Source: Micromonospora sp. Llam0
GTDB taxonomy: Bacteria > Actinomycetota > Actinomycetes > Mycobacteriales > Micromonosporaceae
NCBI RefSeq assembly: GCF_003751085.1
Contig: NZ_RJJY01000001.1
Location: 5,146,001-5,210,000, forward strand
Direction: 5' to 3'
DNA: 64,000 nucleotides
Position numbers and translations under genes: made by a program. Positions 1 through 64,000 of this stretch are shown here, piece by piece. The notes beneath the pieces are model-generated. The model was not told where the DNA came from. It did no database searches and saw only the letters and a program-made list of their open reading frames with translations. Position 1 is the stretch's first letter. Each line of letters begins with the position of its first letter.

Positions 1-1338
1 CACCGCCGCGTCCGCCACCTTCGGGTGGGTCATCAGGACCGCTTCGAGCTCGACCGGGGAGACCTGCTGGCCCTTGTACTTGATGAGCTCCTTGATCCGG
101 TCGACCAGGAACAACTCGCCGTCGTCGTCGAGGTAGCCGAGGTCACCGGTGTGCAGGAACCCGTCCGGCCGGAGCACCTTGCTGGTCACCTCGGCGGCGT
201 TGAGGTACCCCTTCATCACGTGCGGACCCCGGATCAGGATCTCGCCCCGCTGGTGTGCGCCGAGCTCCGCACCGGTGGTCACGTCGACGATCCGGCATTC
301 GACGTTGGGTGCCGTCCGGCCCACCGACGCGGGCACCAACGGCTCCTCGAGCTGCATGAACGACGTCATCGCCTCGGTGAGGCCGTATCCCTGGGCGATG
401 TGGCAGCCGAGACGTTCCCGGCAGAGCCGGGCGATCTCGGGGTCGAGCGCGGCGCCGCCGGAGACGATCGACCGCACCGACGACAGGTCGTACCGGTCCG
501 GCAGCGGGCTGCGGGCCAGCAGTACGGCGAGCGTGGGAACGATGTAGAGGCGGGTGATCCGGTGCTCGTGGATCGCTATGACGTACCCCTCCGGGTCGAA
601 CCGCGGCATCGTCACGATCGTCGCGCCCTGCAGCAGGCTGGCGCTCATCACCATGATCAGACCGAACGCGTGGTGGAACGGCGGCATGGCGAGCACCTTC
701 TCGTCCGCGCCGAGCGGCGCGACCGTCCTGGTCTGCAGCACGGTCGCCACGATGTTGCGGTGCGTCAGCATCACCCCCTTCGGGCGTCCGGTGCTGCCGC
801 TGGAGTGCAGCAGCGCCGCGACGTCCTGCGCCGGGTCGATGGCCACCTCCGGTAGCGGGTCGTCGCTGAGCAGCTCGGACAGCGGCGTCGCGCCGTCCGC
901 CTCGCCCATCACCACGATTTCCTCGACCTTGGTACGCGCGGTCAGCGCCGTCGCCTTGGGCACCTCGGACGGCACGGTCACCAGCAGCTTCGCGCCGGCT
1001 TCGGTGAGATGGCCGACCACGTCGTCCGGCGTGTCGATCGGGTTGAGCACGACGACCGTGCCACCGGCCAGCGACGCGGCGAGCACCACGATCGGGAACT
1101 CGGGCACGTTCGGCGCGAGCATCGCCAGCACGTCGCCCTTGCGGAAGCCGCGGGCATACAGCCCGGCAGCCAGCCGACGCACCATCGACGCCAGTTGGCG
1201 GTACGTGTAGCCGTCGCCGCCTGCCACGTCGACCAGCGCCGTGCGGTCGCCGTACAGCTCGACGCGCTGTAGCAGGAACGACGGCAGCGACAGATTCGGG
1301 ATGTCGATCGTCGTCGGCGTCGGGATTGTGGTGGTCAT
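1..1338 (-). CDS. fcs: 4-coumarate/feruloyl-CoA ligase family protein (partial, C-terminus off window)
   Basis: ANL-superfamily adenylating enzyme that would activate a hydroxycinnamic acid such as ferulate to its CoA thioester. The first 446 residues are visible; the rest runs off the left edge. The start is the ATG at 1338, which overlaps the TGA of the upstream hydratase gene (ATGA, 4 bp), so the two are translationally coupled. Near residue 190 is the phosphate-binding motif HSSGSTGRPKG, and near the visible end the hinge and CoA-region sequence KYKGQQVSPVELE typical of 4-coumarate:CoA ligases. Pairing with a hydroxycinnamoyl-CoA hydratase-lyase supports the Fcs role (ferulate to vanillin pathway). 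Exact substrate is inference; a broader acyl-CoA synthetase is the alternative. Confidence 0.85.
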   Translation of the reverse strand, partial: MTTTIPTPTTIDIPNLSLPSFLLQRVELYGDRTALVDVAGGDGYTYRQLASMVRRLAAGLYARGFRKGDVLAMLAPNVPEFPIVVLAASLAGGTVVVLNPIDTPDDVVGHLTEAGAKLLVTVPSEVPKATALTARTKVEEIVVMGEADGATPLSELLSDDPLPEVAIDPAQDVAALLHSSGSTGRPKGVMLTHRNIVATVLQTRTVAPLGADEKVLAMPPFHHAFGLIMVMSASLLQGATIVTMPRFDPEGYVIAIHEHRITRLYIVPTLAVLLARSPLPDRYDLSSVRSIVSGGAALDPEIARLCRERLGCHIAQGYGLTEAMTSFMQLEEPLVPASVGRTAPNVECRIVDVTTGAELGAHQRGEILIRGPHVMKGYLNAAEVTSKVLRPDGFLHTGDLGYLDDDGELFLVDRIKELIKYKGQQVSPVELEAVLMTHPKVADAAV

Positions 1339-2159
1339 GACTTGGCCTCGGCCCGGTCGTAGGTGCTCAGCCCCGGCTGGTAGGCACGCTTCTCGAACTG
1401 CTTCAGGGCGACGTTGACCCACTCGTTGCCGCTGAGCCGGGACAGCTCCCAGAGCTTGGCCTGGTCGTAGTCGATGGCGGTCGGCAGGTCCATCGTGGTG
1501 GTGCGCTCGTAGACCTGCTTGGCCAGTTCCAGGGTGATCGGGTTCTTCTTGACGATCTTCCGCACGATCCGGTCGGTCTCGGCGTCCAGCTGGTCGGCCG
1601 GCACCGCCTTGTTGACCAGGCCGTACTCCTGTGCCTGCTGGCCGGTCATGGTGTCGCCGGTCAGGATGTAGTACAGCGCCTGCTTGCGAGGCAGGTTGTG
1701 GGTGGCCGCCCAGGTCGCGCCGCCGGCCGGGAAGATCCCGAAGTTGATCTCCGACAGGCCGAACAGCGCGGTCTCCGACGTCACCGCCAGGTCGCAAAGG
1801 CCGGTGACCAGCAGTCCGCCGCCGAACGCGAACCCGTTGACCTTGGCGATGGTCACCGCCGGGAAGGCCTTGAGCCGCTTGAACCAGTTCAGCGCGACCA
1901 GGTTGGTCCGGTAGAACAACTGCGGATCGTCGAACGGCTGGAGGAAGCACTCCTCGAGGTCCATCCCGGCGCTGAAGCTGTCGCCGACGCCGGTCACCAC
2001 GACCGCCTTGATGTTGCCGGCCGCCTCGATGGTGTCGAGGGCCTGGTTCATGTCCCGGTGCATCTGCGGGTTCATCGCGTTCTTCTTGGCCGGGCGGTTC
2101 AGGTAGATGGTGGCCACCGGGCCGTCCATCTCGAGGTTCACGGTTTCCAGCACCATCAT
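1335..2159 (-). CDS. ech: p-Hydroxycinnamoyl-CoA hydratase/lyase (copy 1)
   Basis: Crotonase-fold enzyme of 274 aa expected to hydrate feruloyl-CoA (or coumaroyl-CoA) and cleave it to the aromatic aldehyde plus acetyl-CoA. Family features: LNRPAKKNAM near the N-terminus, the oxyanion-hole segments SAGMDLEE and FAFGGGL, the catalytic-Glu segment FGLSEINFG, an IDYDQAKLWE segment matching the region that carries the second active-site Tyr, and the C-terminal KQFEKRAYQPGL characteristic of HCHL rather than plain enoyl-CoA hydratase. The ATG at 2159 is preceded by an AGAAGGA ribosome binding site, so the longer open frame to 2282 is not used. It overlaps the downstream CoA-ligase gene by 4 bp. A copy differing by one base in the coding region lies exactly 7500 bp away at 8835-9659. 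Confidence 0.9.
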   Translation of the reverse strand: MMVLETVNLEMDGPVATIYLNRPAKKNAMNPQMHRDMNQALDTIEAAGNIKAVVVTGVGDSFSAGMDLEECFLQPFDDPQLFYRTNLVALNWFKRLKAFPAVTIAKVNGFAFGGGLLVTGLCDLAVTSETALFGLSEINFGIFPAGGATWAATHNLPRKQALYYILTGDTMTGQQAQEYGLVNKAVPADQLDAETDRIVRKIVKKNPITLELAKQVYERTTTMDLPTAIDYDQAKLWELSRLSGNEWVNVALKQFEKRAYQPGLSTYDRAEAKS

Positions 2160-2840
2160 CTCGGGTCCTTCTTTCCGGTCGGGCAACAGAAATGCGCGCA
2201 GGCGACCACGGCCACTCGGCCACGAAAACCGGACTTCGACAGCGCAAGTCTCCGGTAGGCCCCGCCGCAATACCAGCGTCACAGGTGTTGATCAGACACG
2301 CCTCTCTGGCGTTGCCTTGCCGGCCGTCTCACCAATTCCCAGTCAGAAAAAAGCGCCAACATCCCCCAAGACGCGCATGAACGACAGAAATGTCAAAGAT
2401 CATTATCCTAGATCAAATCAACAACGGTCGGACCATCGGCGAATATCCAGCATGAATCTCACAGCCCCCCACATCGCCCCAGAGGAAACCGATAGAAATC
2501 ATTCAACCCGCACCATCAGATCACCGACTCCGGGTTTGCAGAATTGGCGCAGCACTCCATTCTTAAGGCTGAGGAATGTGCCATACGACGAGGTGGCGAT
2601 TAATCAGCTTGACGGTCAACAAACGAACGACAACAAGGGCCGCGCACCCTACGTGCCGAGATAATCGCCCACCCATGATGCACCTCTACCACCGGTCCCA
2701 GATACGGATAAGACGGGCGTAACGGACTAGCATCGGCGCGGCAGCCATGGCCGGGCACCACGATCTCGCAATCACCATCTCGCCAGACATTTCAAGATCA
2801 GCATGTCAGGAAACGCCGGAACGCCAACGACCCCCATCCC
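2160..2840. other. Long intergenic region upstream of ech copy 1
   Basis: No convincing gene. The first part, about 2160-2340, is recognisably homologous but diverged compared with the region upstream of ech copy 2 (9660-9830), so it probably carries the shared ech promoter. The stretch 2380-2480 is richer in A and T than its surroundings. The longest plus-strand open frame here has composition unlike a gene. The region ends at the 10-bp target duplication of the IS4-type element. Confidence 0.5.
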
Positions 2841-4476
2841 CACTGACCTAAACTTTGGTCGTTTTGTGGGTAATAGCGCCGGTTTCGGGGTGGGTGTGGG
2901 TCGGGTGCGGGACGTGAAGAAGCTCCTGGTAGGACATGGATTGACTAGATCAACATGTTCCAACCAGGAGCTTCGGTGTCGAATTCTGCCATGCTGTCCG
3001 CCAGCGCGGTGCGACAGGCCGCCGATCAGCGGGAGACGCTGCGGGCAGCGGTGATCGCCGGGCCCGCCGGTGTCGGGACCCTCGACGAGCAGGTGACCGG
3101 CCGGTTGTGGCCACTCCTGGCCGATGCCGCACTGATCGAACGGGCGCGGGCCACGGTCGGGCACGTCGACGCCCGGCGGCGGGTGCTGACCGGAGCGGTC
3201 ACGGTGATGATCGTGCTCGGGCTGTGCCTGTTCCGGCGGGAGAGCACATCGGTGGTGACCGCACGGGTGACCTCACGGCTCCCCCGGACCCGGGTGGAGG
3301 GCGCACCGACCGCCGCGGCGGTGTCGAAAGCCCGGGGCAGACTCCCCGCAGCGGTGCACCAGCGGGTGTTCACCGACGCCGCCCGGTCCACACCGACGTT
3401 CGGGCCCGAGTCGTACGCGTTCGGTCTGCTGGTCACCGCGATCGACGGCACCGTGTTCGACCTGGCCGACACGACACGGACACGGGCCGGGTTCACCACC
3501 CCGACCGGCGGCCGGTTCCCCCAGGCCCGGATGGTCGCCCTGGTCGCCTGCGGCACCCGCTGGATCCTCGCCGCCCGCATCGCCTCCTCCGGGACCAGCG
3601 AACAGGCCCTCGCCGACGACCTGATCGGCGAACTCCAACCCGGCACCATCAACCTCGCCGACCGGGGCTTCTTCTCCATGGACCGCTGGACGCGGGCGGC
3701 CGCCACCGGGGCGCACCTGCTGTGGCGGGTCAAGAACGGCGCCCGGAGCCTGCCCGCCCGACTGGTCGAGGTCCTCCCCGACGGCTCCGCGCTCGTGCAA
3801 CTCGCCGAGTCCGACGCGATGCTGTCCCGCCGCCGCACCACCCGCGCCGACCGCACCCTGCCCCGACTCCGTCCGACACTCGCCCGTCTGGTCGAGTTCA
3901 CCGTCACCACCCGCGACCGCGCCGGCCGCACCACCCACAGCCGCTACCGCGTCCTGACCACCCTGCTCGACCACCACCGTCACCCCGCCACCACACTCGC
4001 CGCGCTCTACGCCGAACGATGGCAGATCGAACTCACCTACGGACGACTGAAGACCACCCTGCGGGGACCCCGCACCCGACCACGCGGACACACCCCCGAA
4101 CTCGCCTACCAGGAACTCTGGGCGCTACTGACCGTCTACAACGCCCTCGTCCGACTCGCCGTGACCACCGCCGTCGACCTGAACATCGACCCCGACGCGG
4201 TCAGCTTCGCCACCGTCCTCGCCCTGACCCGCGCACACCTCGCAAGCCAGGACCCCGCACCCTGCGTCAACTGCGGACACGACGACCCCGACCCCACCAC
4301 CACCCTGCTCACCGCGATCGCCGCCCAACCCCACAACCGACACACCCGCACCCGCACCGGCCCCCGCACCAAACGACAACGACGAACACAACGCACCCGC
4401 GACGTCACCTACGAGATAACCATCACCCAGACCGACCTACCCAAAGCCAGCAAAACGGCCAAAGTTTAGGTCAGTG
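2841..4476 (+). mobile_element. Intact IS4-family insertion sequence, 1636 bp
   Basis: Terminal inverted repeats at 2841-2866 and 4451-4476 match at 25 of 26 positions (outer end CACTGACCTAAACTTTGG). They are flanked by a perfect 10-bp target duplication CCCCCATCCC at 2831-2840 and 4477-4486, a length usual for IS4-type elements. The single transposase gene fills the element and its stop lies inside the right repeat. Upstream of the transposase is a 12-bp perfect inverted repeat (2919-2930 with 2963-2974) whose downstream arm contains the GGAG ribosome binding site (2967-2970), so it can hide that site in read-through transcripts. Intact ends and target duplication indicate a recent insertion. 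Confidence 0.93.
2976..4469 (+). CDS. IS4-family DDE transposase
   Basis: DDE transposase of about 497 aa that would cut and join the ends of the surrounding element. The catalytic Asp residues lie in AIDGTVFDLAD and NLADRGFF. The C-terminal YAERWQIELTYGRLK gives the Y-(2)-R-(3)-E-(6)-K signature of the IS4 group with the catalytic Glu. Start chosen as GTG 2976, 5 nt after GGAG (2967-2970); an in-frame ATG at 2955 lies before that ribosome binding site and an ATG at 2991 is a further possibility. The frame is undamaged, so it may be active. Confidence 0.9.
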   Translation: MSNSAMLSASAVRQAADQRETLRAAVIAGPAGVGTLDEQVTGRLWPLLADAALIERARATVGHVDARRRVLTGAVTVMIVLGLCLFRRESTSVVTARVTSRLPRTRVEGAPTAAAVSKARGRLPAAVHQRVFTDAARSTPTFGPESYAFGLLVTAIDGTVFDLADTTRTRAGFTTPTGGRFPQARMVALVACGTRWILAARIASSGTSEQALADDLIGELQPGTINLADRGFFSMDRWTRAAATGAHLLWRVKNGARSLPARLVEVLPDGSALVQLAESDAMLSRRRTTRADRTLPRLRPTLARLVEFTVTTRDRAGRTTHSRYRVLTTLLDHHRHPATTLAALYAERWQIELTYGRLKTTLRGPRTRPRGHTPELAYQELWALLTVYNALVRLAVTTAVDLNIDPDAVSFATVLALTRAHLASQDPAPCVNCGHDDPDPTTTLLTAIAAQPHNRHTRTRTGPRTKRQRRTQRTRDVTYEITITQTDLPKASKTAKV

Positions 4477-4616
4477 CCCCCATCCCCCTCGGCTCATCCC
4501 GGTTATGATCAAGTTACCCCGCTTGGCTCCGGTTCGGTGATTGAGCACTTTCGAAGACAGACCACAGCCGATTTCGCCGTAGGCTTTCAGCACCGTGACC
4601 CGCCAGGGAGGAATGA

Positions 4617-5585
4617 ATGGCAAATCCGAAAATCGGCGTCGCGCTGCCCGTCCGCGAGATGTCGATGATGAAACCGTCCGACGCGGCAGGCACCGTCATC
4701 GAGCTGGCCAAACAGGTGGAGGAGCTCGGTTTCGACTCGGTGTGGGTGGGGGACTCGTTCGTCACCCGGCCGCGATTGGAACCGCTGTCCCTGCTCGGCG
4801 CGATTGCGATGGTGACCCGGAACGTCACCGTCGGTACGGCGGCGCTGACAGCGGTGCTGCGTGAGCCTAAGTCGCTGGCGCACGGCATCACCACGCTCGA
4901 CCAGCTCGCCGACGGCCGACTGGTCATGGGCCTCGGCATGGGTGAACCGCTGCCGGTGAACAACGAGAGCGACGCGGTGACCATGTCGTACACCGAGCGG
5001 ATCACCCGCGTCGACGAGGCCATCACAGCCTTCAAGAAGGTGTGGCGCGGCGAGAAGGGCGATCTACAAGGCCGCTACTACAACCTCGATGAACTGCGCC
5101 AGCAGGGTCCGCCCAAAACGCCCGGTGGCCCCGGAATCTGGCTTGCGAGCAACGGCAAGCCCAAGGCGATCCGCCGCACCGGCACAATGTACGACGGCTG
5201 GATGCCTGTGCACATCGACCCCGAGTGGTACGGCCGCGCTCTGGGAAGTATCCGGGAAACCGCGACGTCGGCCGGCCGGAATCCTGACGACGTCGTTCCG
5301 TCGTTGTACATCAATGTCAACACCAATCCGGACGGCGCGTCCGCCGAGATGGCACTCAACGAATACACGACGCGCTACTACCAGTTGCCGGTGACAACCA
5401 TGTCGAACTACCAGAACTATTTCGGCGGCACCGACAAGGAACTGGCGGCACGACTCGGCGAATACGTCGACAACGGGTGCCGACACATCGTGCTCCGGCT
5501 CAACACGTTCACCGACTACGACCGTCTGCTGCGCTCGATCGGCGAGAATGTCGTGCCTGCGATCCACTCGATAGAGATCGATTGA
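4617..5585 (+). CDS. LLM-class (luciferase-like) flavin/F420-dependent oxidoreductase
   Basis: Single-domain TIM-barrel oxidoreductase of 322 aa of the bacterial luciferase-like superfamily. Members use FMN or, often in actinobacteria, coenzyme F420; which one applies here cannot be told. Family segments are the N-terminal KIGVALPV strand, the LAKQVEELGFDSVWVGD segment, TVGTAALTAVLREPKSLAHG, and DQLADGRLVMGLGMG that forms part of the cofactor pocket. ATG 4617 follows a GGGAGGA ribosome binding site. It starts just right of the IS4-type element and ends at a strong hairpin shared with the convergent gene. The substrate is unknown; a link to aromatic degradation rests only on proximity to the ech copies. 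Confidence 0.82.
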   Translation: MANPKIGVALPVREMSMMKPSDAAGTVIELAKQVEELGFDSVWVGDSFVTRPRLEPLSLLGAIAMVTRNVTVGTAALTAVLREPKSLAHGITTLDQLADGRLVMGLGMGEPLPVNNESDAVTMSYTERITRVDEAITAFKKVWRGEKGDLQGRYYNLDELRQQGPPKTPGGPGIWLASNGKPKAIRRTGTMYDGWMPVHIDPEWYGRALGSIRETATSAGRNPDDVVPSLYINVNTNPDGASAEMALNEYTTRYYQLPVTTMSNYQNYFGGTDKELAARLGEYVDNGCRHIVLRLNTFTDYDRLLRSIGENVVPAIHSIEID

Positions 5586-5594
5586 CTACAAGGC

Positions 5595-5634
5595 CGGCCG
5601 ATGGGTTACTCCTCGAGGGGTAACCCATCGGCCG
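5595..5634. terminator. Bidirectional hairpin terminator between convergent genes
   Basis: Perfect 15-bp stem (5595-5609 with 5620-5634) and a 10-nt loop, centred in the 59-bp gap between the LLM oxidoreductase and the convergent PEP-mutase-like gene. No long T-run, as is usual in high-GC actinobacteria. Confidence 0.8.
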
Positions 5635-5644
5635 TCACGTCAGC

Positions 5645-6406
5645 TCAGTTGGTCAGCGCCTTGACGGACTTCTCGAAGCCGGCCAGGGCTGCACGGAAGA
5701 AGCGCGGACCGAACGACACCCGCGCTGTGCCGATCTCACGGTGTACGGCGAGGTCGAGCTGATCGCTCACGTTACCGTTTACGGGGCAGTCCAGCTCGGT
5801 GACGAGCGTGGCCAGGTCATCCCGGCTGCGGACGCCGATGGGGTAGATACAGTCGGCACCAGCATCGCGGTAGAGCCGGCCCCGCCTGACCGCTTCGGCG
5901 ACCCGGTCGGGCTCGGGGACACGGGAACCCGGCAGGAACACGTCAACCCGCGCATTGATGACGATCGGGACTCCAGTATTCTCCGCAGCCGCACGCACCT
6001 GGGCGAGCCGGCCCGCAAAAGCCTCCGCGTCGGTGAGACCGCCGGCACGGTGGTCGCTGTCCTCCAGGTTGCAGCCGACCGCGCCGGTCTCCAGCAGGCG
6101 CTCCACCAGATCGGCCGGCGGCAGCCCGTATCCAGCCTCTGCGTCCACTGTGGTAGGCACCGTCACGGCACCGGCGACGCGGCTAGCCGCAGCGAACAAC
6201 TCCTGCCAGGGCGCGACCTCGCCATCGGGGTAGCCGAGCATCGCGGAAATGGCGGCGCTGGCGGTGGCGGCGACGGGGAAGCCCGCGTCGACCACGACCT
6301 TCGCGCTGGCCGCATCCCACACGTTCGGCAGGATGAGCAGGTCTCCGCTGTGCAGGTCGCGGAGCAGATCGGCGCGGGCCTTGAGTTCCGCTGCGTCAGC
6401 GGCCAT
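5645..6406 (-). CDS. Isocitrate lyase / PEP mutase superfamily protein
   Basis: Protein of about 253 aa with the ICL/PEPM TIM-barrel pattern: LLILPNVWDAASAKVV at the N-terminus, the metal-site segment TVDAEAGYG, NLEDSDHRAGG, and VINARVDVFL. The KKCGH motif of true isocitrate lyase is absent, so it is a PEP mutase/oxaloacetase-type member that acts on C-C or P-C bonds of small 2-oxo or 2-hydroxy acids; the substrate is unknown. ATG 6406 is preferred over GTG 6418 because GGAGGA lies directly between them. The start overlaps the end of the upstream ArsR-type gene by 11 bp, so the two are coupled. Confidence 0.82.
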   Translation of the reverse strand: MAADAAELKARADLLRDLHSGDLLILPNVWDAASAKVVVDAGFPVAATASAAISAMLGYPDGEVAPWQELFAAASRVAGAVTVPTTVDAEAGYGLPPADLVERLLETGAVGCNLEDSDHRAGGLTDAEAFAGRLAQVRAAAENTGVPIVINARVDVFLPGSRVPEPDRVAEAVRRGRLYRDAGADCIYPIGVRSRDDLATLVTELDCPVNGNVSDQLDLAVHREIGTARVSFGPRFFRAALAGFEKSVKALTN

Positions 6407-6866
6407 GGTTTCCTCCACGTGAACTATGAGATGAGTGTTGTGAGGTTCGGCGCCTGCCTCTCTCTGCCCCGTCGGCAGATCGGACGCCGATGGGCTTGTC
6501 CCACCTCGGCTCGTTGAGAACCAGGTCCAGCAGGCCGGGGAAGCACTCGTCGAACTCCTTGCGGCGCAGCCGGGTGAGACGGTGTGGGCCCTCGTCGCGC
6601 TGCTCGATCACGCCAGCGTCACGCAGCACGCTGAAGTGGTGCGTACGCGAAGCCTTGCCGACTGGCAGGTCGAACGAGGCGCAGGTACGCTCCCAGTCGC
6701 CGACCTGGCTTACCTGCCGAACGATCGCCAGACGGATCGGATCGGCGAGCGCGGCCAGCGCCACGGTCAGCGGAACGTCCTTGGGTTCAGTATGGCTTGG
6801 GGCAACCCGGCCCGCCGTGCTGTTGCCTGTTGCCTGTTGCCATGTCGCCCTCCCGGGATGCCGCAA
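6396..6866 (-). CDS. ArsR-family winged-helix regulator
   Basis: DNA-binding regulator with an ArsR-type winged helix: ALADPIRLAIVRQV, then the recognition-helix and wing region HHFSVLRDAGVIEQRDEGP. No cysteine pair typical of metal-sensing ArsR proteins is seen. The start is uncertain: the frame opens at TTG 6866, but the conserved part begins about 40 codons later, and a GTG shortly before ALADP could be used. An out-of-frame ATG at 6843 with GGGAGG upstream encodes only an 18-codon peptide. Direct heptamer repeats (TTGCCTG) lie at about 6824-6842. Downstream of the MFS gene and overlapping the PEP-mutase-like gene, it probably controls this small set. Confidence 0.75.
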   Translation of the reverse strand: MRHPGRATWQQATGNSTAGRVAPSHTEPKDVPLTVALAALADPIRLAIVRQVSQVGDWERTCASFDLPVGKASRTHHFSVLRDAGVIEQRDEGPHRLTRLRRKEFDECFPGLLDLVLNEPRWDKPIGVRSADGAERGRRRTSQHSSHSSRGGNHGR

Positions 6867-6942
6867 GTCAACTCCGTCCAGAGTAATCCGGTCACTGTTC
6901 GGGAGACATCGCCCAGGTCACAACAGCAGGCGGCACCTGGCA

Positions 6943-8397
6943 TCAGCCTGCGTGCCTGGGCGGCTTGGGCAGCGAACTCGCCGTGAGGGCGACGATCAGG
7001 AGCAGGACCAGGCCCAGCCCGAGCACCCACACGAGCGAGTTCCCGAACGAGACTACGTCGCGCCTATCTCCCAGGATGGTAAAGAACAGTGAGCCGATCG
7101 CGGCCACGCCGATCGCGCTGGCGAACTGCTGAGTGGTGGTGAGCAGGCCGGACGCAGCGCCAGCGTTGGCCACCCGCGCGCCGGCGAGCACCACACCAGC
7201 GAGCACCGGTACGGCCAGGCCGTTGCCGACGCCGATCAGGAACAGCAGCCCGGTGACCCGCAGGGCGCTGGCGCTCTCGCCGGAGACCTGCAGCGTGACG
7301 GCCAGACCGATCATGCCTACGGCGGCGATCGCGACACCCATGGTGATCAGCGTGGCTCCGTACTTGGCGACTTTGCGCGGTGCCACCAGTGACGCACCGG
7401 CGAAGCCGACGGCCAGCGGGGCGAAGGTCCAGCCGGCCTCGAGCGGGCTCAGGCCCATGCCGGACTGCAGAACCAGGGTAAGGCAGAACATGAAACTGTA
7501 GAACGCCGCGAAGACGCCGACGGACATGATCAGGCCACGGGTGAACACGCTGTTGCGGAACAGCGCCAGGTCGAGAATCGGCTCACCGCCGCGGCCGCCG
7601 AGTGACGCTTCCCAGCGCAACGTGAGGATCATGACTGGCACCGATGCGACCAGGCAGATCCAGCACCACGCCGGCCAGCCCTCGGTGCGCCCCAGGGCCA
7701 GCGGGACCAGTGCCAGCGCGAGGGCACCGGAGATCCCGATCGCGCCGAGGAAGTCGAGCCGGGGTCGGGCCCCGCGGGGCAGCTTCGGCACCAGCCCCAG
7801 CGATAGGATCACCGCGAGGATGCCGATCGGGACATTGATCAGGAAGATGACGCGCCACCCCAGCCCGAACACGTCACCCTGCACAAGCGCGCCACCGAGC
7901 ACCTGGCCGGCCACGCCGCCGATCCCCATGGCCATCCCGTAGTAGCCGAGCGCCTTGAAGCGCTCGTTGCCTGGAAAGACGCGGGTGATCAGTGCGAGTA
8001 CCTGCGGCACCATCGCGGCACCGGTAAGGCCCTGCAGCAACCGGAATGCGACGAGCTGGCCGTCGCTCTGCGCCAGGCCACACAGCAACGAAGCTGCGGT
8101 GAACGCCAGCGTACCGCCCAGGAACATCCCACGCTGGCCGAACAGGTCACCGAGGCGACCGCCGGTGACCAGGCCGGCCGCGTAGGTGAACCCGTACCCG
8201 GCCACGATCAGCTCCAAGGCGCCCTGAGTGGCCGGCAGGTCGCGCTCCAACGACGGAGCGGCGATGTTCACCACGAACAGGTCGAACTGGACCATGAACA
8301 TGGACGCAAGCAGCACAGGTAGCATCACCCACCGCTTGGCGTAGGGAGCTTCGGGAACCGCCCCGCCGGGGACAGCTTGTTTCTCTTCGATGGACAC
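6943..8397 (-). CDS. MFS transporter, DHA2 (EmrB/QacA) drug-efflux type
   Basis: Proton-driven efflux protein of 484 aa with about 14 predicted membrane segments, the size and layout of the DHA2 family. After a short cytoplasmic N-terminus the first membrane segment carries FMVQFDLFVVNIAAPSL (motif D1-like), followed by GRLGDLFGQR (motif A) and the motif C-like segment GYYGMAMGIGGVAGQVLGGA. GTG 8397 has AAGGCGG upstream. The ArsR-type gene follows 76 bp downstream on the same strand and may repress it. Substrate unknown. Confidence 0.88.
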   Translation of the reverse strand: MSIEEKQAVPGGAVPEAPYAKRWVMLPVLLASMFMVQFDLFVVNIAAPSLERDLPATQGALELIVAGYGFTYAAGLVTGGRLGDLFGQRGMFLGGTLAFTAASLLCGLAQSDGQLVAFRLLQGLTGAAMVPQVLALITRVFPGNERFKALGYYGMAMGIGGVAGQVLGGALVQGDVFGLGWRVIFLINVPIGILAVILSLGLVPKLPRGARPRLDFLGAIGISGALALALVPLALGRTEGWPAWCWICLVASVPVMILTLRWEASLGGRGGEPILDLALFRNSVFTRGLIMSVGVFAAFYSFMFCLTLVLQSGMGLSPLEAGWTFAPLAVGFAGASLVAPRKVAKYGATLITMGVAIAAVGMIGLAVTLQVSGESASALRVTGLLFLIGVGNGLAVPVLAGVVLAGARVANAGAASGLLTTTQQFASAIGVAAIGSLFFTILGDRRDVVSFGNSLVWVLGLGLVLLLIVALTASSLPKPPRHAG

Positions 8398-8718
8398 GCC
8401 GGACCGCCTTCACAGGACTCTGGCAAGCGAGTGTTCAACAAGCTACGTACGGTGGAGTGTACGGGTTTCATCGAACACTTCAAGCCTATCCGTCGAATCA
8501 TCAGGACACGCGGTGGGTCACTCATCGCAGGCAGCGGCGAGGCAGGCCCGACAACGTCGGATCCGTCGTAGCGGGTGGCCACTCGAACTCCGCAGTCCAC
8601 CCTCGGCGGCCCTACCGGCTACCCGACCGCCGCCTGGTGACGAGCATGTCCGGTGGCCACAGACCACTGAAGGCTGCCGCGATCGACGTCCTCGCCGGAT
8701 GATTGTTCAGCATCGACC
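8398..8718. other. Gap between MFS gene and the ligase remnant
   Basis: No gene supported. It should hold the promoter of the MFS gene on its left side; an imperfect palindrome lies near 8447-8464. Short open frames on both strands have no ribosome binding site or family resemblance. Confidence 0.4.
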
Positions 8719-8838
8719 TCACAGGCCCGCGTCGTGCCGGTAAGGAGTCGATGCAGCGGTCGGTGCCAGCACCTTGGGCACCTTGGGCGGTACGGTCACC
8801 AGCAGCTTCGCACCGGAATCGGGGATTGTGGTGGTCAT
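8719..8838 (-). pseudogene. Remnant of a second CoA-ligase gene (internal deletion)
   Basis: Thirty-nine codons that begin with the same MTTTIP as the ligase at 1-1338 and overlap ech copy 2 in the same ATGA manner. They then jump to GAKLLVTVPPKVPK, which matches the ligase about 115 residues further on (GAKLLVTVPSEVPK), before ending in unrelated residues and a stop. This is what remains of a duplicated ligase gene after a large deletion. It shows that the duplication originally included both genes of the pathway. Confidence 0.85.
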
Positions 8839-9659
8839 GACTTGGCCTCGGCCCGGTCGTAGGTGCTCAGCCCCGGCTGGTAGGCACGCTTCTCGAACTG
8901 CTTCAGGGCGACGTTGACCCACTCGTTGCCGCTGAGCCGGGACAGCTCCCAGAGCTTGGCCTGGTCGTAGTCGATGGCGGTCGGCAGGTCCATCGTGGTG
9001 GTGCGCTCGTAGACCTGCTTGGCCAGTTCCAGGGTGATCGGGTTCTTCTTGACGATCTTCCGCACGATCCGGTCGGTCTCGGCGTCCAGCTGGTCGGCCG
9101 GCACCGCCTTGTTGACCAGGCCGTACTCCTGTGCCTGCTGGCCGGTCATGGTGTCGCCGGTCAGGATGTAGTACAGCGCCTGCTTGCGAGGCAGGTTGTG
9201 GGTGGCCGCCCAGGTCGCGCCGCCGGCCGGGAAGATCCCGAAGTTGATCTCCGACAGGCCGAACAGCGCGGTCTCCGACGTCACCGCCAGGTCGCAAAGA
9301 CCGGTGACCAGCAGTCCGCCGCCGAACGCGAACCCGTTGACCTTGGCGATGGTCACCGCCGGGAAGGCCTTGAGCCGCTTGAACCAGTTCAGCGCGACCA
9401 GGTTGGTCCGGTAGAACAACTGCGGATCGTCGAACGGCTGGAGGAAGCACTCCTCGAGGTCCATCCCGGCGCTGAAGCTGTCGCCGACGCCGGTCACCAC
9501 GACCGCCTTGATGTTGCCGGCCGCCTCGATGGTGTCGAGGGCCTGGTTCATGTCCCGGTGCATCTGCGGGTTCATCGCGTTCTTCTTGGCCGGGCGGTTC
9601 AGGTAGATGGTGGCCACCGGGCCGTCCATCTCGAGGTTCACGGTTTCCAGCACCATCAT
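8835..9659 (-). CDS. ech: p-Hydroxycinnamoyl-CoA hydratase/lyase (copy 2)
   Basis: Same 274-aa enzyme as at 1335-2159 (identical protein), with a single base difference found in the coding region (9300 versus 1800). All active-site segments (SAGMDLEE, FAFGGGL, FGLSEINFG) are present. The ATG at 9659 is preceded by AGAGGGA. Its original downstream ligase gene is destroyed (8719-8838), so this copy would depend on the intact ligase at 1-1338. The upstream region is only moderately similar to that of copy 1, in sharp contrast to the near-identity of the coding region. Confidence 0.9.
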   Translation of the reverse strand: MMVLETVNLEMDGPVATIYLNRPAKKNAMNPQMHRDMNQALDTIEAAGNIKAVVVTGVGDSFSAGMDLEECFLQPFDDPQLFYRTNLVALNWFKRLKAFPAVTIAKVNGFAFGGGLLVTGLCDLAVTSETALFGLSEINFGIFPAGGATWAATHNLPRKQALYYILTGDTMTGQQAQEYGLVNKAVPADQLDAETDRIVRKIVKKNPITLELAKQVYERTTTMDLPTAIDYDQAKLWELSRLSGNEWVNVALKQFEKRAYQPGLSTYDRAEAKS

Positions 9660-9993
9660 CTCGGTTCCCTCTTTCCGGTCGGGCAACGAAAAATGCGCGC
9701 AGGTGACCTTGGCCGCTCGGCCGTACAATCCGGATTTCGACAGTGCAGCCTCCGGTAGGCCCGCCGCGGTACGAGCATCACAAGTACCGATCCGGCACGC
9801 TTCTTTGGTGTTGCCTTGCCCCGGCGGGCAGCGAAATCCGATACGGCATGATTCACCGCACCGCTTGCCGAATATTGCCCACAATCGCCGACCGGGGCAG
9901 CCGAGAAACGGCATTCTCGGAGAGGACGCGCTGGAGCCCGGCCCGGAAGAATTCCGGGATGGTGGTTCGCAGCCCCCGGACCACCCGCAAGGA
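9660..9993. other. Upstream region of ech copy 2
   Basis: No gene supported. The part 9660-9830 aligns by eye with 2160-2340 upstream of copy 1 with many substitutions, so it probably holds a diverged ech promoter. Nothing recognised between 9830 and the hairpin at 9994. Confidence 0.45.
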
Positions 9994-10035
9994 CGCGTGA
10001 CCCGGTCCCGGCTGTAGCCGGGACCGGGTCACGCG
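9994..10035. terminator. Strong hairpin terminator
   Basis: Perfect 19-bp stem (9994-10012 with 10017-10035) and 4-nt loop TGTA, 33 bp beyond the stop of the ChaB-like gene that reads toward it. It also insulates the divergent ech copy 2. Confidence 0.85.
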
Positions 10036-10068
10036 GTCAGTCGCGGACGTTTCAGGTGTGTCAGGCGG

Positions 10069-10521
10069 TCACTTCTTGCGGGCCTTCGCGGTCGCCCGCG
10101 CGTTCGCCTTCTCGATTGCCTTGACCAGTTCGTCCTTGTTCATGTCCTGCGGGTGGTCGATGCCGACCTGGCGCGCCACGTCGTCGAGGTGGCCTTTGCC
10201 GGCGTTGGCGTCGACCCCCTGGGCAGTCTCCCGGGGCTGGCGCAGCGACCGGGGCGTGCCCTGAGCCGCCTGTGGATCGGACGGGCCCAGGCTGTCCTTC
10301 GGCTGCCAGTGGTCGCCGACCTTCTCGTGGCTGTGTTTCAACGAGGCGTGTGCCGCACGGTGCGCCCGCGCCGGGTCGCCGTAACTCTCCTCGGCCGACT
10401 CCAGGGTCTTCTTGTAGGTCCGTACGGCCTTGTCGTCGGAGCGGGCGATCGTGCTGGGCACGTCGTCGCGCATCTGCTCGGCCTGCTGGTGCTTGTCGGC
10501 CTTTTCCCGCTTGCCGGCCAT
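10069..10521 (-). CDS. ChaB-domain protein with C-terminal Rho-N/SAP-like segment
   Basis: Basic protein of 150 aa. Residues about 15-75 match the ChaB domain (DDVPSTIARSDDKAVRTYKK ... HAAHASLKHS type pattern), first named for a putative cation-transport regulator in enterobacteria. The C-terminal 40 residues (DDVARQVGIDHPQ then MNKDELVKAIEKAN) resemble the small helical nucleic-acid-binding Rho N-terminal/SAP fold. The lysine-rich tail fits DNA or RNA binding. ATG 10521 has AGGAGGAACG directly upstream. Cellular role in actinobacteria is not established. Confidence 0.78.
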   Translation of the reverse strand: MAGKREKADKHQQAEQMRDDVPSTIARSDDKAVRTYKKTLESAEESYGDPARAHRAAHASLKHSHEKVGDHWQPKDSLGPSDPQAAQGTPRSLRQPRETAQGVDANAGKGHLDDVARQVGIDHPQDMNKDELVKAIEKANARATAKARKK

Positions 10522-10603
10522 CGTTCCTCCTCACGGACGTCGTCTGCGCCGGGGGCGGCACTGAGTTTCGCCGTACCACATCCCGTACCCACGACGCCGC
10601 CGG

Positions 10604-10987
10604 TCATGCCTGCGGTTTCATCGCCGCGGCGTCGCCGGCGGTGCCACGCCGCCTGCCCCACGGCCACCGGCCCTCCAGTTCGACCTCCAGCGAGAAGCTG
10701 AGGAAGGTACGCACCGCGACGATCATGGCCAGCACGCCGACGCTCTCGAAGGTCGGCGAGATCGCGACGGTACGGATGATGTCCCCGGCGACGAGGAACT
10801 CCAGCCCGAGCAGGATCGCCCGGCCGACGTCCTGCCGGTACCGGCGGTAGGTCGCCCGCATGTTCTGGTGACGGATCGCGCCACGCAGGTAGAACACCGT
10901 GCCGACGACCAGCCCGGTGAGGATGATCAGCACGCCGAGGATGTCGATCGTCGTACCTATGGTCAGGACAGCTGTCTCGAAGTTCAT
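10604..10987 (-). CDS. DUF1622 membrane protein
   Basis: Small membrane protein of 127 aa with three hydrophobic segments: residues about 12-34 (DILGVLIILTGLVVGTVFYL), 58-77 and 83-100. The arrangement matches the DUF1622 family, including the RYRQDVGRAILLGLEFLVAG segment. The tail is basic. No good ribosome binding site is seen at ATG 10987. It lies 82 bp upstream of the ChaB-like gene on the same strand. Function unknown. Confidence 0.75.
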   Translation of the reverse strand: MNFETAVLTIGTTIDILGVLIILTGLVVGTVFYLRGAIRHQNMRATYRRYRQDVGRAILLGLEFLVAGDIIRTVAISPTFESVGVLAMIVAVRTFLSFSLEVELEGRWPWGRRRGTAGDAAAMKPQA

Positions 10988-11094
10988 CTCTGACCACGAT
11001 GTCCGTATCAGTCGACGCCCGATGCACGACCAGGATAAATCACGCTATACGCGCATGAAGCGAGATTTCACTGCCTATCGCTCTGGACAGACAG

Positions 11095-11134
11095 CATTCG
11101 GACCCCACCGGATGAGCCCGGCGGGGTCCGAATG
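11095..11134. terminator. Hairpin terminator after the LPVTG gene
   Basis: Twelve-bp stem (11095-11106 with 11123-11134) extended inside by CCGG pairing, 31 bp beyond the stop of the surface-protein gene that reads toward it. Confidence 0.75.
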
Positions 11135-11165
11135 GACGGCGTACGGTCGGATGCTCCTATGGAGG

Positions 11166-12550
11166 TCAGTCGACGATCGTGACGATCCGACGGCGACGGA
11201 ACAGCACCACGGCCACCGCACCTGCGACGACGAGGACCGCGCCGACGCCGGCGAGCAGCCCGGCGTTGGCTCCGGTCACCGGCAGCCCGCCGCCGGCACC
11301 TTCGCCACCGCTGCCGAGGGTGATCTCGGCGGTGTTGTTGTCGGTGTCCGGGTCCTGCACGCCGCCGTCGATGACGATCGAGCCGGCGGCACCGGCCGCG
11401 CCGACGATCTCCACCTGGAACGGGTAGTGGAACGACTCCCCCGCCGCCGGGCTGTGCGTGGGCCGGCAGAAGTAGACCAGGCCGTTCGGCTGACCACGGT
11501 CTTCCCAGACCGGGTTCCCATCGACGACCGGGGCGCACCGGTCACCGACGGCGACCGCTTCGACTCCGGCCGGCAACGTCACCACTGCGGACGGGGCCCA
11601 CGCCTCGCCGGGCAGGATCAGGTCGGCCGGGCCGTCGTTGCGCATGCCGACCTCGATGTCGACCACGTCGCCGACCGCCCCCTGCACCGTCGCACCGATC
11701 GCCACCGAGTCGGCCGGCTGCTTCGGAATAGTGACCAGGAAGTCGGTCCAGTTGTCGCTCTCGTTGATGTCCGGCAGCGGATCCAGGGCGGCCAGACGGA
11801 GCTCGTTGCCGGCGGATCGGGCAGACATCGCCCCGAGGGCCGCGACCTCGTCGTCGCCCAGCGGCAGCACCGCCACCACCACGATCCGCTCGGATGGGCC
11901 GGGTGCGGTCTCGCCGACCTTGACCCGCAGCGGGGTCTCCTCGTGTAGGGAGAACACCTCACCTGGGCCGACCTCGCCGAGGATCTGACAGGTCAGCTCC
12001 AGGAAGTCAGGGTTGTACTCACAGTTGTCGTACCGGTCCGGCAGCTCGAGGTCCAGTCCGGTGCTCAGCACGACCTGTACGCCGGCGGCCGCCACCGTGC
12101 CGACGTTCGTGGCCTGAACTGGCACGTTCGTGGTCTCCCCCGGCTGCAGCGTCACGTCGTCGATCTCGCCGACCACGAGATCGACCCCGGGCCCGGTGAG
12201 CTGGACCCTGCCGGTGGTCTGCTGCTCCTCGGGCATGTTCGCGGCCGAGGTGGTGACCTCGATGACGCCCCAGTACCGCACGACGTCCAGGTCACCCGGC
12301 AGGGCGTCGACCCGGTAGACGTGCGTCGCGTCGCCGGCGAGTTCGTCGAGCATGCAGGTGGCCACCTTGCCGGCGACCGTACAACCCTGGCTTGCGCCGG
12401 GCAGGTCGAGCCGGAACGCGTCCGACACGTCGGACGCGTCGATCGTCACCGACACGTCGACGGCCGAGGTCGGCGAACTGTTGCTGATGGTGATCTCGAT
12501 CGGCTTCGGTGTGGTCGCGTCCATCCCGATGTTGGTCACGTACTCAATGA
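11166..12550 (-). pseudogene. LPVTG cell-wall surface protein, 3' part (split by IS insertion)
   Basis: The main part of a wall-anchored protein with repeated beta-sandwich (DUF11/CARDB-like) domains, for example SNSSPTSAVDVSVTIDASD, ATNVGTVAAAGVQVVL and GMRNDGPADLILPGE. It ends with a sortase signal: LPVTGANAG, a hydrophobic segment, then RRRR. Its signal peptide is missing here; it is found at 13527-13657 on the other side of a 976-bp insertion sequence. Removing the element and one copy of the 7-bp target duplication restores a continuous frame (SPFIE joined to YVTNIGMD). Translation from an internal ATG would give an unsecreted protein, so the gene is probably inactive unless the element excises precisely. 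Confidence 0.88.
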
Positions 12551-13526
12551 AGTTTTCTCAACAACGAATGGTTCGTTGAATGGTGCGACACGCACATAAG
12601 GGGCAATAGCGACGATTCTTGTGGGACGTGAGGTCCTCCGATAAACCGGTCTCACCACAAGAATCCGTCACCAAGAGGACCCCACGTGATCACTTATCGT
12701 GCCACACTCGACGTCCCGAGGGAACTCGTCTCCTACGTGGCGAGTCTGCTACGCGCCCACCGGCGGTCGCTGGGCACACGCAGGAAGACCCGACTGCTCA
12801 CCTGCTGGCGGCAGGCGGTGTTCGGCCTTGTCTGGTTCCGTAACCGCGGCGTGGACATCCCCCAGCTCGGCGCCGGGTTCGGGCTGTCCCGGGCCACCTC
12901 CTACCGCTACCACGACGAGGTCTTGGCGGTGCTGTCCGCGCAGGCGCCGGATCTGTCCGAGGCCCTCGACCGGGTCGAAGCCGAGGGCTGGTCACACCTG
13001 ATCCTCGACGGCAAGGTCGTGGACAGCGACCGGTACGCGGAGAAGACAGCCAACAGGAAGGGCGAGACCATCGACGCCTACTACTCCGGAAAGACCCACG
13101 ACTTCGGCGGCAACGTCCAGGCGCTGATGCGCCCCGACGGGTTCCCGGTATGGGTCTCCGGTGTCGCTCCCGGCTCAGTCCATGACCTACGTATCGCCCA
13201 GGAAGAGGTCCTCGGCGCGCTCTACGCGGCCGCCGCTCGCGGACTACCCACCTTGGCGGATTCCGGGTACGAAGGTGCAGGTCAGGGCGTACACACCCCC
13301 GTGAAGAAGCCGACCAGTGGACACCGGCTCCACGTCGACAACCGGACCTACAACATGCTCCTGCGTGCGATGCGGTGCCTCGGCGAACGCGGATTCGCGC
13401 TATTGAGCCAGAGGTGGCGCGTCCTGCAAGGTGTCACGACTCCGCCGACGAAGATCGGCGACATAGCGAAAGCCGCCCTCGTGCTACTTCACTTTGAACA
13501 TGGTTACAGATCTTGTTGAGATAACT
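12551..13526 (+). mobile_element. IS5-like insertion sequence, 976 bp, inside the surface-protein gene
   Basis: Ends share the imperfect inverted repeat AGTTNTCTCAACAA (12551-12564 and 13513-13526) and are flanked by the direct repeat TCAATGA (12544-12550 and 13527-13533), a 7-bp duplication. It carries one transposase gene. Upstream of that gene are two inverted repeats: an 11-bp pair (12614-12624 with 12655-12665) and a 7-bp pair (12632-12638 with 12675-12681), the latter covering the GAGGA ribosome binding site. The family is given from the transposase type; the 7-bp duplication is longer than usual for many IS5 relatives, so the subgroup is uncertain. Confidence 0.88.
12686..13519 (+). 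CDS. Transposase, DDE_Tnp_4 type with N-terminal helix-turn-helix
   Basis: Transposase of 277 aa. The N-terminal third is a helix-turn-helix segment (DIPQLGAGFGLSRATSYRYH), followed by a DDE core: first Asp in HLILDGKVVDSD, second in LADSGYEGA, and the Glu in CLGERGFALLSQRW. GTG 12686 is 6 nt after GAGGA. The frame is complete, so the element may be mobile. Confidence 0.87.
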   Translation: MITYRATLDVPRELVSYVASLLRAHRRSLGTRRKTRLLTCWRQAVFGLVWFRNRGVDIPQLGAGFGLSRATSYRYHDEVLAVLSAQAPDLSEALDRVEAEGWSHLILDGKVVDSDRYAEKTANRKGETIDAYYSGKTHDFGGNVQALMRPDGFPVWVSGVAPGSVHDLRIAQEEVLGALYAAAARGLPTLADSGYEGAGQGVHTPVKKPTSGHRLHVDNRTYNMLLRAMRCLGERGFALLSQRWRVLQGVTTPPTKIGDIAKAALVLLHFEHGYRSC

Positions 13527-13657
13527 TCAATGAACGGCGAGACCCAGGCGATCTCGTCGGACTCCACGGCCTGCGCCGGGGTGGCGATCGAAAGAGCGGC
13601 CAGGCTGGTGGCCGCGCAGCCGGCGGCGAGCCGGCCGAAAACTGTCATTCTGGGCAT
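13527..13657 (-). pseudogene. LPVTG surface protein, 5' part with signal peptide
   Basis: The detached start of the surface protein at 11166-12550. From ATG 13657 (GGGGGAAA upstream) it encodes MPRMTVFGRLAAG, a hydrophobic core and a signal-peptidase-like site ATPAQA before VES. The frame then enters the insertion sequence and stops at 13484 after 14 foreign codons. Promoter and secretion signal therefore remain on this fragment while the wall anchor is on the other. Confidence 0.87.
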
Positions 13658-14330
13658 GCTGCGGTTTCCCCCGATGGATTGTCGAAGCAGCGGATCAGCT
13701 GAGAGGGTTACAGAGGACAGCGCACATTAGCCATATGCGATGGCGCACCGCAACCCGATGGCACATGGTCCCTCGCGGATGGCTACGTGCCCCGCAAGCT
13801 CCACAGTGGCTAATACTCGGCGGGCGCGGGACGTGCGTCGGCGATGTTGGTGGTGGTACCGACGGCGCGGGCCCGCGATCAGAGGCTGACGTAGCCGTGC
13901 TTCCAATGCCCGACGAACACGACATCGGACTTCGGCACGCCACGTTCGGCGACGAGATCCCGCGAAGACCGGTGGGCATCTCCTGGTGGATCGCCATGCC
14001 GCCATCCCGCACCGGGCCCGGTTTCCCGGCCGGACCCAACGCCGGAGCGTACCGGCGTACGGGGTTACCGCACAGTCACCTCGGCGCCGCCCTGTGCCCC
14101 TGAGTCCGCGAGGGCGAGCGTGGCGCGGGCAGTGAAGGATCTTGCGAGTCGATGAGGAACCGGATCGGAACCGAGAGTTGCTCGGCAATTGTGAGAGTAT
14201 TTCTGATCGCATTGGCGATCTCTGTCTGGTTGTCGTATTCTCGCCTCTGCGTCGCGGGCACCTGTAGTAAACATCGTCAACGCGAAGGTCGCGACATGCA
14301 TCGAGGGCAACGGGGCGGAGGTTGGGGCTG
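13658..14330. other. Gap with a possible decayed small gene
   Basis: Holds the promoter of the surface protein on its left side. On the minus strand 14076-14261 encodes a peptide with QTEIANAIRNTLTIAEQL, and the -1 frame just downstream carries ARATLALADSGAQGG before a stop at 14065. The two could be one small gene broken by a frameshift, but neither half is recognised and there is no clear ribosome binding site. The rest shows nothing convincing. Confidence 0.3.
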
Positions 14331-15074
14331 GTGCTGCTGACGTATGTTGACGAGTCGTACACTGATCGCTGGTTCGCCATGGCAGGACTGCTCGTCGACG
14401 GGCCTGCGGCAGTTGCGTTATCGGACGAGCTGGAGCGGGTTGCTGCCGCTGCGGCAGCGGCGTATCAGTTGGATGCAAAGGTCGAACTCCATGGGCACGA
14501 GATCTTTCACGCGGGTGGCGACTGGGCGGGAGTTCCGGTCCGAGCACGGGTCGGTGTGTTCGATGACGTGATCGAAGCGGTCGCCGCGCAAGACGTCAAG
14601 GTCATCGCCCGAGCCATGGATGTAGTCGGGCAACGTGCCCGCTACCCCCACCCTGACCCGCCGCATACGGTAGTGCTTCAACACCTGTTGGAGCGGGTCG
14701 ACGAGTGTGCCATCGAGCATGGCGACTATGCGTTGGTGATCGCTGACGAAGTCGACGGTCAAGCGAAACACCGGACTGATCTGTCGGTTTACCGAGAGGT
14801 CGGCACCAACGGGTACCGCCGTCGGAAACTGACGAGGATTGTCGACACCTTGCACTTTGCTCCCAGTCATGCCAGCCGGCTGGTGCAGGCCGCAGACGTA
14901 ATCACCTTTCTGTACCGCCGTGTGTTCACCCACGAAGAAGCAGACGAGCGGTCACGGAAGGCGAAAGTCTCCATGTGGAAGCGGTTGCAGCCGCGAGTAC
15001 ACCATGAGCTGTGCTGGTTTCCGTCGAGCGGGGATCGGGGACAGAGCCAGCTCTGGGCCCGAGACTTTCGGTAG
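14331..15074 (+). CDS. DUF3800 domain protein
   Basis: Protein of about 247 aa of the DUF3800 family, thought to have an RNase H-like nuclease fold and often found in accessory and defence contexts. Visible family pattern: N-terminal TYVDESYTD with acidic residues, central VIADEVDGQ, and the C-terminal DTLHFAPSHASRLVQAADVI, where the Asp and ADV residues fit a metal site. GTG 14331 is chosen because GGAGG lies 9 nt before it; a TTG at 14322 is the alternative. It stands alone and ends at a hairpin. Function unproven. Confidence 0.82.
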   Translation: MLLTYVDESYTDRWFAMAGLLVDGPAAVALSDELERVAAAAAAAYQLDAKVELHGHEIFHAGGDWAGVPVRARVGVFDDVIEAVAAQDVKVIARAMDVVGQRARYPHPDPPHTVVLQHLLERVDECAIEHGDYALVIADEVDGQAKHRTDLSVYREVGTNGYRRRKLTRIVDTLHFAPSHASRLVQAADVITFLYRRVFTHEEADERSRKAKVSMWKRLQPRVHHELCWFPSSGDRGQSQLWARDFR

Positions 15075-15083
15075 ATGCACAAA

Positions 15084-15102
15084 GGGCCCGCGAGGCGGGC
15101 CC
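15084..15102 (+). terminator. Hairpin terminator after DUF3800 gene
   Basis: Perfect 8-bp stem GGGCCCGC / GCGGGCCC with a 3-nt loop, 9 bp after the stop. A second 8-bp hairpin follows at about 15112-15138. Confidence 0.7.
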
Positions 15103-15148
15103 TAAGGCTGTGCGGGAGATCGAGATCGTCCCGCACTAGATATTCTAG

Positions 15149-15316
15149 CAGCCAGCCGGCCGAACTACGCGCCGACGCCTCCGAACGGATCAACTCCGGC
15201 GCGACCGGGGCCACGTCCACGCCGTCGAACAGGCAGGGCCCGGCACCGGGGAACGGCAGGCGCTGGCGCGGTGCCTCGACGAGGCACACCAGGTTGAGGG
15301 CGAAGAGGAGGTCTAG
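15149..15316 (+). pseudogene. Possible 3' remnant of a gene upstream of the HTH antitoxin
   Basis: Fifty-five GC3-rich codons with no start codon, ending at TAG 15314-15316. Before the IS insertion that stop lay 2 nt ahead of the ATG now at 16840, with AGGAGG (15306-15311) as the ribosome binding site, the spacing of a two-gene operon. It could be the tail of a toxin partner, but the residues are not recognised, and the opposite strand is also open, so this is weak. Confidence 0.25.
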
Positions 15317-15319
15317 CCA

Positions 15320-16830
15320 CAACGCCGCTCGGTTAAGGTCCGGCGGATGCTTCGCAATGGTTTGTGATGATATCGACTGCTATAGTCGCTTTGTAGCTGC
15401 GCCGGTCTATGCTGGGTCCGCGAGCCTGGTACTTGGAGTTCGAGCGTTTGATCATCCGGGTCTTCACCCGGATCCGGCGGTCGGGTAGCAGGTGGGCCAG
15501 GACCGCGCGGCCGATGGCGCCGACCAGGTCGATGACGGTGTCGGCGAGGACGCCGGCGGCGTTGGTGATCTGGTCGCGGGCGGCGTTCAGGGCGGTGGTG
15601 AAGCTGGCCCGGTCGGGGCTGGTGGCGGGCTGGCTGTCGGTGGCGTCGGTCATGGCGGTGCGCAGTACCTGATAGACGGTGAGTAGGGCGTAGATCTCCT
15701 GGTCGATGCCGTCGGGGGTACGGGCGCGCAGGACCCGACCGCCGAGGATGCTGGATTTGATCTCCAGGTAGGCGGTTTCGATCTCCCACCTGCGGTGATA
15801 CAGCCGGATCAGGTCGCCGGCGGGGTAGCGGTGCGCGTCGAGCAGGGTGGTGACCAGCCGGTAGCCGCTGGTGTGGGTGCCGTCGCTGGTGGTGACGCTG
15901 ATCTGGGCGTCGATGACCCGCACGCGTACAGTGCCGATGGTCGATAGCCAGGACCCGTCGCGGTAACGGGTGATCACGGGCAGGCGGCGGCCGTTCTTGC
16001 AGCGGATCAGCAGGTCGGCCCTGGTCGCGACGAGGGTGGCGATGAGGTCGGCGGCGGCGTGGTTACGGTCGGCCGGCAACAGCATCCCGGCCCGTAGGCT
16101 ACGGGCCAGGGTGCGGGCCTGGTCGAGTTCGCCGGTGCCGGTCGGGTCGAACGCGGCGTCGATGATCGAGCGGGTACCGCAGGTCAGCAGGACACTGAGC
16201 CGTAGTGCCGGGTAGCCGGCGCCGCCGTGGTTACCCCGTTGTTTGCGGTAGCGGGTCCGGACCTTCCCGGCGTCGGCGACGGACATCGTGGTCCCGTCGA
16301 TCGCGGTCAGCAGCAGACCCCGCCATCGCACGGCGTGTTTCGCCGTGGTCACGGCCGGGCCACGCAGCGGGTCGAACAACGCCTGTAGCGGCGCGGACCC
16401 GAGTCGCCGCCTGGCTTCCCGTAGCGTGCCCGAGGACGGGGCGGCCAGGTCCAGCCCGGTCAGACCGGCGGTCAGTTTCCGCCACACCTGCGGGTAGCCG
16501 AGTTCGGCGAACAGGCAACCCGCCAGGACCAGGTACACCGTCACCCGGGCCGGGAGCAGCCGGATCCTTTGCTGGGTACGACGGGTCGCGGCGAGGATCT
16601 CGTCGACCATCTCGAAGGGTATGAACTGGGTCAACTCACCGAGATGGCCGGGCGCGAACACACCTGCGGCTACCCTCACCGTCCGGGTTATGGCAGTCTG
16701 GTCGATCAAGCGGAGTTCCTGGTCTCGAGGCGGTCTTGGAGTGACTCACCTCAATACCGGAACTCCGCTTCCGTTTGCCCGAGCGACACGCCCTTGACAG
16801 CCGCCACAACGCCCTAACCGAGCGGCGTTG
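15320..16830 (-). mobile_element. Second IS4-family insertion sequence, 1511 bp
   Basis: Ends share the inverted repeat CAACGCCGCTCGGTTA (15320-15335 and 16815-16830), flanked by a perfect 10-bp target duplication GGTCTAGCCA (15310-15319 and 16831-16840). One transposase gene on the minus strand. A 12-bp perfect inverted repeat (16708-16719 with 16759-16770) covers the transposase start region, as in the first IS4-type element, though the two elements are otherwise different. The insertion falls between the ribosome binding site and start codon of an HTH gene. Confidence 0.92.
15333..16709 (-). CDS. IS4-family DDE transposase
   Basis: Transposase of 458 aa with an N-terminal IS4-type domain (GVFAPGHLGELTQFIPFEMV) and the DDE core: AIDGTTMSVAD for the first Asp, the segment LLPADRNHAAADL with a second Asp, and YHRRWEIETAYLEIK giving the Y-(2)-R-(3)-E-(6)-K signature. 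The start is TTG 16709 inside the arm of the 12-bp inverted repeat; a slightly different start is possible. Only distantly similar to the transposase at 2976-4469, so the two elements are independent arrivals. Confidence 0.88.
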   Translation of the reverse strand: MIDQTAITRTVRVAAGVFAPGHLGELTQFIPFEMVDEILAATRRTQQRIRLLPARVTVYLVLAGCLFAELGYPQVWRKLTAGLTGLDLAAPSSGTLREARRRLGSAPLQALFDPLRGPAVTTAKHAVRWRGLLLTAIDGTTMSVADAGKVRTRYRKQRGNHGGAGYPALRLSVLLTCGTRSIIDAAFDPTGTGELDQARTLARSLRAGMLLPADRNHAAADLIATLVATRADLLIRCKNGRRLPVITRYRDGSWLSTIGTVRVRVIDAQISVTTSDGTHTSGYRLVTTLLDAHRYPAGDLIRLYHRRWEIETAYLEIKSSILGGRVLRARTPDGIDQEIYALLTVYQVLRTAMTDATDSQPATSPDRASFTTALNAARDQITNAAGVLADTVIDLVGAIGRAVLAHLLPDRRIRVKTRMIKRSNSKYQARGPSIDRRSYKATIAVDIITNHCEASAGP

Positions 16831-16839
16831 GGTCTAGCC

Positions 16840-17139
16840 ATGGGTGAGGGTGGCGGTTGGGCTGCGCTGCGGGAGCGGCGGTTGGCTGAGCCCGGCGCAG
16901 CTGAGGCGTACGAGGCGGCGCGGTTGGCGTTCGAGCTCGGTCGTTCGGTGCGTGAGCTGCGCGAGCGTCGCGGTTGGAGTCAGACGCAGCTGGCCACGGC
17001 GTCGGGGATGACGCAGTCTGCGGTGGCCCGGTTCGAGGCTGGCGGGACCGTGCCGACACTCGTGGTGCTGGAGCGACTGGCAGCGGCGCTGGGAGTGAGC
17101 CTGAAGGTCGGCTTCGAGCCCCGCGACGCCGCTGCCTGA
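16840..17139 (+). CDS. XRE-family HTH protein, HigA-type antitoxin-like
   Basis: DNA-binding protein of 99 aa: an N-terminal helical part (RRLAEPGAAEAYEAARLAF), then a Cro/C1 helix-turn-helix (LRERRGWSQTQLATASGMTQ, SAVARFEAGG). This layout is typical of HigA-like antitoxins. The ATG lies in the right-hand target duplication of the IS4-type element; the AGGAGG that once preceded it is now 1.5 kb away at 15306-15311, leaving only a poor GTTGGG. A toxin gene normally sits directly upstream or downstream; none intact is found. Expression is therefore likely reduced. Confidence 0.75.
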   Translation: MGEGGGWAALRERRLAEPGAAEAYEAARLAFELGRSVRELRERRGWSQTQLATASGMTQSAVARFEAGGTVPTLVVLERLAAALGVSLKVGFEPRDAAA

Positions 17140-17221
17140 CGAGGCTGACAGCAGATCAGTGGTGGAGTCTGCCCAGCTGCGAGATCGATCGAGGAGAAGG
17201 TGCCATGCGGGAGGTGAGGTT

Positions 17222-17539
17222 ATGACGAGCTACACGCGCTGGAGCGACGTCCGGAGTGTCTATGTCGAGCGGGCCGGTGGTGAGGAGGCGGTCGAGGCCG
17301 GCAAGCGGGAACTGCTGGCCGCCGTCGTCGGGCACCGCCTCGCCGAGGTACGCAAGGCCCGGGGCCTGACCCAGCAACAGGTCGCCGACCGGATGGGCGT
17401 CACCAAGGGCAGGGTTTCCCAGATCGAACAGGGCAAAATCTCTGGACAGGATGTCGTCGCCCGCTACGCCGCCGCGCTCGGTGGCCGGCTTCACCAGGCC
17501 ATCTACTTCGACGACGGCGACATCGCCGCGATCGCCTGA
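17222..17539 (+). CDS. XRE-family HTH protein (antitoxin-like)
   Basis: Protein of 105 aa with a helical N-terminus (GGEEAVEAGKRELLAAVVG) and a Cro/C1-type helix-turn-helix (LAEVRKARGLTQQQVADRMG, then KGRVSQIEQG). ATG 17222 has GGGAGGTGAGG upstream. Eighty-two bp separate it from the previous HTH gene; in that gap a six-codon frame beginning at ATG 17204 overlaps the start, perhaps for translational coupling. Antitoxins of this kind usually have a RelE/HigB toxin upstream; none is present, so it may be an orphan regulator. Confidence 0.75.
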   Translation: MTSYTRWSDVRSVYVERAGGEEAVEAGKRELLAAVVGHRLAEVRKARGLTQQQVADRMGVTKGRVSQIEQGKISGQDVVARYAAALGGRLHQAIYFDDGDIAAIA

Positions 17540-17550
17540 CCTGCACCCCA

Positions 17551-18849
17551 TCACCGCGTCAGCGTGAGGTAGCCGCTGATAGGTGTCCAGAGTCGGTCGA
17601 CGGGCATGATGTGAATGCGGTCTTCGTAGGTGAACGAGCGTTGTCCGGTGCTGAACGCCACGCCGGCGATGAACCTGTCGCCGAGTGCGTCTCGTAGCGC
17701 TCGGAGGCCTTTGAGGTCGGCGCCCGCGACGCGTTCGTTCGCCTTGACTTCGAACGCGAGGACCCTGCCGTCGTCGAACTCAATGACGTAGTCGACCTCG
17801 TCGCCGTCGTAGGTGCGCCAGTGCCCCGTAGTTACGTTTTCGTCAAGCCAGGAGGCCTGCTTGCGGAGCTCGCCGACGACGAAGCTCTCGAGGAGGTGCC
17901 CGAACTCCGTCAAGGCGGTCGGGTCGAGTGTGGCGAGTTTGGCGGGAGAGACTCGCATCAGCCGGGCGGCCACCCCGGTGTCGACGACATGCACCTTCGG
18001 TGATGCTGCGGCTCGCGCGCGTAGCGTCGTACCCCAAGCAGGAAGTCGGTCGACGAGGAAGAGGTCTTCGAGGAGGCGGACGTAGCCTTCGATGGTCTTG
18101 CGCTCACCTGCGAGGCCCTGGGACGCGCTGGTGAGGTTGAGTACCTGCCCGGTTCTTCCAGCCAGTCGACCCAGCAGCTCGCGCAGCATGCTGCGCTGAC
18201 GTACCCGGACAAGCTCGATGGCATCGCGCTCCAGCGACTGGCGGACGTAGTCGTCGAACCAACGGTCGCGCGCGGGGCCTGTGCGGCGCAGGGCCAGGGG
18301 GAACCCTCCAGCGCAGAGTCGATCAACGTACTCCGTCCGGGTGGTCGTCGACGCTGGCCTGGCTGCGACGGTCGCGCCGGGCGCTGCGCGAAGCGCCGGC
18401 AGGAAATCTTCATGGACGCCGCGTATCTCTCCTTGTGACATGGGCCAGATCGTCATGGTGTGCAGGCGTCCGGTGAGTGCCTGCGCGGTGCGGGGCAGCG
18501 CGTCCTGGCGGGTCGACCCGGTCAACGCGGCGGTACCCGGCCGGCTGCCTTCGCGGTTGAGTCGAGCCTTCAACGCGTCGAGGATCTGCGGGGCATGCTG
18601 ATACTCGTCCACGCAGAGCAGGCCCGGCGTAGTGACGGCTGTCTGCGGGTTGGCCACCACGGCGTCGCGAATGCCCAACTCGTCCAGGTCCAGAACGGGG
18701 ACCCCGTGCCGGTCGGCGAGCGCGCGCAGGACCGTGGACTTGCCAACGGAGCGAGGGCCGTGCAGGGCGATGACCGGCTCCACCCGGAGCAGGTCATCGA
18801 GCAGCGCAGAGACTCGCCGCTGCGCGATTCCGGCGAGTGGTTCCAGCAC
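17551..18849 (-). CDS. AAA ATPase with C-terminal DUF4143 domain
   Basis: Protein of 432 aa. The N-terminal ATPase domain has Walker A GPRSVGKST and Walker B LLCVDEYQHAP, followed by ALTGSTRQ as sensor. The C-terminal DUF4143 part has the nuclease-like motif DGDEVDYVIEFDDGRVLAFEVKAN, resembling the D-E-K site of the restriction-endonuclease-like fold. Such proteins are widespread in accessory DNA; a DNA-related role is likely but unproven. GTG 18849 is chosen because GGAGGGG lies 6 nt upstream; the frame stays open to 18960. It converges on the HTH gene ending at 17539. Confidence 0.85.
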   Translation of the reverse strand: MLEPLAGIAQRRVSALLDDLLRVEPVIALHGPRSVGKSTVLRALADRHGVPVLDLDELGIRDAVVANPQTAVTTPGLLCVDEYQHAPQILDALKARLNREGSRPGTAALTGSTRQDALPRTAQALTGRLHTMTIWPMSQGEIRGVHEDFLPALRAAPGATVAARPASTTTRTEYVDRLCAGGFPLALRRTGPARDRWFDDYVRQSLERDAIELVRVRQRSMLRELLGRLAGRTGQVLNLTSASQGLAGERKTIEGYVRLLEDLFLVDRLPAWGTTLRARAAASPKVHVVDTGVAARLMRVSPAKLATLDPTALTEFGHLLESFVVGELRKQASWLDENVTTGHWRTYDGDEVDYVIEFDDGRVLAFEVKANERVAGADLKGLRALRDALGDRFIAGVAFSTGQRSFTYEDRIHIMPVDRLWTPISGYLTLTR

Positions 18850-18922
18850 CCTGGCCCCCTCCGTAGCAACGAAGTACCGAATCCCAGGAGGTGAAACTAC
18901 CACTATTCGAGAAGTGCGGATA

Positions 18923-18959
18923 CCAAAATTTGAGCAACCGATGTGCCAAATTTCGAGCA
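18923..18959. promoter_or_regulatory. Direct repeat upstream of the AAA ATPase gene
   Basis: Two AT-rich copies of a 14-nt motif, CCAAAATTTGAGCA (18923-18936) and CCAAATTTCGAGCA (18946-18959), 23 bp apart, in the 144-bp gap before the ATPase gene. The composition contrasts with the surroundings. Could be an operator; no binder is known. Confidence 0.3.
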
Positions 18960-18993
18960 CTTCACAGGGAGTCGCGGTCCGGCAGCCGGCTGG

Positions 18994-20238
18994 TCAGGGT
19001 CGTGGGGTGAGGCCGATGGTGGTGGCGAGGCGGGTCAGGTCGGGGGTGGGTGCGGTCCGTAGGAGCGTGGCGACGACGGTGTGGGCGGTGGGTCGGGTGC
19101 GGGTTTCGGCGGGGGCGATCTGGTCGGCGGTGATGATGGCGCGGGCGGCGGCGGCGGTGGGGTTGCCGGTGTCGAGGTAGGCGCGGGTGATGTCGATCAG
19201 GTGGGCGGCGCGGTGTTCGGCGGGTAGCTCGCGCCAGCCGTGGCTGGCGGTGGTGTGCTGGTGGTGGGTGATGGCCTGGTGCGGGTCGCCGAGGGCGGCG
19301 GCGAGGTGTGCGCGGGCGAGCGCGACCGCGGTCGGCCCGAAGGCGGTGGTGGTGTCGCCGTGGTCGGGGCGCCGCTGGTGGTGGCTGATGCTGGCTGCGT
19401 GTCTGTCGGCGCGTTCGCTCAGGTCGTGGGCGGTGGCCGGGTCGTTGCCGGTGGCGGCGGCGAGGGCGGCTTCGATCAGCAGGGTGCCGGCGAGGGCGTG
19501 GTCGTCCGGTGCGGCGTCGTTGGTCGTGGCCGGGTCGATCAGCGGTACGGCGGTGAGCGCGGCTCGCGTGGCGAGGGTGGGTCGGTGCAGGGCGCGTAAC
19601 GCCTGGGTGAGGGCGATGGCGGCTGCGGCGGTGTGCCGGGGGTGGCCGGCGGCGGTGGCGATGGCGCGGTCGGCGGCGAGCCAGGCGAGGTGGGGTTCGT
19701 CGAGTTTGGTCAGCAGGTGTGCGGTGAGTCGGTAGACGCTGGTGAGTAGATACCCGACGGCGTCGGATCGTGGTGCGTCGCTGGTAGTGGCGTGCCGGGT
19801 GTGGGTGAGCAGGTCGGGCAGCATGCGGAGTAGTTGCGGGTAGTGGGCGTGCTGGTAGGCGGTCCACGCGTACTGGATGCGGCGGTGCAGGTCCTCGACG
19901 GGCGGTGCGGGTTGGTCGGGGGTGGGGGTGTCGTAGCGGGCGAGGGCGGCGCGGAGGTGTTCGACGGCGGCCGTGGTGGTGTCGGTGGCGGGTTCGGGCC
20001 GGCTGGTGGTGGGGCCGAGGATGGTTTCGGGGGTGACGCCGAGGACGGCGGCGACGGTGTGGACGACGGAGATGCGGTCGAGGGAGCGGATGCCGCGTTC
20101 GACCTTGTCGACCCAGGAGTGGGATTTGCCGATCCGGTCGGCGAATACCTGTTGGGTGAGGCCGCGTCGGGCGCGCAGTTGGGCGATCCGCCGGCCGATC
20201 GGTTGGTCGGCGATGCGGTGGCGGCCGGGTGCGGTCAT
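18994..20238 (-). CDS. XRE-HTH regulator with TPR-type C-terminal region
   Basis: Protein of 414 aa: N-terminal Cro/C1 helix-turn-helix (RRIAQLRARRGLTQQVFADR, KSHSWVDKVERG) and a long alpha-helical C-terminal part with tetratricopeptide-like helix pairs (for example RIQYAWTAYQHAHYPQLLRM). Such proteins in actinobacteria are regulators whose TPR part senses peptides or partner proteins. ATG 20238 overlaps the stop of a small membrane-protein gene (ATGA), so the two are coupled. The gene is extremely GC-biased. It is divergent from the HTH/DUF397 pair to the right. Confidence 0.8.
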   Translation of the reverse strand: MTAPGRHRIADQPIGRRIAQLRARRGLTQQVFADRIGKSHSWVDKVERGIRSLDRISVVHTVAAVLGVTPETILGPTTSRPEPATDTTTAAVEHLRAALARYDTPTPDQPAPPVEDLHRRIQYAWTAYQHAHYPQLLRMLPDLLTHTRHATTSDAPRSDAVGYLLTSVYRLTAHLLTKLDEPHLAWLAADRAIATAAGHPRHTAAAAIALTQALRALHRPTLATRAALTAVPLIDPATTNDAAPDDHALAGTLLIEAALAAATGNDPATAHDLSERADRHAASISHHQRRPDHGDTTTAFGPTAVALARAHLAAALGDPHQAITHHQHTTASHGWRELPAEHRAAHLIDITRAYLDTGNPTAAAARAIITADQIAPAETRTRPTAHTVVATLLRTAPTPDLTRLATTIGLTPRP

Positions 20239-20384
20239 CGGTGCATGCTCCGGTGGATCTCGTCGGTGGTCGCGCCGCAGCGCGGGCACCACCGGGACTT
20301 GACCCGGAACGCGAACAGGCCGAGCAGGAAGCCGGGCATCAGTCCGGCGAAGACGATCGGTAGCAGTCTGGCGATCACGAGCAC
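20235..20384 (-). CDS. Small membrane protein with CPRC motif
   Basis: Forty-nine-residue protein: one hydrophobic segment (ARLLPIVFAGLMPGFLLGLF), then a cytoplasmic tail with CPRCGATTDEIHRSM that could bind zinc with a partner. GTG 20384 follows AGAAGGTGAGA. Its stop overlaps the start of the XRE/TPR regulator by 4 bp, so it may be a membrane anchor or sensor for that regulator. Function unknown. Confidence 0.6.
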   Translation of the reverse strand: MLVIARLLPIVFAGLMPGFLLGLFAFRVKSRWCPRCGATTDEIHRSMHR

Positions 20385-20507
20385 TCTCACCTTCTGGCGG
20401 GGCCGGCGGGTCGGAGCATTGCCACGCCCCGACCCCGACGGGTCGCCGCGTTGCCGCAGCGACACACCCTGCGGGGCTGATTCGTGGCGTGTCGACTACA
20501 GATTGCT

Positions 20508-20521
20508 GCATCACTTGATGC
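20508..20521. promoter_or_regulatory. Palindrome in the divergent promoter region
   Basis: GCATCACTTGATGC, two 6-bp arms around a 2-bp centre, in the divergent intergenic region between two XRE regulator genes; a plausible operator for either. Confidence 0.35.
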
Positions 20522-20600
20522 TTGGCAAGACTACGTTCATGATCAATGAATAGAAGCATGTCCTTAGGGGCAGACAGATGAGCAGCTGTCGTGCAGAATC

Positions 20601-21455
20601 ATGGCCATGCCTCGATTTGCCCCAGCCACTCCACGCTCCCGGCGACTCGGCCGCGATCTACGCAAGCTCCGCGAAGCCAAGGGACTGACCGGCGAGGAAG
20701 TCGCGAAGTCGGTCCGCTGCTCGTCGTCGCGGATCAGCCGGATCGAGTCCGGCGAGATCAAGCCGCGTGCCGGTGATGTCATGGAGCTGCTGGTCGCCTA
20801 CGGCGTCCCGCTCGACGCCGAGCCCGGCTCGTCGCTGCTGGCCCAGGCCCGCGACCTGCGCGAGGACGGCTGGTGGCAACGGGTCGGCGGCAAGTACGCG
20901 ACGTACATCGCCTACGAGACCGAAGCCGTCGAGCTGAAGAACTACGAGCCGACGCTGGTACCTGGTCTACTCCAGACCGAACGCTACGCCCGCGAGGTCA
21001 ACATCATCGGTCGGGAGGTCGACCCGGACACGGTCAACCAACGCGTCACCACCCGGATGACCCGACAGGAAGTGCTGCACCGGCAACCGACGCCGCTGCG
21101 GCTGCACGCCGTCCTGTCCGAGGCGGCGCTGCGCACCGAGGTCGGCGGCCCGGACGTGCTGCGTGACCAACTCGCCCACCTCGTCACCCTCAACGAACTG
21201 CCCAACGTCACGATCCAGGTGCTGCGCTTCGAAGCCGGCGCGCACCTGGCAGACAGCAGCGGCTTCGCTCTACTCAGCTTCGAGCGAGACGATCCACCGC
21301 TCGGCTACATCGAGACCCTGGCCGGTGAGCTGTTCCTCGAGTCGACCCGCGACCTGGCGCGGATCTCGGCGGCGTACGACAATCTGAGGATGCTGGCGAT
21401 GTCGCCCGCCGAGTCGGTCAAGCTGATCAAGGAGCTGAGCAAGGATGGAACGTAA
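20601..21455 (+). CDS. XRE-HTH regulator with DUF5753 (Scr1-type)
   Basis: Protein of 284 aa: helix-turn-helix at residues about 15-70 (LGRDLRKLREAKGLTGEEVA, SSSRISRIESGE) and the DUF5753 domain starting at YIAYETEAVELKNYEPTLVP, with the typical VPGLLQTERYAR and a C-terminal RISAAYDNLRMLAMSP. These regulators are very common in streptomycetes and relatives, nearly always paired with a small DUF397 protein, as here; the pair is reported to act in development and antibiotic control and has been compared to toxin-antitoxin modules. The start at ATG 20601 has no clear ribosome binding site; it may be leaderless. Confidence 0.88.
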   Translation: MAMPRFAPATPRSRRLGRDLRKLREAKGLTGEEVAKSVRCSSSRISRIESGEIKPRAGDVMELLVAYGVPLDAEPGSSLLAQARDLREDGWWQRVGGKYATYIAYETEAVELKNYEPTLVPGLLQTERYAREVNIIGREVDPDTVNQRVTTRMTRQEVLHRQPTPLRLHAVLSEAALRTEVGGPDVLRDQLAHLVTLNELPNVTIQVLRFEAGAHLADSSGFALLSFERDDPPLGYIETLAGELFLESTRDLARISAAYDNLRMLAMSPAESVKLIKELSKDGT

Positions 21456-21633
21456 CACCTGGCGCACGTCGAGCCGGTCCGGTAGCAACGGCCAGTGCGT
21501 CGAGGTCCGCGACCGGGGCACCCAGATCGACGTACGCGACTCCAAAGCCCCCGCCGCCGGCACGCTGACCTTCGCCCCCGCCGCCTGGACCACCTTCACG
21601 ACCACCCTCAAGTCCGACGGCGCCCGCCCGTAA
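21445..21633 (+). CDS. DUF397 small protein
   Basis: Sixty-two residues with the complete DUF397 pattern: WRTSSRSGSNGQCVEV, VRDSKAP, LTFAPAAWTTF. Its ATG lies 11 bp inside the end of the HTH/DUF5753 gene, after AAGGA, so the two are translationally coupled. The known partner arrangement supports a protein pair in which the DUF397 protein modulates the regulator. Confidence 0.88.
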   Translation: MERNTWRTSSRSGSNGQCVEVRDRGTQIDVRDSKAPAAGTLTFAPAAWTTFTTTLKSDGARP

Positions 21634-21709
21634 TCCCTGGCTCCCCCCTGCTCGTGGCGGCTTTCAACACGGGCCGCCGCGAGCGCACCAACTGCGTCAG
21701 TCACGGCCA

Positions 21710-22756
21710 ATGATGGTTGCCGAGTCGGGAGGCGGCATGCGCCGACGGATCTACCTGACCCTGCTCGGTTCCGCGCTGACGTCACCGGCACACGAGTGGA
21801 TCATCGCCCAGCAGCCGACGGACGTCTCCTCGACGACCGGCCGGCCGCTGTCCGGTGAGGTCGTCGACCACCTGGACGCCGTCACCGCGAGCCTGCGGCG
21901 GATGGACGACCACCTCGGCAGCGGGCAGACGCTCGGCCTGGTCCGTCAGCACCTGGCAACCGTGGTCGAGGTGCTACGCGAGCGCCGCTACACCGACTCG
22001 GTCGGGCGGCGACTGCACGGCACCGCCGGTGAACTGATGCGCCTCGCCGGCTGGCTGTCGTTCGACGACGGCAACCACAGCCAGGCCCAACGGTTCTGGA
22101 TCGCCGGCCTCTACCAGGCCCACGCCGCCGGTGACCGCGGCCTCGGCGCGAACATCCTCGGCTTCATGTCCTGCCAGGCCAAGGACCTCGGCCAACTCCG
22201 GCAGTCGATCACCCTCGCCGAAACCGCGCGGGCCAGCTACCCCGCCACCAGCCCGAAAGTCGGCACGATCCTCGACCTGCGCGCCGCCGAGGCGTACGCC
22301 AACAACCACGCCGTCACCGACACCCGCCGTGCGCTCGACAGCGCCTTCGACCGGCTCACCGACGAACGTCCGGAACACGGCGACCTCGACTGGGCGTACT
22401 GGATCAACGAAGCCCAGGCCCACGCCCAGGCCGGCTACTGCTACGTCAAACTCGAAGACTGGACCCGCGCCCGCGAACACCTCCGAGCCGCGCTACGACT
22501 CCAGGACGACGAGTACAGCCGCGAAGGCGCACTCCGCAACGCCCTGCTCGCCACCACCTACGTCCGACAGGACCAACCCGAACTGGACAAGGCACTCGCC
22601 CTCGGCGACCACGCCGTCCAGACCCTCACCGGACAGGTCACCTCCGCCAGGTGCATCAAACACGTACGCAACCTCGTCGGCGCACTCGGCCCCTACCGAC
22701 GCACCCCCGCCGTCCGCCGATTCTGCAACGACACCAAACACCTCATCGCCACCTGA
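21710..22756 (+). CDS. TPR regulator-like protein lacking its HTH domain
   Basis: Protein of 348 aa, alpha-helical, matching the C-terminal sensor part of actinobacterial XRE/TPR regulators: RRRIYLTLLGSAL near the N-terminus, RRLHGTAGELMRLAGWLSFD, GDRGLGANILGFMSCQAKD, WAYWINEAQAHAQAGYCY. The DNA-binding domain normally preceding the RRR(I/F)LTLL segment is absent and only 76 bp separate it from the DUF397 gene. It is either a truncated regulator or a partner that binds other regulators. ATG 21710 is used for lack of a better start. Confidence 0.7.
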   Translation: MMVAESGGGMRRRIYLTLLGSALTSPAHEWIIAQQPTDVSSTTGRPLSGEVVDHLDAVTASLRRMDDHLGSGQTLGLVRQHLATVVEVLRERRYTDSVGRRLHGTAGELMRLAGWLSFDDGNHSQAQRFWIAGLYQAHAAGDRGLGANILGFMSCQAKDLGQLRQSITLAETARASYPATSPKVGTILDLRAAEAYANNHAVTDTRRALDSAFDRLTDERPEHGDLDWAYWINEAQAHAQAGYCYVKLEDWTRAREHLRAALRLQDDEYSREGALRNALLATTYVRQDQPELDKALALGDHAVQTLTGQVTSARCIKHVRNLVGALGPYRRTPAVRRFCNDTKHLIAT

Positions 22757-22783
22757 TGAATGTCTCGTCTATCGACCGCGCAC

Positions 22784-23086
22784 CTATTCCAATTCTCGCT
22801 GCCTCGAGATTGAGGACTGGCGGGCAGATAGCCGCAGTTCGCCCCACGGCATAAAGTCGATCGCCACTGCTTCGATCACGCTGCCAACCGGTGGAAAATC
22901 GGAGGGCGTCACCCGCATCCCCGCCTCGGCGAGCATGACGAAATCGATGAATGCGCGGAGTCCCGAGGGAGGGGATGTCAGAGATACCTCGACACCGAAG
23001 TGTTCCCGATGTCCCGTCACGACACACTGTACGATCTGGAACTTGCGGAGGTTGGCCTCCCGCCATTGTCGATATTCATCTACCAT
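22784..23086 (-). CDS. Candidate immunity protein for the Rhs toxin
   Basis: Unrecognised acidic protein of 100 aa with VVTGHREHFGVEVSLTSPPS and a C-terminal LRLSARQSS. ATG 23086 follows AGGGG and overlaps the TAG of the Rhs gene (ATGGTAG), the position in which immunity genes of polymorphic toxins are found. Base composition is lower in GC than the region, like the toxin tip next to it. The immunity role is inference from position, size and composition. Confidence 0.6.
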   Translation of the reverse strand: MVDEYRQWREANLRKFQIVQCVVTGHREHFGVEVSLTSPPSGLRAFIDFVMLAEAGMRVTPSDFPPVGSVIEAVAIDFMPWGELRLSARQSSISRQRELE

Positions 23087-26000
23087 TTGTACCCCTGATA
23101 GAAGTTTATCCACCTACGGCCATCTATTAGCTGATTGAACATTGCTATCTTACTTCTAGGAATAAGCCACTGATACTCGCCCGACTTATTGTCGTGGGTG
23201 CGTCGATACTGGGATGCGGGAAAGTGTGTTTCGAATTCTGGTTTCATGCTGTACTCCCAGTAGCCATCTTCGTAAATTCCTTGTACGGCGTACTGCTGAG
23301 CCACCTCCTCGGTGTCGCCGAGATAGGCTGTTCCGGGATGTCTGCCATTATCCGGATGGTTGGCGGGATCAAGTCCATTTGCCTCAGCGTCCTTATTTCC
23401 CCGGTGTGGCGCTCGATATAGTTTGGTCCCACCTTCTTCACTCCCTAGCTTACCGCCGCCGCCGCTGGATCCGCCGTTGGAGCGTGAGCTGGCGCCGGTG
23501 TTGCCGCCGGGTTTTGAGCTGGCCCGGCCGCCGCCTCCGCTGCTGGTGGAGGCTTTGGGGTTGGTTTTGGCCTGGGCTTGTTTCTGGACGGGGTTGCCGG
23601 TCTTCTTGGACGCGTTGACCGCGCGGTTGCTGGTGGTGTTGGCCTTGTCGGCGGCTTTCTTCGCGGCGGCCTGCGCGGCGCGTTTCGCCCGCTCGGCAGC
23701 CGCCTTCTTCGCGTTCAACGCCACGGTCTCGGCGGCGCGGGCCGCCCGCAGCACCGCCTGGGCTGCCGTTTTCGCTTTCTGCCAGGCCCTGATCGCGGAG
23801 AAGGTACGTTCGACGGCCTTGACGATCCGGCCGAACGCTTTGAACAGTTTGATGGCGGGTACGAACTCGGTGATCAGGTCGACGCAGGACCACACGTCGC
23901 CGCCGAAGCAGCCCAGCGCTGCGTTGAGGCCGATGAACTCCTTGAGCACGTCCCAGGCCACCGACAGGATGACCGAGGTCATGGTCCGGCCGGCGGCCGA
24001 CTGGGCCTGGGCAACCTGGGCGGTGGACAGACCCACCCCGGCCAACGCCGCCGCCCGCTCCGACGCGGTCAGGCTGATCGACAGACCCGACGGGTCGGCG
24101 TGGGTGACCGGATTGTTGTGCGCGTACGCGTACCCGTTGGACTGCAACGGGTCCGCCAGATCCAGCACCGGGTCAGCCGACAGGAACCGGCCCACCACCG
24201 GGTCGTACAGGCGGGCACCCAACGGGGTGTAGCCGGACGCCTCGTCCGGGGTCGCGCCCAGGAACCCGGCCCGGGTCTTCAGATTCGTGGCCAACACGTC
24301 GACCGCGCGGGGGTTACCGAACGGATCCCGCTTCAGGATCCGTACCGGCATCCCCGCCAGGGTCGAACCGACCTCCGCGTACGGGCTGCCCTGATGATCG
24401 GTCGCGACCGCCGCCAACTGGACCGACGCGGATCCGTAGGCGTACCGCAGCATGCTGCCACCCGGCACCGCGTAGCTGCGCTGACTGTTGACGTTCACCC
24501 CACCAGCGGCCACCGTGACCACCGCGTCACCCAGGTGCAGCGTCGCCCGCCGGTCCTGCACGGTCAGCAACCGCGCCCCGTCCGGACCGTAGACGTGCCG
24601 GGTCTCGTCCTGCGCCGACCACACCTGACCGGTCGCGGCAGCATCACACACGGCCAACACGACCGGCGTCGAGTTCGCGGTCGCACCACCATCGACCGCC
24701 AGACACAGACCGGACCCGGTGTGCCGCAACTGCCCGGCCACCGTACGGGTCAACCGCTGAACGGCCGTGCCGTCACAGCGTTGCAACTGCACCAGCGAAC
24801 CCGCCGTGTCCCCGTCCGGCTGGACACACCAGTCGTCGTACACCCGCAACGTGCCCAGATCGGAATCCGGCTGCCCGTCCACCACCGTGAACGACCACCG
24901 CTGCGCCGTCGTGCCGTTGCACTCGTACAACTGCACCTGCTGACCGGAGACCGCGAACCCCGCCTGCAGATCCAGACACTTACCCACCACACCCACATAG
25001 GCGGTCCCGCCACCACCGCCCTGACCGGCGATCCGCTCCACCTGACCGTCGTAGGTCCAGGTCAGCTCCTGCACGTCACCGGAAGACACCGACCGCACCG
25101 ACCGCGTCTCACCGGTCGCCTCGTACAACCGCTCGGCCTCGGCGGTCACCTGCGCACCCGCCGGCGTCACATAATCCTTACGGACCGACGTCAACGTGCG
25201 CGGCTGCGCCCCGTCCGCGCCGCCGTAGCCGTACGTCGTCGTCGCGTCCTTCCCGGTGTCACCACCCAGGTCCTTCTCCACCAACTCCGACCGGTTACCG
25301 AGCAGGTCATAGGAGTACCGCTGCCAGTACCCGGCCCCGTCCGCACCCGCCGCCACCGACGCGGCAGCCGGCGCCACCGCGCACGAAGTCTGATCAGCCG
25401 CCGTCCACGCCTCGGTCAACCGGCCCAGCGGGTCATAGCCGAAACACTGCCGCTCCTGAATGCCGGCCGCGTGCTCCCGGATCGCGGTGACGTTACCGGC
25501 CGCGTCGTAGCCGTACGACCGGTGCGACACCAGGTTCCCGCCGACGATCGCCTGATCACCGGTCTGCTCCCGGAACACCCGCTGATCGGTCAACGCGCCA
25601 CTGGCGTCGTCGTACGACGCCGTCGTCCACACCCGGTGCGGCTGCGCGCCCAACGTCGACCGCAGCACCTGCCCGTACGGCGAGTAGACCGTCTCCGCGC
25701 CGTACCAGTCCTGCCCGGACACCGACAGCGGCAACCCGTCGGCCGTGTACCGGACCAGCACCTGCTCTGCCGGCATCCGACCCACCGCCGGCAGATCGAC
25801 CGACGCCGGCAGCCCGGTGTCGGTGTACGCGTAGCCGTACGTGTAGGACTCCGCCAGACCCCACATGTCGGCGACCGACTGCGGCAACGTCAACGTCGTC
25901 GGCTGGTAGTCGTCGGTGTAACCACCGACCTGCTGCGTGTACGCCAACCCGTCGGTGTAGCGGGTCGCGGCCGCCGGCAGCCCGATGCCACCCGGCGCGG

Positions 26001-29000
26001 TGTCGTAGCCGTACTCGGCCAGCAACGTCCCGCCCGGCCCGTCGAGCCGCTGCTGCGTCGGCCGGGACAGTTCGTCGTAACCGTTCCACACCGTCACGCC
26101 ACGCGCGTTCGTCGAGGTCAGCGGCCGGTCCCGGTGGTCGTACGTCAGCGTTGTGCTGCCGGAGTCCGGGTCGTTGGCGGTGACGAGCCGGCCGCGCTGG
26201 TCGTAGCTCCAGGTCCACGGGTGGTCCGGGTCGGCGGAGTGGGTGGCCGACGCCAGCTGGCCGCGCGGGTGGTAGCCGTACCGCATGGTGGTGAACTCGG
26301 TGCGCGCGGCGTCGGTGAACGTGTCGACCCGGACGGTGCGGCCGATGGCGTCCGAGTAGGTCCGGTACGACGGCGAGCCAGCCGGGTTGATCACGGTGGA
26401 GTGGTCGGTACCGTACTCGTAGCGGGTTGCCCGCTCCGGTGCTTCCGTGCCGCGCAGCACCGGCATCTCGGTGACGACCCGGCCGAGACCGTCGTAGGTG
26501 TAGCGGGTGGCGTTCGGCACGGCGGTGTCGGCGAGCGGGGTGAACAGCCCACCGCTCGGTGCGCCCTCGGCGTAGTAGGCGTTGTTGGTCTGCCACACCT
26601 CACCGGAGGTGTTGTAGAGCGTGTCGCTGATCAGCCGGCCGCCGCCGACGGCTTCCTGTTGGCTCTGCCGTTCCCGGCCGACCCCGTCGTAGAGGGTGAC
26701 GGCGGTTTCGACCCGGTTCTCGTGGCCGCGGCTGCGGGTGACCACGTACGGCGGTTTGCCGGCCGGCAGGTGGTATTCGGCGCTGAAGTCCGGGACCGCG
26801 CCGGCGGTCGGGGTCCGTCCGGGCGCCCAGACTTCGACGAGCCGGCCGAGCGGGTCGTAGGTCGACTGGCTGACGTGCCCGTTCGGGTCGGTGCTGCGTA
26901 CGGCGACACCGCGACCCGGGTCGACCTCGACGGTCTGTTCGTGGCCGAGCGAGTTGCGTTCGACGACCTCGTAGGCCTGCCCGGTGGCCGGTTCGAATGT
27001 GGTCGTCGAGGTCCTACCGTCCGGATCGGTGCGGGACACCACCCGGCCGATCGTGTCGAAGGCGACGGTGCCGTCGCTCTGGAAACCGGACCCGTCGGCC
27101 TTCAACGACCAGGAGCCGGTGACCAGGGCCCGGGCCGACGCGGCGAGAGCGGTGCCGTACGGCTGGCCGTCGTAGCCGACCCGGCTGGCCGAGCTGAGGG
27201 TGGTCAGGTCGTCGAAGTCGGCGTCCGCGCACAGCGTCGGGCTGGTCCGCAGCTGGCGGGTCATCCCGATGATGTGCTGGTCGGCCCGGTGCAGGTAGTC
27301 GACGTACGTGCAGGACTCGTCGCCGGGGCGGCCGGTGTCGCCTCGGGACTCGACGTGCGTGGGCAGCCCGTACGTCGTCTCGTAGGTGGTGCGGGCTTCG
27401 ACGACCCGTTGAGTGCGGGTGTCGTCGCCGGTCCCGGAGGATCGGGTGTACGTGATCTGCCGGGGTTCGGTGACCCGCCAGGCGCGTAGCGGGCTGAGTC
27501 CGTCGTCGCGGTCCCGCCGGGCGAGTTCGGTGGCGGCCGGCACGGTGACGCTGCGGGTCAGCCACGCCGCGTCGGCGTCGTCGGCGCTGGTGTAGGTGAG
27601 TTCCTCGGCGATCCGGCCGGCGAACGGCTCGGCGTCGGAGGCGATCAACACGCCGTCGATGTCGTGGACGTCGACGGCGTCGCCCAGGCCGCGGAAGTAC
27701 CGGGTGACGGACTTGCTCCGGCGGCTGCCGATGGCCGGGTCGTCGTCGCCGGTGATCACGGTGACCTGGCCGAAGCCGGCGAACCGCGAGTAGGTGCGGG
27801 TGGACTTCTTGGTGAACTCCTGCTCCGCGAGTTTCCAGCCGGCGTCGGCGTAGGAGTACCGGGTGACGGTGGGGTAGGCACCGTCGACGGCGGGCAGTTC
27901 CTCGACGGTGTCGACGACGTACTTGTGGAACCAGTCGATGTCCTCGACTGCCGGGTCGGGGTGCCAATAGGACGGATAGCAGAGCCGGGTGTTGGCCTTC
28001 AGCGCGGCGGTGTCGTTCTTGCCGGGCAGGCCGGTGCCGGTGGCGCAGGCCCCGGTCGGCTGCTTGTACGTGACGATGGTTTCGCCGCCGTACTCGTTGA
28101 TGACCCGGCCGATGCGCAGCCGGGAGAAGTTGGGCCGGTCGTCGCGGCGTACCCGGTTGGGCATGTCGTCGGGGTTGGCTTCGAACCGCACCGCGTTGAG
28201 GGCGATCTTGTCGTCGGGGTTCCCGCTGCGGCCGTAGCCGGTACGGGTGACCGACTCCAGCCACAGTGCCGTGTTGAGCCCGGTCCGCAGGATCGGGAAG
28301 GACTGCTTGAGCCGGTATTCGTCGACGGTCTGCAGCGCGGTGGAGCCGGGCTGCCGCTGCGCTGAGGTGGTGATCCGGTCGAGGCGTTTGCGGGTGAAGA
28401 ACGCCGGGGAGGCGTTCCAGCACTTCTGCCCAGCGGTGCAGTGCAGGTCGGCCGGGGTGTCGTACCAGATCCGGTAGTTGCTCGGGTCGGTGCTGGTGAA
28501 GTTGGCTTCGGTGCAGGTCAGCGAGCCTTCAGCGAAGCAGCGTTCGGCGACGGTGAAGGAGACCCGGGCCAGCGGCGCGGCCGAGTAGACGCTGTCGGCG
28601 CGCTGGCCGTAGTCGATCCGGGTCAGGTAGCCGCCCCGGTCGTAGCGGACCGGGTCCTTGAAGTTGAAGTTGCGGGCGTAGTAGTTGGTCTCCTTCGCCC
28701 ACCACAGGCTCATCGCGTTGCCGTGGACGTCCTCGACGTAGTCGAGGGACCAGCGCCACGCCTGGGTGCAGGCCGACCCGGCCCAGTTGCCGGCCTGGTA
28801 GCAGGGTTCACCCGGGTGGTTGCCGTAGACGGGGGCGGTGAGCACCGAGTTGGTCACCGGGTCGCCGGACGACCAGCCGGGCAGCCGGTGCCGACCGAAG
28901 TGGTGCCGGGTGCCGTCGCGGGTGGTGACCACCCAGTACTCGCCGTCGGCGTCGCCGTTGGCCAGCCCGGAGTCCTTGAGTAGCTGCACCTTGGAGCCGT

Positions 29001-29544
29001 CGCCGTTGGCGGTGATCCAGGTCTGCTCGTCGTCGTCGAAGACAAGTTCGGTGGTCGTTCCGCCCAGCGACAGGGTGGCGTTGTTCGACCCCCAGCACAG
29101 GTCACCGGTGCGGTGGCTGGCGTTGTTGGAGCCGGCCTTCTTCGAGTCCTGCCGGCAGTTGGCGTAGCTGCGGGTGATCGACCCGGCGGCGTAGTCCCAG
29201 CCATCGCCGATCCAGGAGGCCTGGTTGTTGGTGGCCGAGGTCCGCCCGTCCACCGACTGCGACGAGTACGACAGGTTGACCTGCGGCATCAGCCCGCCGG
29301 AGGTCTCCGGCACCTGCACCTGGTAGCCGTAGGTGAACGCACCGGAGGAGGAACCGGCGGCCCAGGATCCGGAGGAGAGCAGCGGGGTGGCGGTGTAGTC
29401 GCCGGCCGCCGACGCGCCGGTGTCCAGGACGCCGACCACGCTCGACGACGTGGCGGACGTGGTGGCCCGACTTGCTGCGGGTTCGCCCGCCAGCAGCGCG
29501 CTGACCGGGACGGTGCCGCTGACCACGCGCCGGGTCGACGCCAC
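23080..29544 (-). CDS. Rhs/YD-repeat polymorphic toxin, 5'-truncated, ART-like C-terminal tip
   Basis: Very large protein (2154 aa as drawn). Order: start of the Rhs shell (GGLMPQVNLSYSSQSVDGR, NNQASWIGDGWDY), many YD repeats, a ricin-B-type beta-trefoil lectin at about residues 1510-1640 (GKCLDLQAGFAVSGQQVQLY, QDETRHVYGPDG), the conserved Rhs core end (LGARLYDPVVGRFLSADPVL), a lysine/alanine-rich helical linker, a Gly/Ser-rich linker, and a variable 115-aa tip. The tip has LYRAPHRGN, TAYLGDTEEVAQQYA and a C-terminal DGRRWINFYQGYKW, a pattern that could fit an ADP-ribosyltransferase-type toxin; this is inference. It starts abruptly (GTG 29544) without the signal peptide and N-terminal part usual for secreted actinobacterial Rhs proteins. 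Confidence 0.82.
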   Translation of the reverse strand: MASTRRVVSGTVPVSALLAGEPAASRATTSATSSSVVGVLDTGASAAGDYTATPLLSSGSWAAGSSSGAFTYGYQVQVPETSGGLMPQVNLSYSSQSVDGRTSATNNQASWIGDGWDYAAGSITRSYANCRQDSKKAGSNNASHRTGDLCWGSNNATLSLGGTTTELVFDDDEQTWITANGDGSKVQLLKDSGLANGDADGEYWVVTTRDGTRHHFGRHRLPGWSSGDPVTNSVLTAPVYGNHPGEPCYQAGNWAGSACTQAWRWSLDYVEDVHGNAMSLWWAKETNYYARNFNFKDPVRYDRGGYLTRIDYGQRADSVYSAAPLARVSFTVAERCFAEGSLTCTEANFTSTDPSNYRIWYDTPADLHCTAGQKCWNASPAFFTRKRLDRITTSAQRQPGSTALQTVDEYRLKQSFPILRTGLNTALWLESVTRTGYGRSGNPDDKIALNAVRFEANPDDMPNRVRRDDRPNFSRLRIGRVINEYGGETIVTYKQPTGACATGTGLPGKNDTAALKANTRLCYPSYWHPDPAVEDIDWFHKYVVDTVEELPAVDGAYPTVTRYSYADAGWKLAEQEFTKKSTRTYSRFAGFGQVTVITGDDDPAIGSRRSKSVTRYFRGLGDAVDVHDIDGVLIASDAEPFAGRIAEELTYTSADDADAAWLTRSVTVPAATELARRDRDDGLSPLRAWRVTEPRQITYTRSSGTGDDTRTQRVVEARTTYETTYGLPTHVESRGDTGRPGDESCTYVDYLHRADQHIIGMTRQLRTSPTLCADADFDDLTTLSSASRVGYDGQPYGTALAASARALVTGSWSLKADGSGFQSDGTVAFDTIGRVVSRTDPDGRTSTTTFEPATGQAYEVVERNSLGHEQTVEVDPGRGVAVRSTDPNGHVSQSTYDPLGRLVEVWAPGRTPTAGAVPDFSAEYHLPAGKPPYVVTRSRGHENRVETAVTLYDGVGRERQSQQEAVGGGRLISDTLYNTSGEVWQTNNAYYAEGAPSGGLFTPLADTAVPNATRYTYDGLGRVVTEMPVLRGTEAPERATRYEYGTDHSTVINPAGSPSYRTYSDAIGRTVRVDTFTDAARTEFTTMRYGYHPRGQLASATHSADPDHPWTWSYDQRGRLVTANDPDSGSTTLTYDHRDRPLTSTNARGVTVWNGYDELSRPTQQRLDGPGGTLLAEYGYDTAPGGIGLPAAATRYTDGLAYTQQVGGYTDDYQPTTLTLPQSVADMWGLAESYTYGYAYTDTGLPASVDLPAVGRMPAEQVLVRYTADGLPLSVSGQDWYGAETVYSPYGQVLRSTLGAQPHRVWTTASYDDASGALTDQRVFREQTGDQAIVGGNLVSHRSYGYDAAGNVTAIREHAAGIQERQCFGYDPLGRLTEAWTAADQTSCAVAPAAASVAAGADGAGYWQRYSYDLLGNRSELVEKDLGGDTGKDATTTYGYGGADGAQPRTLTSVRKDYVTPAGAQVTAEAERLYEATGETRSVRSVSSGDVQELTWTYDGQVERIAGQGGGGGTAYVGVVGKCLDLQAGFAVSGQQVQLYECNGTTAQRWSFTVVDGQPDSDLGTLRVYDDWCVQPDGDTAGSLVQLQRCDGTAVQRLTRTVAGQLRHTGSGLCLAVDGGATANSTPVVLAVCDAAATGQVWSAQDETRHVYGPDGARLLTVQDRRATLHLGDAVVTVAAGGVNVNSQRSYAVPGGSMLRYAYGSASVQLAAVATDHQGSPYAEVGSTLAGMPVRILKRDPFGNPRAVDVLATNLKTRAGFLGATPDEASGYTPLGARLYDPVVGRFLSADPVLDLADPLQSNGYAYAHNNPVTHADPSGLSISLTASERAAALAGVGLSTAQVAQAQSAAGRTMTSVILSVAWDVLKEFIGLNAALGCFGGDVWSCVDLITEFVPAIKLFKAFGRIVKAVERTFSAIRAWQKAKTAAQAVLRAARAAETVALNAKKAAAERAKRAAQAAAKKAADKANTTSNRAVNASKKTGNPVQKQAQAKTNPKASTSSGGGGRASSKPGGNTGASSRSNGGSSGGGGKLGSEEGGTKLYRAPHRGNKDAEANGLDPANHPDNGRHPGTAYLGDTEEVAQQYAVQGIYEDGYWEYSMKPEFETHFPASQYRRTHDNKSGEYQWLIPRSKIAMFNQLIDGRRWINFYQGYKW

Positions 29545-29558
29545 CGAGATCTGGCTCG

Positions 29559-31262
29559 GTGGAGCTGACCGGGCCGACCGCGGACCAGGTACGCCAGGTC
29601 GGCGTACTGGTCGAGGTGATGCTGCGACGGCTGCCCGGGATCGGGCCGGCCGGCCCGAAGATCGCCAACGCGGCGGTCGGAGTGCTGGGGCGCCTCGACG
29701 GTGACGCCGCGCTGGCCCAACTGGCCCGGTTGTCGGCGCGGCTGACGTACAAGGGCACCCGCAACGAGGTCGACAAGGCGCTCGATGCGCGGGCCGCCGC
29801 GCTCGGAATCGGCCGCGACGAAATCGAGGAGTTGGCGGTCCCCGACTACGGCCTGACCGACGTCGGTCGGCACGAGGTGACGGTCGGTGGCTGCCGGGTC
29901 GAGCTGCTGGCCGGCGTCGGCGCCGCTGCGGTGACCTGGCACAACGACGCCGGCCGGGTGGTGAAGTCGCCGCCGGCGACGGTACGGCGCGACCATCCGC
30001 AGGTCGTGGCCGACGTCAAGGCGCTGGCCAAGGACGTCACCGGGATGCTGGCGGCGCAGTCGGCCCGGCTGGACCGGCTCTTTCTGGCCCGACGTAGTTG
30101 GAGCCTGTCGGTGTGGCGGGAGCGGTACCTGGACCATCCGCTGGTCGGCGCCCTGGCCCGGCGGCTGGTCTGGCTGGTCGACGGGGTGGCGTGCGGCTGG
30201 GCGGACGGCGCACTGCGGACCGTCGACGACACTCCGGTGTCCGCCGACGCCGACGCGGTGGTACAGCTGTGGCATCCGATCGGGCGGCCGGTGCCGGAGG
30301 TGGTCGCCTGGCGGGAGTGGCTGGAGCGGCACCGGGTGGTGCAGCCGTTCAAGCAGGCCCACCGGGAGGTGTATCTGCTGACCCCGGCGGAGGAGTCGAC
30401 CGGCATCTACTCGAACCGGTTCGCCGGGCACGTTCTGCGCCAGCACCAGTACCACGCGCTCGCCGCCGCCCGGGGGTGGGCCGACAAGCTGCGGTTGATG
30501 GTCGACGACACCTGTCCGCCGACGACGCGAGTGTTGCCCCAGTGGGGGTTGCGGGCAGAGTACTGGGTGGAGGGGGTCGGCGACGACTACGGCGTCGACA
30601 CCACCGACAGCGGGTCGTACCTGCGGCTGGTCACCGACCAGGTGCGGTTCTACCCGGTCGACGCTCCCGGCAACGTGGCGCACGCCACCGGCGGCGGGTA
30701 CACCGCCGGCCGGTGGGGTGCGCGGGAGCAGCGGGCACCGGCGGAGCCGCTGCCGCTGGACGAGGTGCCACCGGTGGTGTTCAGCGAGGTGCTGCGCGAC
30801 GTCGACCTGTTCGTCGGGGTGGCCAGCGTCGGCAACGACCCGACCTGGTCCGACGGCGGCCCACAGGGGCGATTCCGGGACTACTGGTCTTCCTACAGTT
30901 TCGGGGAGTTGTCGGCGACGGCGCAGACCCGCCGGGATCTGCTCGCCCGGCTGCTGCCCCGGCTGGCGGTGGGCAGCCAGGCCAGCATCGACGGCCGGTT
31001 TCTGGTGGTCCGGGGTGAGCTGCGCACCTACAAGATCCATCTGGGGTCGGGCAACATTCTGATGAGCCCGAACGACAGCTACCTGTGCATCGTGCCGGAC
31101 CGGTCGTCGACGCGGTCGGGCGGCGGCCACGACGGGTTTCTGCCGTTCGAGGGAGACAATGTGCTGGCCGTGATCCTCAGCAAGGCGATGCTGCTGGCCA
31201 GGGACACCGAGATCACCGACGTGACGATCACCCGGCAGATCGGGATCGCGACGCCTTCATGA
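29559..31262 (+). pseudogene. DUF4132 protein, 5'-truncated
   Basis: The 567 codons match only the C-terminal half of DUF4132 proteins (normally around 1000 aa or more): armadillo/HEAT-like GIGPAGPKIANAAVGVLGRL, KGTRNEVDKALDARAAALG, central LWHPIGRPVP and EVYLLTPAEESTGIYSNRFA, C-terminal GELRTYKIHLGSGNILM and DGFLPFEGDNVLAVILSKA. The frame opens only 39 bp before GTG 29559 and there is no ribosome binding site. It begins where the divergent Rhs gene also begins, 14 bp away, so both lost their 5' ends in one rearrangement. Confidence 0.8.
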
Positions 31263-31659
31263 TCCACGCAGGGCCGAACCGAAAGCTTTCCTTCCTGCCG
31301 GGGGCGATCCGGCATTGATCATGCGACTTCCCGATGATCAGGTAAACAGGCGCCGGTCTTCCGGAGTACCTCCGGACGCGTGTGCAACCCGGCGAGGCCA
31401 GCGGGGACGCGGGGCGACGGTACGCGCTGGCTGGCCCTACGTAGCGTCACCGCTACGGGGCGGGGTACCGGTTGAGTCTGATGCCGGAGGTGAATCATGA
31501 TGCACCTGTGGCATCACGTTGCCGGACATCTGGAGGACGCCCGGAAGCCGGCAAGACCTTCCAAGCGAATTCGGTGCGGACCTGGCGCGATACTTTCCCG
31601 TGCCTGTTGTCAAATTCTGCGGGTTACAACATCCGATTTACCGGAAGGAGGTAAGCATT

Positions 31660-31875
31660 ATGCGCGAACTATCCATCCGCTACTGCAGGAAAGCAGGTAG
31701 CAGCGGTCTTGCCGAATTACCGAAGAGAATGTTTTATCCAGGTGGCGAGACGAGAGACGGCGACTGCGGCACGGGCCATCCACCGGAGCACTCCCCGGGC
31801 CGGCCGGCGCAGGTCAGCGAGCCTGTCCCGGGATACCCGGAGGTTTCCGTCATACCTCGCATCTCGGGCTGGTGA
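31660..31875 (+). CDS. Small ORF of unknown function
   Basis: Seventy-one codons from ATG 31660, which is preceded by a near-perfect AAGGAGGT (31645-31652) at 7-nt spacing. The peptide starts MRELSIRYCRKAGSSG and becomes proline- and glycine-rich. The same frame is open upstream to 31519 with protein-like content, so it could instead be the end of a decayed gene. A terminator follows at 31996. Not recognised. Confidence 0.3.
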   Translation: MRELSIRYCRKAGSSGLAELPKRMFYPGGETRDGDCGTGHPPEHSPGRPAQVSEPVPGYPEVSVIPRISGW

Positions 31876-31995
31876 GCGCGGTAGAGGCTTTGCCGCGCCG
31901 GTCGCGACATACCTGATTCGATGACGATACCGTCGACAATGGAACACCTTGGAATGGCAGGACCGATCCGCACCGCCCTCCGCACGAGATGTCCG

Positions 31996-32020
31996 AAACA
32001 TCCCATACGGGGATGTTTTT
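31996..32020 (+). terminator. Rho-independent terminator with T-run
   Basis: Nine-bp stem AAACATCCC / GGGATGTTT with a 5-nt loop, the T-run running on from the stem; unusually classical for this GC content. Separates the small-ORF region from the transporter operon. Confidence 0.7.
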
Positions 32021-32170
32021 CGTTCGTGGGAGACCGTCGGGTATGGTCGAGTGCAAACCCCCACCACAGACCTGGTTTGACTTGCCCACCGACCGTCCGA
32101 CGACTCGATTTCGGTCGATGAACACCTCCCGTGTGCGTCGATTGGGACCAGCGTCACGACATTCGTTGGA

Positions 32171-33496
32171 ATGGAGATCGTGTCCGCAATCGTCGTGAAA
32201 TCGTTGTACAAAATTTTCGGCAAACGTGCTGACAAGGCGCTCGAGCGCCTCAAGACCAGCCAACCCGACGCTCCGGCGGACCTGGGCGGTGCCACCGCCG
32301 CCGTCGTCGACGCCAACTTCGAGGTCCGGCCCGGCGAGATCTTCGTCGTGATGGGGCTCTCCGGGTCCGGGAAGTCCACCCTGATCCGGATGCTGAACGG
32401 CCTGCTCACCCCGACCGGCGGCTCGGTCGAGATCGACGGCGTCGACCTCACCAAGCTCAAGCCGGCCGCGCTGCGCAAGCTGCGCCGCGAGAAGATCAGC
32501 ATGGTCTTCCAGCACTTCGCGCTGCTGCCGCACCGCTCGGTGCTGGAGAACGCCGGCTACGCGCTGGAGGCAGCCGGGCTGCCCCGCGCCGAACGGCGGG
32601 AGCGGGCGATGGAGGCACTGCGCCTGGTCGGTCTGGACCGCTGGGCGGACAAACTGCCCCAGGAGCTGTCCGGCGGGATGCGCCAGCGGGTCGGCCTGGC
32701 CCGAGCGTTGGCGGCCGGCACCGACATCATGCTGATGGACGAGGCGTTCTCCGCCCTCGACCCGCTGATCCGCCGCGAGGTCCAGGACCAGTTGCTGGAC
32801 CTGCAGGCCCAACTCGGCAAGACGATCGTCTTCATCACCCACGACCTCAACGAGGCGATGCGCCTCGGTGACCGGATCGCCGTGATGCGCTCCGGCCGGA
32901 TCGTCCAGCTCGGCACCGCCGAGGAGATCCTCACCGACCCGTCGAACGACTACGTCGCGCAGTTCGTGGCGGACGTCGACCGTACCCGCATCCTCACCGC
33001 CTCATCGGTGATGGAACGACCACTCGGCGTCGTCGACGTCAACTCCGGCCCCCGGGTCGCCGCCCGGATCCTCCGGGAGACGCAGACCTCTGCGATCTAT
33101 GTCACAGGCAAGAACAAGCAGTTCCTCGGTACGGTCTCCGACGACGTCATCGACCAGGCGGTCCGCGACGGTCGGCCGAACCTGCAGGACGTGGTGACCA
33201 CCGACCACGTCCGGGTCGCCGGGGAAGACACCCCGGTCGCCGAGTTGTTCAGCCCCTGTGCGGAAAGTTCGCATCCGCTCGCTGTGACCGACACCACCGG
33301 CCGGCTCACCGGAGTGATCCCCCGGATCACCCTGCTCACCGCGCTCGGCAGCATCGGCAGCGACACCGGCAGCAACGGGACCAGCGACGACGCCGAGCCG
33401 ACCAGCGCCAGCGAGGTGGACACCATCACCGCGACAGTCCCCGACCAGGCAACCCCGGCTGACGCAGTGCTGAGCCCGGAGGGAGACCGCTCATGA
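32171..33496 (+). CDS. proV: Glycine betaine/proline ABC transporter, ATP-binding subunit
   Basis: ATPase of 441 aa powering import of a quaternary amine such as glycine betaine. Walker A GLSGSGKST, Q-loop VFQHFALLPHRSVLENAGYA, signature LSGGMRQRV, Walker B IMLMDEAFSALDP, then C-terminal CBS-type domains (from about residue 285) that sense ionic strength or nucleotides in this family. The acidic Ser/Thr-rich tail is unusual. ATG 32171 and GTG 32180 are both possible starts. First gene of the operon; its end overlaps proW by 4 bp. Confidence 0.9.
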   Translation: MEIVSAIVVKSLYKIFGKRADKALERLKTSQPDAPADLGGATAAVVDANFEVRPGEIFVVMGLSGSGKSTLIRMLNGLLTPTGGSVEIDGVDLTKLKPAALRKLRREKISMVFQHFALLPHRSVLENAGYALEAAGLPRAERRERAMEALRLVGLDRWADKLPQELSGGMRQRVGLARALAAGTDIMLMDEAFSALDPLIRREVQDQLLDLQAQLGKTIVFITHDLNEAMRLGDRIAVMRSGRIVQLGTAEEILTDPSNDYVAQFVADVDRTRILTASSVMERPLGVVDVNSGPRVAARILRETQTSAIYVTGKNKQFLGTVSDDVIDQAVRDGRPNLQDVVTTDHVRVAGEDTPVAELFSPCAESSHPLAVTDTTGRLTGVIPRITLLTALGSIGSDTGSNGTSDDAEPTSASEVDTITATVPDQATPADAVLSPEGDRS

Positions 33497-34380
33497 ACGC
33501 CGCCGACGGCATTGACAGCTTCCTGCCGTACCTCAGGATCGGTTCGGTGTTCGAGGTCATCGTCGACTGGACGACCGAGCACCTGGGTGCGCTCTTCGAC
33601 GGGATCTCGACTTTCGTCGAGTCGCTGGTGGATCCCCTGGTCGACGTACTGACCGCGCCGCCGGCGATCGTCGTGGTGCTGATCTTCGCGGCGCTCGGCT
33701 GGTGGCTGCGCGGGTGGAAGTTCGGCATCGGCACCGCCGTCGGGCTCGGCATCGTCGCCGGCATGCCCTACTGGGAAGAGACCATGAGTACGCTGGCGTT
33801 GGTGCTGGTGGCGAGCGGTCTGTCGCTGGCGATAGCGGTCCCTCTCGGAATCCTGATCGCGGAGAACCAGCGGATGGCGGCGTTGACCCGCCCGGTGCTC
33901 GACCTGATGCAGACGTTGCCTGCGTTCGTCTACCTGATCCCGGCGATCTTCTACTTCGGCATTGGCGCCGTCCCCGGGGTAATCGCTACGGTGGTGTTCA
34001 GTATGCCGCCGGGGGTCCGGCTGACCCAGCTGGGCCTGCGACAGATCGACCGCGAGGTGATCGAGGCCGGTGAGGCGTTCGGCGCGTCGCCTTGGGCGAT
34101 CCTGCTCCGTACCAAACTGCCACTCGCCCTGCCGACCATCATGCAAGGGGTCAACCAGGTGATCATGCTGGCGTTGTCGATGGTCGTCATCGCCGGGATG
34201 GTCGGGGCCGGCGGCCTCGGCGAAGTGATCAACACCGCACTCGCCCGGATCCGTGTCGGCCAGGGCTTCGAAGGCGGCATAGCCGTGGTGATCCTGGCCG
34301 TCGTGCTCGACCGGCTGACCGACTCGATCGGGGCCCGTACCCGGTCGGCGAAGGCGCAGCGGGCGCTACAGGAAGCCTGA
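33493..34380 (+). CDS. proW: Glycine betaine/proline ABC transporter, permease subunit
   Basis: Membrane permease of 295 aa with about six hydrophobic segments. The coupling helix (EAA loop) is EAGEAFGASPWAILLRTKLP; LDLMQTLPAFVYLIPAIFYFG is typical for ProW/OpuAB. The start overlaps the proV stop (ATGA). The preceding N-terminal helix FEVIVDWTTEHLGALFDGIS matches the family. Confidence 0.92.
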   Translation: MNAADGIDSFLPYLRIGSVFEVIVDWTTEHLGALFDGISTFVESLVDPLVDVLTAPPAIVVVLIFAALGWWLRGWKFGIGTAVGLGIVAGMPYWEETMSTLALVLVASGLSLAIAVPLGILIAENQRMAALTRPVLDLMQTLPAFVYLIPAIFYFGIGAVPGVIATVVFSMPPGVRLTQLGLRQIDREVIEAGEAFGASPWAILLRTKLPLALPTIMQGVNQVIMLALSMVVIAGMVGAGGLGEVINTALARIRVGQGFEGGIAVVILAVVLDRLTDSIGARTRSAKAQRALQEA

Positions 34381-34532
34381 CCCGCAAGTCCGACCGGACC
34401 GACCCGAAGACCGAACCAGAGCTGCACCGTAACCGAACCGAGATCCCGCAGGGAGGGTCACCGGTGCCGGCGCCCTGCCTCGCTGCCGCGAGTCCGCCGG
34501 TGTATGGCAACACGATGGAAGGACGACAACGA

Positions 34533-35438
34533 ATGTTCCGCAACAATCCGCTACGCCGGGCCGCAGTGGCGGCCACCGCCGCCCTGGCCCTGGGGCTCGC
34601 CGCCTGCGGCAGCGACGCCGACAGCGACAGCGACACCGGTACCGGCACCGTCGACAAGAGCATCACCATCGGCTACATGGCCTGGGACGAGGCGATCGCC
34701 GCCTCCTACCTGTGGCAGAACATCCTTGAGGCCGAGGGGTACGAGGTCGAGCTGACCAACGTCGAGGCCGGCGTGGTCTACTCCGGTCTGGCCTCCGGTG
34801 ACATCGACCTGTTCCTGGACGGCTGGCTGCCGCAGACGCACGCCTCCTACATGGAGGAGTACAGCGACGACCTGGAGACGATCGGGGTCTGGTACGACAA
34901 CGCCAGCCTGAGCATCGCCGTCCCCGCCTACGTGGACGGGGTCGACTCGCTGGCGGACCTGGCCGACAACGCCGAACTGTTCAACAACGAGATCATCGGC
35001 ATCGAGCCGGGCGCCGGTCTGACCGCCGCCACCCAGGACAACGTCATGCCGACCTACGGGCTGGACGACTACGAGCTGCGGACCTCGTCCACCCCGGCGA
35101 TGCTCGCCGCGCTGCAGAGCGCGATCGGCGACGAGGAGCCGATCGTGGTGACCCTGTGGCACCCGCACTGGGCCTACTCGAACTACGAGCTGAAGGACCT
35201 GGCCGACCCGGAGGGCACCCTGGGTACCGCCGAGGAGATCACCACGCTGGCCCGGACCGGGTTCAGCGCGGACTTCCCCGAGGTGACCGCGATGCTGGAG
35301 AAGTTCCAGATGGACGACCAGCAGCTCGGTTCGCTGGAGGACCTGATGTTCAACGTGCACGAGGGTGACGAGCCGGCCGCCGTCGAGGCGTGGCTGTCGG
35401 AAAACCCGGACTACCTGTCCACCCTGGGTGTCTCCTGA
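34533..35438 (+). CDS. proX: Glycine betaine-type substrate-binding lipoprotein
   Basis: Extracellular binding lipoprotein of 301 aa. Signal peptide with lipobox ALGLAAC and Cys at about position 26, an acidic linker, then an OpuAC-type domain: ITIGYMAWDEAIAASYLWQN, DIDLFLDGWLPQTHASYM, GIEPGAGLTAA, VVTLWHPHWAYSNYELK. The Trp-rich segments fit an aromatic cage for a quaternary ammonium group. ATG 34533 follows AAGGA at 10-nt spacing; the frame is open further upstream but without a signal. Gap to proW 152 bp. Confidence 0.9.
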   Translation: MFRNNPLRRAAVAATAALALGLAACGSDADSDSDTGTGTVDKSITIGYMAWDEAIAASYLWQNILEAEGYEVELTNVEAGVVYSGLASGDIDLFLDGWLPQTHASYMEEYSDDLETIGVWYDNASLSIAVPAYVDGVDSLADLADNAELFNNEIIGIEPGAGLTAATQDNVMPTYGLDDYELRTSSTPAMLAALQSAIGDEEPIVVTLWHPHWAYSNYELKDLADPEGTLGTAEEITTLARTGFSADFPEVTAMLEKFQMDDQQLGSLEDLMFNVHEGDEPAAVEAWLSENPDYLSTLGVS

Positions 35439-35466
35439 CACCGGACTGACTGACCGAAGCACCGCG

Positions 35467-35514
35467 GACCGGGGTGTCCGGGCTGGCCTGACGGCCGGTC
35501 CGGGCACCCCGGTC
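35467..35514 (+). terminator. Hairpin after proX
   Basis: Stem of 15 bp with one mismatch (GACCGGGGTG... paired with ...CACCCCGGTC) and an inner GGCC/GGCC hairpin. It partly separates the transporter genes from the following catabolic genes. Confidence 0.6.
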
Positions 35515-35667
35515 CCGTCTGTCGGCAGCCCTACCCGAGCTCGATACGGCAGCGAAGTTCTTGCTTCTGATCCGCGTTGCGCAGTAGATTTTCCTGCATG
35601 ACGCGATGATGTCTGGAATTTTTGCCACCCCTTCACCGGGTGCCGCCCCGCCGAGAGGAGTTCTTCC

Positions 35668-37236
35668 GTGGCCGATCGTTTCCGGGTCACCTACGCGACC
35701 CTGTCCGCTGACAACGAGGACCTGCACACGGCGTACGAGGACGGCGCGGACCGGGCGCGCGCCTGGCTGGGCCAACGCCTGACCCCGGTGGTCGACGGCA
35801 CCGCCCGGCCCGGGGTCGACCCAGCCGAGCTGGTCAGCCCCGGCGACGTGACACTCAAACTGGCCACCGTCACCGCCGCCACCGACCAGGACGTCGACGC
35901 GGCGGTCACCGCCGCGCACGCCGCCGCGCCCGGCTGGGCCGCGACACCGTGGCCGGACCGGGTCGCGGTGCTGCGCCGGGCGGCCGACCTGATCAGCGAC
36001 CGCTCCAACGAGTACGCCGCGCTGATGAGCATGGAGGTCGGCAAGAACCGGCTGGAGGCGCTCGGCGACGTCGAGGAGTCGGCCGACCTGATCCGCTACT
36101 ACTGCGACATGTACGACAAGCATCACGGTTTCGACCAACCGATGGCGACCATCGCCGCCAACGAGTCCACCCGCAGCGTGCTCAAGCCGTACGGGGTCTG
36201 GGCCGTGATCAGCCCGTTCAACTTCCCGATGGCGTTGACCGCCGGGCCGGCCGGCGCGGCACTGGTCGCCGGCAACACCCTCGTGCTCAAGCCCAGCCTG
36301 CAGGGCACCTTCTCGGCCTGGAAGTTCTTCGAATGTCTGATCGACGCCGGGCTGCCGACCGGCGTCGCGCACTTCCTCCCCGGCGGCGACGACCCGGGCC
36401 GGGCGCTGGTGGCGCACCCCGGCGTCGGCGGCCTCACCTTCACCGGGTCGTACGAGACCGGCATGTCGATCATCCGGGCGTTCACCGGCGCCTACCCGAG
36501 GCCGGTGATCTGCGAGATGGGCGGCAAGAACGCCGCGATCGTCTCGGCCCGGGCCGACCTGGACCGGGCCGTCTCCGGCGTCGCCCGCTCCGCGTTCGGC
36601 TTCTCCGGCCAGAAGTGTTCGGCCTGCTCCCGGGTGTACGTGGCGCGCGAACTCCACGACGAGTTCGTCGCCCGGCTCGCCGAACGGGCCGAGTCACTGG
36701 TCGTCGGCGACCCGCTGGCCCGCGACACGTACCTCGGTCCGGTCATCGACGCCGCCGCCGTACGCCGCTACGGCGAGGCGGTCGCGCACGCCGCGACCGT
36801 CGGCCGGGTGGTCACCGGCGGCCAGGTGCTCGCCGGGGTCGACGGCCGCCCCGACGGCTACTACCTGGCACCGGCCGTCGTCGCCGACGTACCGTCCGAC
36901 GACGACCTCTTCCAGCGGGAGCTGTTCGTGCCGTTCGTGGCGGTCAGCCCGGTCGACTCGGTCGACGAGGGCCTGGACCGGGCCAACAGCGTGCCGCTGG
37001 GCCTGACCGCCGGGTTCTTCTCCACCGACCAGGGCGAGATCGACCACTTCCTCGACCGGATCGAAGCCGGCGTCGTCTACGTCAACCGGCCGGCCGGCGC
37101 CACCACCGGCGCCTGGCCCGGGGTGCAGCCGTTCGGCGGCTGGAAGGGCTCCGGCAGCACCGGCAAAGCCGGCGGCGGACCGTACTACCTCCAGCAGTTC
37201 CTCCGCGAGCAGTCGCAGACGGTGGTGGCCTCATGA
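35668..37236 (+). CDS. Aldehyde dehydrogenase (P5C dehydrogenase-like)
   Basis: NAD(P)-dependent aldehyde dehydrogenase of 522 aa, closest in layout to 1-pyrroline-5-carboxylate dehydrogenases: long N-terminus, ISPFNFPMAL, Glu in ICEMGGKNA, catalytic Cys in GFSGQKCSACSR, and C-terminal PFGGWKGSGSTGKAGG. GTG 35668 has AGGAG 6 nt upstream. The stop overlaps the next gene by 4 bp. With the transporter and two transaminases it may oxidise the semialdehyde released from an imported amine or amino acid; substrate unknown. Confidence 0.87.
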   Translation: MADRFRVTYATLSADNEDLHTAYEDGADRARAWLGQRLTPVVDGTARPGVDPAELVSPGDVTLKLATVTAATDQDVDAAVTAAHAAAPGWAATPWPDRVAVLRRAADLISDRSNEYAALMSMEVGKNRLEALGDVEESADLIRYYCDMYDKHHGFDQPMATIAANESTRSVLKPYGVWAVISPFNFPMALTAGPAGAALVAGNTLVLKPSLQGTFSAWKFFECLIDAGLPTGVAHFLPGGDDPGRALVAHPGVGGLTFTGSYETGMSIIRAFTGAYPRPVICEMGGKNAAIVSARADLDRAVSGVARSAFGFSGQKCSACSRVYVARELHDEFVARLAERAESLVVGDPLARDTYLGPVIDAAAVRRYGEAVAHAATVGRVVTGGQVLAGVDGRPDGYYLAPAVVADVPSDDDLFQRELFVPFVAVSPVDSVDEGLDRANSVPLGLTAGFFSTDQGEIDHFLDRIEAGVVYVNRPAGATTGAWPGVQPFGGWKGSGSTGKAGGGPYYLQQFLREQSQTVVAS

Positions 37237-38609
37237 CGACGACCCCCGACTGGTTCGACCCGGACCGACCGCAACCGCACCTGGTCACCGAACTGCCCGG
37301 CCCGCAGGCCCGCGAAGTGCTGGCCCGCGACCGGGCGGTGACCAGCCCGTCGCTGCCCCGCGCCTACGCGATCGCGCCCCGGCGCGGCCACGGCGCCGTC
37401 GTCGAAGACGTCGACGGCAACCTGTTTCTCGACTTCAACGCCGGGATCGCGGTCACCTCCACCGGCCACTGCCACCCGAGCGTCGTCGAGGCGGTGCAGC
37501 AGCAGGCCGCGACCCTGCTGCACTACTCGGCCAGCGACTTCTACCTGCCGCTGTACGGCCAGATGTGCCAGGCGCTGGCCGAGACCGCCCCGATGGACGG
37601 GCCGGTACGGGTCTTCCTGACCAACTCCGGAGCCGAGGCCGTCGAGGGCGCGTTGAAGCTGTCCCGGTACGCCACCGGCCGCCAGTACGTGATCAGCTTC
37701 TACGGCTCGTTCCACGGCCGCACCTACGGGGCGATGACGCTGACCGGGTCGAAGTCCAAGTATCACAAGGGGTTCGGCCCGCTGCTGCCCGGCGTGCTGC
37801 ACGCGCCCTACGCCCCGGCGTCGCTGGACTTCATCGAGGAGGTGCTCTTCGAGCACCAGGTGGATCCGAGCGAGGTCGCGGCAATCTTCGTCGAACCGAT
37901 CCAGGGTGAGGGCGGCTTCATCGTGCCGCCGGCCGGCTGGCTCGCCCGGCTACGGCGGATCTGCGACCAGCACGGGATCCTGCTCGTCGCCGACGAGGTG
38001 CAGTGCGGCATGGGCCGCACCGGCCGGATGTGGGCGATCGAGCACACCGGCGTACAGCCGGACATCCTGATCAGCGCGAAGGGCATCGCCTCCGGCCTGC
38101 CGCTGGGCGCGTTCCTGGCCCGGTCCGAACTGATGGAGAGATGGGGTCCGGGCGCGCACGGCTCCACCTACGGCGGCAGCCCGGTGCCGTGCGCCGCCGG
38201 CCTCGCCACCCTGCGGGTCATCCAGGACGAGGGCCTGCTGGACAACGCCACCGCGCAGGGCGAGTTCCTGCTCGCCGGGCTGCGCGAGCTGCAGCAGGCG
38301 TACCCCCGGCTGCTCGTCGACGTACGCGGGGTCGGCCTGATGATCGGCGTCGAGTTCCCCACCGGTGAGATCGCCGGCCAGGTGCAGCAGGCGGCCTTCA
38401 CTCGCGGCCTGCTGGTGCTGGAGGCCGGCGTCAACGCGGTACGGATGTCACCGCCGCTGGTGATCACCCGGGCCCAGGCGCAGACCGGTCTGCGGCTGTT
38501 CGGCGCGGCCGTCGCCGAGGTCGCCGCCGACCTGCAGGCCACCGGCAACGGAAAGGTCGAAGCCGGCGGGGCCGTCGAAGCTGGCGGGTCCGTCGCCGTA
38601 CCGGGATGA
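37233..38609 (+). CDS. Class III aminotransferase (GABA aminotransferase-like)
   Basis: PLP-dependent omega-aminotransferase of 458 aa. GHCHPSVVEAVQQQ, FLTNSGAEAVEGALKLSRYA, SFYGSFHGRTYGAMTLTGSK, the PLP Asp in ILLVADEVQCGMGRTG and the Schiff-base Lys in ILISAKGIASGLPLGA are all present. Similar to 4-aminobutyrate or related aminotransferases. Overlaps both neighbours by 4 bp (ATGA), so it is co-translated with the dehydrogenase that would use its aldehyde product. The last 20 residues are a low-complexity Gly/Val/Ala tail. Confidence 0.88.
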   Translation: MTTTPDWFDPDRPQPHLVTELPGPQAREVLARDRAVTSPSLPRAYAIAPRRGHGAVVEDVDGNLFLDFNAGIAVTSTGHCHPSVVEAVQQQAATLLHYSASDFYLPLYGQMCQALAETAPMDGPVRVFLTNSGAEAVEGALKLSRYATGRQYVISFYGSFHGRTYGAMTLTGSKSKYHKGFGPLLPGVLHAPYAPASLDFIEEVLFEHQVDPSEVAAIFVEPIQGEGGFIVPPAGWLARLRRICDQHGILLVADEVQCGMGRTGRMWAIEHTGVQPDILISAKGIASGLPLGAFLARSELMERWGPGAHGSTYGGSPVPCAAGLATLRVIQDEGLLDNATAQGEFLLAGLRELQQAYPRLLVDVRGVGLMIGVEFPTGEIAGQVQQAAFTRGLLVLEAGVNAVRMSPPLVITRAQAQTGLRLFGAAVAEVAADLQATGNGKVEAGGAVEAGGSVAVPG

Positions 38610-39922
38610 GCCACGTCTTCGGTCGGGTGTCCGACGACGCGCCACGGATCGCCTCGGCGTCCGGTGCGCAGCTGTGGGACACCACCGGCAAGCGCTACCT
38701 CGACGCCGCCGCCGGGGCGATCGTCGTCGGCATCGGCCACGGCGTCACCGAGGTGGTCCGGGCGCAGGCCGAGCAGGCCGGCGCGGTCGCGTACGCGCAC
38801 GGCTCGATGTTCCGCGCCGACGTGCTGGAGGAGTACGCCGCCGAGCTCGCGGCCGTACTGCCGATGGACGATCCGTTGGTCTTCCCGGTCTCCGGCGGCA
38901 GCGAGGCGGTGGAGACCGCGCTGAAGATGGTTCGCGCCTACCACCTGGCCCGGGGCGAGGACCGGCACCTGATCGTCGGCCGGGTCGGCTCCTACCACGG
39001 CAACTCCCGGGGCGCGTTGGACGCCTCCGGCCGGGCCGGGCTGCGCGCGCCGTACCTGCCGTGGCTGGGGCAGGCGGCGCACACCTCGACCCCGTACGAG
39101 TACCGCTGCCCGTTCCCGGACACCCATCCGGTCGGCTGCGGGGCGCGGCACGCGGCGGCGCTGGCCGAACTGTGCCGGGCCCGGCCGGTGGCGGCGTTCA
39201 TCGCCGAGCCGATCGCCGGGGCCGGGCTGGGCGCCTGCGTCCCGCCGGACGACTACTGGCCGGCCGTCGCCGAGGTCTGCCGCCGGTACGGGGTGCTGCT
39301 CGTCGCCGACGAGGTGATGACCGGCTTCGGCCGTACCGGCACCTGGTTCGGCGTCGACCACTGGGGGGTACGCCCGGACATCCTGGTCGCGGCGAAGGGC
39401 GCCAGTTCGGGCTACTGGCCGCTGGGGCTGGCCGTCGCTTCCGGCCCGGTGCACGACGCGATCGCGCGCACCGGGTTCACCCACGGCTTCACCTACTCGC
39501 ACCATCTGGTCGGCGCGGCCACCGGCCGGGCGGTGCTGCGGGTGCTGCGCGAGCGGGACCTCGTCGCGGCCGGCCGCCGGGCCGGCGAGTCGCTGCGCCG
39601 GGCCCTGCGCCGGGAGCTGGCCGACTCGCCGTACGTCGGGGACGTCCGCGGGCGCGGTCTGCTGGTCGGCGTCGAACTGGTCGCCGACCGGCAGACCGCG
39701 CGGCCGTTCCGCCGTACCGCCCGGGTCGCCGAACGAGTGGTCGCCGCCGCCCGGCACGCCGGTCTGCTGCTCTACAGCGGCACCGGCTGCGCCGACGGCG
39801 TCGACGGGGACGTGATCCTGCTCGGCCCGCCGCTGGTCGTCTCCGCCGACGAGGTCGAGGAGATCGCGGTCGGCACGGCGGCGGCGATCCGCGCCGTCAC
39901 CGAGCCGGCCGCAGCGGGGTAG
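38606..39922 (+). CDS. Class III aminotransferase (second)
   Basis: PLP-dependent aminotransferase of 438 aa, different from the preceding one: GIGHGVTEVVRAQAEQAG, PVSGGSEAVETALKMVRAY, GSYHGNSRGALDASG, LLVADEVMTGFGRTGTWFG and Lys in ILVAAKGASSGYWPLG. The CPFPDTHP insertion is typical of the subgroup near adenosylmethionine-8-amino-7-oxononanoate and beta-alanine/taurine-type aminotransferases. ATGA overlap with the previous gene. Its presence beside a GABA-type enzyme suggests handling of two amines or a two-step pathway. Confidence 0.85.
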   Translation: MSHVFGRVSDDAPRIASASGAQLWDTTGKRYLDAAAGAIVVGIGHGVTEVVRAQAEQAGAVAYAHGSMFRADVLEEYAAELAAVLPMDDPLVFPVSGGSEAVETALKMVRAYHLARGEDRHLIVGRVGSYHGNSRGALDASGRAGLRAPYLPWLGQAAHTSTPYEYRCPFPDTHPVGCGARHAAALAELCRARPVAAFIAEPIAGAGLGACVPPDDYWPAVAEVCRRYGVLLVADEVMTGFGRTGTWFGVDHWGVRPDILVAAKGASSGYWPLGLAVASGPVHDAIARTGFTHGFTYSHHLVGAATGRAVLRVLRERDLVAAGRRAGESLRRALRRELADSPYVGDVRGRGLLVGVELVADRQTARPFRRTARVAERVVAAARHAGLLLYSGTGCADGVDGDVILLGPPLVVSADEVEEIAVGTAAAIRAVTEPAAAG

Positions 39923-39953
39923 CCGGTCGCGGCGGGCCGGGCGGGGACGCGGG

Positions 39954-41030
39954 TCAGAAGTCGTCGTCGAAGGTCACCGAGCCGGTCACCCCGACCTGGT
40001 ACGCCGACACCCGCCGCTCGAAGAAGTTGGACAGCTCCTGCACGTCCTGCAGCTCCATGAAGGCGAACGGATTCTTCGACCCGTACATCGGCTCGATGCC
40101 GAGCACCGCGAGCCGCCGGTCGGCGACGTGCTGCAGGTATTCCCGCATGTCGGCCAACGACATCCCGGACACGCCCTGGTCGAGCAGGTCCGCGGCGAAC
40201 TGCACCTCGCACTCCACCGCCTCGGCCAGCATCTGCCTGACCTGCTGCTCCATTTCGGAGTCGAACAGGTCCGGTTCCTCGGCGCGGACCGTGTCCACCA
40301 CGTCGAAGGCGAACGCCATGTGCATCGACTCGTCGCGGAACACCCAGTTGGTGCCCGAGGCGAGACCGTGCAGCAGCCCCCGGGACCGCAGGAAGTACAC
40401 GTACGCGAAGGCGCCGTAGAAGAACAACCCTTCGATGCAGGCGGCGAAGCAGATCAGGTTGAGCAGGAAGGCCCGCCGGTCGGCGCGGGTACGCAGCTCC
40501 CGCAGCTCGAAGATGGAATCGATCCACCTGAAGCAGAACTCGGCCTTACGGGCAATCGACGGGATGTTCTCCACCGCCGCGAACGCCGCGAACCGCTCCC
40601 GCTCGTCCGGCACGTAGGTGTCCAGCAGGTTCAGGTAGAACTGGACGTGCACCGCCTCCTCGAACAGCTGCCGGGACAGGTAGAGCCGGCCTTCCGGAGA
40701 GTTGACGTGCTGGTAGAGGTTGAGCACCAGGTTGTTCGCGACGATGGTGTCGCCGGTGGCGAAGAACGCGACCAGCCGGGACACCAGGTGCTGCTCGGCC
40801 GGCGACAGCTTGGCCAGGTCCGGCAGGTCGGAGTGCAGGTCGACCTCCTCCACCGTCCAGGTGTTCTTGATCGCGTCCCGGAACCGGTCGAAGAACTGTG
40901 GGTAGCGCATCGGCCGCAGGGTCAGGTCCATGCCGGGGTCGAGCAGCAACTGCCGTCGGCCCGCGCCAGCAGCGTTACTGGTGGCGGCGCTAGTGGTCGC
41001 GGAGACGGTGCTGGTTTCGGAGACGGTCAC
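39954..41030 (-). CDS. nrdB: Class Ia ribonucleotide reductase, beta subunit
   Basis: R2 subunit of 358 aa that houses the metal centre and radical. Metal-ligand segments: RQLFEEAVHVQFY, FAACIEGLFFYGAFAYVYFL and FRDESMHMAFAFD. The C-terminal acidic tail (TGSVTFDDDF) is the peptide that docks to the large subunit. GTG 41030 overlaps the nrdA stop by 4 bp; same transcript. An alanine/serine/threonine-rich N-terminus of about 25 residues precedes the conserved part. Confidence 0.95.
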   Translation of the reverse strand: MTVSETSTVSATTSAATSNAAGAGRRQLLLDPGMDLTLRPMRYPQFFDRFRDAIKNTWTVEEVDLHSDLPDLAKLSPAEQHLVSRLVAFFATGDTIVANNLVLNLYQHVNSPEGRLYLSRQLFEEAVHVQFYLNLLDTYVPDERERFAAFAAVENIPSIARKAEFCFRWIDSIFELRELRTRADRRAFLLNLICFAACIEGLFFYGAFAYVYFLRSRGLLHGLASGTNWVFRDESMHMAFAFDVVDTVRAEEPDLFDSEMEQQVRQMLAEAVECEVQFAADLLDQGVSGMSLADMREYLQHVADRRLAVLGIEPMYGSKNPFAFMELQDVQELSNFFERRVSAYQVGVTGSVTFDDDF

Positions 41031-43402
41031 TGGCAGGCCTCACAGGTTTCGGGGTTTTCCAGGTAACAGGCCGACGCCTCGTCGGCGCCGGCCGCGACGA
41101 CCGGCCCGACGACCGGCCCGACGACCGGCCCGACGACCGGCCCGGCGACCGGCCCGGCGGTCGGCGCGATGCCGACGGTGGCCTGCTGGATCCGGGTCGC
41201 CGGACGCGACCGCAGGTAGTAGGTGGTCTTCAGCCCGGACTTCCAGGCGTACAGGTACATCGAGGACAGCTTGCCGATGGTCGGCGCACTGAGGAACAGG
41301 TTCAACGACTGCGACTGGTCGACGTACGGGGCGCGGGCGGCGGCCAGGTCGATCAGCGCCCGCTGCGGCAGCTCCCACGCGGTACGGAACAGCTCCCGCA
41401 CGTCGGCGGGCAGGTCCGTGAGGCCCTGCACCGACCCCTCGGCCCGCTTGATCTGCTCCCGGACCGGTGCCGTCCACAGCCCGCGCGCCTTCAGCTCGCC
41501 GACCAGGTACGTGTTGATCTGCAGGAACTCCCCGGACATGGTTTCGCGCTTGAACAGGTTGGACACCTGCGGCTCGATGCATTCGTAGCAGCCGGCGATC
41601 GACGCGATCGTGGCGGTCGGCGCGATCGCGACCAGCAGCGAGTTCCGCAGGCCGTGTGCGGCGATCGTCGACCGGAGTCGGGCCCACCGCTCGGGCTGGC
41701 CCGGCTCGGCGCCGCACAGGTCCTGGTGCAGCTCGCCCCGGGCGGCCCGGGTCTCGGCGTACGCCGGATGCGGGCCGAACCGTTCGGCGAGCCCGGCGGA
41801 GGTTTCCAGCGCGGTCAGGAAGATTTCCTCCTGTACGCGGGTGGACAACTCCCGGGCCGGTACCGAGTCGAACGGCAGCCGCAGCGTGAAGAACGCGTCC
41901 TGCAGGCCCATCAGCCCCAGCCCGACCGGACGCCAGCGCGGGTTCGACGCCGCCGCCTGCGCCGCCGGGTAGTAGTTGATGTCGATTACCCGGTCGAGGA
42001 ACACCACGGCGGTACGGACCGTGGCGCGCAGCTTGTCCCAGTCGACGCCGTCGGCGGTGACGTGCGCGCCGAGGTTGATCGACCCGAGGTTGCACACGGC
42101 GGTCTCGGTGTCGCTGTTGACCTCGAGGATCTCGGTGCACAGATTGGACAGGTGGATCGTGTTGCCCGGCTCGCCGGTCTGGTTGGACAGCCGGTTCGCG
42201 GCGTCCTTGAACGTCATCCACCCGTTGCCGGTCTGCGCCAGGGTGCGCATCATCCGCCCGTACAGGTCGCGGGCCTTGACCGTCCGGACCGCCTTCTTCT
42301 CCGCCGCCCGGTACGCCTCGTCGAACGCCTCGCCGTACAGGTCGGGCAGCTCCGGCGCGTCGGACGGGTCGATCAGCGACCAGTCGGCGTCCGCCTCGAC
42401 CCGGCGCATGAACTCGTCCGGGATCCAGTTGGCCAGGTTCAGGTTGTGGGTGCGCCGGGCGTCCTCACCGGTGTTGTCCCGCAGCTCCAGGAACTCCTCG
42501 ACGTCCGGGTGCCACGGCTCCAGGTAGACGCAGGCGGCGCCCTTGCGGCGGCCGCCCTGGTTGACCGCCGCGACCCCGGCGTCGAGGGTCTTGAGGAACG
42601 GCACGATGCCGTTCGACCTGCCGTTGGTGCCCCGGATCAGCGCGCCCCGGCCACGGATCCGCGACCAGGAGATGCCGATCCCGCCGGAGAACTTCGACAG
42701 CTTCGCCACCTGGTGGTAACGCTCGTAGATCGAGTCGAGCTCGTCGCGCGGCGAGTCGACCAGGAAGCACGACGACATCTGGGTGTGCCGGGTGCCTGAG
42801 TTGAACAACGTCGGTGAGCTGGGCAGATAGGCCAGGCTGGAGATCAGCCGGTAGAAGTCGATCGCCTCGGCCGGCGTCTGGGACAGCCCGCACGCCACCC
42901 GCAGCAGCCAGTACTGAGGCGTCTCCACCACCAGCCGGGTCTGCGGATGCCGCAGCAGGTAGCGGTCGGCCACCGTTCGCAGCCCGAAGTACTCGAAGCG
43001 CAGGTCGCCGTCGACGTCGACGGCGTCGTCGAGTTTGCGGGCGTTGCGGGCGACGAAGGCGGCGGTGTCGTCGCCGATCAGCCCGAGGCCGTGGGCGTAT
43101 CGGATCGACTGGCTGAAGCTGGCCACCTGCTGGCCGCGGACCTCCTTGTCCACGTAGGCGGCGAGCAGCCGGGCCGCCAGTTTCGAGTACTGCGGTTCCT
43201 CGCCGATCAGCTCCGCCGCCGTCTGGATCGACAGTTTGTCCAGCTCGGCGGTTGTCGCCCCGTCGTACAGTCCGCTGATCGTCCGGGTCGCCACCCGCAG
43301 CGGGTCGACCTCGTCCAGGTCGGCGACCCAGTGTTCGACCGCCTTGACGATCTTGTTGACGTCCACCGGTTCGGTGTCGCCGTTGCGCTTGCGTACCTGC
43401 AT
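41027..43402 (-). CDS. nrdA: Class Ia ribonucleotide reductase, alpha subunit
   Basis: Large subunit of 791 aa reducing ribonucleotides. N-terminal ATP-cone (MQVRKRNGDTEPVDVNKIVK), active-site Cys in QMSSCFLVDSP and LSNLCTEILEV, radical-transfer Tyr pair in KTTYYLRSRP, and the redox Cys pair in the C-terminal CEACQ. ATG 43402 follows AGGGGAACCG; the frame stays open further upstream inside the riboswitch leader. The linker before the C-terminal Cys pair is expanded by a 12-bp tandem repeat (41096-41167) encoding repeated GPVV. Confidence 0.95.
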   Translation of the reverse strand: MQVRKRNGDTEPVDVNKIVKAVEHWVADLDEVDPLRVATRTISGLYDGATTAELDKLSIQTAAELIGEEPQYSKLAARLLAAYVDKEVRGQQVASFSQSIRYAHGLGLIGDDTAAFVARNARKLDDAVDVDGDLRFEYFGLRTVADRYLLRHPQTRLVVETPQYWLLRVACGLSQTPAEAIDFYRLISSLAYLPSSPTLFNSGTRHTQMSSCFLVDSPRDELDSIYERYHQVAKLSKFSGGIGISWSRIRGRGALIRGTNGRSNGIVPFLKTLDAGVAAVNQGGRRKGAACVYLEPWHPDVEEFLELRDNTGEDARRTHNLNLANWIPDEFMRRVEADADWSLIDPSDAPELPDLYGEAFDEAYRAAEKKAVRTVKARDLYGRMMRTLAQTGNGWMTFKDAANRLSNQTGEPGNTIHLSNLCTEILEVNSDTETAVCNLGSINLGAHVTADGVDWDKLRATVRTAVVFLDRVIDINYYPAAQAAASNPRWRPVGLGLMGLQDAFFTLRLPFDSVPARELSTRVQEEIFLTALETSAGLAERFGPHPAYAETRAARGELHQDLCGAEPGQPERWARLRSTIAAHGLRNSLLVAIAPTATIASIAGCYECIEPQVSNLFKRETMSGEFLQINTYLVGELKARGLWTAPVREQIKRAEGSVQGLTDLPADVRELFRTAWELPQRALIDLAAARAPYVDQSQSLNLFLSAPTIGKLSSMYLYAWKSGLKTTYYLRSRPATRIQQATVGIAPTAGPVAGPVVGPVVGPVVGPVVAAGADEASACYLENPETCEACQ
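41096..41167. repeat. 12-bp tandem repeat inside nrdA
   Basis: Four perfect copies of GACGACCGGCCC followed by two imperfect ones. It encodes (GPVV)n in the flexible arm that carries the C-terminal redox cysteines, so its length can vary without breaking the frame. Confidence 0.9.
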
Positions 43403-43558
43403 CGGTTCCCCTTGTCGTGCCTGTCCACCGGTCGACGGACACGCGGGGAGGACGCCACCGGTCACTCACCTGGCGGTCTGCTCCGCCGGCGTGGACCGGT
43501 CGTCGGCGTCGGCCGTCCCGCGCGGCCTTCGACCACCGCACGCGACGCGTGCGGCACG

Positions 43559-43706
43559 CTGGCAGGTCTTCGGACTCGTGGGCGTCGTGCCGGTGCCTAC
43601 TGGCCGTCGCTTCCCGGACCCGCCACGGGTCCAGTGCTCGGTGACGGCGGTCGTTCCCACTCACCGCTGCGGGGCAGTCCCGGACTCCCACCGGGTTCCC
43701 TCTTGC
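43559..43706 (-). promoter_or_regulatory. Cobalamin (B12) riboswitch upstream of nrdA
   Basis: Reading the minus strand from 43706: the segment GGGAACCCGGTGGGAGTCC, then GGGACTGCCCCGCAGCGGTG, later GAAGCGACGGCCAGTAGGCA and finally CGAGTCCGAAGACCTGCC. These are the conserved elements of the AdoCbl riboswitch in its standard order. It lies in the nrdA leader, ending about 155 nt before the start codon. B12 control of class Ia nrdAB is known in streptomycetes: with B12 the B12-dependent reductase is used and nrdAB is switched off. Confidence 0.9.
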
Positions 43707-43746
43707 CTCGACCACCGCCGAGGGGTGGCCGAACCAGCTGCGGGAT

Positions 43747-43794
43747 ACACCATATATGGGAGCGAGCCAGAAGACACAACACCAGATACTGTGT
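43747..43794. promoter_or_regulatory. Pair of NrdR boxes at the nrdA promoter
   Basis: Two 16-bp boxes: ACACCATATATGGGAG (43747-43762) and ACACCAGATACTGTGT (43779-43794). The second closely matches the NrdR consensus, the first keeps one half. Their starts are 32 bp apart, three helical turns, the usual spacing. They lie just upstream of the riboswitch, so the nrdAB promoter is here. Confidence 0.8.
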
Positions 43795-43847
43795 TCGGCG
43801 TGTCGCGGCGTCGGGTCGCACCGGGTCCGGGGAGGAGGGTCCGTCGG

Positions 43848-44432
43848 GTGAGAAGCGTGCTATGGGGTCTGTACGGGGCGGTGCTCGGTACCCTGCTCGT
43901 CGGCGTCGTCGGGGCGCTCAGCATCCAGGCGACCGGGCTGCGGGCCGGTGCGGTCTTCGACCTGAACAACACCCTCGCCGGTGTCACCTCGCCACGCACC
44001 CCGTACCTGGCGATGCTCGGAATCGCGGCGGTGAGCAGCCTGGCCGCATGGGCGCTGACCGCCGGGCCCCGGCGACGGCCCCGACTGTGCCGGGTGGGCC
44101 TGGTCGTCGGCTTCGGCGCGTCGACCGTGGCGCTGATTGCCCTTTCGTTCGTCATCGCACCGGCGGACATCGACGCGGGGCGCGAACTGCTGCTGGGCGT
44201 CATGCCGGGCTGGCGGGGCTGGATCCACAAAGGGGGCGGCGAGTCCGCCGTACACCTGCTGGTGGCCCTGGCAATCGGATCGTTGTGGCTCTATCCGGAC
44301 CGACAATCGGCCCGGCCCGCCGCTGCCAGCGGCGGCGGTACGGGCGGACGAGGTGGCGACCCGGCGACCGGCAGACAAGGTGGCGGCGCGGCGGCGGGTG
44401 CCGAGACCGTCATCGACCTCGGCCAGCGCTGA
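43848..44432 (+). CDS. Small integral membrane protein
   Basis: Protein of 194 aa with four predicted membrane segments (about residues 4-24, 46-65, 77-97 and 127-142) and a Gly/Ala-rich C-terminal tail. Not recognised. GTG 43848 follows GGAGGAGG. Divergent from nrdA; the NrdR boxes lie in the shared upstream region. Its 3' end overlaps the convergent nanK remnant by 23 bp. Confidence 0.65.
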   Translation: MRSVLWGLYGAVLGTLLVGVVGALSIQATGLRAGAVFDLNNTLAGVTSPRTPYLAMLGIAAVSSLAAWALTAGPRRRPRLCRVGLVVGFGASTVALIALSFVIAPADIDAGRELLLGVMPGWRGWIHKGGGESAVHLLVALAIGSLWLYPDRQSARPAAASGGGTGGRGGDPATGRQGGGAAAGAETVIDLGQR

Positions 44433-45027
44433 ACCGGCCAGCGCTGAGCTGGCCGGCAAGCAGCGCGGCGCCGGCCAGCACGGCGGCGTTGCCGAGCCGG
44501 GCGGTACGCACCGGCAGCCGGTCGATCCCGGGCAGCGCCGCCGCGTGCAGCGCGGCGCGTACGCCCGCGACGAACCGGTCGCCGAGCCCGACCACACCAC
44601 CGCCGAGGACGACCACCTCGGGATCGAGCAGGTTGGCGGCGGTGGCCAGCCCGGTGCCCAGCACCCGGGCCGCCAGGTCGGTCACCTCCAGCGCGACCGG
44701 ATCGCCGTTGGCGGCCGCCGCCGCGACCTCCTCCAGGGGCGGTGCCGCACCGCGACCGGTCCGGGCCGCGTACTCGGCGGCGATCGCCGGGCCGGCCGCG
44801 TACGCCTCGACGTGGTCGACCGCGCCGCAACCACAGCGGCGGCCGAGGCGCCGGGCGGCCGGCAGGTGCCCGACGCTGCCGGCGAAGCCGTGCCGGCCCA
44901 CCACCACGTCGCCGCCGACCACGATGGCGCCGCCGGTACCGGTGCCGGCGGCGACGACGAGCGCGGCGGCGATCTTCGTACCTCCGATGTCGACACCGAT
45001 GGTGACCGGGTCGCCGGTGCCGGCCAT
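44410..45027 (-). pseudogene. nanK: ROK-family sugar kinase with internal deletion (nanK-like)
   Basis: ROK kinases have about 300 residues; this frame has 205. The N-terminal phosphate loop TIGVDIGGTKIAAAL is followed directly by VAAGTGTGGAIVVGG, which normally lies about 95 residues later. The missing part contains the catalytic Asp region, so the product should be inactive. The rest (HGFAGSVGHLP, the zinc motif RRCGCGAVDHVEAYAAGPA, VVLGGGVVG) is intact. ATG 45027 has GGAGG upstream. A short repeat (TCGCCGCCG) at the junction fits slippage or recombination. Adjacent nanE is also damaged. Confidence 0.82.
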
Positions 45028-45038
45028 GGTTGCCTCCA

Positions 45039-45603
45039 TCAGTGCTGCCCAGCCAGGCTCGCCGAACTGCCGGCGCTGGCGGCACCGGTCGGGCCGGTCG
45101 GGCGTGGAGCGGCCGGGCCGGTCAGGCGTGGAGCGGCCGGGCCGGTCAGGCGTGGAGCGGCCGGGCCGGTCAGGCGTGGAACGGCCGCGGCGAGGCACCG
45201 GGTCAACGCGGCCGGGTCGGTGATCGCGGTTCCGACGACCGCCGCGTGCGCGCCTGCGGCGAACGCGGCACGCACCTGGTCGGGGGTGGCGAACCGGCCC
45301 TCGGCGACGGTCCGGACCCCGACGGCGGTGAGCGCCTCGACCAGCTCCCAGCGTGGGGTGATCAGGTCGCGGTCGGCGGCCCGCTCCCTGTGCAGCGCGA
45401 TCACCGGAAGGTCCACGGCGGACTTCACCGCCCGTACGTCGTCGGGGTGGTTGACCCGTACGGCGGCGGCACCGCCAAGGGCGGCGCACTCGGCGAGCCG
45501 GGCGATGACCGACGGTACCCGCAGCGGATGCCCCTCGGGGGGCCTGGCAGGAGACCAACAGGCCGCCAGCGATCGCCGCCACCGGCTCGCTCGGCGGGGC
45601 CAC
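45039..45603 (-). pseudogene. nanE: N-acetylmannosamine-6-phosphate 2-epimerase remnant (nanE-like)
   Basis: Recognisable pieces: PVAAIAGGLLVSCQAP, then after a frameshift in a run of six C (near 45537-45542) PSVIARLAECAALGGAAAVR, VNHPDDVRAVKSAVDLPVIA, RDLITP, and then GVRTVAEGRFATPDQVR and HAAVVGTAITDP. Between RDLITP and the last block about 80 residues with catalytic positions are missing. The C-terminus is extended by a repeat encoding PRLTGPAA four times. The stop overlaps the nanK frame. Both genes of this sialic-acid-type step are therefore broken. Confidence 0.8.
45091..45186. repeat. 24-bp tandem repeat, four copies
   Basis: Four consecutive 24-bp units (45091-45114, 45115-45138, 45139-45162, 45163-45186), nearly identical, in the C-terminal coding part of the nanE remnant. 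Confidence 0.92.
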
Positions 45604-45753
45604 CGGGTCCTGTTCGGCTCCGCCGACTCGTCCGAGTCCGACTGTCCACACGGAAGCCCACCCGGACCTCACCGTAGCCGACAGGACCACCATGACCAGC
45701 AGTTATCTCGCAACGCGATGACCATCACCCAACGCTCGCCCTGGAGGCGCGAG

Positions 45754-45831
45754 ATGCCCAGACCGAAACGATCAGGTGAGGATGAAACTCCCCCGGTAGA
45801 TCAACAAGAGACATTGACGGCTACCCCTTGA
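45754..45831 (+). CDS. Mini-ORF 1 before the biosynthetic cluster
   Basis: Twenty-five codons from ATG 45754, with GGAGG at 6-nt spacing. The peptide begins MPRPKRSGEDETPP and ends with QETLTATP: hydrophilic, acidic, no Cys. It resembles the short leader-like peptides used as scaffolds in RiPP-type pathways but has no known core motif. Its stop overlaps the -35 box of the cluster promoter, so it would be on a different, upstream transcript. It could be chance. Confidence 0.35.
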   Translation: MPRPKRSGEDETPPVDQQETLTATP

Positions 45832-45856
45832 CTGACCAACTGGCGACCGGTAGCTT
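45828..45856 (+). promoter_or_regulatory. Probable promoter of the biosynthetic cluster
   Basis: TTGACT (45828-45833), a 17-bp spacer and TAGCTT (45851-45856): good sigma-70-type boxes in an AT-enriched stretch, the only strong candidate before the enzyme genes. Transcription would begin about 45863, just ahead of mini-ORF 2. Confidence 0.55.
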
Positions 45857-45887
45857 TTTATCTAAATCATCCATCAGGGGGACCGCG

Positions 45888-45959
45888 ATGATCTTAAATC
45901 GGACTGGCCATTTCTCGCTGTCGCCGATTACGCCAGTCCAGCACCGGAAAGACCGCTAG
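45888..45959 (+). CDS. Mini-ORF 2, first ORF of the cluster transcript
   Basis: Twenty-three codons from ATG 45888 with AGGGGGA at 5-nt spacing. The peptide begins MILNRTGHFSLSPITP and ends with QHRKDR. It is the first open frame after the likely promoter, about 445 nt before the first enzyme gene. Candidate precursor/scaffold peptide for the LanB-like ligase of the cluster, or a translated leader for attenuation. No homologue is known to me. Confidence 0.4.
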   Translation: MILNRTGHFSLSPITPVQHRKDR

Positions 45960-46404
45960 TCAGTCGCAGCCGTCCTGCGCCAGACCTAAGATAGCCGGTC
46001 AGGGCCGGTCACTCTTGATCATCTCACCGCACTACTTGATCCATTGATGACCTGGCAAATCTCCAGCCCTGCCTATGGCGATCCAATCAAACCCAGTCGC
46101 AATTCTTGGCTGCCCAGTTCCTTATGCTCGGCACCGTCGGTGGACCACGCGGCACCCGCCAACCGTGTGGCATCGGGGTGCACATAGCGCCCGATCGGAC
46201 CACCGACAGACCGATGAATCGGCGCGCTGGGAGTGGCACGGGTCAACGCGGGAACGACTGAGCCGGGCGACGCGATCACAATCGCCACCGGCGTCGCGTT
46301 GCTGACAGCGATCCCGTCGGTCGGACCACCGGCCTGGACGGCTCGAGCCGCTGTCGCGACTCCAGCACTTCTCCACGGAAATAGCCAACACAAGGAGCTG
46401 TTAG
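45960..46404. other. Leader/gap before the first enzyme gene
   Basis: About 445 bp without a convincing gene. Contains a direct repeat CCGGTCAGGGCCGGTCA near 45994-46010. An open frame at 46233-46430 and an opposite one at 46073-46435 lack good ribosome binding sites. It may be an untranslated leader. Confidence 0.35.
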
Positions 46405-47559
46405 GTGCAACCGCGTTTGGAACGACTTGAGCCAATGCTGGGAACCCCCCTCTTCGAGAGTCTCCTCTGGGGACATGAGTACGACCTCAGCGGTCTTGAC
46501 CCGGACCTGCAAGAGCGCATCGGGTCCGGGCAGTTCAAGCGGATCGTGTTCTACGGGATGGGCTGCTCCTCTGTCGTGTCGGACATCGTGAAGGGCTTCT
46601 TCTTGTCCGAAGGCATTCCGGTGCACGTCCAAGTCGTCAACGACTACGACCTGGACTGGTTCGTCAACCGGGAGGTCGTGAATGATCCTTGCACGCTGAC
46701 GATCATCGTGTGCTACAGCGGATGGTCGGTCGAGCCGTGTCTGTTCTACGATGCCATGCACGAGATGAACGCCGGCCGGAACCTGCTCGTTCTCACCGGC
46801 GGCGGCAAGATCGCCGGGATGTGCCGGGAGGACGGTACCTCACTGATCCAGTACAAGCTCCGCCACGCAGACCGAGAATACCCTCTCTACCACGTACAGC
46901 AATTCTTCGCGATATTCCTCGACCTCTTCCACCGGCTAGGCATCACGCAGCGTTCATACCGGGAGGAACTGGAGGCGTCGGTCGCCTTCCTCAAGGACGC
47001 GTTTCACGGAGGTACCCTCGAGAAAGCGGAGGCCATCGCCGTCAGGCTGCGGGACAGCCGGATCGCCCTGCTCGGCACCGCCGACTGGTACGTGACCCTG
47101 CTCAAGCAGACCACAATGTTCTTCAACGAGATCGCGATGGTCCCGACCCACCGCAACCTGCTCCACGAGTTCAGCCACACCGAGGTCGCAGCCTATTCCG
47201 ATCCGTCAGCCAAGCAGGCCATGGTCGTGTTCCGCGACGCAAACGCGGACGACTACACACAGAACAAGATCCGGACCTTGGAAGAGCTGTTCGGAGACCA
47301 GAGCATCCCACAGAACAAAAATATCGAGTTCGTCATCATCGACCTCGACCAGGAAGACTTTTTCAAAAAGTTCTTCTTTGGCCACTTTTTTACAGTCTAC
47401 ATCGCCTACTACCTCGGCCTCCGCGCCGACGTGGCGGGCCGCGACCTCATCTCCATCGCGGCGGGCAACCCTTGGTGGAGCCAGCGCTCGATCGAACTGT
47501 TCCCGAAGTGCGTCGACATCCCATCGAACCTCGACCCGGAGTCCGCCGCCGCCCGATGA
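46405..47559 (+). CDS. SIS-domain sugar-phosphate isomerase-like protein
   Basis: Protein of 384 aa with two SIS (sugar isomerase) folds, in the style of bifunctional phosphoglucose/phosphomannose isomerases. First SIS: FKRIVFYGMGCSSVVSDI and IVCYSGWSVEP; the catalytic-type segment is NLLHEFSHTEVAAYSDP (Glu and His). It would isomerise or deaminate a phosphorylated sugar; in a biosynthetic cluster it may supply an aminosugar- or sugar-derived piece. GTG 46405 follows AAGGAG at 7 nt. First enzyme gene of the cluster, 16 bp before the SDR gene. Confidence 0.78.
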   Translation: MQPRLERLEPMLGTPLFESLLWGHEYDLSGLDPDLQERIGSGQFKRIVFYGMGCSSVVSDIVKGFFLSEGIPVHVQVVNDYDLDWFVNREVVNDPCTLTIIVCYSGWSVEPCLFYDAMHEMNAGRNLLVLTGGGKIAGMCREDGTSLIQYKLRHADREYPLYHVQQFFAIFLDLFHRLGITQRSYREELEASVAFLKDAFHGGTLEKAEAIAVRLRDSRIALLGTADWYVTLLKQTTMFFNEIAMVPTHRNLLHEFSHTEVAAYSDPSAKQAMVVFRDANADDYTQNKIRTLEELFGDQSIPQNKNIEFVIIDLDQEDFFKKFFFGHFFTVYIAYYLGLRADVAGRDLISIAAGNPWWSQRSIELFPKCVDIPSNLDPESAAAR

Positions 47560-47575
47560 CAGATTGCGTCACGAC

Positions 47576-48418
47576 ATGGGATACAAGCAGCTCACTCTCA
47601 TCACCGGGGGCAGCCGCGGCATCGGACGCTGCCTGGTGCAGTCGTTTCTCGCGCACACAGACGTACTCAATGTGTCCAGGACGCCCGCCCGGGACGACGA
47701 GGGCTCCGCCGGGCACAAGCGGTATCAGCTTCACCACCTGAGCATTGACCTGGCGAACACGGCACGCGTCGAGTCACTCCTGACGACATGGCTCAAGGAC
47801 CATCCCGACCACCGGGTCACGACGCTCATCCACAACGCAGCTGTCTCGCCCTTGGGCTGGCTCCACGAACTCTCGGACGCCGAGGTCGAGCAGGCATTCC
47901 GGGTCAACGTCTACGCACCGCTCGCCATCACGGCGTCACTACAGCGAATCGGGCGCTTCGCGATGGACGGCGCCCGCGTGGTCTACGTCACCTCGTCCCT
48001 CGCGCGTCCGGTGCCCGAGCTTTCCTTTGCCTGTCTCGGGCTGTACAGCATGACAAAGGCCGCGCTAAACAGGATGGCCCTCATCCAGAGCCGCGAATTC
48101 GAGCTCACGGCACCCCACATCACCGTCATCCGTGCTCACCCCGGGATCGTCGACACCGACCTCCAACGCGACCTACGCAGACATCCGCAAATGGACCCAG
48201 CATTCAAAATGAAGACCGCCAGGCTACCTCCCTATCGGGAAGGTGAATGGCACGACGTCTCACCCCGGGACCATATGCGTACCGTTTCCCCCGAGTTCTC
48301 CGCCGAGTTCATCGAGTGGGTGACCGGACTCGATAACGGCACGTCCAACGAATACGACTTCTACCAGGCCGAGGAGTTCCATGCCGCCCGGGGCAGCACG
48401 GGAAATCAACAACATTGA
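47576..48418 (+). CDS. Short-chain dehydrogenase/reductase
   Basis: SDR of 280 aa: nucleotide-binding TLITGGSRGIGR, HNAAVSPLG, Ser in YVTSSLARP and the catalytic Tyr-Lys in LYSMTKAALNRMA; all residues of an active enzyme are present. Reduces a ketone or oxidises an alcohol of a cluster intermediate. The start ATG 47576 is set by the nucleotide-binding strand; the ribosome binding site is weak, so translation may be coupled to the preceding gene. Confidence 0.88.
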   Translation: MGYKQLTLITGGSRGIGRCLVQSFLAHTDVLNVSRTPARDDEGSAGHKRYQLHHLSIDLANTARVESLLTTWLKDHPDHRVTTLIHNAAVSPLGWLHELSDAEVEQAFRVNVYAPLAITASLQRIGRFAMDGARVVYVTSSLARPVPELSFACLGLYSMTKAALNRMALIQSREFELTAPHITVIRAHPGIVDTDLQRDLRRHPQMDPAFKMKTARLPPYREGEWHDVSPRDHMRTVSPEFSAEFIEWVTGLDNGTSNEYDFYQAEEFHAARGSTGNQQH

Positions 48419-48430
48419 ACCAGGAGTTTC

Positions 48431-49780
48431 ATGAGCCACATTGTCTTCGTGGAGACCTCGGGGTCAGGCGTAAACGCGATTAATCACGCGAAGCAGGCCG
48501 GTCACACCGTAACATACCTGTATTCTCCCCGGTACGACTTCACAGCTTCTTCCGGACAACGTCAGCTCGCGAGAAAGCTGGCGGACCGCACCGCCGAGAT
48601 GCGCAACGTCCGTACCCCGGAGGATCTGTTGGCCACCCTGCGGGCGGCCGGCACCCGGCCCGACGAGGTCGACGCGGTCCTCTCGACGCTGGCCTTCTGC
48701 GCACCTCTGGCCGCATCGCTCGCCAGCCTGATCGGAGCGCGGGGCACCCCCGCGGAGGGTGTCGCCACCGCTCGCGACAAGGGCCGGTGTCGGCAGGCCC
48801 TCGACGAAGCCGGCGTCCCGAGCCTCGCCTACTCGGTAGTCGGGTCCGAAGACGAAGCACTGGCCGCCGCCGAGGGCACCGGGTACCCGGTCATCATCAA
48901 GCCGGTCCTGGGCATCGGGAAAGGGCTGACGACCATCGCCCGCGAGCCCGCGCAGGTACGGGCCCACTTCGCTGGTCTGACCGGGGAACGGGAACACCTC
49001 CCGGCTGGCATGTCGACCCACTTCGATGAGCGCTTCGTCGTCGAGGAACTGGCCGTCGGTGACCTGTATTCCGTCGAAGTCGCTGCGGACGGTCGATCCG
49101 TCACACCTCTCGTCTCCACGCTGCAGAAGACCGGACTGCACAACTCGGTCGTGGAGCTGGGGTGCACCATCCCCTCCGCACTCGACGAGGCCACGGAACG
49201 CGAGCTCGGTGTGTACGCCGCTCAGGTGTGTAGGACACTCGGCCTCACCCTGGGCGTATTCCATGTCGAGATGATCCGCACTACCCGGGGTTTCCGGCTG
49301 GTCGAAGCCAACCCGCGGATGGCCGGCGGCGCGCTGCCCGAGACGGTCAACGCCGTCGCCGACCAGAGCATGTTCGCGATCCTGGTCGACCTGTTCCTCG
49401 GCCGGGACGCTCCGACCGCCCCGCTCAGACTCAGCGGCGCGGTGTCCCACTCCCTGCTCGGCGCCGCCGAGGCCACGACCGTGCGGCACGATCTGGCGCC
49501 CAACTGGTTCGACCCGTTCCGGGCCAGGCTGCACTCCGGGTGGGAGCGTCTGCAGCCAGGTACCCGCGTCGGCGCCATGCGCGGCAACTTCGACCGGTTC
49601 GGAATGATCCGCACGGTCGGCACCGGCCCGGCGCAGGCGTACGAGACCTGCGCTGCGGTCAAAGCAGATATCCAACGCCACCTCGGCATCGCTCTCCTAC
49701 CGGAGGCGAAGCACCGGGACACGTTGTCGTCCGGACCTGACCCACGTCGTGCGGTCAGTCCGGCGGCGGCATCCAGTTGA
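48431..49780 (+). CDS. ATP-grasp amino-acid/peptide ligase
   Basis: ATP-grasp carboxylate-amine ligase of 449 aa, similar in layout to L-amino-acid ligases. N-terminal IVFVETSGSGVNAINHAKQA, ATP-binding TGYPVIIKPVLGIGKGLT, EELAVGDLYSVEV, and the metal-binding VFHVEMIRTTRGFRLVEANPR split over the C-terminal lobe. It would join a carboxylate to an amine through an acyl phosphate, making an amide bond. ATG 48431 has CAGGAG upstream; 12 bp after the SDR gene. Confidence 0.87.
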   Translation: MSHIVFVETSGSGVNAINHAKQAGHTVTYLYSPRYDFTASSGQRQLARKLADRTAEMRNVRTPEDLLATLRAAGTRPDEVDAVLSTLAFCAPLAASLASLIGARGTPAEGVATARDKGRCRQALDEAGVPSLAYSVVGSEDEALAAAEGTGYPVIIKPVLGIGKGLTTIAREPAQVRAHFAGLTGEREHLPAGMSTHFDERFVVEELAVGDLYSVEVAADGRSVTPLVSTLQKTGLHNSVVELGCTIPSALDEATERELGVYAAQVCRTLGLTLGVFHVEMIRTTRGFRLVEANPRMAGGALPETVNAVADQSMFAILVDLFLGRDAPTAPLRLSGAVSHSLLGAAEATTVRHDLAPNWFDPFRARLHSGWERLQPGTRVGAMRGNFDRFGMIRTVGTGPAQAYETCAAVKADIQRHLGIALLPEAKHRDTLSSGPDPRRAVSPAAASS

Positions 49781-49852
49781 GCAACCGCCCCGGCACCCCG
49801 CGACACCGACCGCTCGGGCCAGAAGAGGCCTCGACCGCCTCGCAGGTTTGAC

Positions 49853-49936
49853 ATGTCAACAGAAGCCTCACCCATAGGAGCCATCCCGGTGAAAAGCACA
49901 ACCCACAGTCCGACTCCCGGGTCGGGTTTCCATTGA
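49853..49936 (+). CDS. Mini-ORF 3 overlapping the amidinotransferase start
   Basis: Twenty-seven codons from ATG 49853, also open from GTG 49889 with AGGAG at 8 nt. The peptide starts MSTEASPIGAIPVK and ends PTPGSGFH; small, uncharged and proline-rich. Its TGA overlaps the TTG start of the amidinotransferase (TTGA), which suggests translational coupling. Could be a coupling leader or an unrecognised peptide substrate. Confidence 0.35.
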   Translation: MSTEASPIGAIPVKSTTHSPTPGSGFH

Positions 49937-51003
49937 GCACCCAGGAAGACACGATCGCTGGAGTCTGGAGCTGCAACGAGTGGGACCCCCTAGTGGAGGT
50001 CGTCGTCGGGAACCCACTCAACGCAAGATACCCGCACCCCGACCCGAGTACACGTTTCGCCGAGTTCCCCAACACCCCAGTCGATCGGATCCCGACGGGC
50101 GCATTCCCGCCGGGCATCGTCGAAGAAACCGAGGAAGATCTGGCCGCGATGATCGAGTGCCTGGAGAAGCTCGACATCGTTGTAAAGAGACCCGACACCT
50201 GGCCGCATGACCAAACGATTACCACTCCTTTGTGGTCGACGAAAGGCTTCTACAACTACTGCCCGCGAGACATATTTCTGGTCGTCGGCAACCAAATTAT
50301 AGAGACACCCAACGTCATCCGCGGCCGCATGTTGGAAGCGTACAGTTACCGCAAAATCCTCGTCGAGTACCTCAAAGCCGGAGCGAAATGGTACAGCGCG
50401 CCGAAGCCCATGCTACTGGACAGCCTGTTTACCGCAGAGCAGGAAGATCTTGTCCCCAGGAACGATGAGCCAGTGTTCGACGCTGCCAACGTGCTCCGTT
50501 TCGGCCGGGATCTCCTCTACTTGATCAGCGCGACCGGAAATGACCTGGGCGCACAGTGGCTGCAGATTGCGCTCGGCGATGACTTCAGGGTCCATACCTG
50601 CCGGATCAACTATACCGGCAGTCACATCGATACATCGGTGGTCGCTCTTCGACCCGGATTGCTGCTGTGTAACCCGGAGTGGGTGACCCGGGAAATGCTT
50701 CCGCCGATCTTCGACAAGTGGAAAATCATCTACAGTCCCCCGATGGTTGGTGCCGACCGTTTTGACAGCACCTACCTGTCGCGAGCAATCGGGAGCCGGT
50801 GGATCGATATGAACCTCTTCAGCCTGAAGCCGGATCTCGTTCTCGTTGACCGCGACCAACTGCCGCTGATCAAGCTTCTTGAAGAGCAGGGGATCACCGT
50901 GGTTCCGCTCAAGATCCGCCACTCGCGGATGCTTGCCGGCGGTTTCCACTGCTCGACTCTGGACACCAAGCGCAAAGGCAGTATGGAAAACTACTTCGAG
51001 TGA
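49933..51003 (+). CDS. Amidinotransferase (arginine:glycine amidinotransferase family)
   Basis: Enzyme of 356 aa of the AGAT/StrB1 family that moves the amidino group of arginine to an amine, giving a guanidine and ornithine. Catalytic residues visible: Asp in EPVFDAANVLRFGRDLLYL, His in NYTGSHIDTSVVAL and the nucleophilic Cys in AGGFHCSTLDTKRKG. N-terminal VWSCNEWDPLVEVVVGNP is typical. The TTG start is set by the family start and the overlap with mini-ORF 3. In this cluster the acceptor could be diaminobutyrate made by the EctB-type enzyme (inference). Confidence 0.9.
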   Translation: MSTQEDTIAGVWSCNEWDPLVEVVVGNPLNARYPHPDPSTRFAEFPNTPVDRIPTGAFPPGIVEETEEDLAAMIECLEKLDIVVKRPDTWPHDQTITTPLWSTKGFYNYCPRDIFLVVGNQIIETPNVIRGRMLEAYSYRKILVEYLKAGAKWYSAPKPMLLDSLFTAEQEDLVPRNDEPVFDAANVLRFGRDLLYLISATGNDLGAQWLQIALGDDFRVHTCRINYTGSHIDTSVVALRPGLLLCNPEWVTREMLPPIFDKWKIIYSPPMVGADRFDSTYLSRAIGSRWIDMNLFSLKPDLVLVDRDQLPLIKLLEEQGITVVPLKIRHSRMLAGGFHCSTLDTKRKGSMENYFE

Positions 51004-51021
51004 TCGGATGCGTAGATCGAC

Positions 51022-52473
51022 ATGATCCGACAGTATTGGCCGAACTACATCGACGGAGATTTCTGCCACGGCGGGGCTGGCAGAATCAAGGTTACGGACC
51101 CGAGTTCGGGCGACGCCCTGGCGGAACACGCTCTCGCCGATGCGGACGATGTCAACCGCGCCGTCACCGCCGCACAGCGTGTTCATCGATCCGGAGTGCT
51201 CGCCGACCTGCATCCGATGGACCGAGGCCGCATGGTCCGAGCGATTGGCGGGTACCTCGCCGACCACATCGACGACGTCAAACGCACAATCACTCTAGAG
51301 CAGGGGAAACCGCTTTTCGAGGCTGAAGCCGAAGTCAAGATGGCCATCCGTCTCTTCGACTACTTCGGCTCTATGACAGAGTCGATGGAAGGGCGCTCCG
51401 TGCCCTGCGACAGCACTCGTTTCGACTTCACGGTATACAAGCCGTTTGGCGTTTCGGCACAGTTCATGCCCTCGCACTACCCGATCTACATCCCCTCGCG
51501 CACGCTGGCGGTGGCCTTGGCAGCCGGGAACTCCTGCGTCATGAAGACATCCGAACTGTCTCCGATTTCCGCAGGCTGGCTTGCGCATGCCGCACAGGAC
51601 GTCGGCTTTCCATCCGGCTCAATCAACATATTCTGCGGGCGGCGATCCGAGGCGGGCGTCGCCCTCGCCGGCCACCCAGGGATTGACCATCTGGTATTCA
51701 TCGGACAAGCGCAAGCGGCCGCAGCAGTCACCGGTGCCGCCGCCAAAGGTCTTGTCCCCAGTATCGTGGAGGTCGGCGGGACGTCCCCGACGATCGTCTT
51801 CGAGGACGCAGACCTCGACGAATTCGTTGCCGAGGCACGCATGGGGTCGTACCTGAACGCGGGCCAATTCTGCTGCGGAATGTATCGGATCATCGTGCAT
51901 GAGTCCCGCTACGAGGAGCTTCTCGACCGTTCAATTTCCCTGGCAGATAGTTTAGCTGTCGGCCCCGGCATCGAAAGCGGAGATGGTGAGTTCAAGCCCT
52001 ACATGGGGCCAGTGGACAGCGAGAAACAGCTCGCCCGGGTGCTCGGCATCGTGGAAGACGCAACGCGGGCCGGGGCCAAGTGCGTTGCCGGTGGCACACG
52101 ACTTCCGGGGGTGGGCTCCTTCCTCAGGCCGACGGTGATCCGAGACGTCGATCCATCGATGCGGGTCGCCCAGGAAGAAGTGTTCGGTCCTGTCATGGCG
52201 GTGATGAAATTCCGCACGGAGGGCGAAGCAATCGAGCTTGCCAACAGCGCCGGCCACAGCGGCCTGATGTGCAGCGTGTTCACTCGCGACCTCGGACGGA
52301 TGTTACGAGCCGCAAGCAAGGTCCGAGCAGGACACATCGTCGCAAACCAGTCGATAATTGGAGGCGCGGAGGTTCCCTTCGGTGGTTTCGGTCGTGCTGG
52401 CTATGGCAGCCTCAAGGGCCGAGAGGCCCTCATGGGCTACGTGCAACGGAAAAACGTCCTTCTCAACCTGTGA
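51022..52473 (+). CDS. Aldehyde dehydrogenase (biosynthetic)
   Basis: NAD(P)-dependent aldehyde dehydrogenase of 483 aa: VSAQFMPSHYPIYIPSRTLA in place of the usual PWNFP motif, Glu in IVEVGGTSPTIVFE, catalytic Cys in NAGQFCCGMYRI, EEVFGPVMAV and PFGGFGRAGYGSL. Related to succinate-semialdehyde or aminoaldehyde dehydrogenases. It would oxidise an aldehyde intermediate to an acid, giving a carboxylate for the ATP-grasp ligases. Eighteen bp after the amidinotransferase gene. Confidence 0.86.
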   Translation: MIRQYWPNYIDGDFCHGGAGRIKVTDPSSGDALAEHALADADDVNRAVTAAQRVHRSGVLADLHPMDRGRMVRAIGGYLADHIDDVKRTITLEQGKPLFEAEAEVKMAIRLFDYFGSMTESMEGRSVPCDSTRFDFTVYKPFGVSAQFMPSHYPIYIPSRTLAVALAAGNSCVMKTSELSPISAGWLAHAAQDVGFPSGSINIFCGRRSEAGVALAGHPGIDHLVFIGQAQAAAAVTGAAAKGLVPSIVEVGGTSPTIVFEDADLDEFVAEARMGSYLNAGQFCCGMYRIIVHESRYEELLDRSISLADSLAVGPGIESGDGEFKPYMGPVDSEKQLARVLGIVEDATRAGAKCVAGGTRLPGVGSFLRPTVIRDVDPSMRVAQEEVFGPVMAVMKFRTEGEAIELANSAGHSGLMCSVFTRDLGRMLRAASKVRAGHIVANQSIIGGAEVPFGGFGRAGYGSLKGREALMGYVQRKNVLLNL

Positions 52474-52510
52474 AGAGGCTGGACACGAAATCCCTCCAGG
52501 AGGAATGCTG

Positions 52511-52573
52511 ATGGACCGTCACGGTGGCGTACGGCTCGTCGAGCCGACCCTGCGCACCCAGGTTCCGGTGTGA
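52511..52573 (+). CDS. Mini-ORF 4 overlapping the transaminase start
   Basis: Twenty codons from ATG 52511, with the strongest ribosome binding site of the cluster, AGGAGGA (52498-52504), at 6 nt. The peptide begins MDRHGGVRLVEP. Its TGA overlaps the GTG start of the EctB-type gene (GTGTGA), which itself has only a weak site, so it may serve for coupling. A peptide role cannot be excluded. Confidence 0.4.
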   Translation: MDRHGGVRLVEPTLRTQVPV

Positions 52574-53838
52574 CCACCACCCAGCCTGACCCGAGCATCT
52601 TCGAGACTCTGGAGTCCGCGGTACGGAGCTACTGCCGTGGTTGGCCTGTGGTGTTCGACTGGGCTCAGGGCAGCAAACTGTACGACGAGGACGGACATGA
52701 GTTTCTGGACTTCTTTGCCGGGGCCGGTTCGCTCAACTACGGACACAACCACCCGGCGCTGAAACGCGTTCTCATCGACTACCTGGAACGGGACGGCGTC
52801 ACACATGGCCTGGACATGTCTACAACCGCCAAGCGCACGTTCCTCCAGGCCTTTCAGGACATCGTGCTACGGCCACGCCGGCTGCCCTATAAAGTGATGT
52901 TCCCCGGTCCGACCGGCACCAACGCGGTGGAGTCGGCGCTGAAGCTGGCACGGAAGGTGAAGGGACGCGAGGCCATCGCATCGTTCACCAATTCCTTCCA
53001 TGGCATGTCGCTGGGTGCCCTGGCTGTCAGCGGCAACGTCTCGAAGCGCGCCGGCGCGGGCGTCTCGCTGATGCACGGCATGCTGCTGCCGTTCGACAAC
53101 TACTTGGGCGCCGGCGGCGACTTCCGGTGGTTCGAGCGCCTGCTGGAGGACAGGGGATCCGGGCTCAGCCACCCGGCCGCCGTCATCGTGGAAACCGTGC
53201 AGGGCGAGGGCGGGATCAACATCGCCCGCAGCGAGTGGCTACGCGCCCTCGCTCAGCTGTGCGGCCGGCACGACATGCTGCTGATCGTCGACGACATCCA
53301 GATGGGGTGCGGCCGCACCGGCGCGTTCTTCTCCTTCGAGGAGGCCGGGATCTCGCCGGACATCGTCACCGTCTCGAAGTCGATCAGTGGCTACGGCCTA
53401 CCAATGTCGCTGTGCCTGTTCAAACCCGAGTTGGACATCTGGGAGCCGGGCGAGCACAACGGCACCTTCCGCGGCAACAATCCCGCCTTCGTCACCGCCA
53501 GGGCCGCCCTGGAGATCTTCTGGACCGACGGCCTTGCCATGGAGAAGCAGACCCGACAGCGGGGCGAGCAGGTCGAGCTGCAGCTCATCGCCGTCGCCGA
53601 GGAGAATGTCGCCGACGTCAGAGGGCACCGGGGCCGTGGTCTCGCCTGGGGCCTGGAATTCCACGACCGGACCCGTGCCGGGCGGGTCGCCCGTCGTGCC
53701 TTCGAGCTCGGACTACTCGTCGAGACGTCGGGCGCGGAGAGCGAGGTAGTCAAGCTGATGCCGGCGCTGACTGTCACATCCGAGGAACTGGACGAGGGCC
53801 TGGGGATCCTCGCCCGTGCGGTCCGCGAGACTGCCTGA
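52570..53838 (+). CDS. ectB: Diaminobutyrate--2-oxoglutarate transaminase (EctB-type)
   Basis: Class III PLP transaminase of 422 aa with the full EctB pattern: IFETLESAVRSYCR, DFFAGAGSLNYGHNHPALKR, VTHGLDMSTTAKRTFL, MFPGPTGTNAVESALKLARK, LLIVDDIQMGCGRTG, the PLP Lys in TVSKSISGYGLPMSL and GEHNGTFRGNNPAFVTARAA. It converts aspartate semialdehyde to L-2,4-diaminobutyrate. ectA, ectC and ectD are absent in the window, so diaminobutyrate is probably a building block of the cluster product and not an ectoine precursor. GTG 52570 overlaps mini-ORF 4. Confidence 0.9.
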   Translation: MTTTQPDPSIFETLESAVRSYCRGWPVVFDWAQGSKLYDEDGHEFLDFFAGAGSLNYGHNHPALKRVLIDYLERDGVTHGLDMSTTAKRTFLQAFQDIVLRPRRLPYKVMFPGPTGTNAVESALKLARKVKGREAIASFTNSFHGMSLGALAVSGNVSKRAGAGVSLMHGMLLPFDNYLGAGGDFRWFERLLEDRGSGLSHPAAVIVETVQGEGGINIARSEWLRALAQLCGRHDMLLIVDDIQMGCGRTGAFFSFEEAGISPDIVTVSKSISGYGLPMSLCLFKPELDIWEPGEHNGTFRGNNPAFVTARAALEIFWTDGLAMEKQTRQRGEQVELQLIAVAEENVADVRGHRGRGLAWGLEFHDRTRAGRVARRAFELGLLVETSGAESEVVKLMPALTVTSEELDEGLGILARAVRETA

Positions 53839-53873
53839 AGACGGCAGCTGGCCAAGGAGGATTCAGACCAGGA

Positions 53874-55165
53874 TGCCGAAATTCATGCTGTTCGGTGAGG
53901 GCAACGCGAAGGAACAGGCGTTCTGCGAACAGAGCTGGCGCACCGGCCCTCGCGCCGACGATCTGTTGTGCTGCATGTATGGAAGGAACTACTACCTCGA
54001 ACGCAGTTCACGAACGGTGCGTGTGGAAGGCCTCGACGAAGCGATCTCGCTGGGCCGAGCGACGGGCGTGGAGACGGTCCTCATGCTGGCGCTCGAACAG
54101 TTCGAGGCCGGACGTGTTGAGGCCTTTCGGAGCGCTGGGTTCCGAGTAGTGGGCGTACCTACATCAGCCGCATTTCTGGAGAACAACAAAGCACGGGCAA
54201 AATCATTTATGCGACGACACGCAGTGGCATCCGCGTACAGCACCTCATTTTGCGATGCCGGCACGGCAGAGAAGTTCCTGATAGAGAACTGGGCGACCAG
54301 GAGATTCGTCGTAAAGGCAAGCTGCTATTTGTCTGACGTAAGATTCAGCTGCAGCGTTCCAGACACCCTGGAGGAGGCGATCGACGACGTCCGCGGCCTC
54401 GCCGACCACCTCGGGTCGATCGACGCTCCCCGGGCCATGGTTCTCGAGGAGAGGGCAGAAGGTCGCGAATTTTCAGTTCACGTTTTGATCGACGGGGCCA
54501 ACTACAAGATCCTTCCCATGGTGCGAGACTACAAGCGGCTCCTAGAGGGCGACAAGGGACCCAACACGGCCGGAATCGGCGCCGTCGCGGCGGCGATCGA
54601 CTGGGATCGGGACTTGATCTCCGGGCTACGGTCACGGATCATAGAACCGACGATCGACGGGCTACTGAAAGAGGACATCGACTACCACTTCATCCTTTAC
54701 ATAGGCGCCATGGTGACCCGGGATGGTCCAATCGCGCTGGAGTACAACGTTCGTCCGGGGACGCCCGAGTTCCCGGCGCTGTTAGCGGTGGCGAAGACAA
54801 GCGGGCTGGAGATGTTCACCGCTGCACAGGACGGCAAGTTCGGGTCGCTGGACATCGAGTGGGAGAACGATGAGCCCTACTCCGTAGCTGTCACGTTGAC
54901 TGCGCCCGGATATCCGTTTTCATCTCTCGGATTCGGCGAATCGATATCCGGCCTAGATGACTTAGACGACGACGTTTGGCCCCTCGTCGAGCACATGTTT
55001 GCCGACCCCGAGCCGACCGTTTCTAACGGCCGGGTCCTGACTCTCGTCGCACGTGGAGCATCCTTCCAGGAGGCCAGAGAACGTGTTTACCGCAATGTCG
55101 ATCGGATGCGGTTCCGAGGACTTCACACCCGACGGGACATCGGCGACCTGGTGGCGCTCGAGTAA
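53874..55165 (+). CDS. PurD-like ATP-grasp ligase
   Basis: ATP-grasp enzyme of 430 aa related to phosphoribosylamine-glycine ligase: EQFEAGRVEAFRSAGFRVVG, NNKARAKSFMRRHAVA, RFVVKASCYLSDVRFS, EERAEGREFSVHVLIDG and the PurD-type RDYKRLLEGDKGPNTAGIGA. It lacks the neighbouring purine genes and differs from housekeeping PurD, so it probably couples an amino acid to an amine in the cluster pathway. A possible AAGGAGG lies 12 nt before ATG 53874, rather far. Lower GC than the region in its middle part. Confidence 0.82.
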
Positions 55166-55375
55166 CACGGCACGGTCTGTGTGGCCGCCGACTCGACGCG
55201 CACCGCTGACACCGGCCCGGGGCCGATCGCACTGCAGGTAGGTGCTATCCCGGTTACGGACGAATCCCGATGGATCCCCGGCGGGCTTCGACCGCCGTCA
55301 GCAGTGGGGTCGGGTCAACGCCGGTATCAGGACTCTCGAGGTAGGTTTGCAGCAAAGTCTACGAGGAAGGTCACA
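55166..55375. other. Gap before the third ATP-grasp-like gene
   Basis: About 210 bp. The frame of the following gene is open back to 55181, but its proline- and arginine-rich content and lack of a ribosome binding site suggest it is not translated. No other gene seen; may hold an internal promoter. Confidence 0.35.
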
Positions 55376-56782
55376 TTGTCCGCTGATTCGATCGCCGCAA
55401 GGTACCTCGAGGAGTTTGACCGCCCAATGTTGCCGCTGCCGGAGACCCCTTATGCGAAGATCAAGTACGAAGGGCGGTACCTGTCACGGCCGGTGTTCCT
55501 GGAAGCCGAGGAGCTTTGCAACCTGGAGCAGGATCTCACCCTGACGCGTGCGGCTCTTTGCTCCTTGCCTCGACGGCTGTTCGGGGGAAGCCTCGAGCTT
55601 TTTGCTCGGGCCGTTGGCATGACGGCAATTCAGGCAGAGTGCATAGTGCGGAGCGCCTACCCGTCATCCGACGCCGTCACGGACATGGCGCGGGCGGATC
55701 TCTACCGGGATGCTACCGGATTCCGGCTCCTGGAGTGGAACCTTGGCAGCACGGCAGGTGGAGCCGAGTGTGCGGACATGTGCCGGGCCCTGATCAGCGT
55801 CCCTGAGGTGGCACAGTTCCTCGCGAAGGAACGGCTGGCCTATGCGAAGACGGACGAAGCGATGCTGGCCACGTTGCGGTCTGAGACGGGTTACCCGGTA
55901 GGAACGGATCCGGTCGTGGCCATGGTGGATACACCCGGCATCTTTCCCAAGGTCGAGGCGTTGCTGCGTACCATCGCCGCACGATGGCTGGACCACGGGC
56001 TGTCAGTTAGGATTGGCCATCTGGGCGAGCTGACACGTTCGGGTGGGCGGCTGCGACTACGAGGCGAGCCGATTGACGTGGTGTTTCGTGTATTCACGTT
56101 CGAGGACGTGCTGATCCACCTCACTGATGGTGTGCTCGAGCCCTTGCTGGCCGCTGCCGAGTGCGGTGAGGTGGCGATGTTCACGCCGCTGGAAGCGGAG
56201 CTGTACGGGAGCAAGGGGGCTCTCGCTCTGCTGTCCGATCCAACCGGCCAGATCGGTCTGTCGGACGAGGAACGGGACGCTTGTGCCCGGCTGCTTCCGT
56301 GGACCAGACGAGTTGCTGCCGGCGAGGTCACGCTGGAAGACGGCGCCACCGTGGATCTGATCGCCTACACGCTGCAGCATCAGAATGATCTTGTTCTGAA
56401 GCCGAGTTCCTCGTACGGCGGAAGCGGTGTGATGGTCGGCGCCGACCCGAGCATCACACCCGCGATGTGGCGAGAGGCGCTGGCCCAGGCGATAAACGGC
56501 TCCTACGTGGTTCAGCGACTGGTCCGTCCCGCACCCGAGATGTTCCCTTCCACATCTGCGGGCGGGCCGGTCGCCTGGAGAGTCGCATGGGGGGTGTTCA
56601 CGATGCGACGGGGTTACGCGGGAACGCTCGTCCGCGCCGTCCCGGCGCAAGCTGGGGACGCCGTGGTGAACATCGCTCAAGGGGCGTTCGTCGGGTGTTG
56701 TTTTCACTCGACCTCAGGGGGCGCGGTCGAGGTTGGTCCGCACACGAGCGCAGTACAGGTGGCAGGAGACTTGCATGACTGA
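55376..56782 (+). CDS. Circularly permuted ATP-grasp-like ligase
   Basis: Protein of 468 aa. The C-terminal third has DLVLKPSSSYGGSGVMVGAD and GSYVVQRLVRPAPEM, and the middle LLEWNLGSTAGGAECADMCR; this order resembles circularly permuted ATP-grasp proteins (glutathionylspermidine-synthase-like). TTG 55376 is chosen: GAGGAAGGT lies just upstream and the conserved part starts soon after. Its end overlaps the LanB-like gene by 8 bp, so the two proteins are made together and may cooperate in extending or releasing a peptide-like chain. Assignment to subfamily is tentative. Confidence 0.68.
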   Translation: MSADSIAARYLEEFDRPMLPLPETPYAKIKYEGRYLSRPVFLEAEELCNLEQDLTLTRAALCSLPRRLFGGSLELFARAVGMTAIQAECIVRSAYPSSDAVTDMARADLYRDATGFRLLEWNLGSTAGGAECADMCRALISVPEVAQFLAKERLAYAKTDEAMLATLRSETGYPVGTDPVVAMVDTPGIFPKVEALLRTIAARWLDHGLSVRIGHLGELTRSGGRLRLRGEPIDVVFRVFTFEDVLIHLTDGVLEPLLAAAECGEVAMFTPLEAELYGSKGALALLSDPTGQIGLSDEERDACARLLPWTRRVAAGEVTLEDGATVDLIAYTLQHQNDLVLKPSSSYGGSGVMVGADPSITPAMWREALAQAINGSYVVQRLVRPAPEMFPSTSAGGPVAWRVAWGVFTMRRGYAGTLVRAVPAQAGDAVVNIAQGAFVGCCFHSTSGGAVEVGPHTSAVQVAGDLHD

Positions 56783-59216
56783 CCTAGGTGTTTCCTGGAG
56801 CGCATTCCGTACAGCGCTTCTTCGTTCAGCGGGCTTTCCGTTCGATTGGCTCAAGGATCTGTCGAGTAGCGAGCTGGAGGATCGCAGCACGCGACTAGTG
56901 GCCGCACACGCACAGCGCGAGCGTGCGCGCGACGAGGCACTGGACGCCCTGTGGGCGATGCGCGGGGACCCACATCCCACAGATCTGACCGCGCTCAACA
57001 GAGCAGTCAGGAGAGTTGGCAAGGGACAGGTCGTCGCGGAGTCCCATACAGCAATCATCGAGGCGACCCTTCGGTGGAACGATGCCGTCACCCACTTTGA
57101 CTCCCTGTCCCACTCGACTGAGCTGAGCATGATCCTGGTGGCGGAATACGAGCGCGCAGCAGGACTGCTGTTGAAGCACTTCACCTCCAACTACTTCAAG
57201 GACGCCGTCCTGCTGAGTAGTCCGTCGATGTATGAAGCATGCTGCCGGGCCTCCGACGGGCGGGGCTTCCGGGGCAGCCAGCGCGAGCTGGCCGCGTACC
57301 GGTTCCTGCAGCGCTTCTGTGCCAAGAACGAGACCGGCGGCGCGGCCGGCCCGCTCAACCTGATCAGTGTTGGGGTCGCGCGGGCTGACATCGTCACAAG
57401 TTCCGACGAGTACCTGCGGGTAGACGACCCGGTGCTCGGGCGGATCGAGTATGCGGCGGCAGGAGACGGCAGGTCCGCCGAACGGCGAACCTTCATCAGC
57501 TACTGGGCAGCTCGCGAGCTCGGACGGCTACTCGGGTCGAGCGCTGTTGGTGCACCCGAGCACCGCCGGCCGTTCCGGCTCTTCGGTGCACCGACGCCTG
57601 AACTGGCAGCCGTGGACGCGCGCGTCCTGGACCGGATTGACGGTCGAAGGAGCATCAGGACACTGGCGGCAGAGCTGGACCTACCGGTCGAGACGGTGAC
57701 CACCTCGGTCTCCCGGCTGACAGATCTTGCGCTGGTAGAGGACAACTGGCGGGCACCCTACTTCACCAGGGATGCCGGCGAAGATCTGCGAATATACGCC
57801 GCAGGGATCGACACGCCCGAGGCTCGAGACGTTTGCCAGTTCATTGCTGACGTGAGGAGTTTTGCGCAGGCGAAGTTGGAGGACCGGCCCGCGCTGATGT
57901 CAGCGATCACCCATGACTTCTCTCGCTTGACCGGCAAGCCAGCTTGGCGCGGGCCAGGCCGGCTCAAGGGGGATCGTGCCGTGTTCTATGAGGAGGCGAG
58001 GGGCAACATCCGGGATGCTCGGATCGGCTCCGCCGGTGCTCGCCAACTGAGTGAGCGTCTCTCCACCGCATTGGACTTCCTCGCGTCACTGGCGGTCGAG
58101 GAGCGGGCCGCAGGGCAGTTGCTTCTGGCGAGAGAGCTGGCCAGCCGGAACGTGTCTGAGCTGACCGCCGCCGAAGTCCGAGACATGGCGGCCAAAGCCC
58201 CCCTGGTACCCGAACATACGACGATGAGGCAGCGCTTCCTGGGCCTGGTCGATCCGTCCGCCTCATGTGTCGACCTCAGCCGGGCGGACCTCGCCGATGC
58301 CGGGCTGATACGGGAAGACCTCGACGATTGGCCGATCTTCGGAGCGGCGGATCTGATGCTGACCGGCCCGGGTGGCGGCGAATCAGCGGGGGGAGCATCC
58401 ATGATTTTGAGTGAACTACACCATATCTGGCCGCCACTCGCCTCATGGGTGCGTGCCCTCTACGATGATCGCGAACTCGGGAACCAGGAGCTCTGGCAGA
58501 CGGTAGCCGCCGAGCTGGCACCTGCGGTCCCCACCATGCAGGAGATCGTCCGAAAGGGGAAGGCGACCGACTCCTCGCCATACGGGCACACCGTTCTCTG
58601 CCTCGACACCGGGCTCCCTCTACCCGACGCGGTGACGGTACCGGCCGACCGTATAGTTGTCCGGCGCTGGCAGAACGGCTTCATCGGCCTGCATGACCCG
58701 GCCAGCCAGCGTGATCTGTGGCTGCTGCCGGACTACGACGACAACGGAGTCGACGCCGGCGGGTTGATCAACTGTGCCACTCCCGCGCTATCACTGTCGG
58801 CCTTCACACTTGGCCCCCATACCCCCCGAATAGTGATCGACGGGGTCATCGTTCAGCGTCGGCGGTGGGAGGTCAGTACGGCGGAGATCCCCAGCGGCAG
58901 CAGCCGAGTGCCCACCGACCGCGAGTGGCTCGCCCTCCAAGTCTGGCGTCATGAGCACGGTCTACCCAGGCGGGCATACTTCTGGCTCGATACCGAACGC
59001 AAGCCCATGTTCATCGACTTTTCATCGGTCCTGTCGGTCAGCAACTTCCAGCGCTGTCTACGGCCGGCACAGAGTGTGGTGCTGACCGAAGCGCAGCCTG
59101 ACCCGGAGCATCTGTGGCTGCGAACCAAGGACGGAACCCTCACGGCGGAGATACGAACCCTACTCTGGAGGGATCGTCGGCGAGCATCCGCTACGGCCAT
59201 GGTCCACACCGGGTGA
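56775..59216 (+). CDS. Lantibiotic dehydratase-like protein (LanB glutamylation domain / PEARL type)
   Basis: Protein of 813 aa matching the N-terminal, tRNA-dependent domain of LanB proteins: RRLFGG-like shell elements, LSSPSMYEACCRASDG, FISYWAARELGRLLG, a winged-helix-like ARVLDRIDGRRSIRTLAAEL, TALDFLASLAVEERA, and the C-terminal LGPHTPRIVIDGVIVQRRRW with HEHGLPRRAYFWLDTERKP. The elimination domain of full LanB dehydratases (a further 300 aa) is neither fused nor encoded nearby. That fits a split enzyme lacking its partner or a peptide aminoacyl-tRNA ligase, which adds an amino acid to a peptide from aminoacyl-tRNA. ATG 56775 has GCAGGAGA upstream. Confidence 0.8.
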   Translation: MTDLGVSWSAFRTALLRSAGFPFDWLKDLSSSELEDRSTRLVAAHAQRERARDEALDALWAMRGDPHPTDLTALNRAVRRVGKGQVVAESHTAIIEATLRWNDAVTHFDSLSHSTELSMILVAEYERAAGLLLKHFTSNYFKDAVLLSSPSMYEACCRASDGRGFRGSQRELAAYRFLQRFCAKNETGGAAGPLNLISVGVARADIVTSSDEYLRVDDPVLGRIEYAAAGDGRSAERRTFISYWAARELGRLLGSSAVGAPEHRRPFRLFGAPTPELAAVDARVLDRIDGRRSIRTLAAELDLPVETVTTSVSRLTDLALVEDNWRAPYFTRDAGEDLRIYAAGIDTPEARDVCQFIADVRSFAQAKLEDRPALMSAITHDFSRLTGKPAWRGPGRLKGDRAVFYEEARGNIRDARIGSAGARQLSERLSTALDFLASLAVEERAAGQLLLARELASRNVSELTAAEVRDMAAKAPLVPEHTTMRQRFLGLVDPSASCVDLSRADLADAGLIREDLDDWPIFGAADLMLTGPGGGESAGGASMILSELHHIWPPLASWVRALYDDRELGNQELWQTVAAELAPAVPTMQEIVRKGKATDSSPYGHTVLCLDTGLPLPDAVTVPADRIVVRRWQNGFIGLHDPASQRDLWLLPDYDDNGVDAGGLINCATPALSLSAFTLGPHTPRIVIDGVIVQRRRWEVSTAEIPSGSSRVPTDREWLALQVWRHEHGLPRRAYFWLDTERKPMFIDFSSVLSVSNFQRCLRPAQSVVLTEAQPDPEHLWLRTKDGTLTAEIRTLLWRDRRRASATAMVHTG

Positions 59217-59254
59217 GGAAGTCGGGTCCCGCCGGATCATTCGGCGCCGTCGAC

Positions 59255-60592
59255 TCAGTCGGCTTTCGGGCCGGACGGTATGTCCCGGCTGCGGCGCAGT
59301 GGAGAGAAGTACATCCAGAAGCCTGCGGCCCAGGTACCGACGCATGCGATCCATAGCGTCGGACGGATGCCTATCACGGTACCGAGCGCGCCGCCGATCA
59401 CGCCGCCGATCGGAATCGTGCCCCACGTTATCCATCGAACGGCTGCGGTCATCCGGCCCAGCAGCCGGGGCGGGCAGATCACCTGTCGGTAGGTGACCAC
59501 CGCGATGTTGTACGTCACGATGGCAAAGTACGAGATCCCGAAGCCGATCGGGAACAGCGCCACCCACCAGCCCGGCTGTGCCAGCGCGGCCAGGATCTGC
59601 GGCAGGCCGAATACGAGCAACGAGAACCACATCACACGCGCTGAGCCGATCCATCGGGTCGTCCGGCCCGACAGCACAGCCCCGGAGATGCCGCCGAGTG
59701 CTGCCAGTGCAAAGATCAACCCGGTGTAGGCGGGCTCGACGTTCAGCACCCGCACGAGGAAGATGACCTGCACCGCACCGGCCACAGAGCCGAACAGATT
59801 CACCGTCCCGCTGCAGGCGACCGTCTTGCGGATGATCTTGTGCCCCAGCACGAACCTGATCCCTGCGGCGGTCTCAGCCCACAGGCTCGGCCGCATGGTC
59901 GCCTCAACCGGTGACCGGTCGTGCTTCTCCCGGTGGCGGATGCCGAGCAGCAACGCGGCGGAGACCGCGTAGGACAGAGCATCAGCGGTCATCGTCCACA
60001 CCGCACCGAAGAAGCCCACCAGGGCGCCACCCAGGCTGGGTCCCGCGAGCCGGGCGAGACTCTGGGTCGCCGCGATCTTCCCGTTGCCGTCGATCAGGTG
60101 CTTCGGCTCGAGGAGGACCGGTAGATAGCTCTGGTAGGCCACATCGAAGAACACGGTGCAGACGCCAGCCATGATCGCCACGAGGTAGAGCTGACCCATC
60201 GTCAAGCTTCCGACGTACCAGGCGGCGGGGACCGAAGCAATGATCACGAGCCGCGCGATGCCGCAGACGATCATGATCCTACGTTTAGGGTGCCGGTCCG
60301 CCAGCGCACCCGCAGGCAGAGCAATCACCGCGAACGCGAGCGAAGTCGCTGCGGTCAGCAGTCCGACCTCGAAGGCGCTTGCGTCGAGCACGACGACGGC
60401 GATGAGCGGTAGCGCCAGTTGCGCGACGGCCGACCCAATCTCACCGACAGACTGCCCGGCCCAGAGCAGCATGAAGTCTCGGTGCCGCCAGAGGCTACTG
60501 CCATGACGCGTGCTCGGCTCGGAAACGCAACGGCTCGCCAGAGGATCGCCTCCCGTCTGCCCGGTGTCGTTGGTCCTGGGATCTCGCTCCAT
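59255..60592 (-). CDS. MFS exporter (DHA3/EntS-like)
   Basis: Twelve-segment major facilitator of 445 aa: WRHRDFMLLWAGQSVGEIGS at the N-terminus, GALADRHPKRRIMIV (motif A), ATQSLARLAGPSLGGALVGF and RLLGRMTAAVRWITWGTIPI, as in macrolide/siderophore exporters of the DHA3 group. Converges on the LanB-like gene (38-bp gap) and follows the acetolactate synthase gene on the same strand. Likely exports the cluster product and gives self-protection. Confidence 0.86.
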   Translation of the reverse strand: MERDPRTNDTGQTGGDPLASRCVSEPSTRHGSSLWRHRDFMLLWAGQSVGEIGSAVAQLALPLIAVVVLDASAFEVGLLTAATSLAFAVIALPAGALADRHPKRRIMIVCGIARLVIIASVPAAWYVGSLTMGQLYLVAIMAGVCTVFFDVAYQSYLPVLLEPKHLIDGNGKIAATQSLARLAGPSLGGALVGFFGAVWTMTADALSYAVSAALLLGIRHREKHDRSPVEATMRPSLWAETAAGIRFVLGHKIIRKTVACSGTVNLFGSVAGAVQVIFLVRVLNVEPAYTGLIFALAALGGISGAVLSGRTTRWIGSARVMWFSLLVFGLPQILAALAQPGWWVALFPIGFGISYFAIVTYNIAVVTYRQVICPPRLLGRMTAAVRWITWGTIPIGGVIGGALGTVIGIRPTLWIACVGTWAAGFWMYFSPLRRSRDIPSGPKAD

Positions 60593-60720
60593 CAGACCAC
60601 TGTGTCCTACCCGCCGATAGGCCGGCCAGTTGATCCACCGGTGGTCGGTCCGCGATGGACCTCACCGGTCCACCGCGGGTCGGTGGCTCTGCCGGCTGGG
60701 ACGAGGAGCATTCGATCTGC

Positions 60721-62454
60721 TCAGTCGTGGCCGTCGCCATCCCACCTCGGGGCCATGTCCCGGGCGATCTTGATGTCGTCGTTACTGGTCCCAGCGGCTA
60801 CCATCGGCCAGACCATGGCGTCCTGGTGGACGACGAAGTCGACCACCACCGGCAGGTCGTTGATCTCCATCGCCTTGGTGATCGTGGCGTCCACGTCCTC
60901 ACGCAGGTCGCACCGCAGGCCTACACATCCGTACGCCTCGGCCAGCTTCACGAAGTCGGGGATGCGCTGGGCCGTCTTCAGGTCTGTGTTGGAGTACCGC
61001 TGGTCGTAGAAGAGCTTCTGCCACTGACGAACCATGCCGAGGTTGCCGTTGTTGATGACCGCGACCTTGATCGGCACGCCCTCGAGCGTGCAGGTGGCGA
61101 GCTCCTGGTTGGTCATCTGGAAGCATCCGTCGCCGTCGATAGCCCAGACCGTGGCGTCCGGTCGGCCCATCTTGGCACCCATCGCGGCGGGCACGGCGAA
61201 ACCCATCGTGCCCAGGCCACCGGAGTTGATGAAAGTGCCGGGGTTCTCGTAGCCGATGAACTGCGACGCCCACATCTGGTGCTGGCCGACGCCGGCCACA
61301 TAGAGGGCGTCCGGCCCCACAAGGGAACTCAGCCTCTCCAGGACGTACTGCGGAGCTAGCGAGTCGTCCGAGAACTCCTCGTAGCCCAACGGGTAGGTCT
61401 TCTTGAGCCCGTTCAGTAGCTCCCGCCACTCCGCGTAGTCGCCCTTGCGGTCGATCGTGTGGATCAAGTCTTCGATGATCTTCTTGCAGTCGCCCACGAT
61501 GGGCACATCCGCCCGCCGGTTCTTCGAGATCTCCGCCGGGTCGATGTCCACATGGATGACCTTGGCATACGGCGCGAACGACGACAGTTGCCCGGTGACC
61601 CGGTCGTCGAACCGCACACCCAAGCCGATGAGCAGGTCGGACTTCTGCATTGCGCCTACCGCCGAGACGCTGCCATGCATGCCCGGCATCCCCACGTGCA
61701 ACCGATGACTGTCGGGAAAGGTACCCCTGGCCATCAGTGTGGTGACCACCGGAATACCGGTCAGCTCCGCCAGTTGGAGCAGTTCTGCCGAGGCACCGGC
61801 CCGGTGTACACCGCCACCGACATAGAGCACCGGACGCTTCGCCTCTGCCATCAGCCGGGCTGCCTCCCGGATCTGCTTGCCGTGCGAGTGCAGGGCCGGC
61901 CGGTAGCCCGGCAGGCGCATTGTCGGCGGCCAGTGGAACCCGGTCTCGGCCTGCAGCGCGTCCTTCGAGATGTCGACCAGCACCGGACCGGGGCGGCCGC
62001 TGGCTGCGATGTAGAAGGCTTCCGCGATCGTGCGCGGGATGTCGTCCGAGTCGGTAACCAGAAAACTGTGCTTGGTGATCGGCAGGGTGATGCCGCAAAT
62101 GTCGGCTTCCTGGAAGGCGTCCGTCCCGATCACGCCGCTTGACACCTGACCGGTGATTGCCACCATCGGGACCGAGTCCATGTACGCGTCGGCGATCGGG
62201 GTGACCAGGTTGGTGGCGCCGGGTCCACTGGTCGCCATGCAGACACCGACCTTGCCGGTGGCCTGGGCGTACCCTTCAGCGGCGTGGCCGGCACCCTGCT
62301 CGTGCCGTACCAGGACGTGCCGGACCTTGGCCGAGTCGAAAAGTGGATCGTAGGCAGGGAGGATCTGACCACCCGGAATTCCGAAAACTGTGTCGACGCC
62401 GACCTGCTCCAACGCCCTGACGAGGGCTTGAGCACCTGTCATCTGCTCGGTCAT
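60721..62454 (-). CDS. ilvB: Acetolactate synthase, large (catalytic) subunit
   Basis: TPP-dependent enzyme of 577 aa, full length: the TPP Glu in [59 protein letters not shown]-region [20 protein letters not shown], and the TPP motif [19 protein letters not shown]. It makes acetolactate or acetohydroxybutyrate. No regulatory subunit gene (ilvN) or ilvC follows, unlike the usual ilvBNC operon; an MFS exporter gene is downstream instead. Trp in [11 protein letters not shown] is present; the position equivalent to the plant herbicide-site Pro197 is Ser. It may be housekeeping, a precursor supplier or a resistant target copy. The ATG 62454 has a weak GGGAACGAG upstream. Confidence 0.9.
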
Positions 62455-62973
62455 TACTCGTTCCCGTTGACTGGGTTCGGTGGCTGGGTTTGTCTGCCGC
62501 CGTGATCCAGCGCGGCAGGCGGCCCCGCCCACTCGCCGAATCCGGGCCGGCGTGCGGGATGTAGGGCTTTGTCCAGGCTGTGTGCCTAGAAAGCGCTACA
62601 GATTATCCGCACTTCCCTGCAGCGTCGGGTGGCGACAGCGCGTCCGACAGCTCCGAGGGAACTCTGACTTCTCGTCAAAGCAGAGTGAGTCCGCTTGTGG
62701 CGGCCAAGGCAGGCACCCGTTGCATCTACGGGAATGAGTATCCGAACTCTACCCTTCCGCCGCGTGACGACGCAAGCCCTGTGCCAGTCAGGAGCGAACA
62801 GAGTCAGGTTCCGACCCGCCTACGGGCAGGCCTGCAGCGGACGCCGTCAGACCGCGTGGACGGGCTTGCAGCCGCACCCACCAGAGAATTCCCATGTAGC
62901 CAGACGACGTCAGACACAAGGCTCACGACATAGTCAAGACTACTTGAAAATGCCGCTGACCTGCGGTTTCGGG
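62455..62973. other. Gap between ilvB and the tRNA fragment
   Basis: About 520 bp with no recognised gene. It must contain the ilvB promoter and leader; no branched-chain-residue leader peptide or T-box pattern was seen. A 14-nt motif TGCCGCTGACCTGC at 62951-62964 recurs inverted at 63070-63083. Confidence 0.4.
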
Positions 62974-63017
62974 TGGAGCCGAGGGGACTCGAACCCCTGA
63001 CCCCCACACTGCCAGTG
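62974..63017 (-). other. 3' fragment of tRNA-Ala(GGC): probable attachment site
   Basis: On the minus strand this 44-nt segment carries the 3' part of the anticodon arm with GGC (CACTGGCAGTGTG), the variable loop, a perfect T-arm AGGGGTTCGAGTCCCCT and the acceptor end CGGCTCCA. The complementary 5' half (GGGGCCG...) is absent to the right. A tRNA 3' end without its 5' half is the usual mark of an att site left by an integrase. The inverted 14-nt repeats at 62951-62964 and 63070-63083 on both sides could be integrase or excisionase binding sites. By orientation, the element should lie to the right and the chromosome to the left. Confidence 0.72.
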
Positions 63018-63471
63018 AACTAGACGGCCTGTTGAGGTCTGTCTAGCGGTGCCGAATTGTGCCGGGCGTGCAGGTCAGCGGCAAGGTCAGAGTCCGCATC
63101 GCGCCGGCCTGCACTGGGGCTTGCCAGACCGTCCGTGAGACGGTCGTGAGATATCACGGCCATCCGAACCGGGAGGGGCGCTGGAGATCAACAACCAGCA
63201 CCCCTCCATCCAGCCAGAGACCTTGGATCTACCCCGACTTCCTCTCGCTCGCAGAGAAGCTCGGCAGTCTCGTGCTGTACCTCAAGCTCTTCGAGCCGGA
63301 ACACGACAACGCACCGCGAACCCGCCGGAGCATCCACTCAGGCACCGCAGCACCGCAGCACCGCAGCACCGTCGCTCGTGTCTCCGTCGCGTTCACCGCG
63401 AACGGCATTGTTCACCTCCGGGAACAGGAAGCGCCCTGGTACCGCGAGGGGCGGGACGGAGAGAACAGCGC

Positions 63472-63621
63472 ATGCTCGCGGTTCCCGGGGCCCCACGCGG
63501 CAACCTCGACGACGGCCCGGAGCGACTCAGCGATGTGGAACGGGCACGGGTTGCCGACGAGTTGGCGAACAGGCTGCTGGCCATGCCGGAGCTCCGGGCC
63601 GCCACCCGGCCGCCAAGATGA
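63472..63621 (+). CDS. Small hypothetical protein
   Basis: Forty-nine codons from ATG 63472, with GGAGAG about 8 nt upstream and GC-rich third positions. Helical, charged middle: ERLSDVERARVADELANRLL. Its stop overlaps the ATG of a second short frame (63618-63722, about 34 codons, starting MSARQRVAGVSVPPDTHDWV), as in an operon. Neither is recognised. Confidence 0.35.
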   Translation: MLAVPGAPRGNLDDGPERLSDVERARVADELANRLLAMPELRAATRPPR

Positions 63622-63722
63622 GTGCCCGGCAGCGGGTAGCCGGGGTCTCGGTGCCGCCCGATACCCACGACTGGGTCCGCTTGGACGCAATTCGCGAGCT
63701 TGCGACCGGGCTGAGGTCCTGA
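63618..63722 (+). CDS. Small hypothetical protein, overlapping the previous one
   Basis: Thirty-four codons, ATGA overlap with the preceding frame. Contains PPDTHDWVRLDAIRELATGL. Too short to assign. Confidence 0.3.
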   Translation: MSARQRVAGVSVPPDTHDWVRLDAIRELATGLRS

Positions 63723-64000
63723 CTCAGGCGCAGCGCGCCCAGGTTATCGATCACCATCGAACTGCTGACCACTCCCGCGCGTATCAATGGTCGCAGGCGA
63801 ACGGGTTCAGCCCGCCGGCACACCGCCGGGACGAGCTGTACGCACGGTCGCAGCGCCTCCTCAAGGAAGCTAAACACCCACCGCCCTGCCGTACCAGCTG
63901 GTCGCACCGTTCCATCACGCTGTACGGGCAGGGGTTTCCAGGGCGTTACCGGCCGTTACCGTGACCGACGTTCCCTGGCTGAAGCTGGACCAAAGCGCCT

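Follow-up and report, generated by a model that had tools for sequence, protein, structure and literature searches.

With moderate confidence, we propose that a gene cluster of Micromonospora sp. Llam0 makes a small guanidino-containing (pseudo)peptide without an NRPS, the substrates, order of steps, product and tRNA identity being those that we infer below. The proposal builds on the genes themselves, their families, active-site residues, fold and the recurrence of a gene core in related loci, all of which the analysis demonstrates.

Gene content of the cluster

The window, i.e. the whole stretch of DNA that was analysed, comprises 64,000 nt (NZ_RJJY01000001.1, positions 5,146,001-5,210,000). 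Nine genes with short gaps or overlaps between neighbours occupy its + strand from 46405 to 59216 and are followed, on the - strand, by an MFS gene and then ilvB (Table 1). Coordinates and family scans bear out this arrangement as given in a preliminary description of the sequence, and all eleven genes were confirmed in the form given there. Its cluster start at 45754 was abandoned, as no gene was called at that position and the first one begins at 46405 (or 46435); likewise, it had placed ilvB correctly on the - strand, yet missed its status as a second copy. Among the ten cluster proteins scanned by family (IlvB is the eleventh), there was no NRPS or PKS, nor any member of the ectA and ectC families, which both stand beside ectB in ectoine clusters. 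The + strand gaps of the window did not contain a candidate scaffold ORF of at least 30 aa with an RBS-like motif.

Table 1. Genes and small ORFs of the cluster, with positions in the window.
Feature	Position	Strand	Assignment or remark
SIS-domain protein, PGI/PMI-like (PF10432), 384 aa	46405..47559	+	Family scans (SIS/PGI_C)
SDR oxidoreductase, 280 aa	47576..48418	+	Family scans
AG1, ATP-grasp ligase, L-amino-acid-ligase-like	48431..49780	+	ATP-grasp_4; BacD and dapdiamide synthase among matches
15-codon ORF, possible translational-coupling ORF	49889..49936	+	RBS-like motif; stop overlaps amidinotransferase start
Amidinotransferase, StrB/GATM family	49933..51003	+	Aligned GGFHC cysteine kept
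Aldehyde dehydrogenase (ALDH)	51022..52473	+	Family scans
20-codon ORF	52511..52573	+	RBS-like motif; stop overlaps EctB start
EctB-type diaminobutyrate-2-oxoglutarate transaminase	52570..53838	+	TIGR02407
AG2, PurD-like ATP-grasp	53873..55165	+	GARS_A and GARS_C matched
AG3, circularly permuted ATP-grasp (predicted fold)	55376..56782	+	R106, D108, E120, N122; longest ORF from 55181
LanB-like protein, predicted PEARL-type ligase, 813 aa	56775..59216	+	Overlaps AG3 gene by 8 bases
MFS exporter	59255..60592	-	Family scans
Second acetolactate synthase large subunit (IlvB)	60721..62454	-	128 bases upstream of MFS gene, co-directional

A LanB-like protein with PEARL-type residues

Judged from its residues, the LanB-like protein is of the PEARL (peptide aminoacyl-tRNA ligase) type and not a dehydratase, which sharpens the earlier LanB-like assignment. 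It has the LanB glutamylation fold, and the domain scan detected PF04738 without the elimination domain PF14028; four full-length LanBs encoded in the same genome carry both domains. Besides, its ATP pocket keeps D526, E792 and R794, equated with the PEARL residues of the literature by motif and spacing, and PEARL-type pocket residues are absent from the four full-length LanBs. In TglB, according to the part of the published account at hand, D542 and R803 are the ATP-pocket Asp and Arg that LanBs lack, and Glu801 also lies in the pocket. Being PEARL-type by residues, the Micromonospora protein should form an amide bond using ATP and aminoacyl-tRNA, with tRNA as the apparent donor of its amino acid.

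In a tree that left out L042 and L027, the protein fell within a rare, well-supported clade. All of the 33 LanB hits were aligned except P0031 and P0033 (short coverage). For the motif control, 9 of 33 extracted ORFs had been dropped beforehand, namely six presumed shadow frames, a truncated copy (L044) and two sequences that looked genuine (L014_1477 and L024_1), the latter of which appeared by eye to be fused to an NRPS part. Two N-terminal sites are blank for L042, whose ORF had been given too late a start. In nine myxobacterial-type homologues, E547 is replaced by Arg.

Building-block and ligation enzymes

The EctB-type transaminase scored 638.5 bits against TIGR02407 (curated cut-off 552.2). 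Pfam and NCBIfam scans gave zero matches for the amidinotransferase; its place in the StrB/GATM family follows from full-length homology (344 bits against StrB1, 1bwd) and from the aligned GGFHC cysteine, which we take to be the catalytic residue. A housekeeping PurD is disfavoured for AG2, whose GARS score (227.8 bits) lies under the purD cut-off of 288, for which the family scan returned no GARS_N match, and which has a second PurD-family gene elsewhere in the same genome (28% identity). At E<=1e-65, relatives of AG2 were confined to its own genome among 354 genomes.

AG3 itself had no match in the Pfam scan, and Pfam models hit its family weakly (in 6 and 5 of 32 members). Its structure model (pLDDT 87.6) has glutathione synthetase and glutathionylspermidine synthase as top matches, and the predicted fold is that of a circularly permuted ATP-grasp enzyme. 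The preliminary description had named the protein permuted ATP-grasp-like; the start of its gene is probably 55376 and not 55181. The similarities of AG1 and the MFS protein are low and generic.

Related loci share a core

Three related, mutually similar loci (L001, L031, L032) were found, one in Streptomyces megasporus and two in a single Micromonosporaceae genome. All combine the PEARL gene with those for an amidinotransferase, two ATP-grasps (one of them permuted) and an MFS exporter, and in place of EctB (diaminobutyrate) they carry an SbnA-like gene (diaminopropionate type). An SbnB-like gene was seen in L001 only, where the SbnA/SbnB-like and GntD/GntC-like scores lie under their curated cut-offs. 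Since the compared genes of L001 and L032 share 75-89% identity, the three loci are not fully independent. EctB, AG2, SIS, SDR and ALDH had zero matches in them, and the full gene set is therefore seen only here. The conservation that the preliminary description had asked of the group was thus borne out for PEARL, amidinotransferase and permuted ATP-grasp but not for EctB and the PurD-like, SIS, SDR and ALDH genes.

Within the core clade, an amidinotransferase and a permuted ATP-grasp stood beside the PEARL in three of the four other loci examined; the fourth locus lies where its contig ends. Neither gene occurred in 14 distant LanB-like loci; PEARL residues were confirmed in 11 of these (all but G111, G327 and G355), and because several are close kin they do not amount to 14 independent trials. 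In G351 (PEARL 68%), where the PEARL lies near the contig end, the 20 kb read of a 32.8 kb contig contained none of the other cluster genes. PEARL relatives at 70-76% exist as well, for example in Streptomyces sp. NPDC002643 and on metagenome contigs.

At E<=1e-40, PEARL relatives were restricted to the own genome among 394 sampled class-level genomes and to S. megasporus among 394 sampled genomes of its family, and no close PEARL was found in plasmid records (best 26%). AG3 matches (E<=1e-85; 40-46% identity) were present at 19 places in 18 of 392 genomes sampled from the S. megasporus genus. Of 12 places read, none had an amidinotransferase or PEARL match (E<=1e-6), and one (L073) had an EctB-like match (31%). 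The cluster was probably acquired.

Proposed pathway and comparison with known systems

In the proposed pathway, EctB would convert aspartate semialdehyde to L-2,4-diaminobutyrate, and the amidinotransferase would move an amidino group from arginine to an amine, for which the side chain of diaminobutyrate is the simplest candidate. AG1 and the permuted AG3, perhaps with AG2, would activate carboxylates as acyl-phosphates to form amide bonds. The PEARL would then phosphorylate the terminal carboxylate of a short intermediate and join it to an aminoacyl-tRNA through the latter's amine, the tRNA being released thereafter. SDR, ALDH and SIS proteins may tailor or supply a building block, and the MFS protein would export the product. 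While we infer substrates, bond order, product and target, the data support the earlier idea of a biosynthetic cluster that brings an amidinotransferase and ATP-grasp ligation together with a diamino acid and a tRNA-dependent step. The proposal is tempered by the genes unmatched in the relatives, by the G351 PEARL without cluster partners in the 20 kb read, by the generic AG1 and MFS similarities, by the L001 scores under their cut-offs, by the Arg at E547 in myxobacterial-type homologues and by the small ORFs that might encode scaffolds. If right, it would free PEARL chemistry from ribosomal scaffolds and NRPS lines and make aminoacyl-tRNA a building-block donor for small peptides of free-standing ligases, with two linked subtypes (diaminobutyrate, diaminopropionate) marked that are findable by genome mining.

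As the preliminary description had stated, no described cluster with a matching gene set was found, here in the open-licence literature. In the threopeptin (sna) pathway, the PEARL-like SnaE extends a short nonribosomal substrate and, in the part of the source covered, a carrier-peptide gene is absent (PMC11212132); however, sna has NRPS and PKS genes, of which the ten proteins scanned here include none, with ATP-grasp ligases, EctB and an amidinotransferase instead. Ketomemicin (ktm) clusters, as partly documented, are likewise NRPS-free and pair an amidinotransferase with an ATP-grasp ligase, but are listed without PEARL, EctB or permuted ATP-grasp (PMC11943689). Of the ketomemicin-type set (aldolase, PLP C-acyltransferase, dehydratase, ATP-grasp, amidinotransferase, dehydrogenase), the first three were absent among the proteins scanned here. 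The E-64 ligase Cp1B resembles AG3 in fold (Foldseek TM about 0.6), in RxD/ExN residues and, in the sections of the source seen, in forming amides via acyl-phosphates (PMC12568646), yet is fungal, shares 15% identity in structural alignment and has other partner genes.

On the Pantoea agglomerans plasmid pNBBC01-5, EctB (51%), permuted ATP-grasp (29% over 191 residues), PurD (30%) and an ATP-grasp occur together, along with an MFS gene by annotation. Its PurD, however, exceeds the purD cut-off and has GARS_N; ThiF, TauD and GNAT are also present in the set, and the amidinotransferase and PEARL are unmatched. We know of no characterisation of this set. Pantoea PNP-1 was rejected as a relative, its gene set differing in the partial account available.

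A second acetolactate synthase

The adjoining ilvB duplicates a housekeeping gene, being 74% identical to the copy that precedes ilvN- and ilvC-like genes; each of the 20 other genomes chosen gave exactly one ilvB match (E<=1e-150). Among the matches listed, position 30 is Gln in the window's IlvB versus Ala in 117 of 119 other homologues, the remaining two being Streptomyces proteins (86-87% identity) with Gln. We take this position to correspond to Arabidopsis Ala122. The second IlvB may thus be a self-resistance copy, with a product that inhibits acetolactate (acetohydroxyacid) synthase, a bold extension of the pathway proposal that we regard as possible though doubtful. Extra copy, co-directional exporter gene and Ala-to-Gln exchange (given the assumed site equivalence) point that way, as do fungal clusters with ALS copies, which yield ALS inhibitors in the part of the source covered (PMC12616698). 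On the other hand, L001, L031 and L032 have no ilvB match, no PEARL or AG3 relative was traced to the contigs of the other two Gln-30 proteins (among the matches listed; best 120 of 327 for AG3), and ilvB could be an island-edge passenger or precursor feeder. The SSG loop beside position 30 is within the normal variation of the nearest homologues, which weakens the whole QVSSG loop as a resistance change.

In its fullest form, the proposal is an NRPS-free and scaffold-free line in which the PEARL would add a tRNA-borne proteinogenic residue to an ATP-grasp-built, amidinated diaminobutyrate (pseudo)peptide; the result would be a bacterial compound that inhibits acetolactate synthase, with the second IlvB and the linked exporter protecting its producer. 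We consider this combination rather unlikely; if right, it would be a testable lead to such a bacterial inhibitor of a herbicide-relevant target, the natural inhibitor clusters in the literature covered being fungal (PMC12616698, seen in part).

Alternative readings

Alternatively, the PEARL could act on a ribosomal scaffold peptide, encoded elsewhere or by a small ORF, with the ATP-grasps tailoring the added residue, as in pearlin-type pathways. Those for 3-thiaglutamate and ammosamide have, in the accounts partly covered, PEARLs with corresponding ATP-pocket residues, and most characterised PEARLs use a carrier peptide (PMC12945691, PMC11962472, each seen in part). PEARL residues of about 258-325 look winged-helix-like, as in peptide-recognition domains, and small scaffold candidates exist: the two tiny ORFs of the operon (15 and 20 aa, with RBS-like motifs) and + strand ORFs in L031 (18430-18558, 42 aa) and L032 (6095-6202, 35 aa). 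However, the operon's two resemble coupling ORFs, those of L031 and L032 lie at cluster ends and were unseen in other loci, the window's + strand gaps lack a candidate of 30 aa or more with an RBS-like motif, and SnaE provides a precedent for a short nonribosomal substrate. We deem a scaffold unlikely here and favour the pathway proposed above.

It is quite improbable that two or more unrelated gene sets abut by chance: EctB, SIS, SDR, ALDH and AG2 are indeed missing from the three relatives, but the nine genes are co-oriented and closely spaced, those of AG3 and the PEARL overlapping, and the core trio recurs in the core clade. A class I lanthipeptide-like dehydratase system, suggested by the PF04738 match, is hardly credible and was rejected, given that PF14028 occurs in none of the ten proteins scanned and the ATP pocket is PEARL-type, neither being what a class I dehydratase would have. 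Two further PF04738-only proteins of G000 are unlike full-length LanBs: L045 keeps the D and E with F at 794, and in L046 residues 526 and 794 are A and V, respectively.

Gene content and predicted pathway

Gene calls and family matches bear out the gene group named in the preliminary description, with nine co-oriented genes followed by an MFS gene and ilvB on the opposite strand (Table). In order, the families are a SIS/PGI_C-like protein, an SDR, an ATP-grasp_4 protein resembling L-amino-acid ligases (AG1), an amidinotransferase, an aldehyde dehydrogenase, the transaminase EctB, a PurD-like ATP-grasp (AG2), a circularly permuted ATP-grasp (AG3), a PF04738 protein of the peptide aminoacyl-tRNA ligase type (PEARL), MFS and IlvB; the AG3 and PEARL genes overlap by 8 bases. 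The ten cluster proteins scanned gave no match to an NRPS family, and we consider that the cluster probably encodes an NRPS-free pathway for a guanidino-diamino-acid peptide. EctB enzymes form diaminobutyrate, which EctB would provide here. The StrB/GATM-type amidinotransferase would move an amidino group to a putative acceptor, the ATP-grasps would form amide bonds via acyl-phosphates, and PEARL would append one residue taken from tRNA. The PEARL-like threopeptin enzyme SnaE is reported to be able to use a short nonribosomal substrate (PMC11212132). Each enzyme family is already known; of their combination, the literature searched, mostly outside subscription journals, yielded no description, in keeping with the initial statement that no described cluster with this gene set is known.

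The GC content of the cluster stretch is 0.59-0.66 versus 0.69-0.75 immediately to its left; since values of about 0.64-0.65 occur at other places in the window as well, composition hints at acquisition only weakly, if at all. Towards the left end of the window, two ORFs that look enoyl-CoA-hydratase-like by eye share an identical protein stretch over the residues compared, apparently a duplication.

Table. Coordinates of the cluster and of other features discussed
Feature	Location	Position	Strand
Nine co-oriented cluster genes	window	46405-59216	+
PEARL gene	window	56775-59216	+
ilvB, last of the two opposite-strand genes	window	60721-62454	-
Other ilvB copy, with ilvN- and ilvC-like genes (identified by their sequence) after it	C1, same genome	347540	
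ORFs with identical protein stretch	window	1335-2159; 8835-9728	
Gene pair presumably resembling IS200/IS605-type TnpB/TnpA	L103, right of window, past ilvB	3104-4943	divergent
42-aa ORF, TTG start	L031	18430-18558	
Fused AG1-like and AG3-like gene (869 aa)	L036	8593-11202	
Plasmid-borne gene set	Pantoea agglomerans pNBBC01-5 (L054)	8910-19240	

A core shared with related loci

Close relatives of PEARL are rare. The protein search gave 33 matches (the query, 20 close at 44-76% identity and 12 distant), and at E<=1e-40 only 4/354 genomes of the family Micromonosporaceae had a match: the present one, G351, G362 (two loci, L031 and L032) and G087, whose protein a tree placed outside the clade of the cluster's PEARL. 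All six same-genus genomes searched lacked a close match. A further locus, L001 of Streptomyces megasporus, was found by scanning genome contigs. In L001, L031 and L032, PEARL lies alongside amidinotransferase (40-43%), AG3-like (27-29%), AG1-like (28-30%) and MFS (29-34%) genes. Compared genes are 75-89% identical between L001 and L032, with L031 more distant (41-78%); given this mutual identity, the three form one related group rather than three independent finds. In the G351 locus, close to a contig end, PEARL was the only cluster match in the 20 of 32.8 kb read. For another four close relatives out of the 20, the longest contig has the same length for the PEARL match as for an AG3 match (6520, 10588, 627118, 37790), taking the best 120 of 327 AG3 matches, which is an indirect hint of linkage there as well. 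Among 14 distant LanB-like loci (L033, L039, L104-L115), amidinotransferase, AG3 and EctB had no match, AG1 was matched in L112 only and MFS in L033 only. The best-supported common core is PEARL, amidinotransferase and AG3; the similarity of AG1 and MFS across loci is no higher than generic members of their families reach.

Besides, L033 and L039, both from Micromonosporaceae, contain multiple consecutive PF04738-like segments within single loci, which suggests multi-PEARL pathways. Four full-length LanBs of the present genome were confirmed to have both PF04738 and PF14028 domains. In-frame TGA codons occur within the matches of G087 and G111.

As judged from gene content, L001, L031 and L032 may be read as a diaminopropionate subtype and the window as a diaminobutyrate subtype. 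All three relatives have an SbnA-like gene. An SbnB-like gene was found in L001 only, with no match in L031, while the L032 stretch stops before its place. In L001 these are best family matches under curated cut-offs (SbnA-like 251.1 bits, cut-off 349.95; SbnB-like 193.2, cut-off 326.9); a GntD/VioC-like oxygenase (217.2 versus 345) and a GntC/VioD-like PLP enzyme (117.7 versus 415) score below theirs too. The latter two, together with the methyltransferase, APH-like and YqcI/YcgG genes of L001, are all matched in L031 and L032.

The permuted ATP-grasp

The predicted AG3 model (pLDDT 87.6) matches glutathione synthetases, glutathionylspermidine synthases and Cp1B, a ligase of the E-64 pathway. 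In an alignment of 32 sequences, every member has D108, E120 and N122, and nearly every one R106; by motif, R106/D108/E120/N122 correspond to Cp1B R139/D141/E163/N165, whose replacement by alanine reportedly abolished or strongly reduced activity (PMC12568646). AG3-like genes were present in 12/61 genomes at E<=0.001 (own genome counted) and, at E<=1e-85, in 18/392 genomes sampled from the genus of S. megasporus. They are widespread without a neighbouring PEARL match, often with other ATP-grasps close by.

Several such loci deserve mention in their own right. The fusion gene of L036 has a further ATP-grasp gene, an MFS gene and a gene for an EctB-like transaminase as neighbours. Two Streptomyces loci (L051, L070) combine AG3-like genes with a methionyl-tRNA-synthetase-like paralogue, a cupin, an ATP-grasp and a transporter, named by reading the sequence, and resemble systems predicted in PMC2922099. 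The Pantoea plasmid set (EctB, permuted ATP-grasp, ThiF, TauD, GNAT, CapA, ATP-grasp, PurD, MFS) is like the window cluster in gene content.

Self-resistance as a possible addition and a ribosomal scaffold as an alternative

The two IlvB proteins of the genome are 74% identical, and at E<=1e-150 each of 20 other chosen genomes had exactly one match (72-76% identity, 4 partial). Among the matches listed, the closest relatives of the window copy come mainly from Nonomuraea and kin (83-86%), besides two Streptomyces proteins (86-87%). Its catalytic motifs appear intact by eye. Position 30, which presumably corresponds to Ala122 in the herbicide site of the plant enzyme, is Gln in the window copy; the other listed homologues have Ala in 117/119 and Gln in 2/119, namely those two Streptomyces proteins, and in a second alignment 14/14 other sequences have Ala. 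Fungal clusters containing acetolactate synthase copies are described as producing inhibitors of this enzyme (PMC12616698). That the window IlvB, the second copy of the genome, serves self-resistance nevertheless appears doubtful, as ilvB was not found in L001, L031 or L032 and, among the matches listed, there was no sign of PEARL beside the other Gln-30 proteins.

Still less probable is that PEARL works on a ribosomal scaffold peptide: between 45832 and 60760, no + strand ORF of at least 30 aa with an RBS-like motif was found in the gaps of the window. In favour of this reading are small ORFs in L031 (42 aa) and L032 (35 aa). The former, 3' of the amidinotransferase gene and 5' of another gene, has a repeated VAYAPS-type motif and is a possible modified-peptide precursor or scaffold. 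Two tiny window ORFs, one overlapping the start of the amidinotransferase gene and one that of the EctB gene, are putative coupling ORFs.
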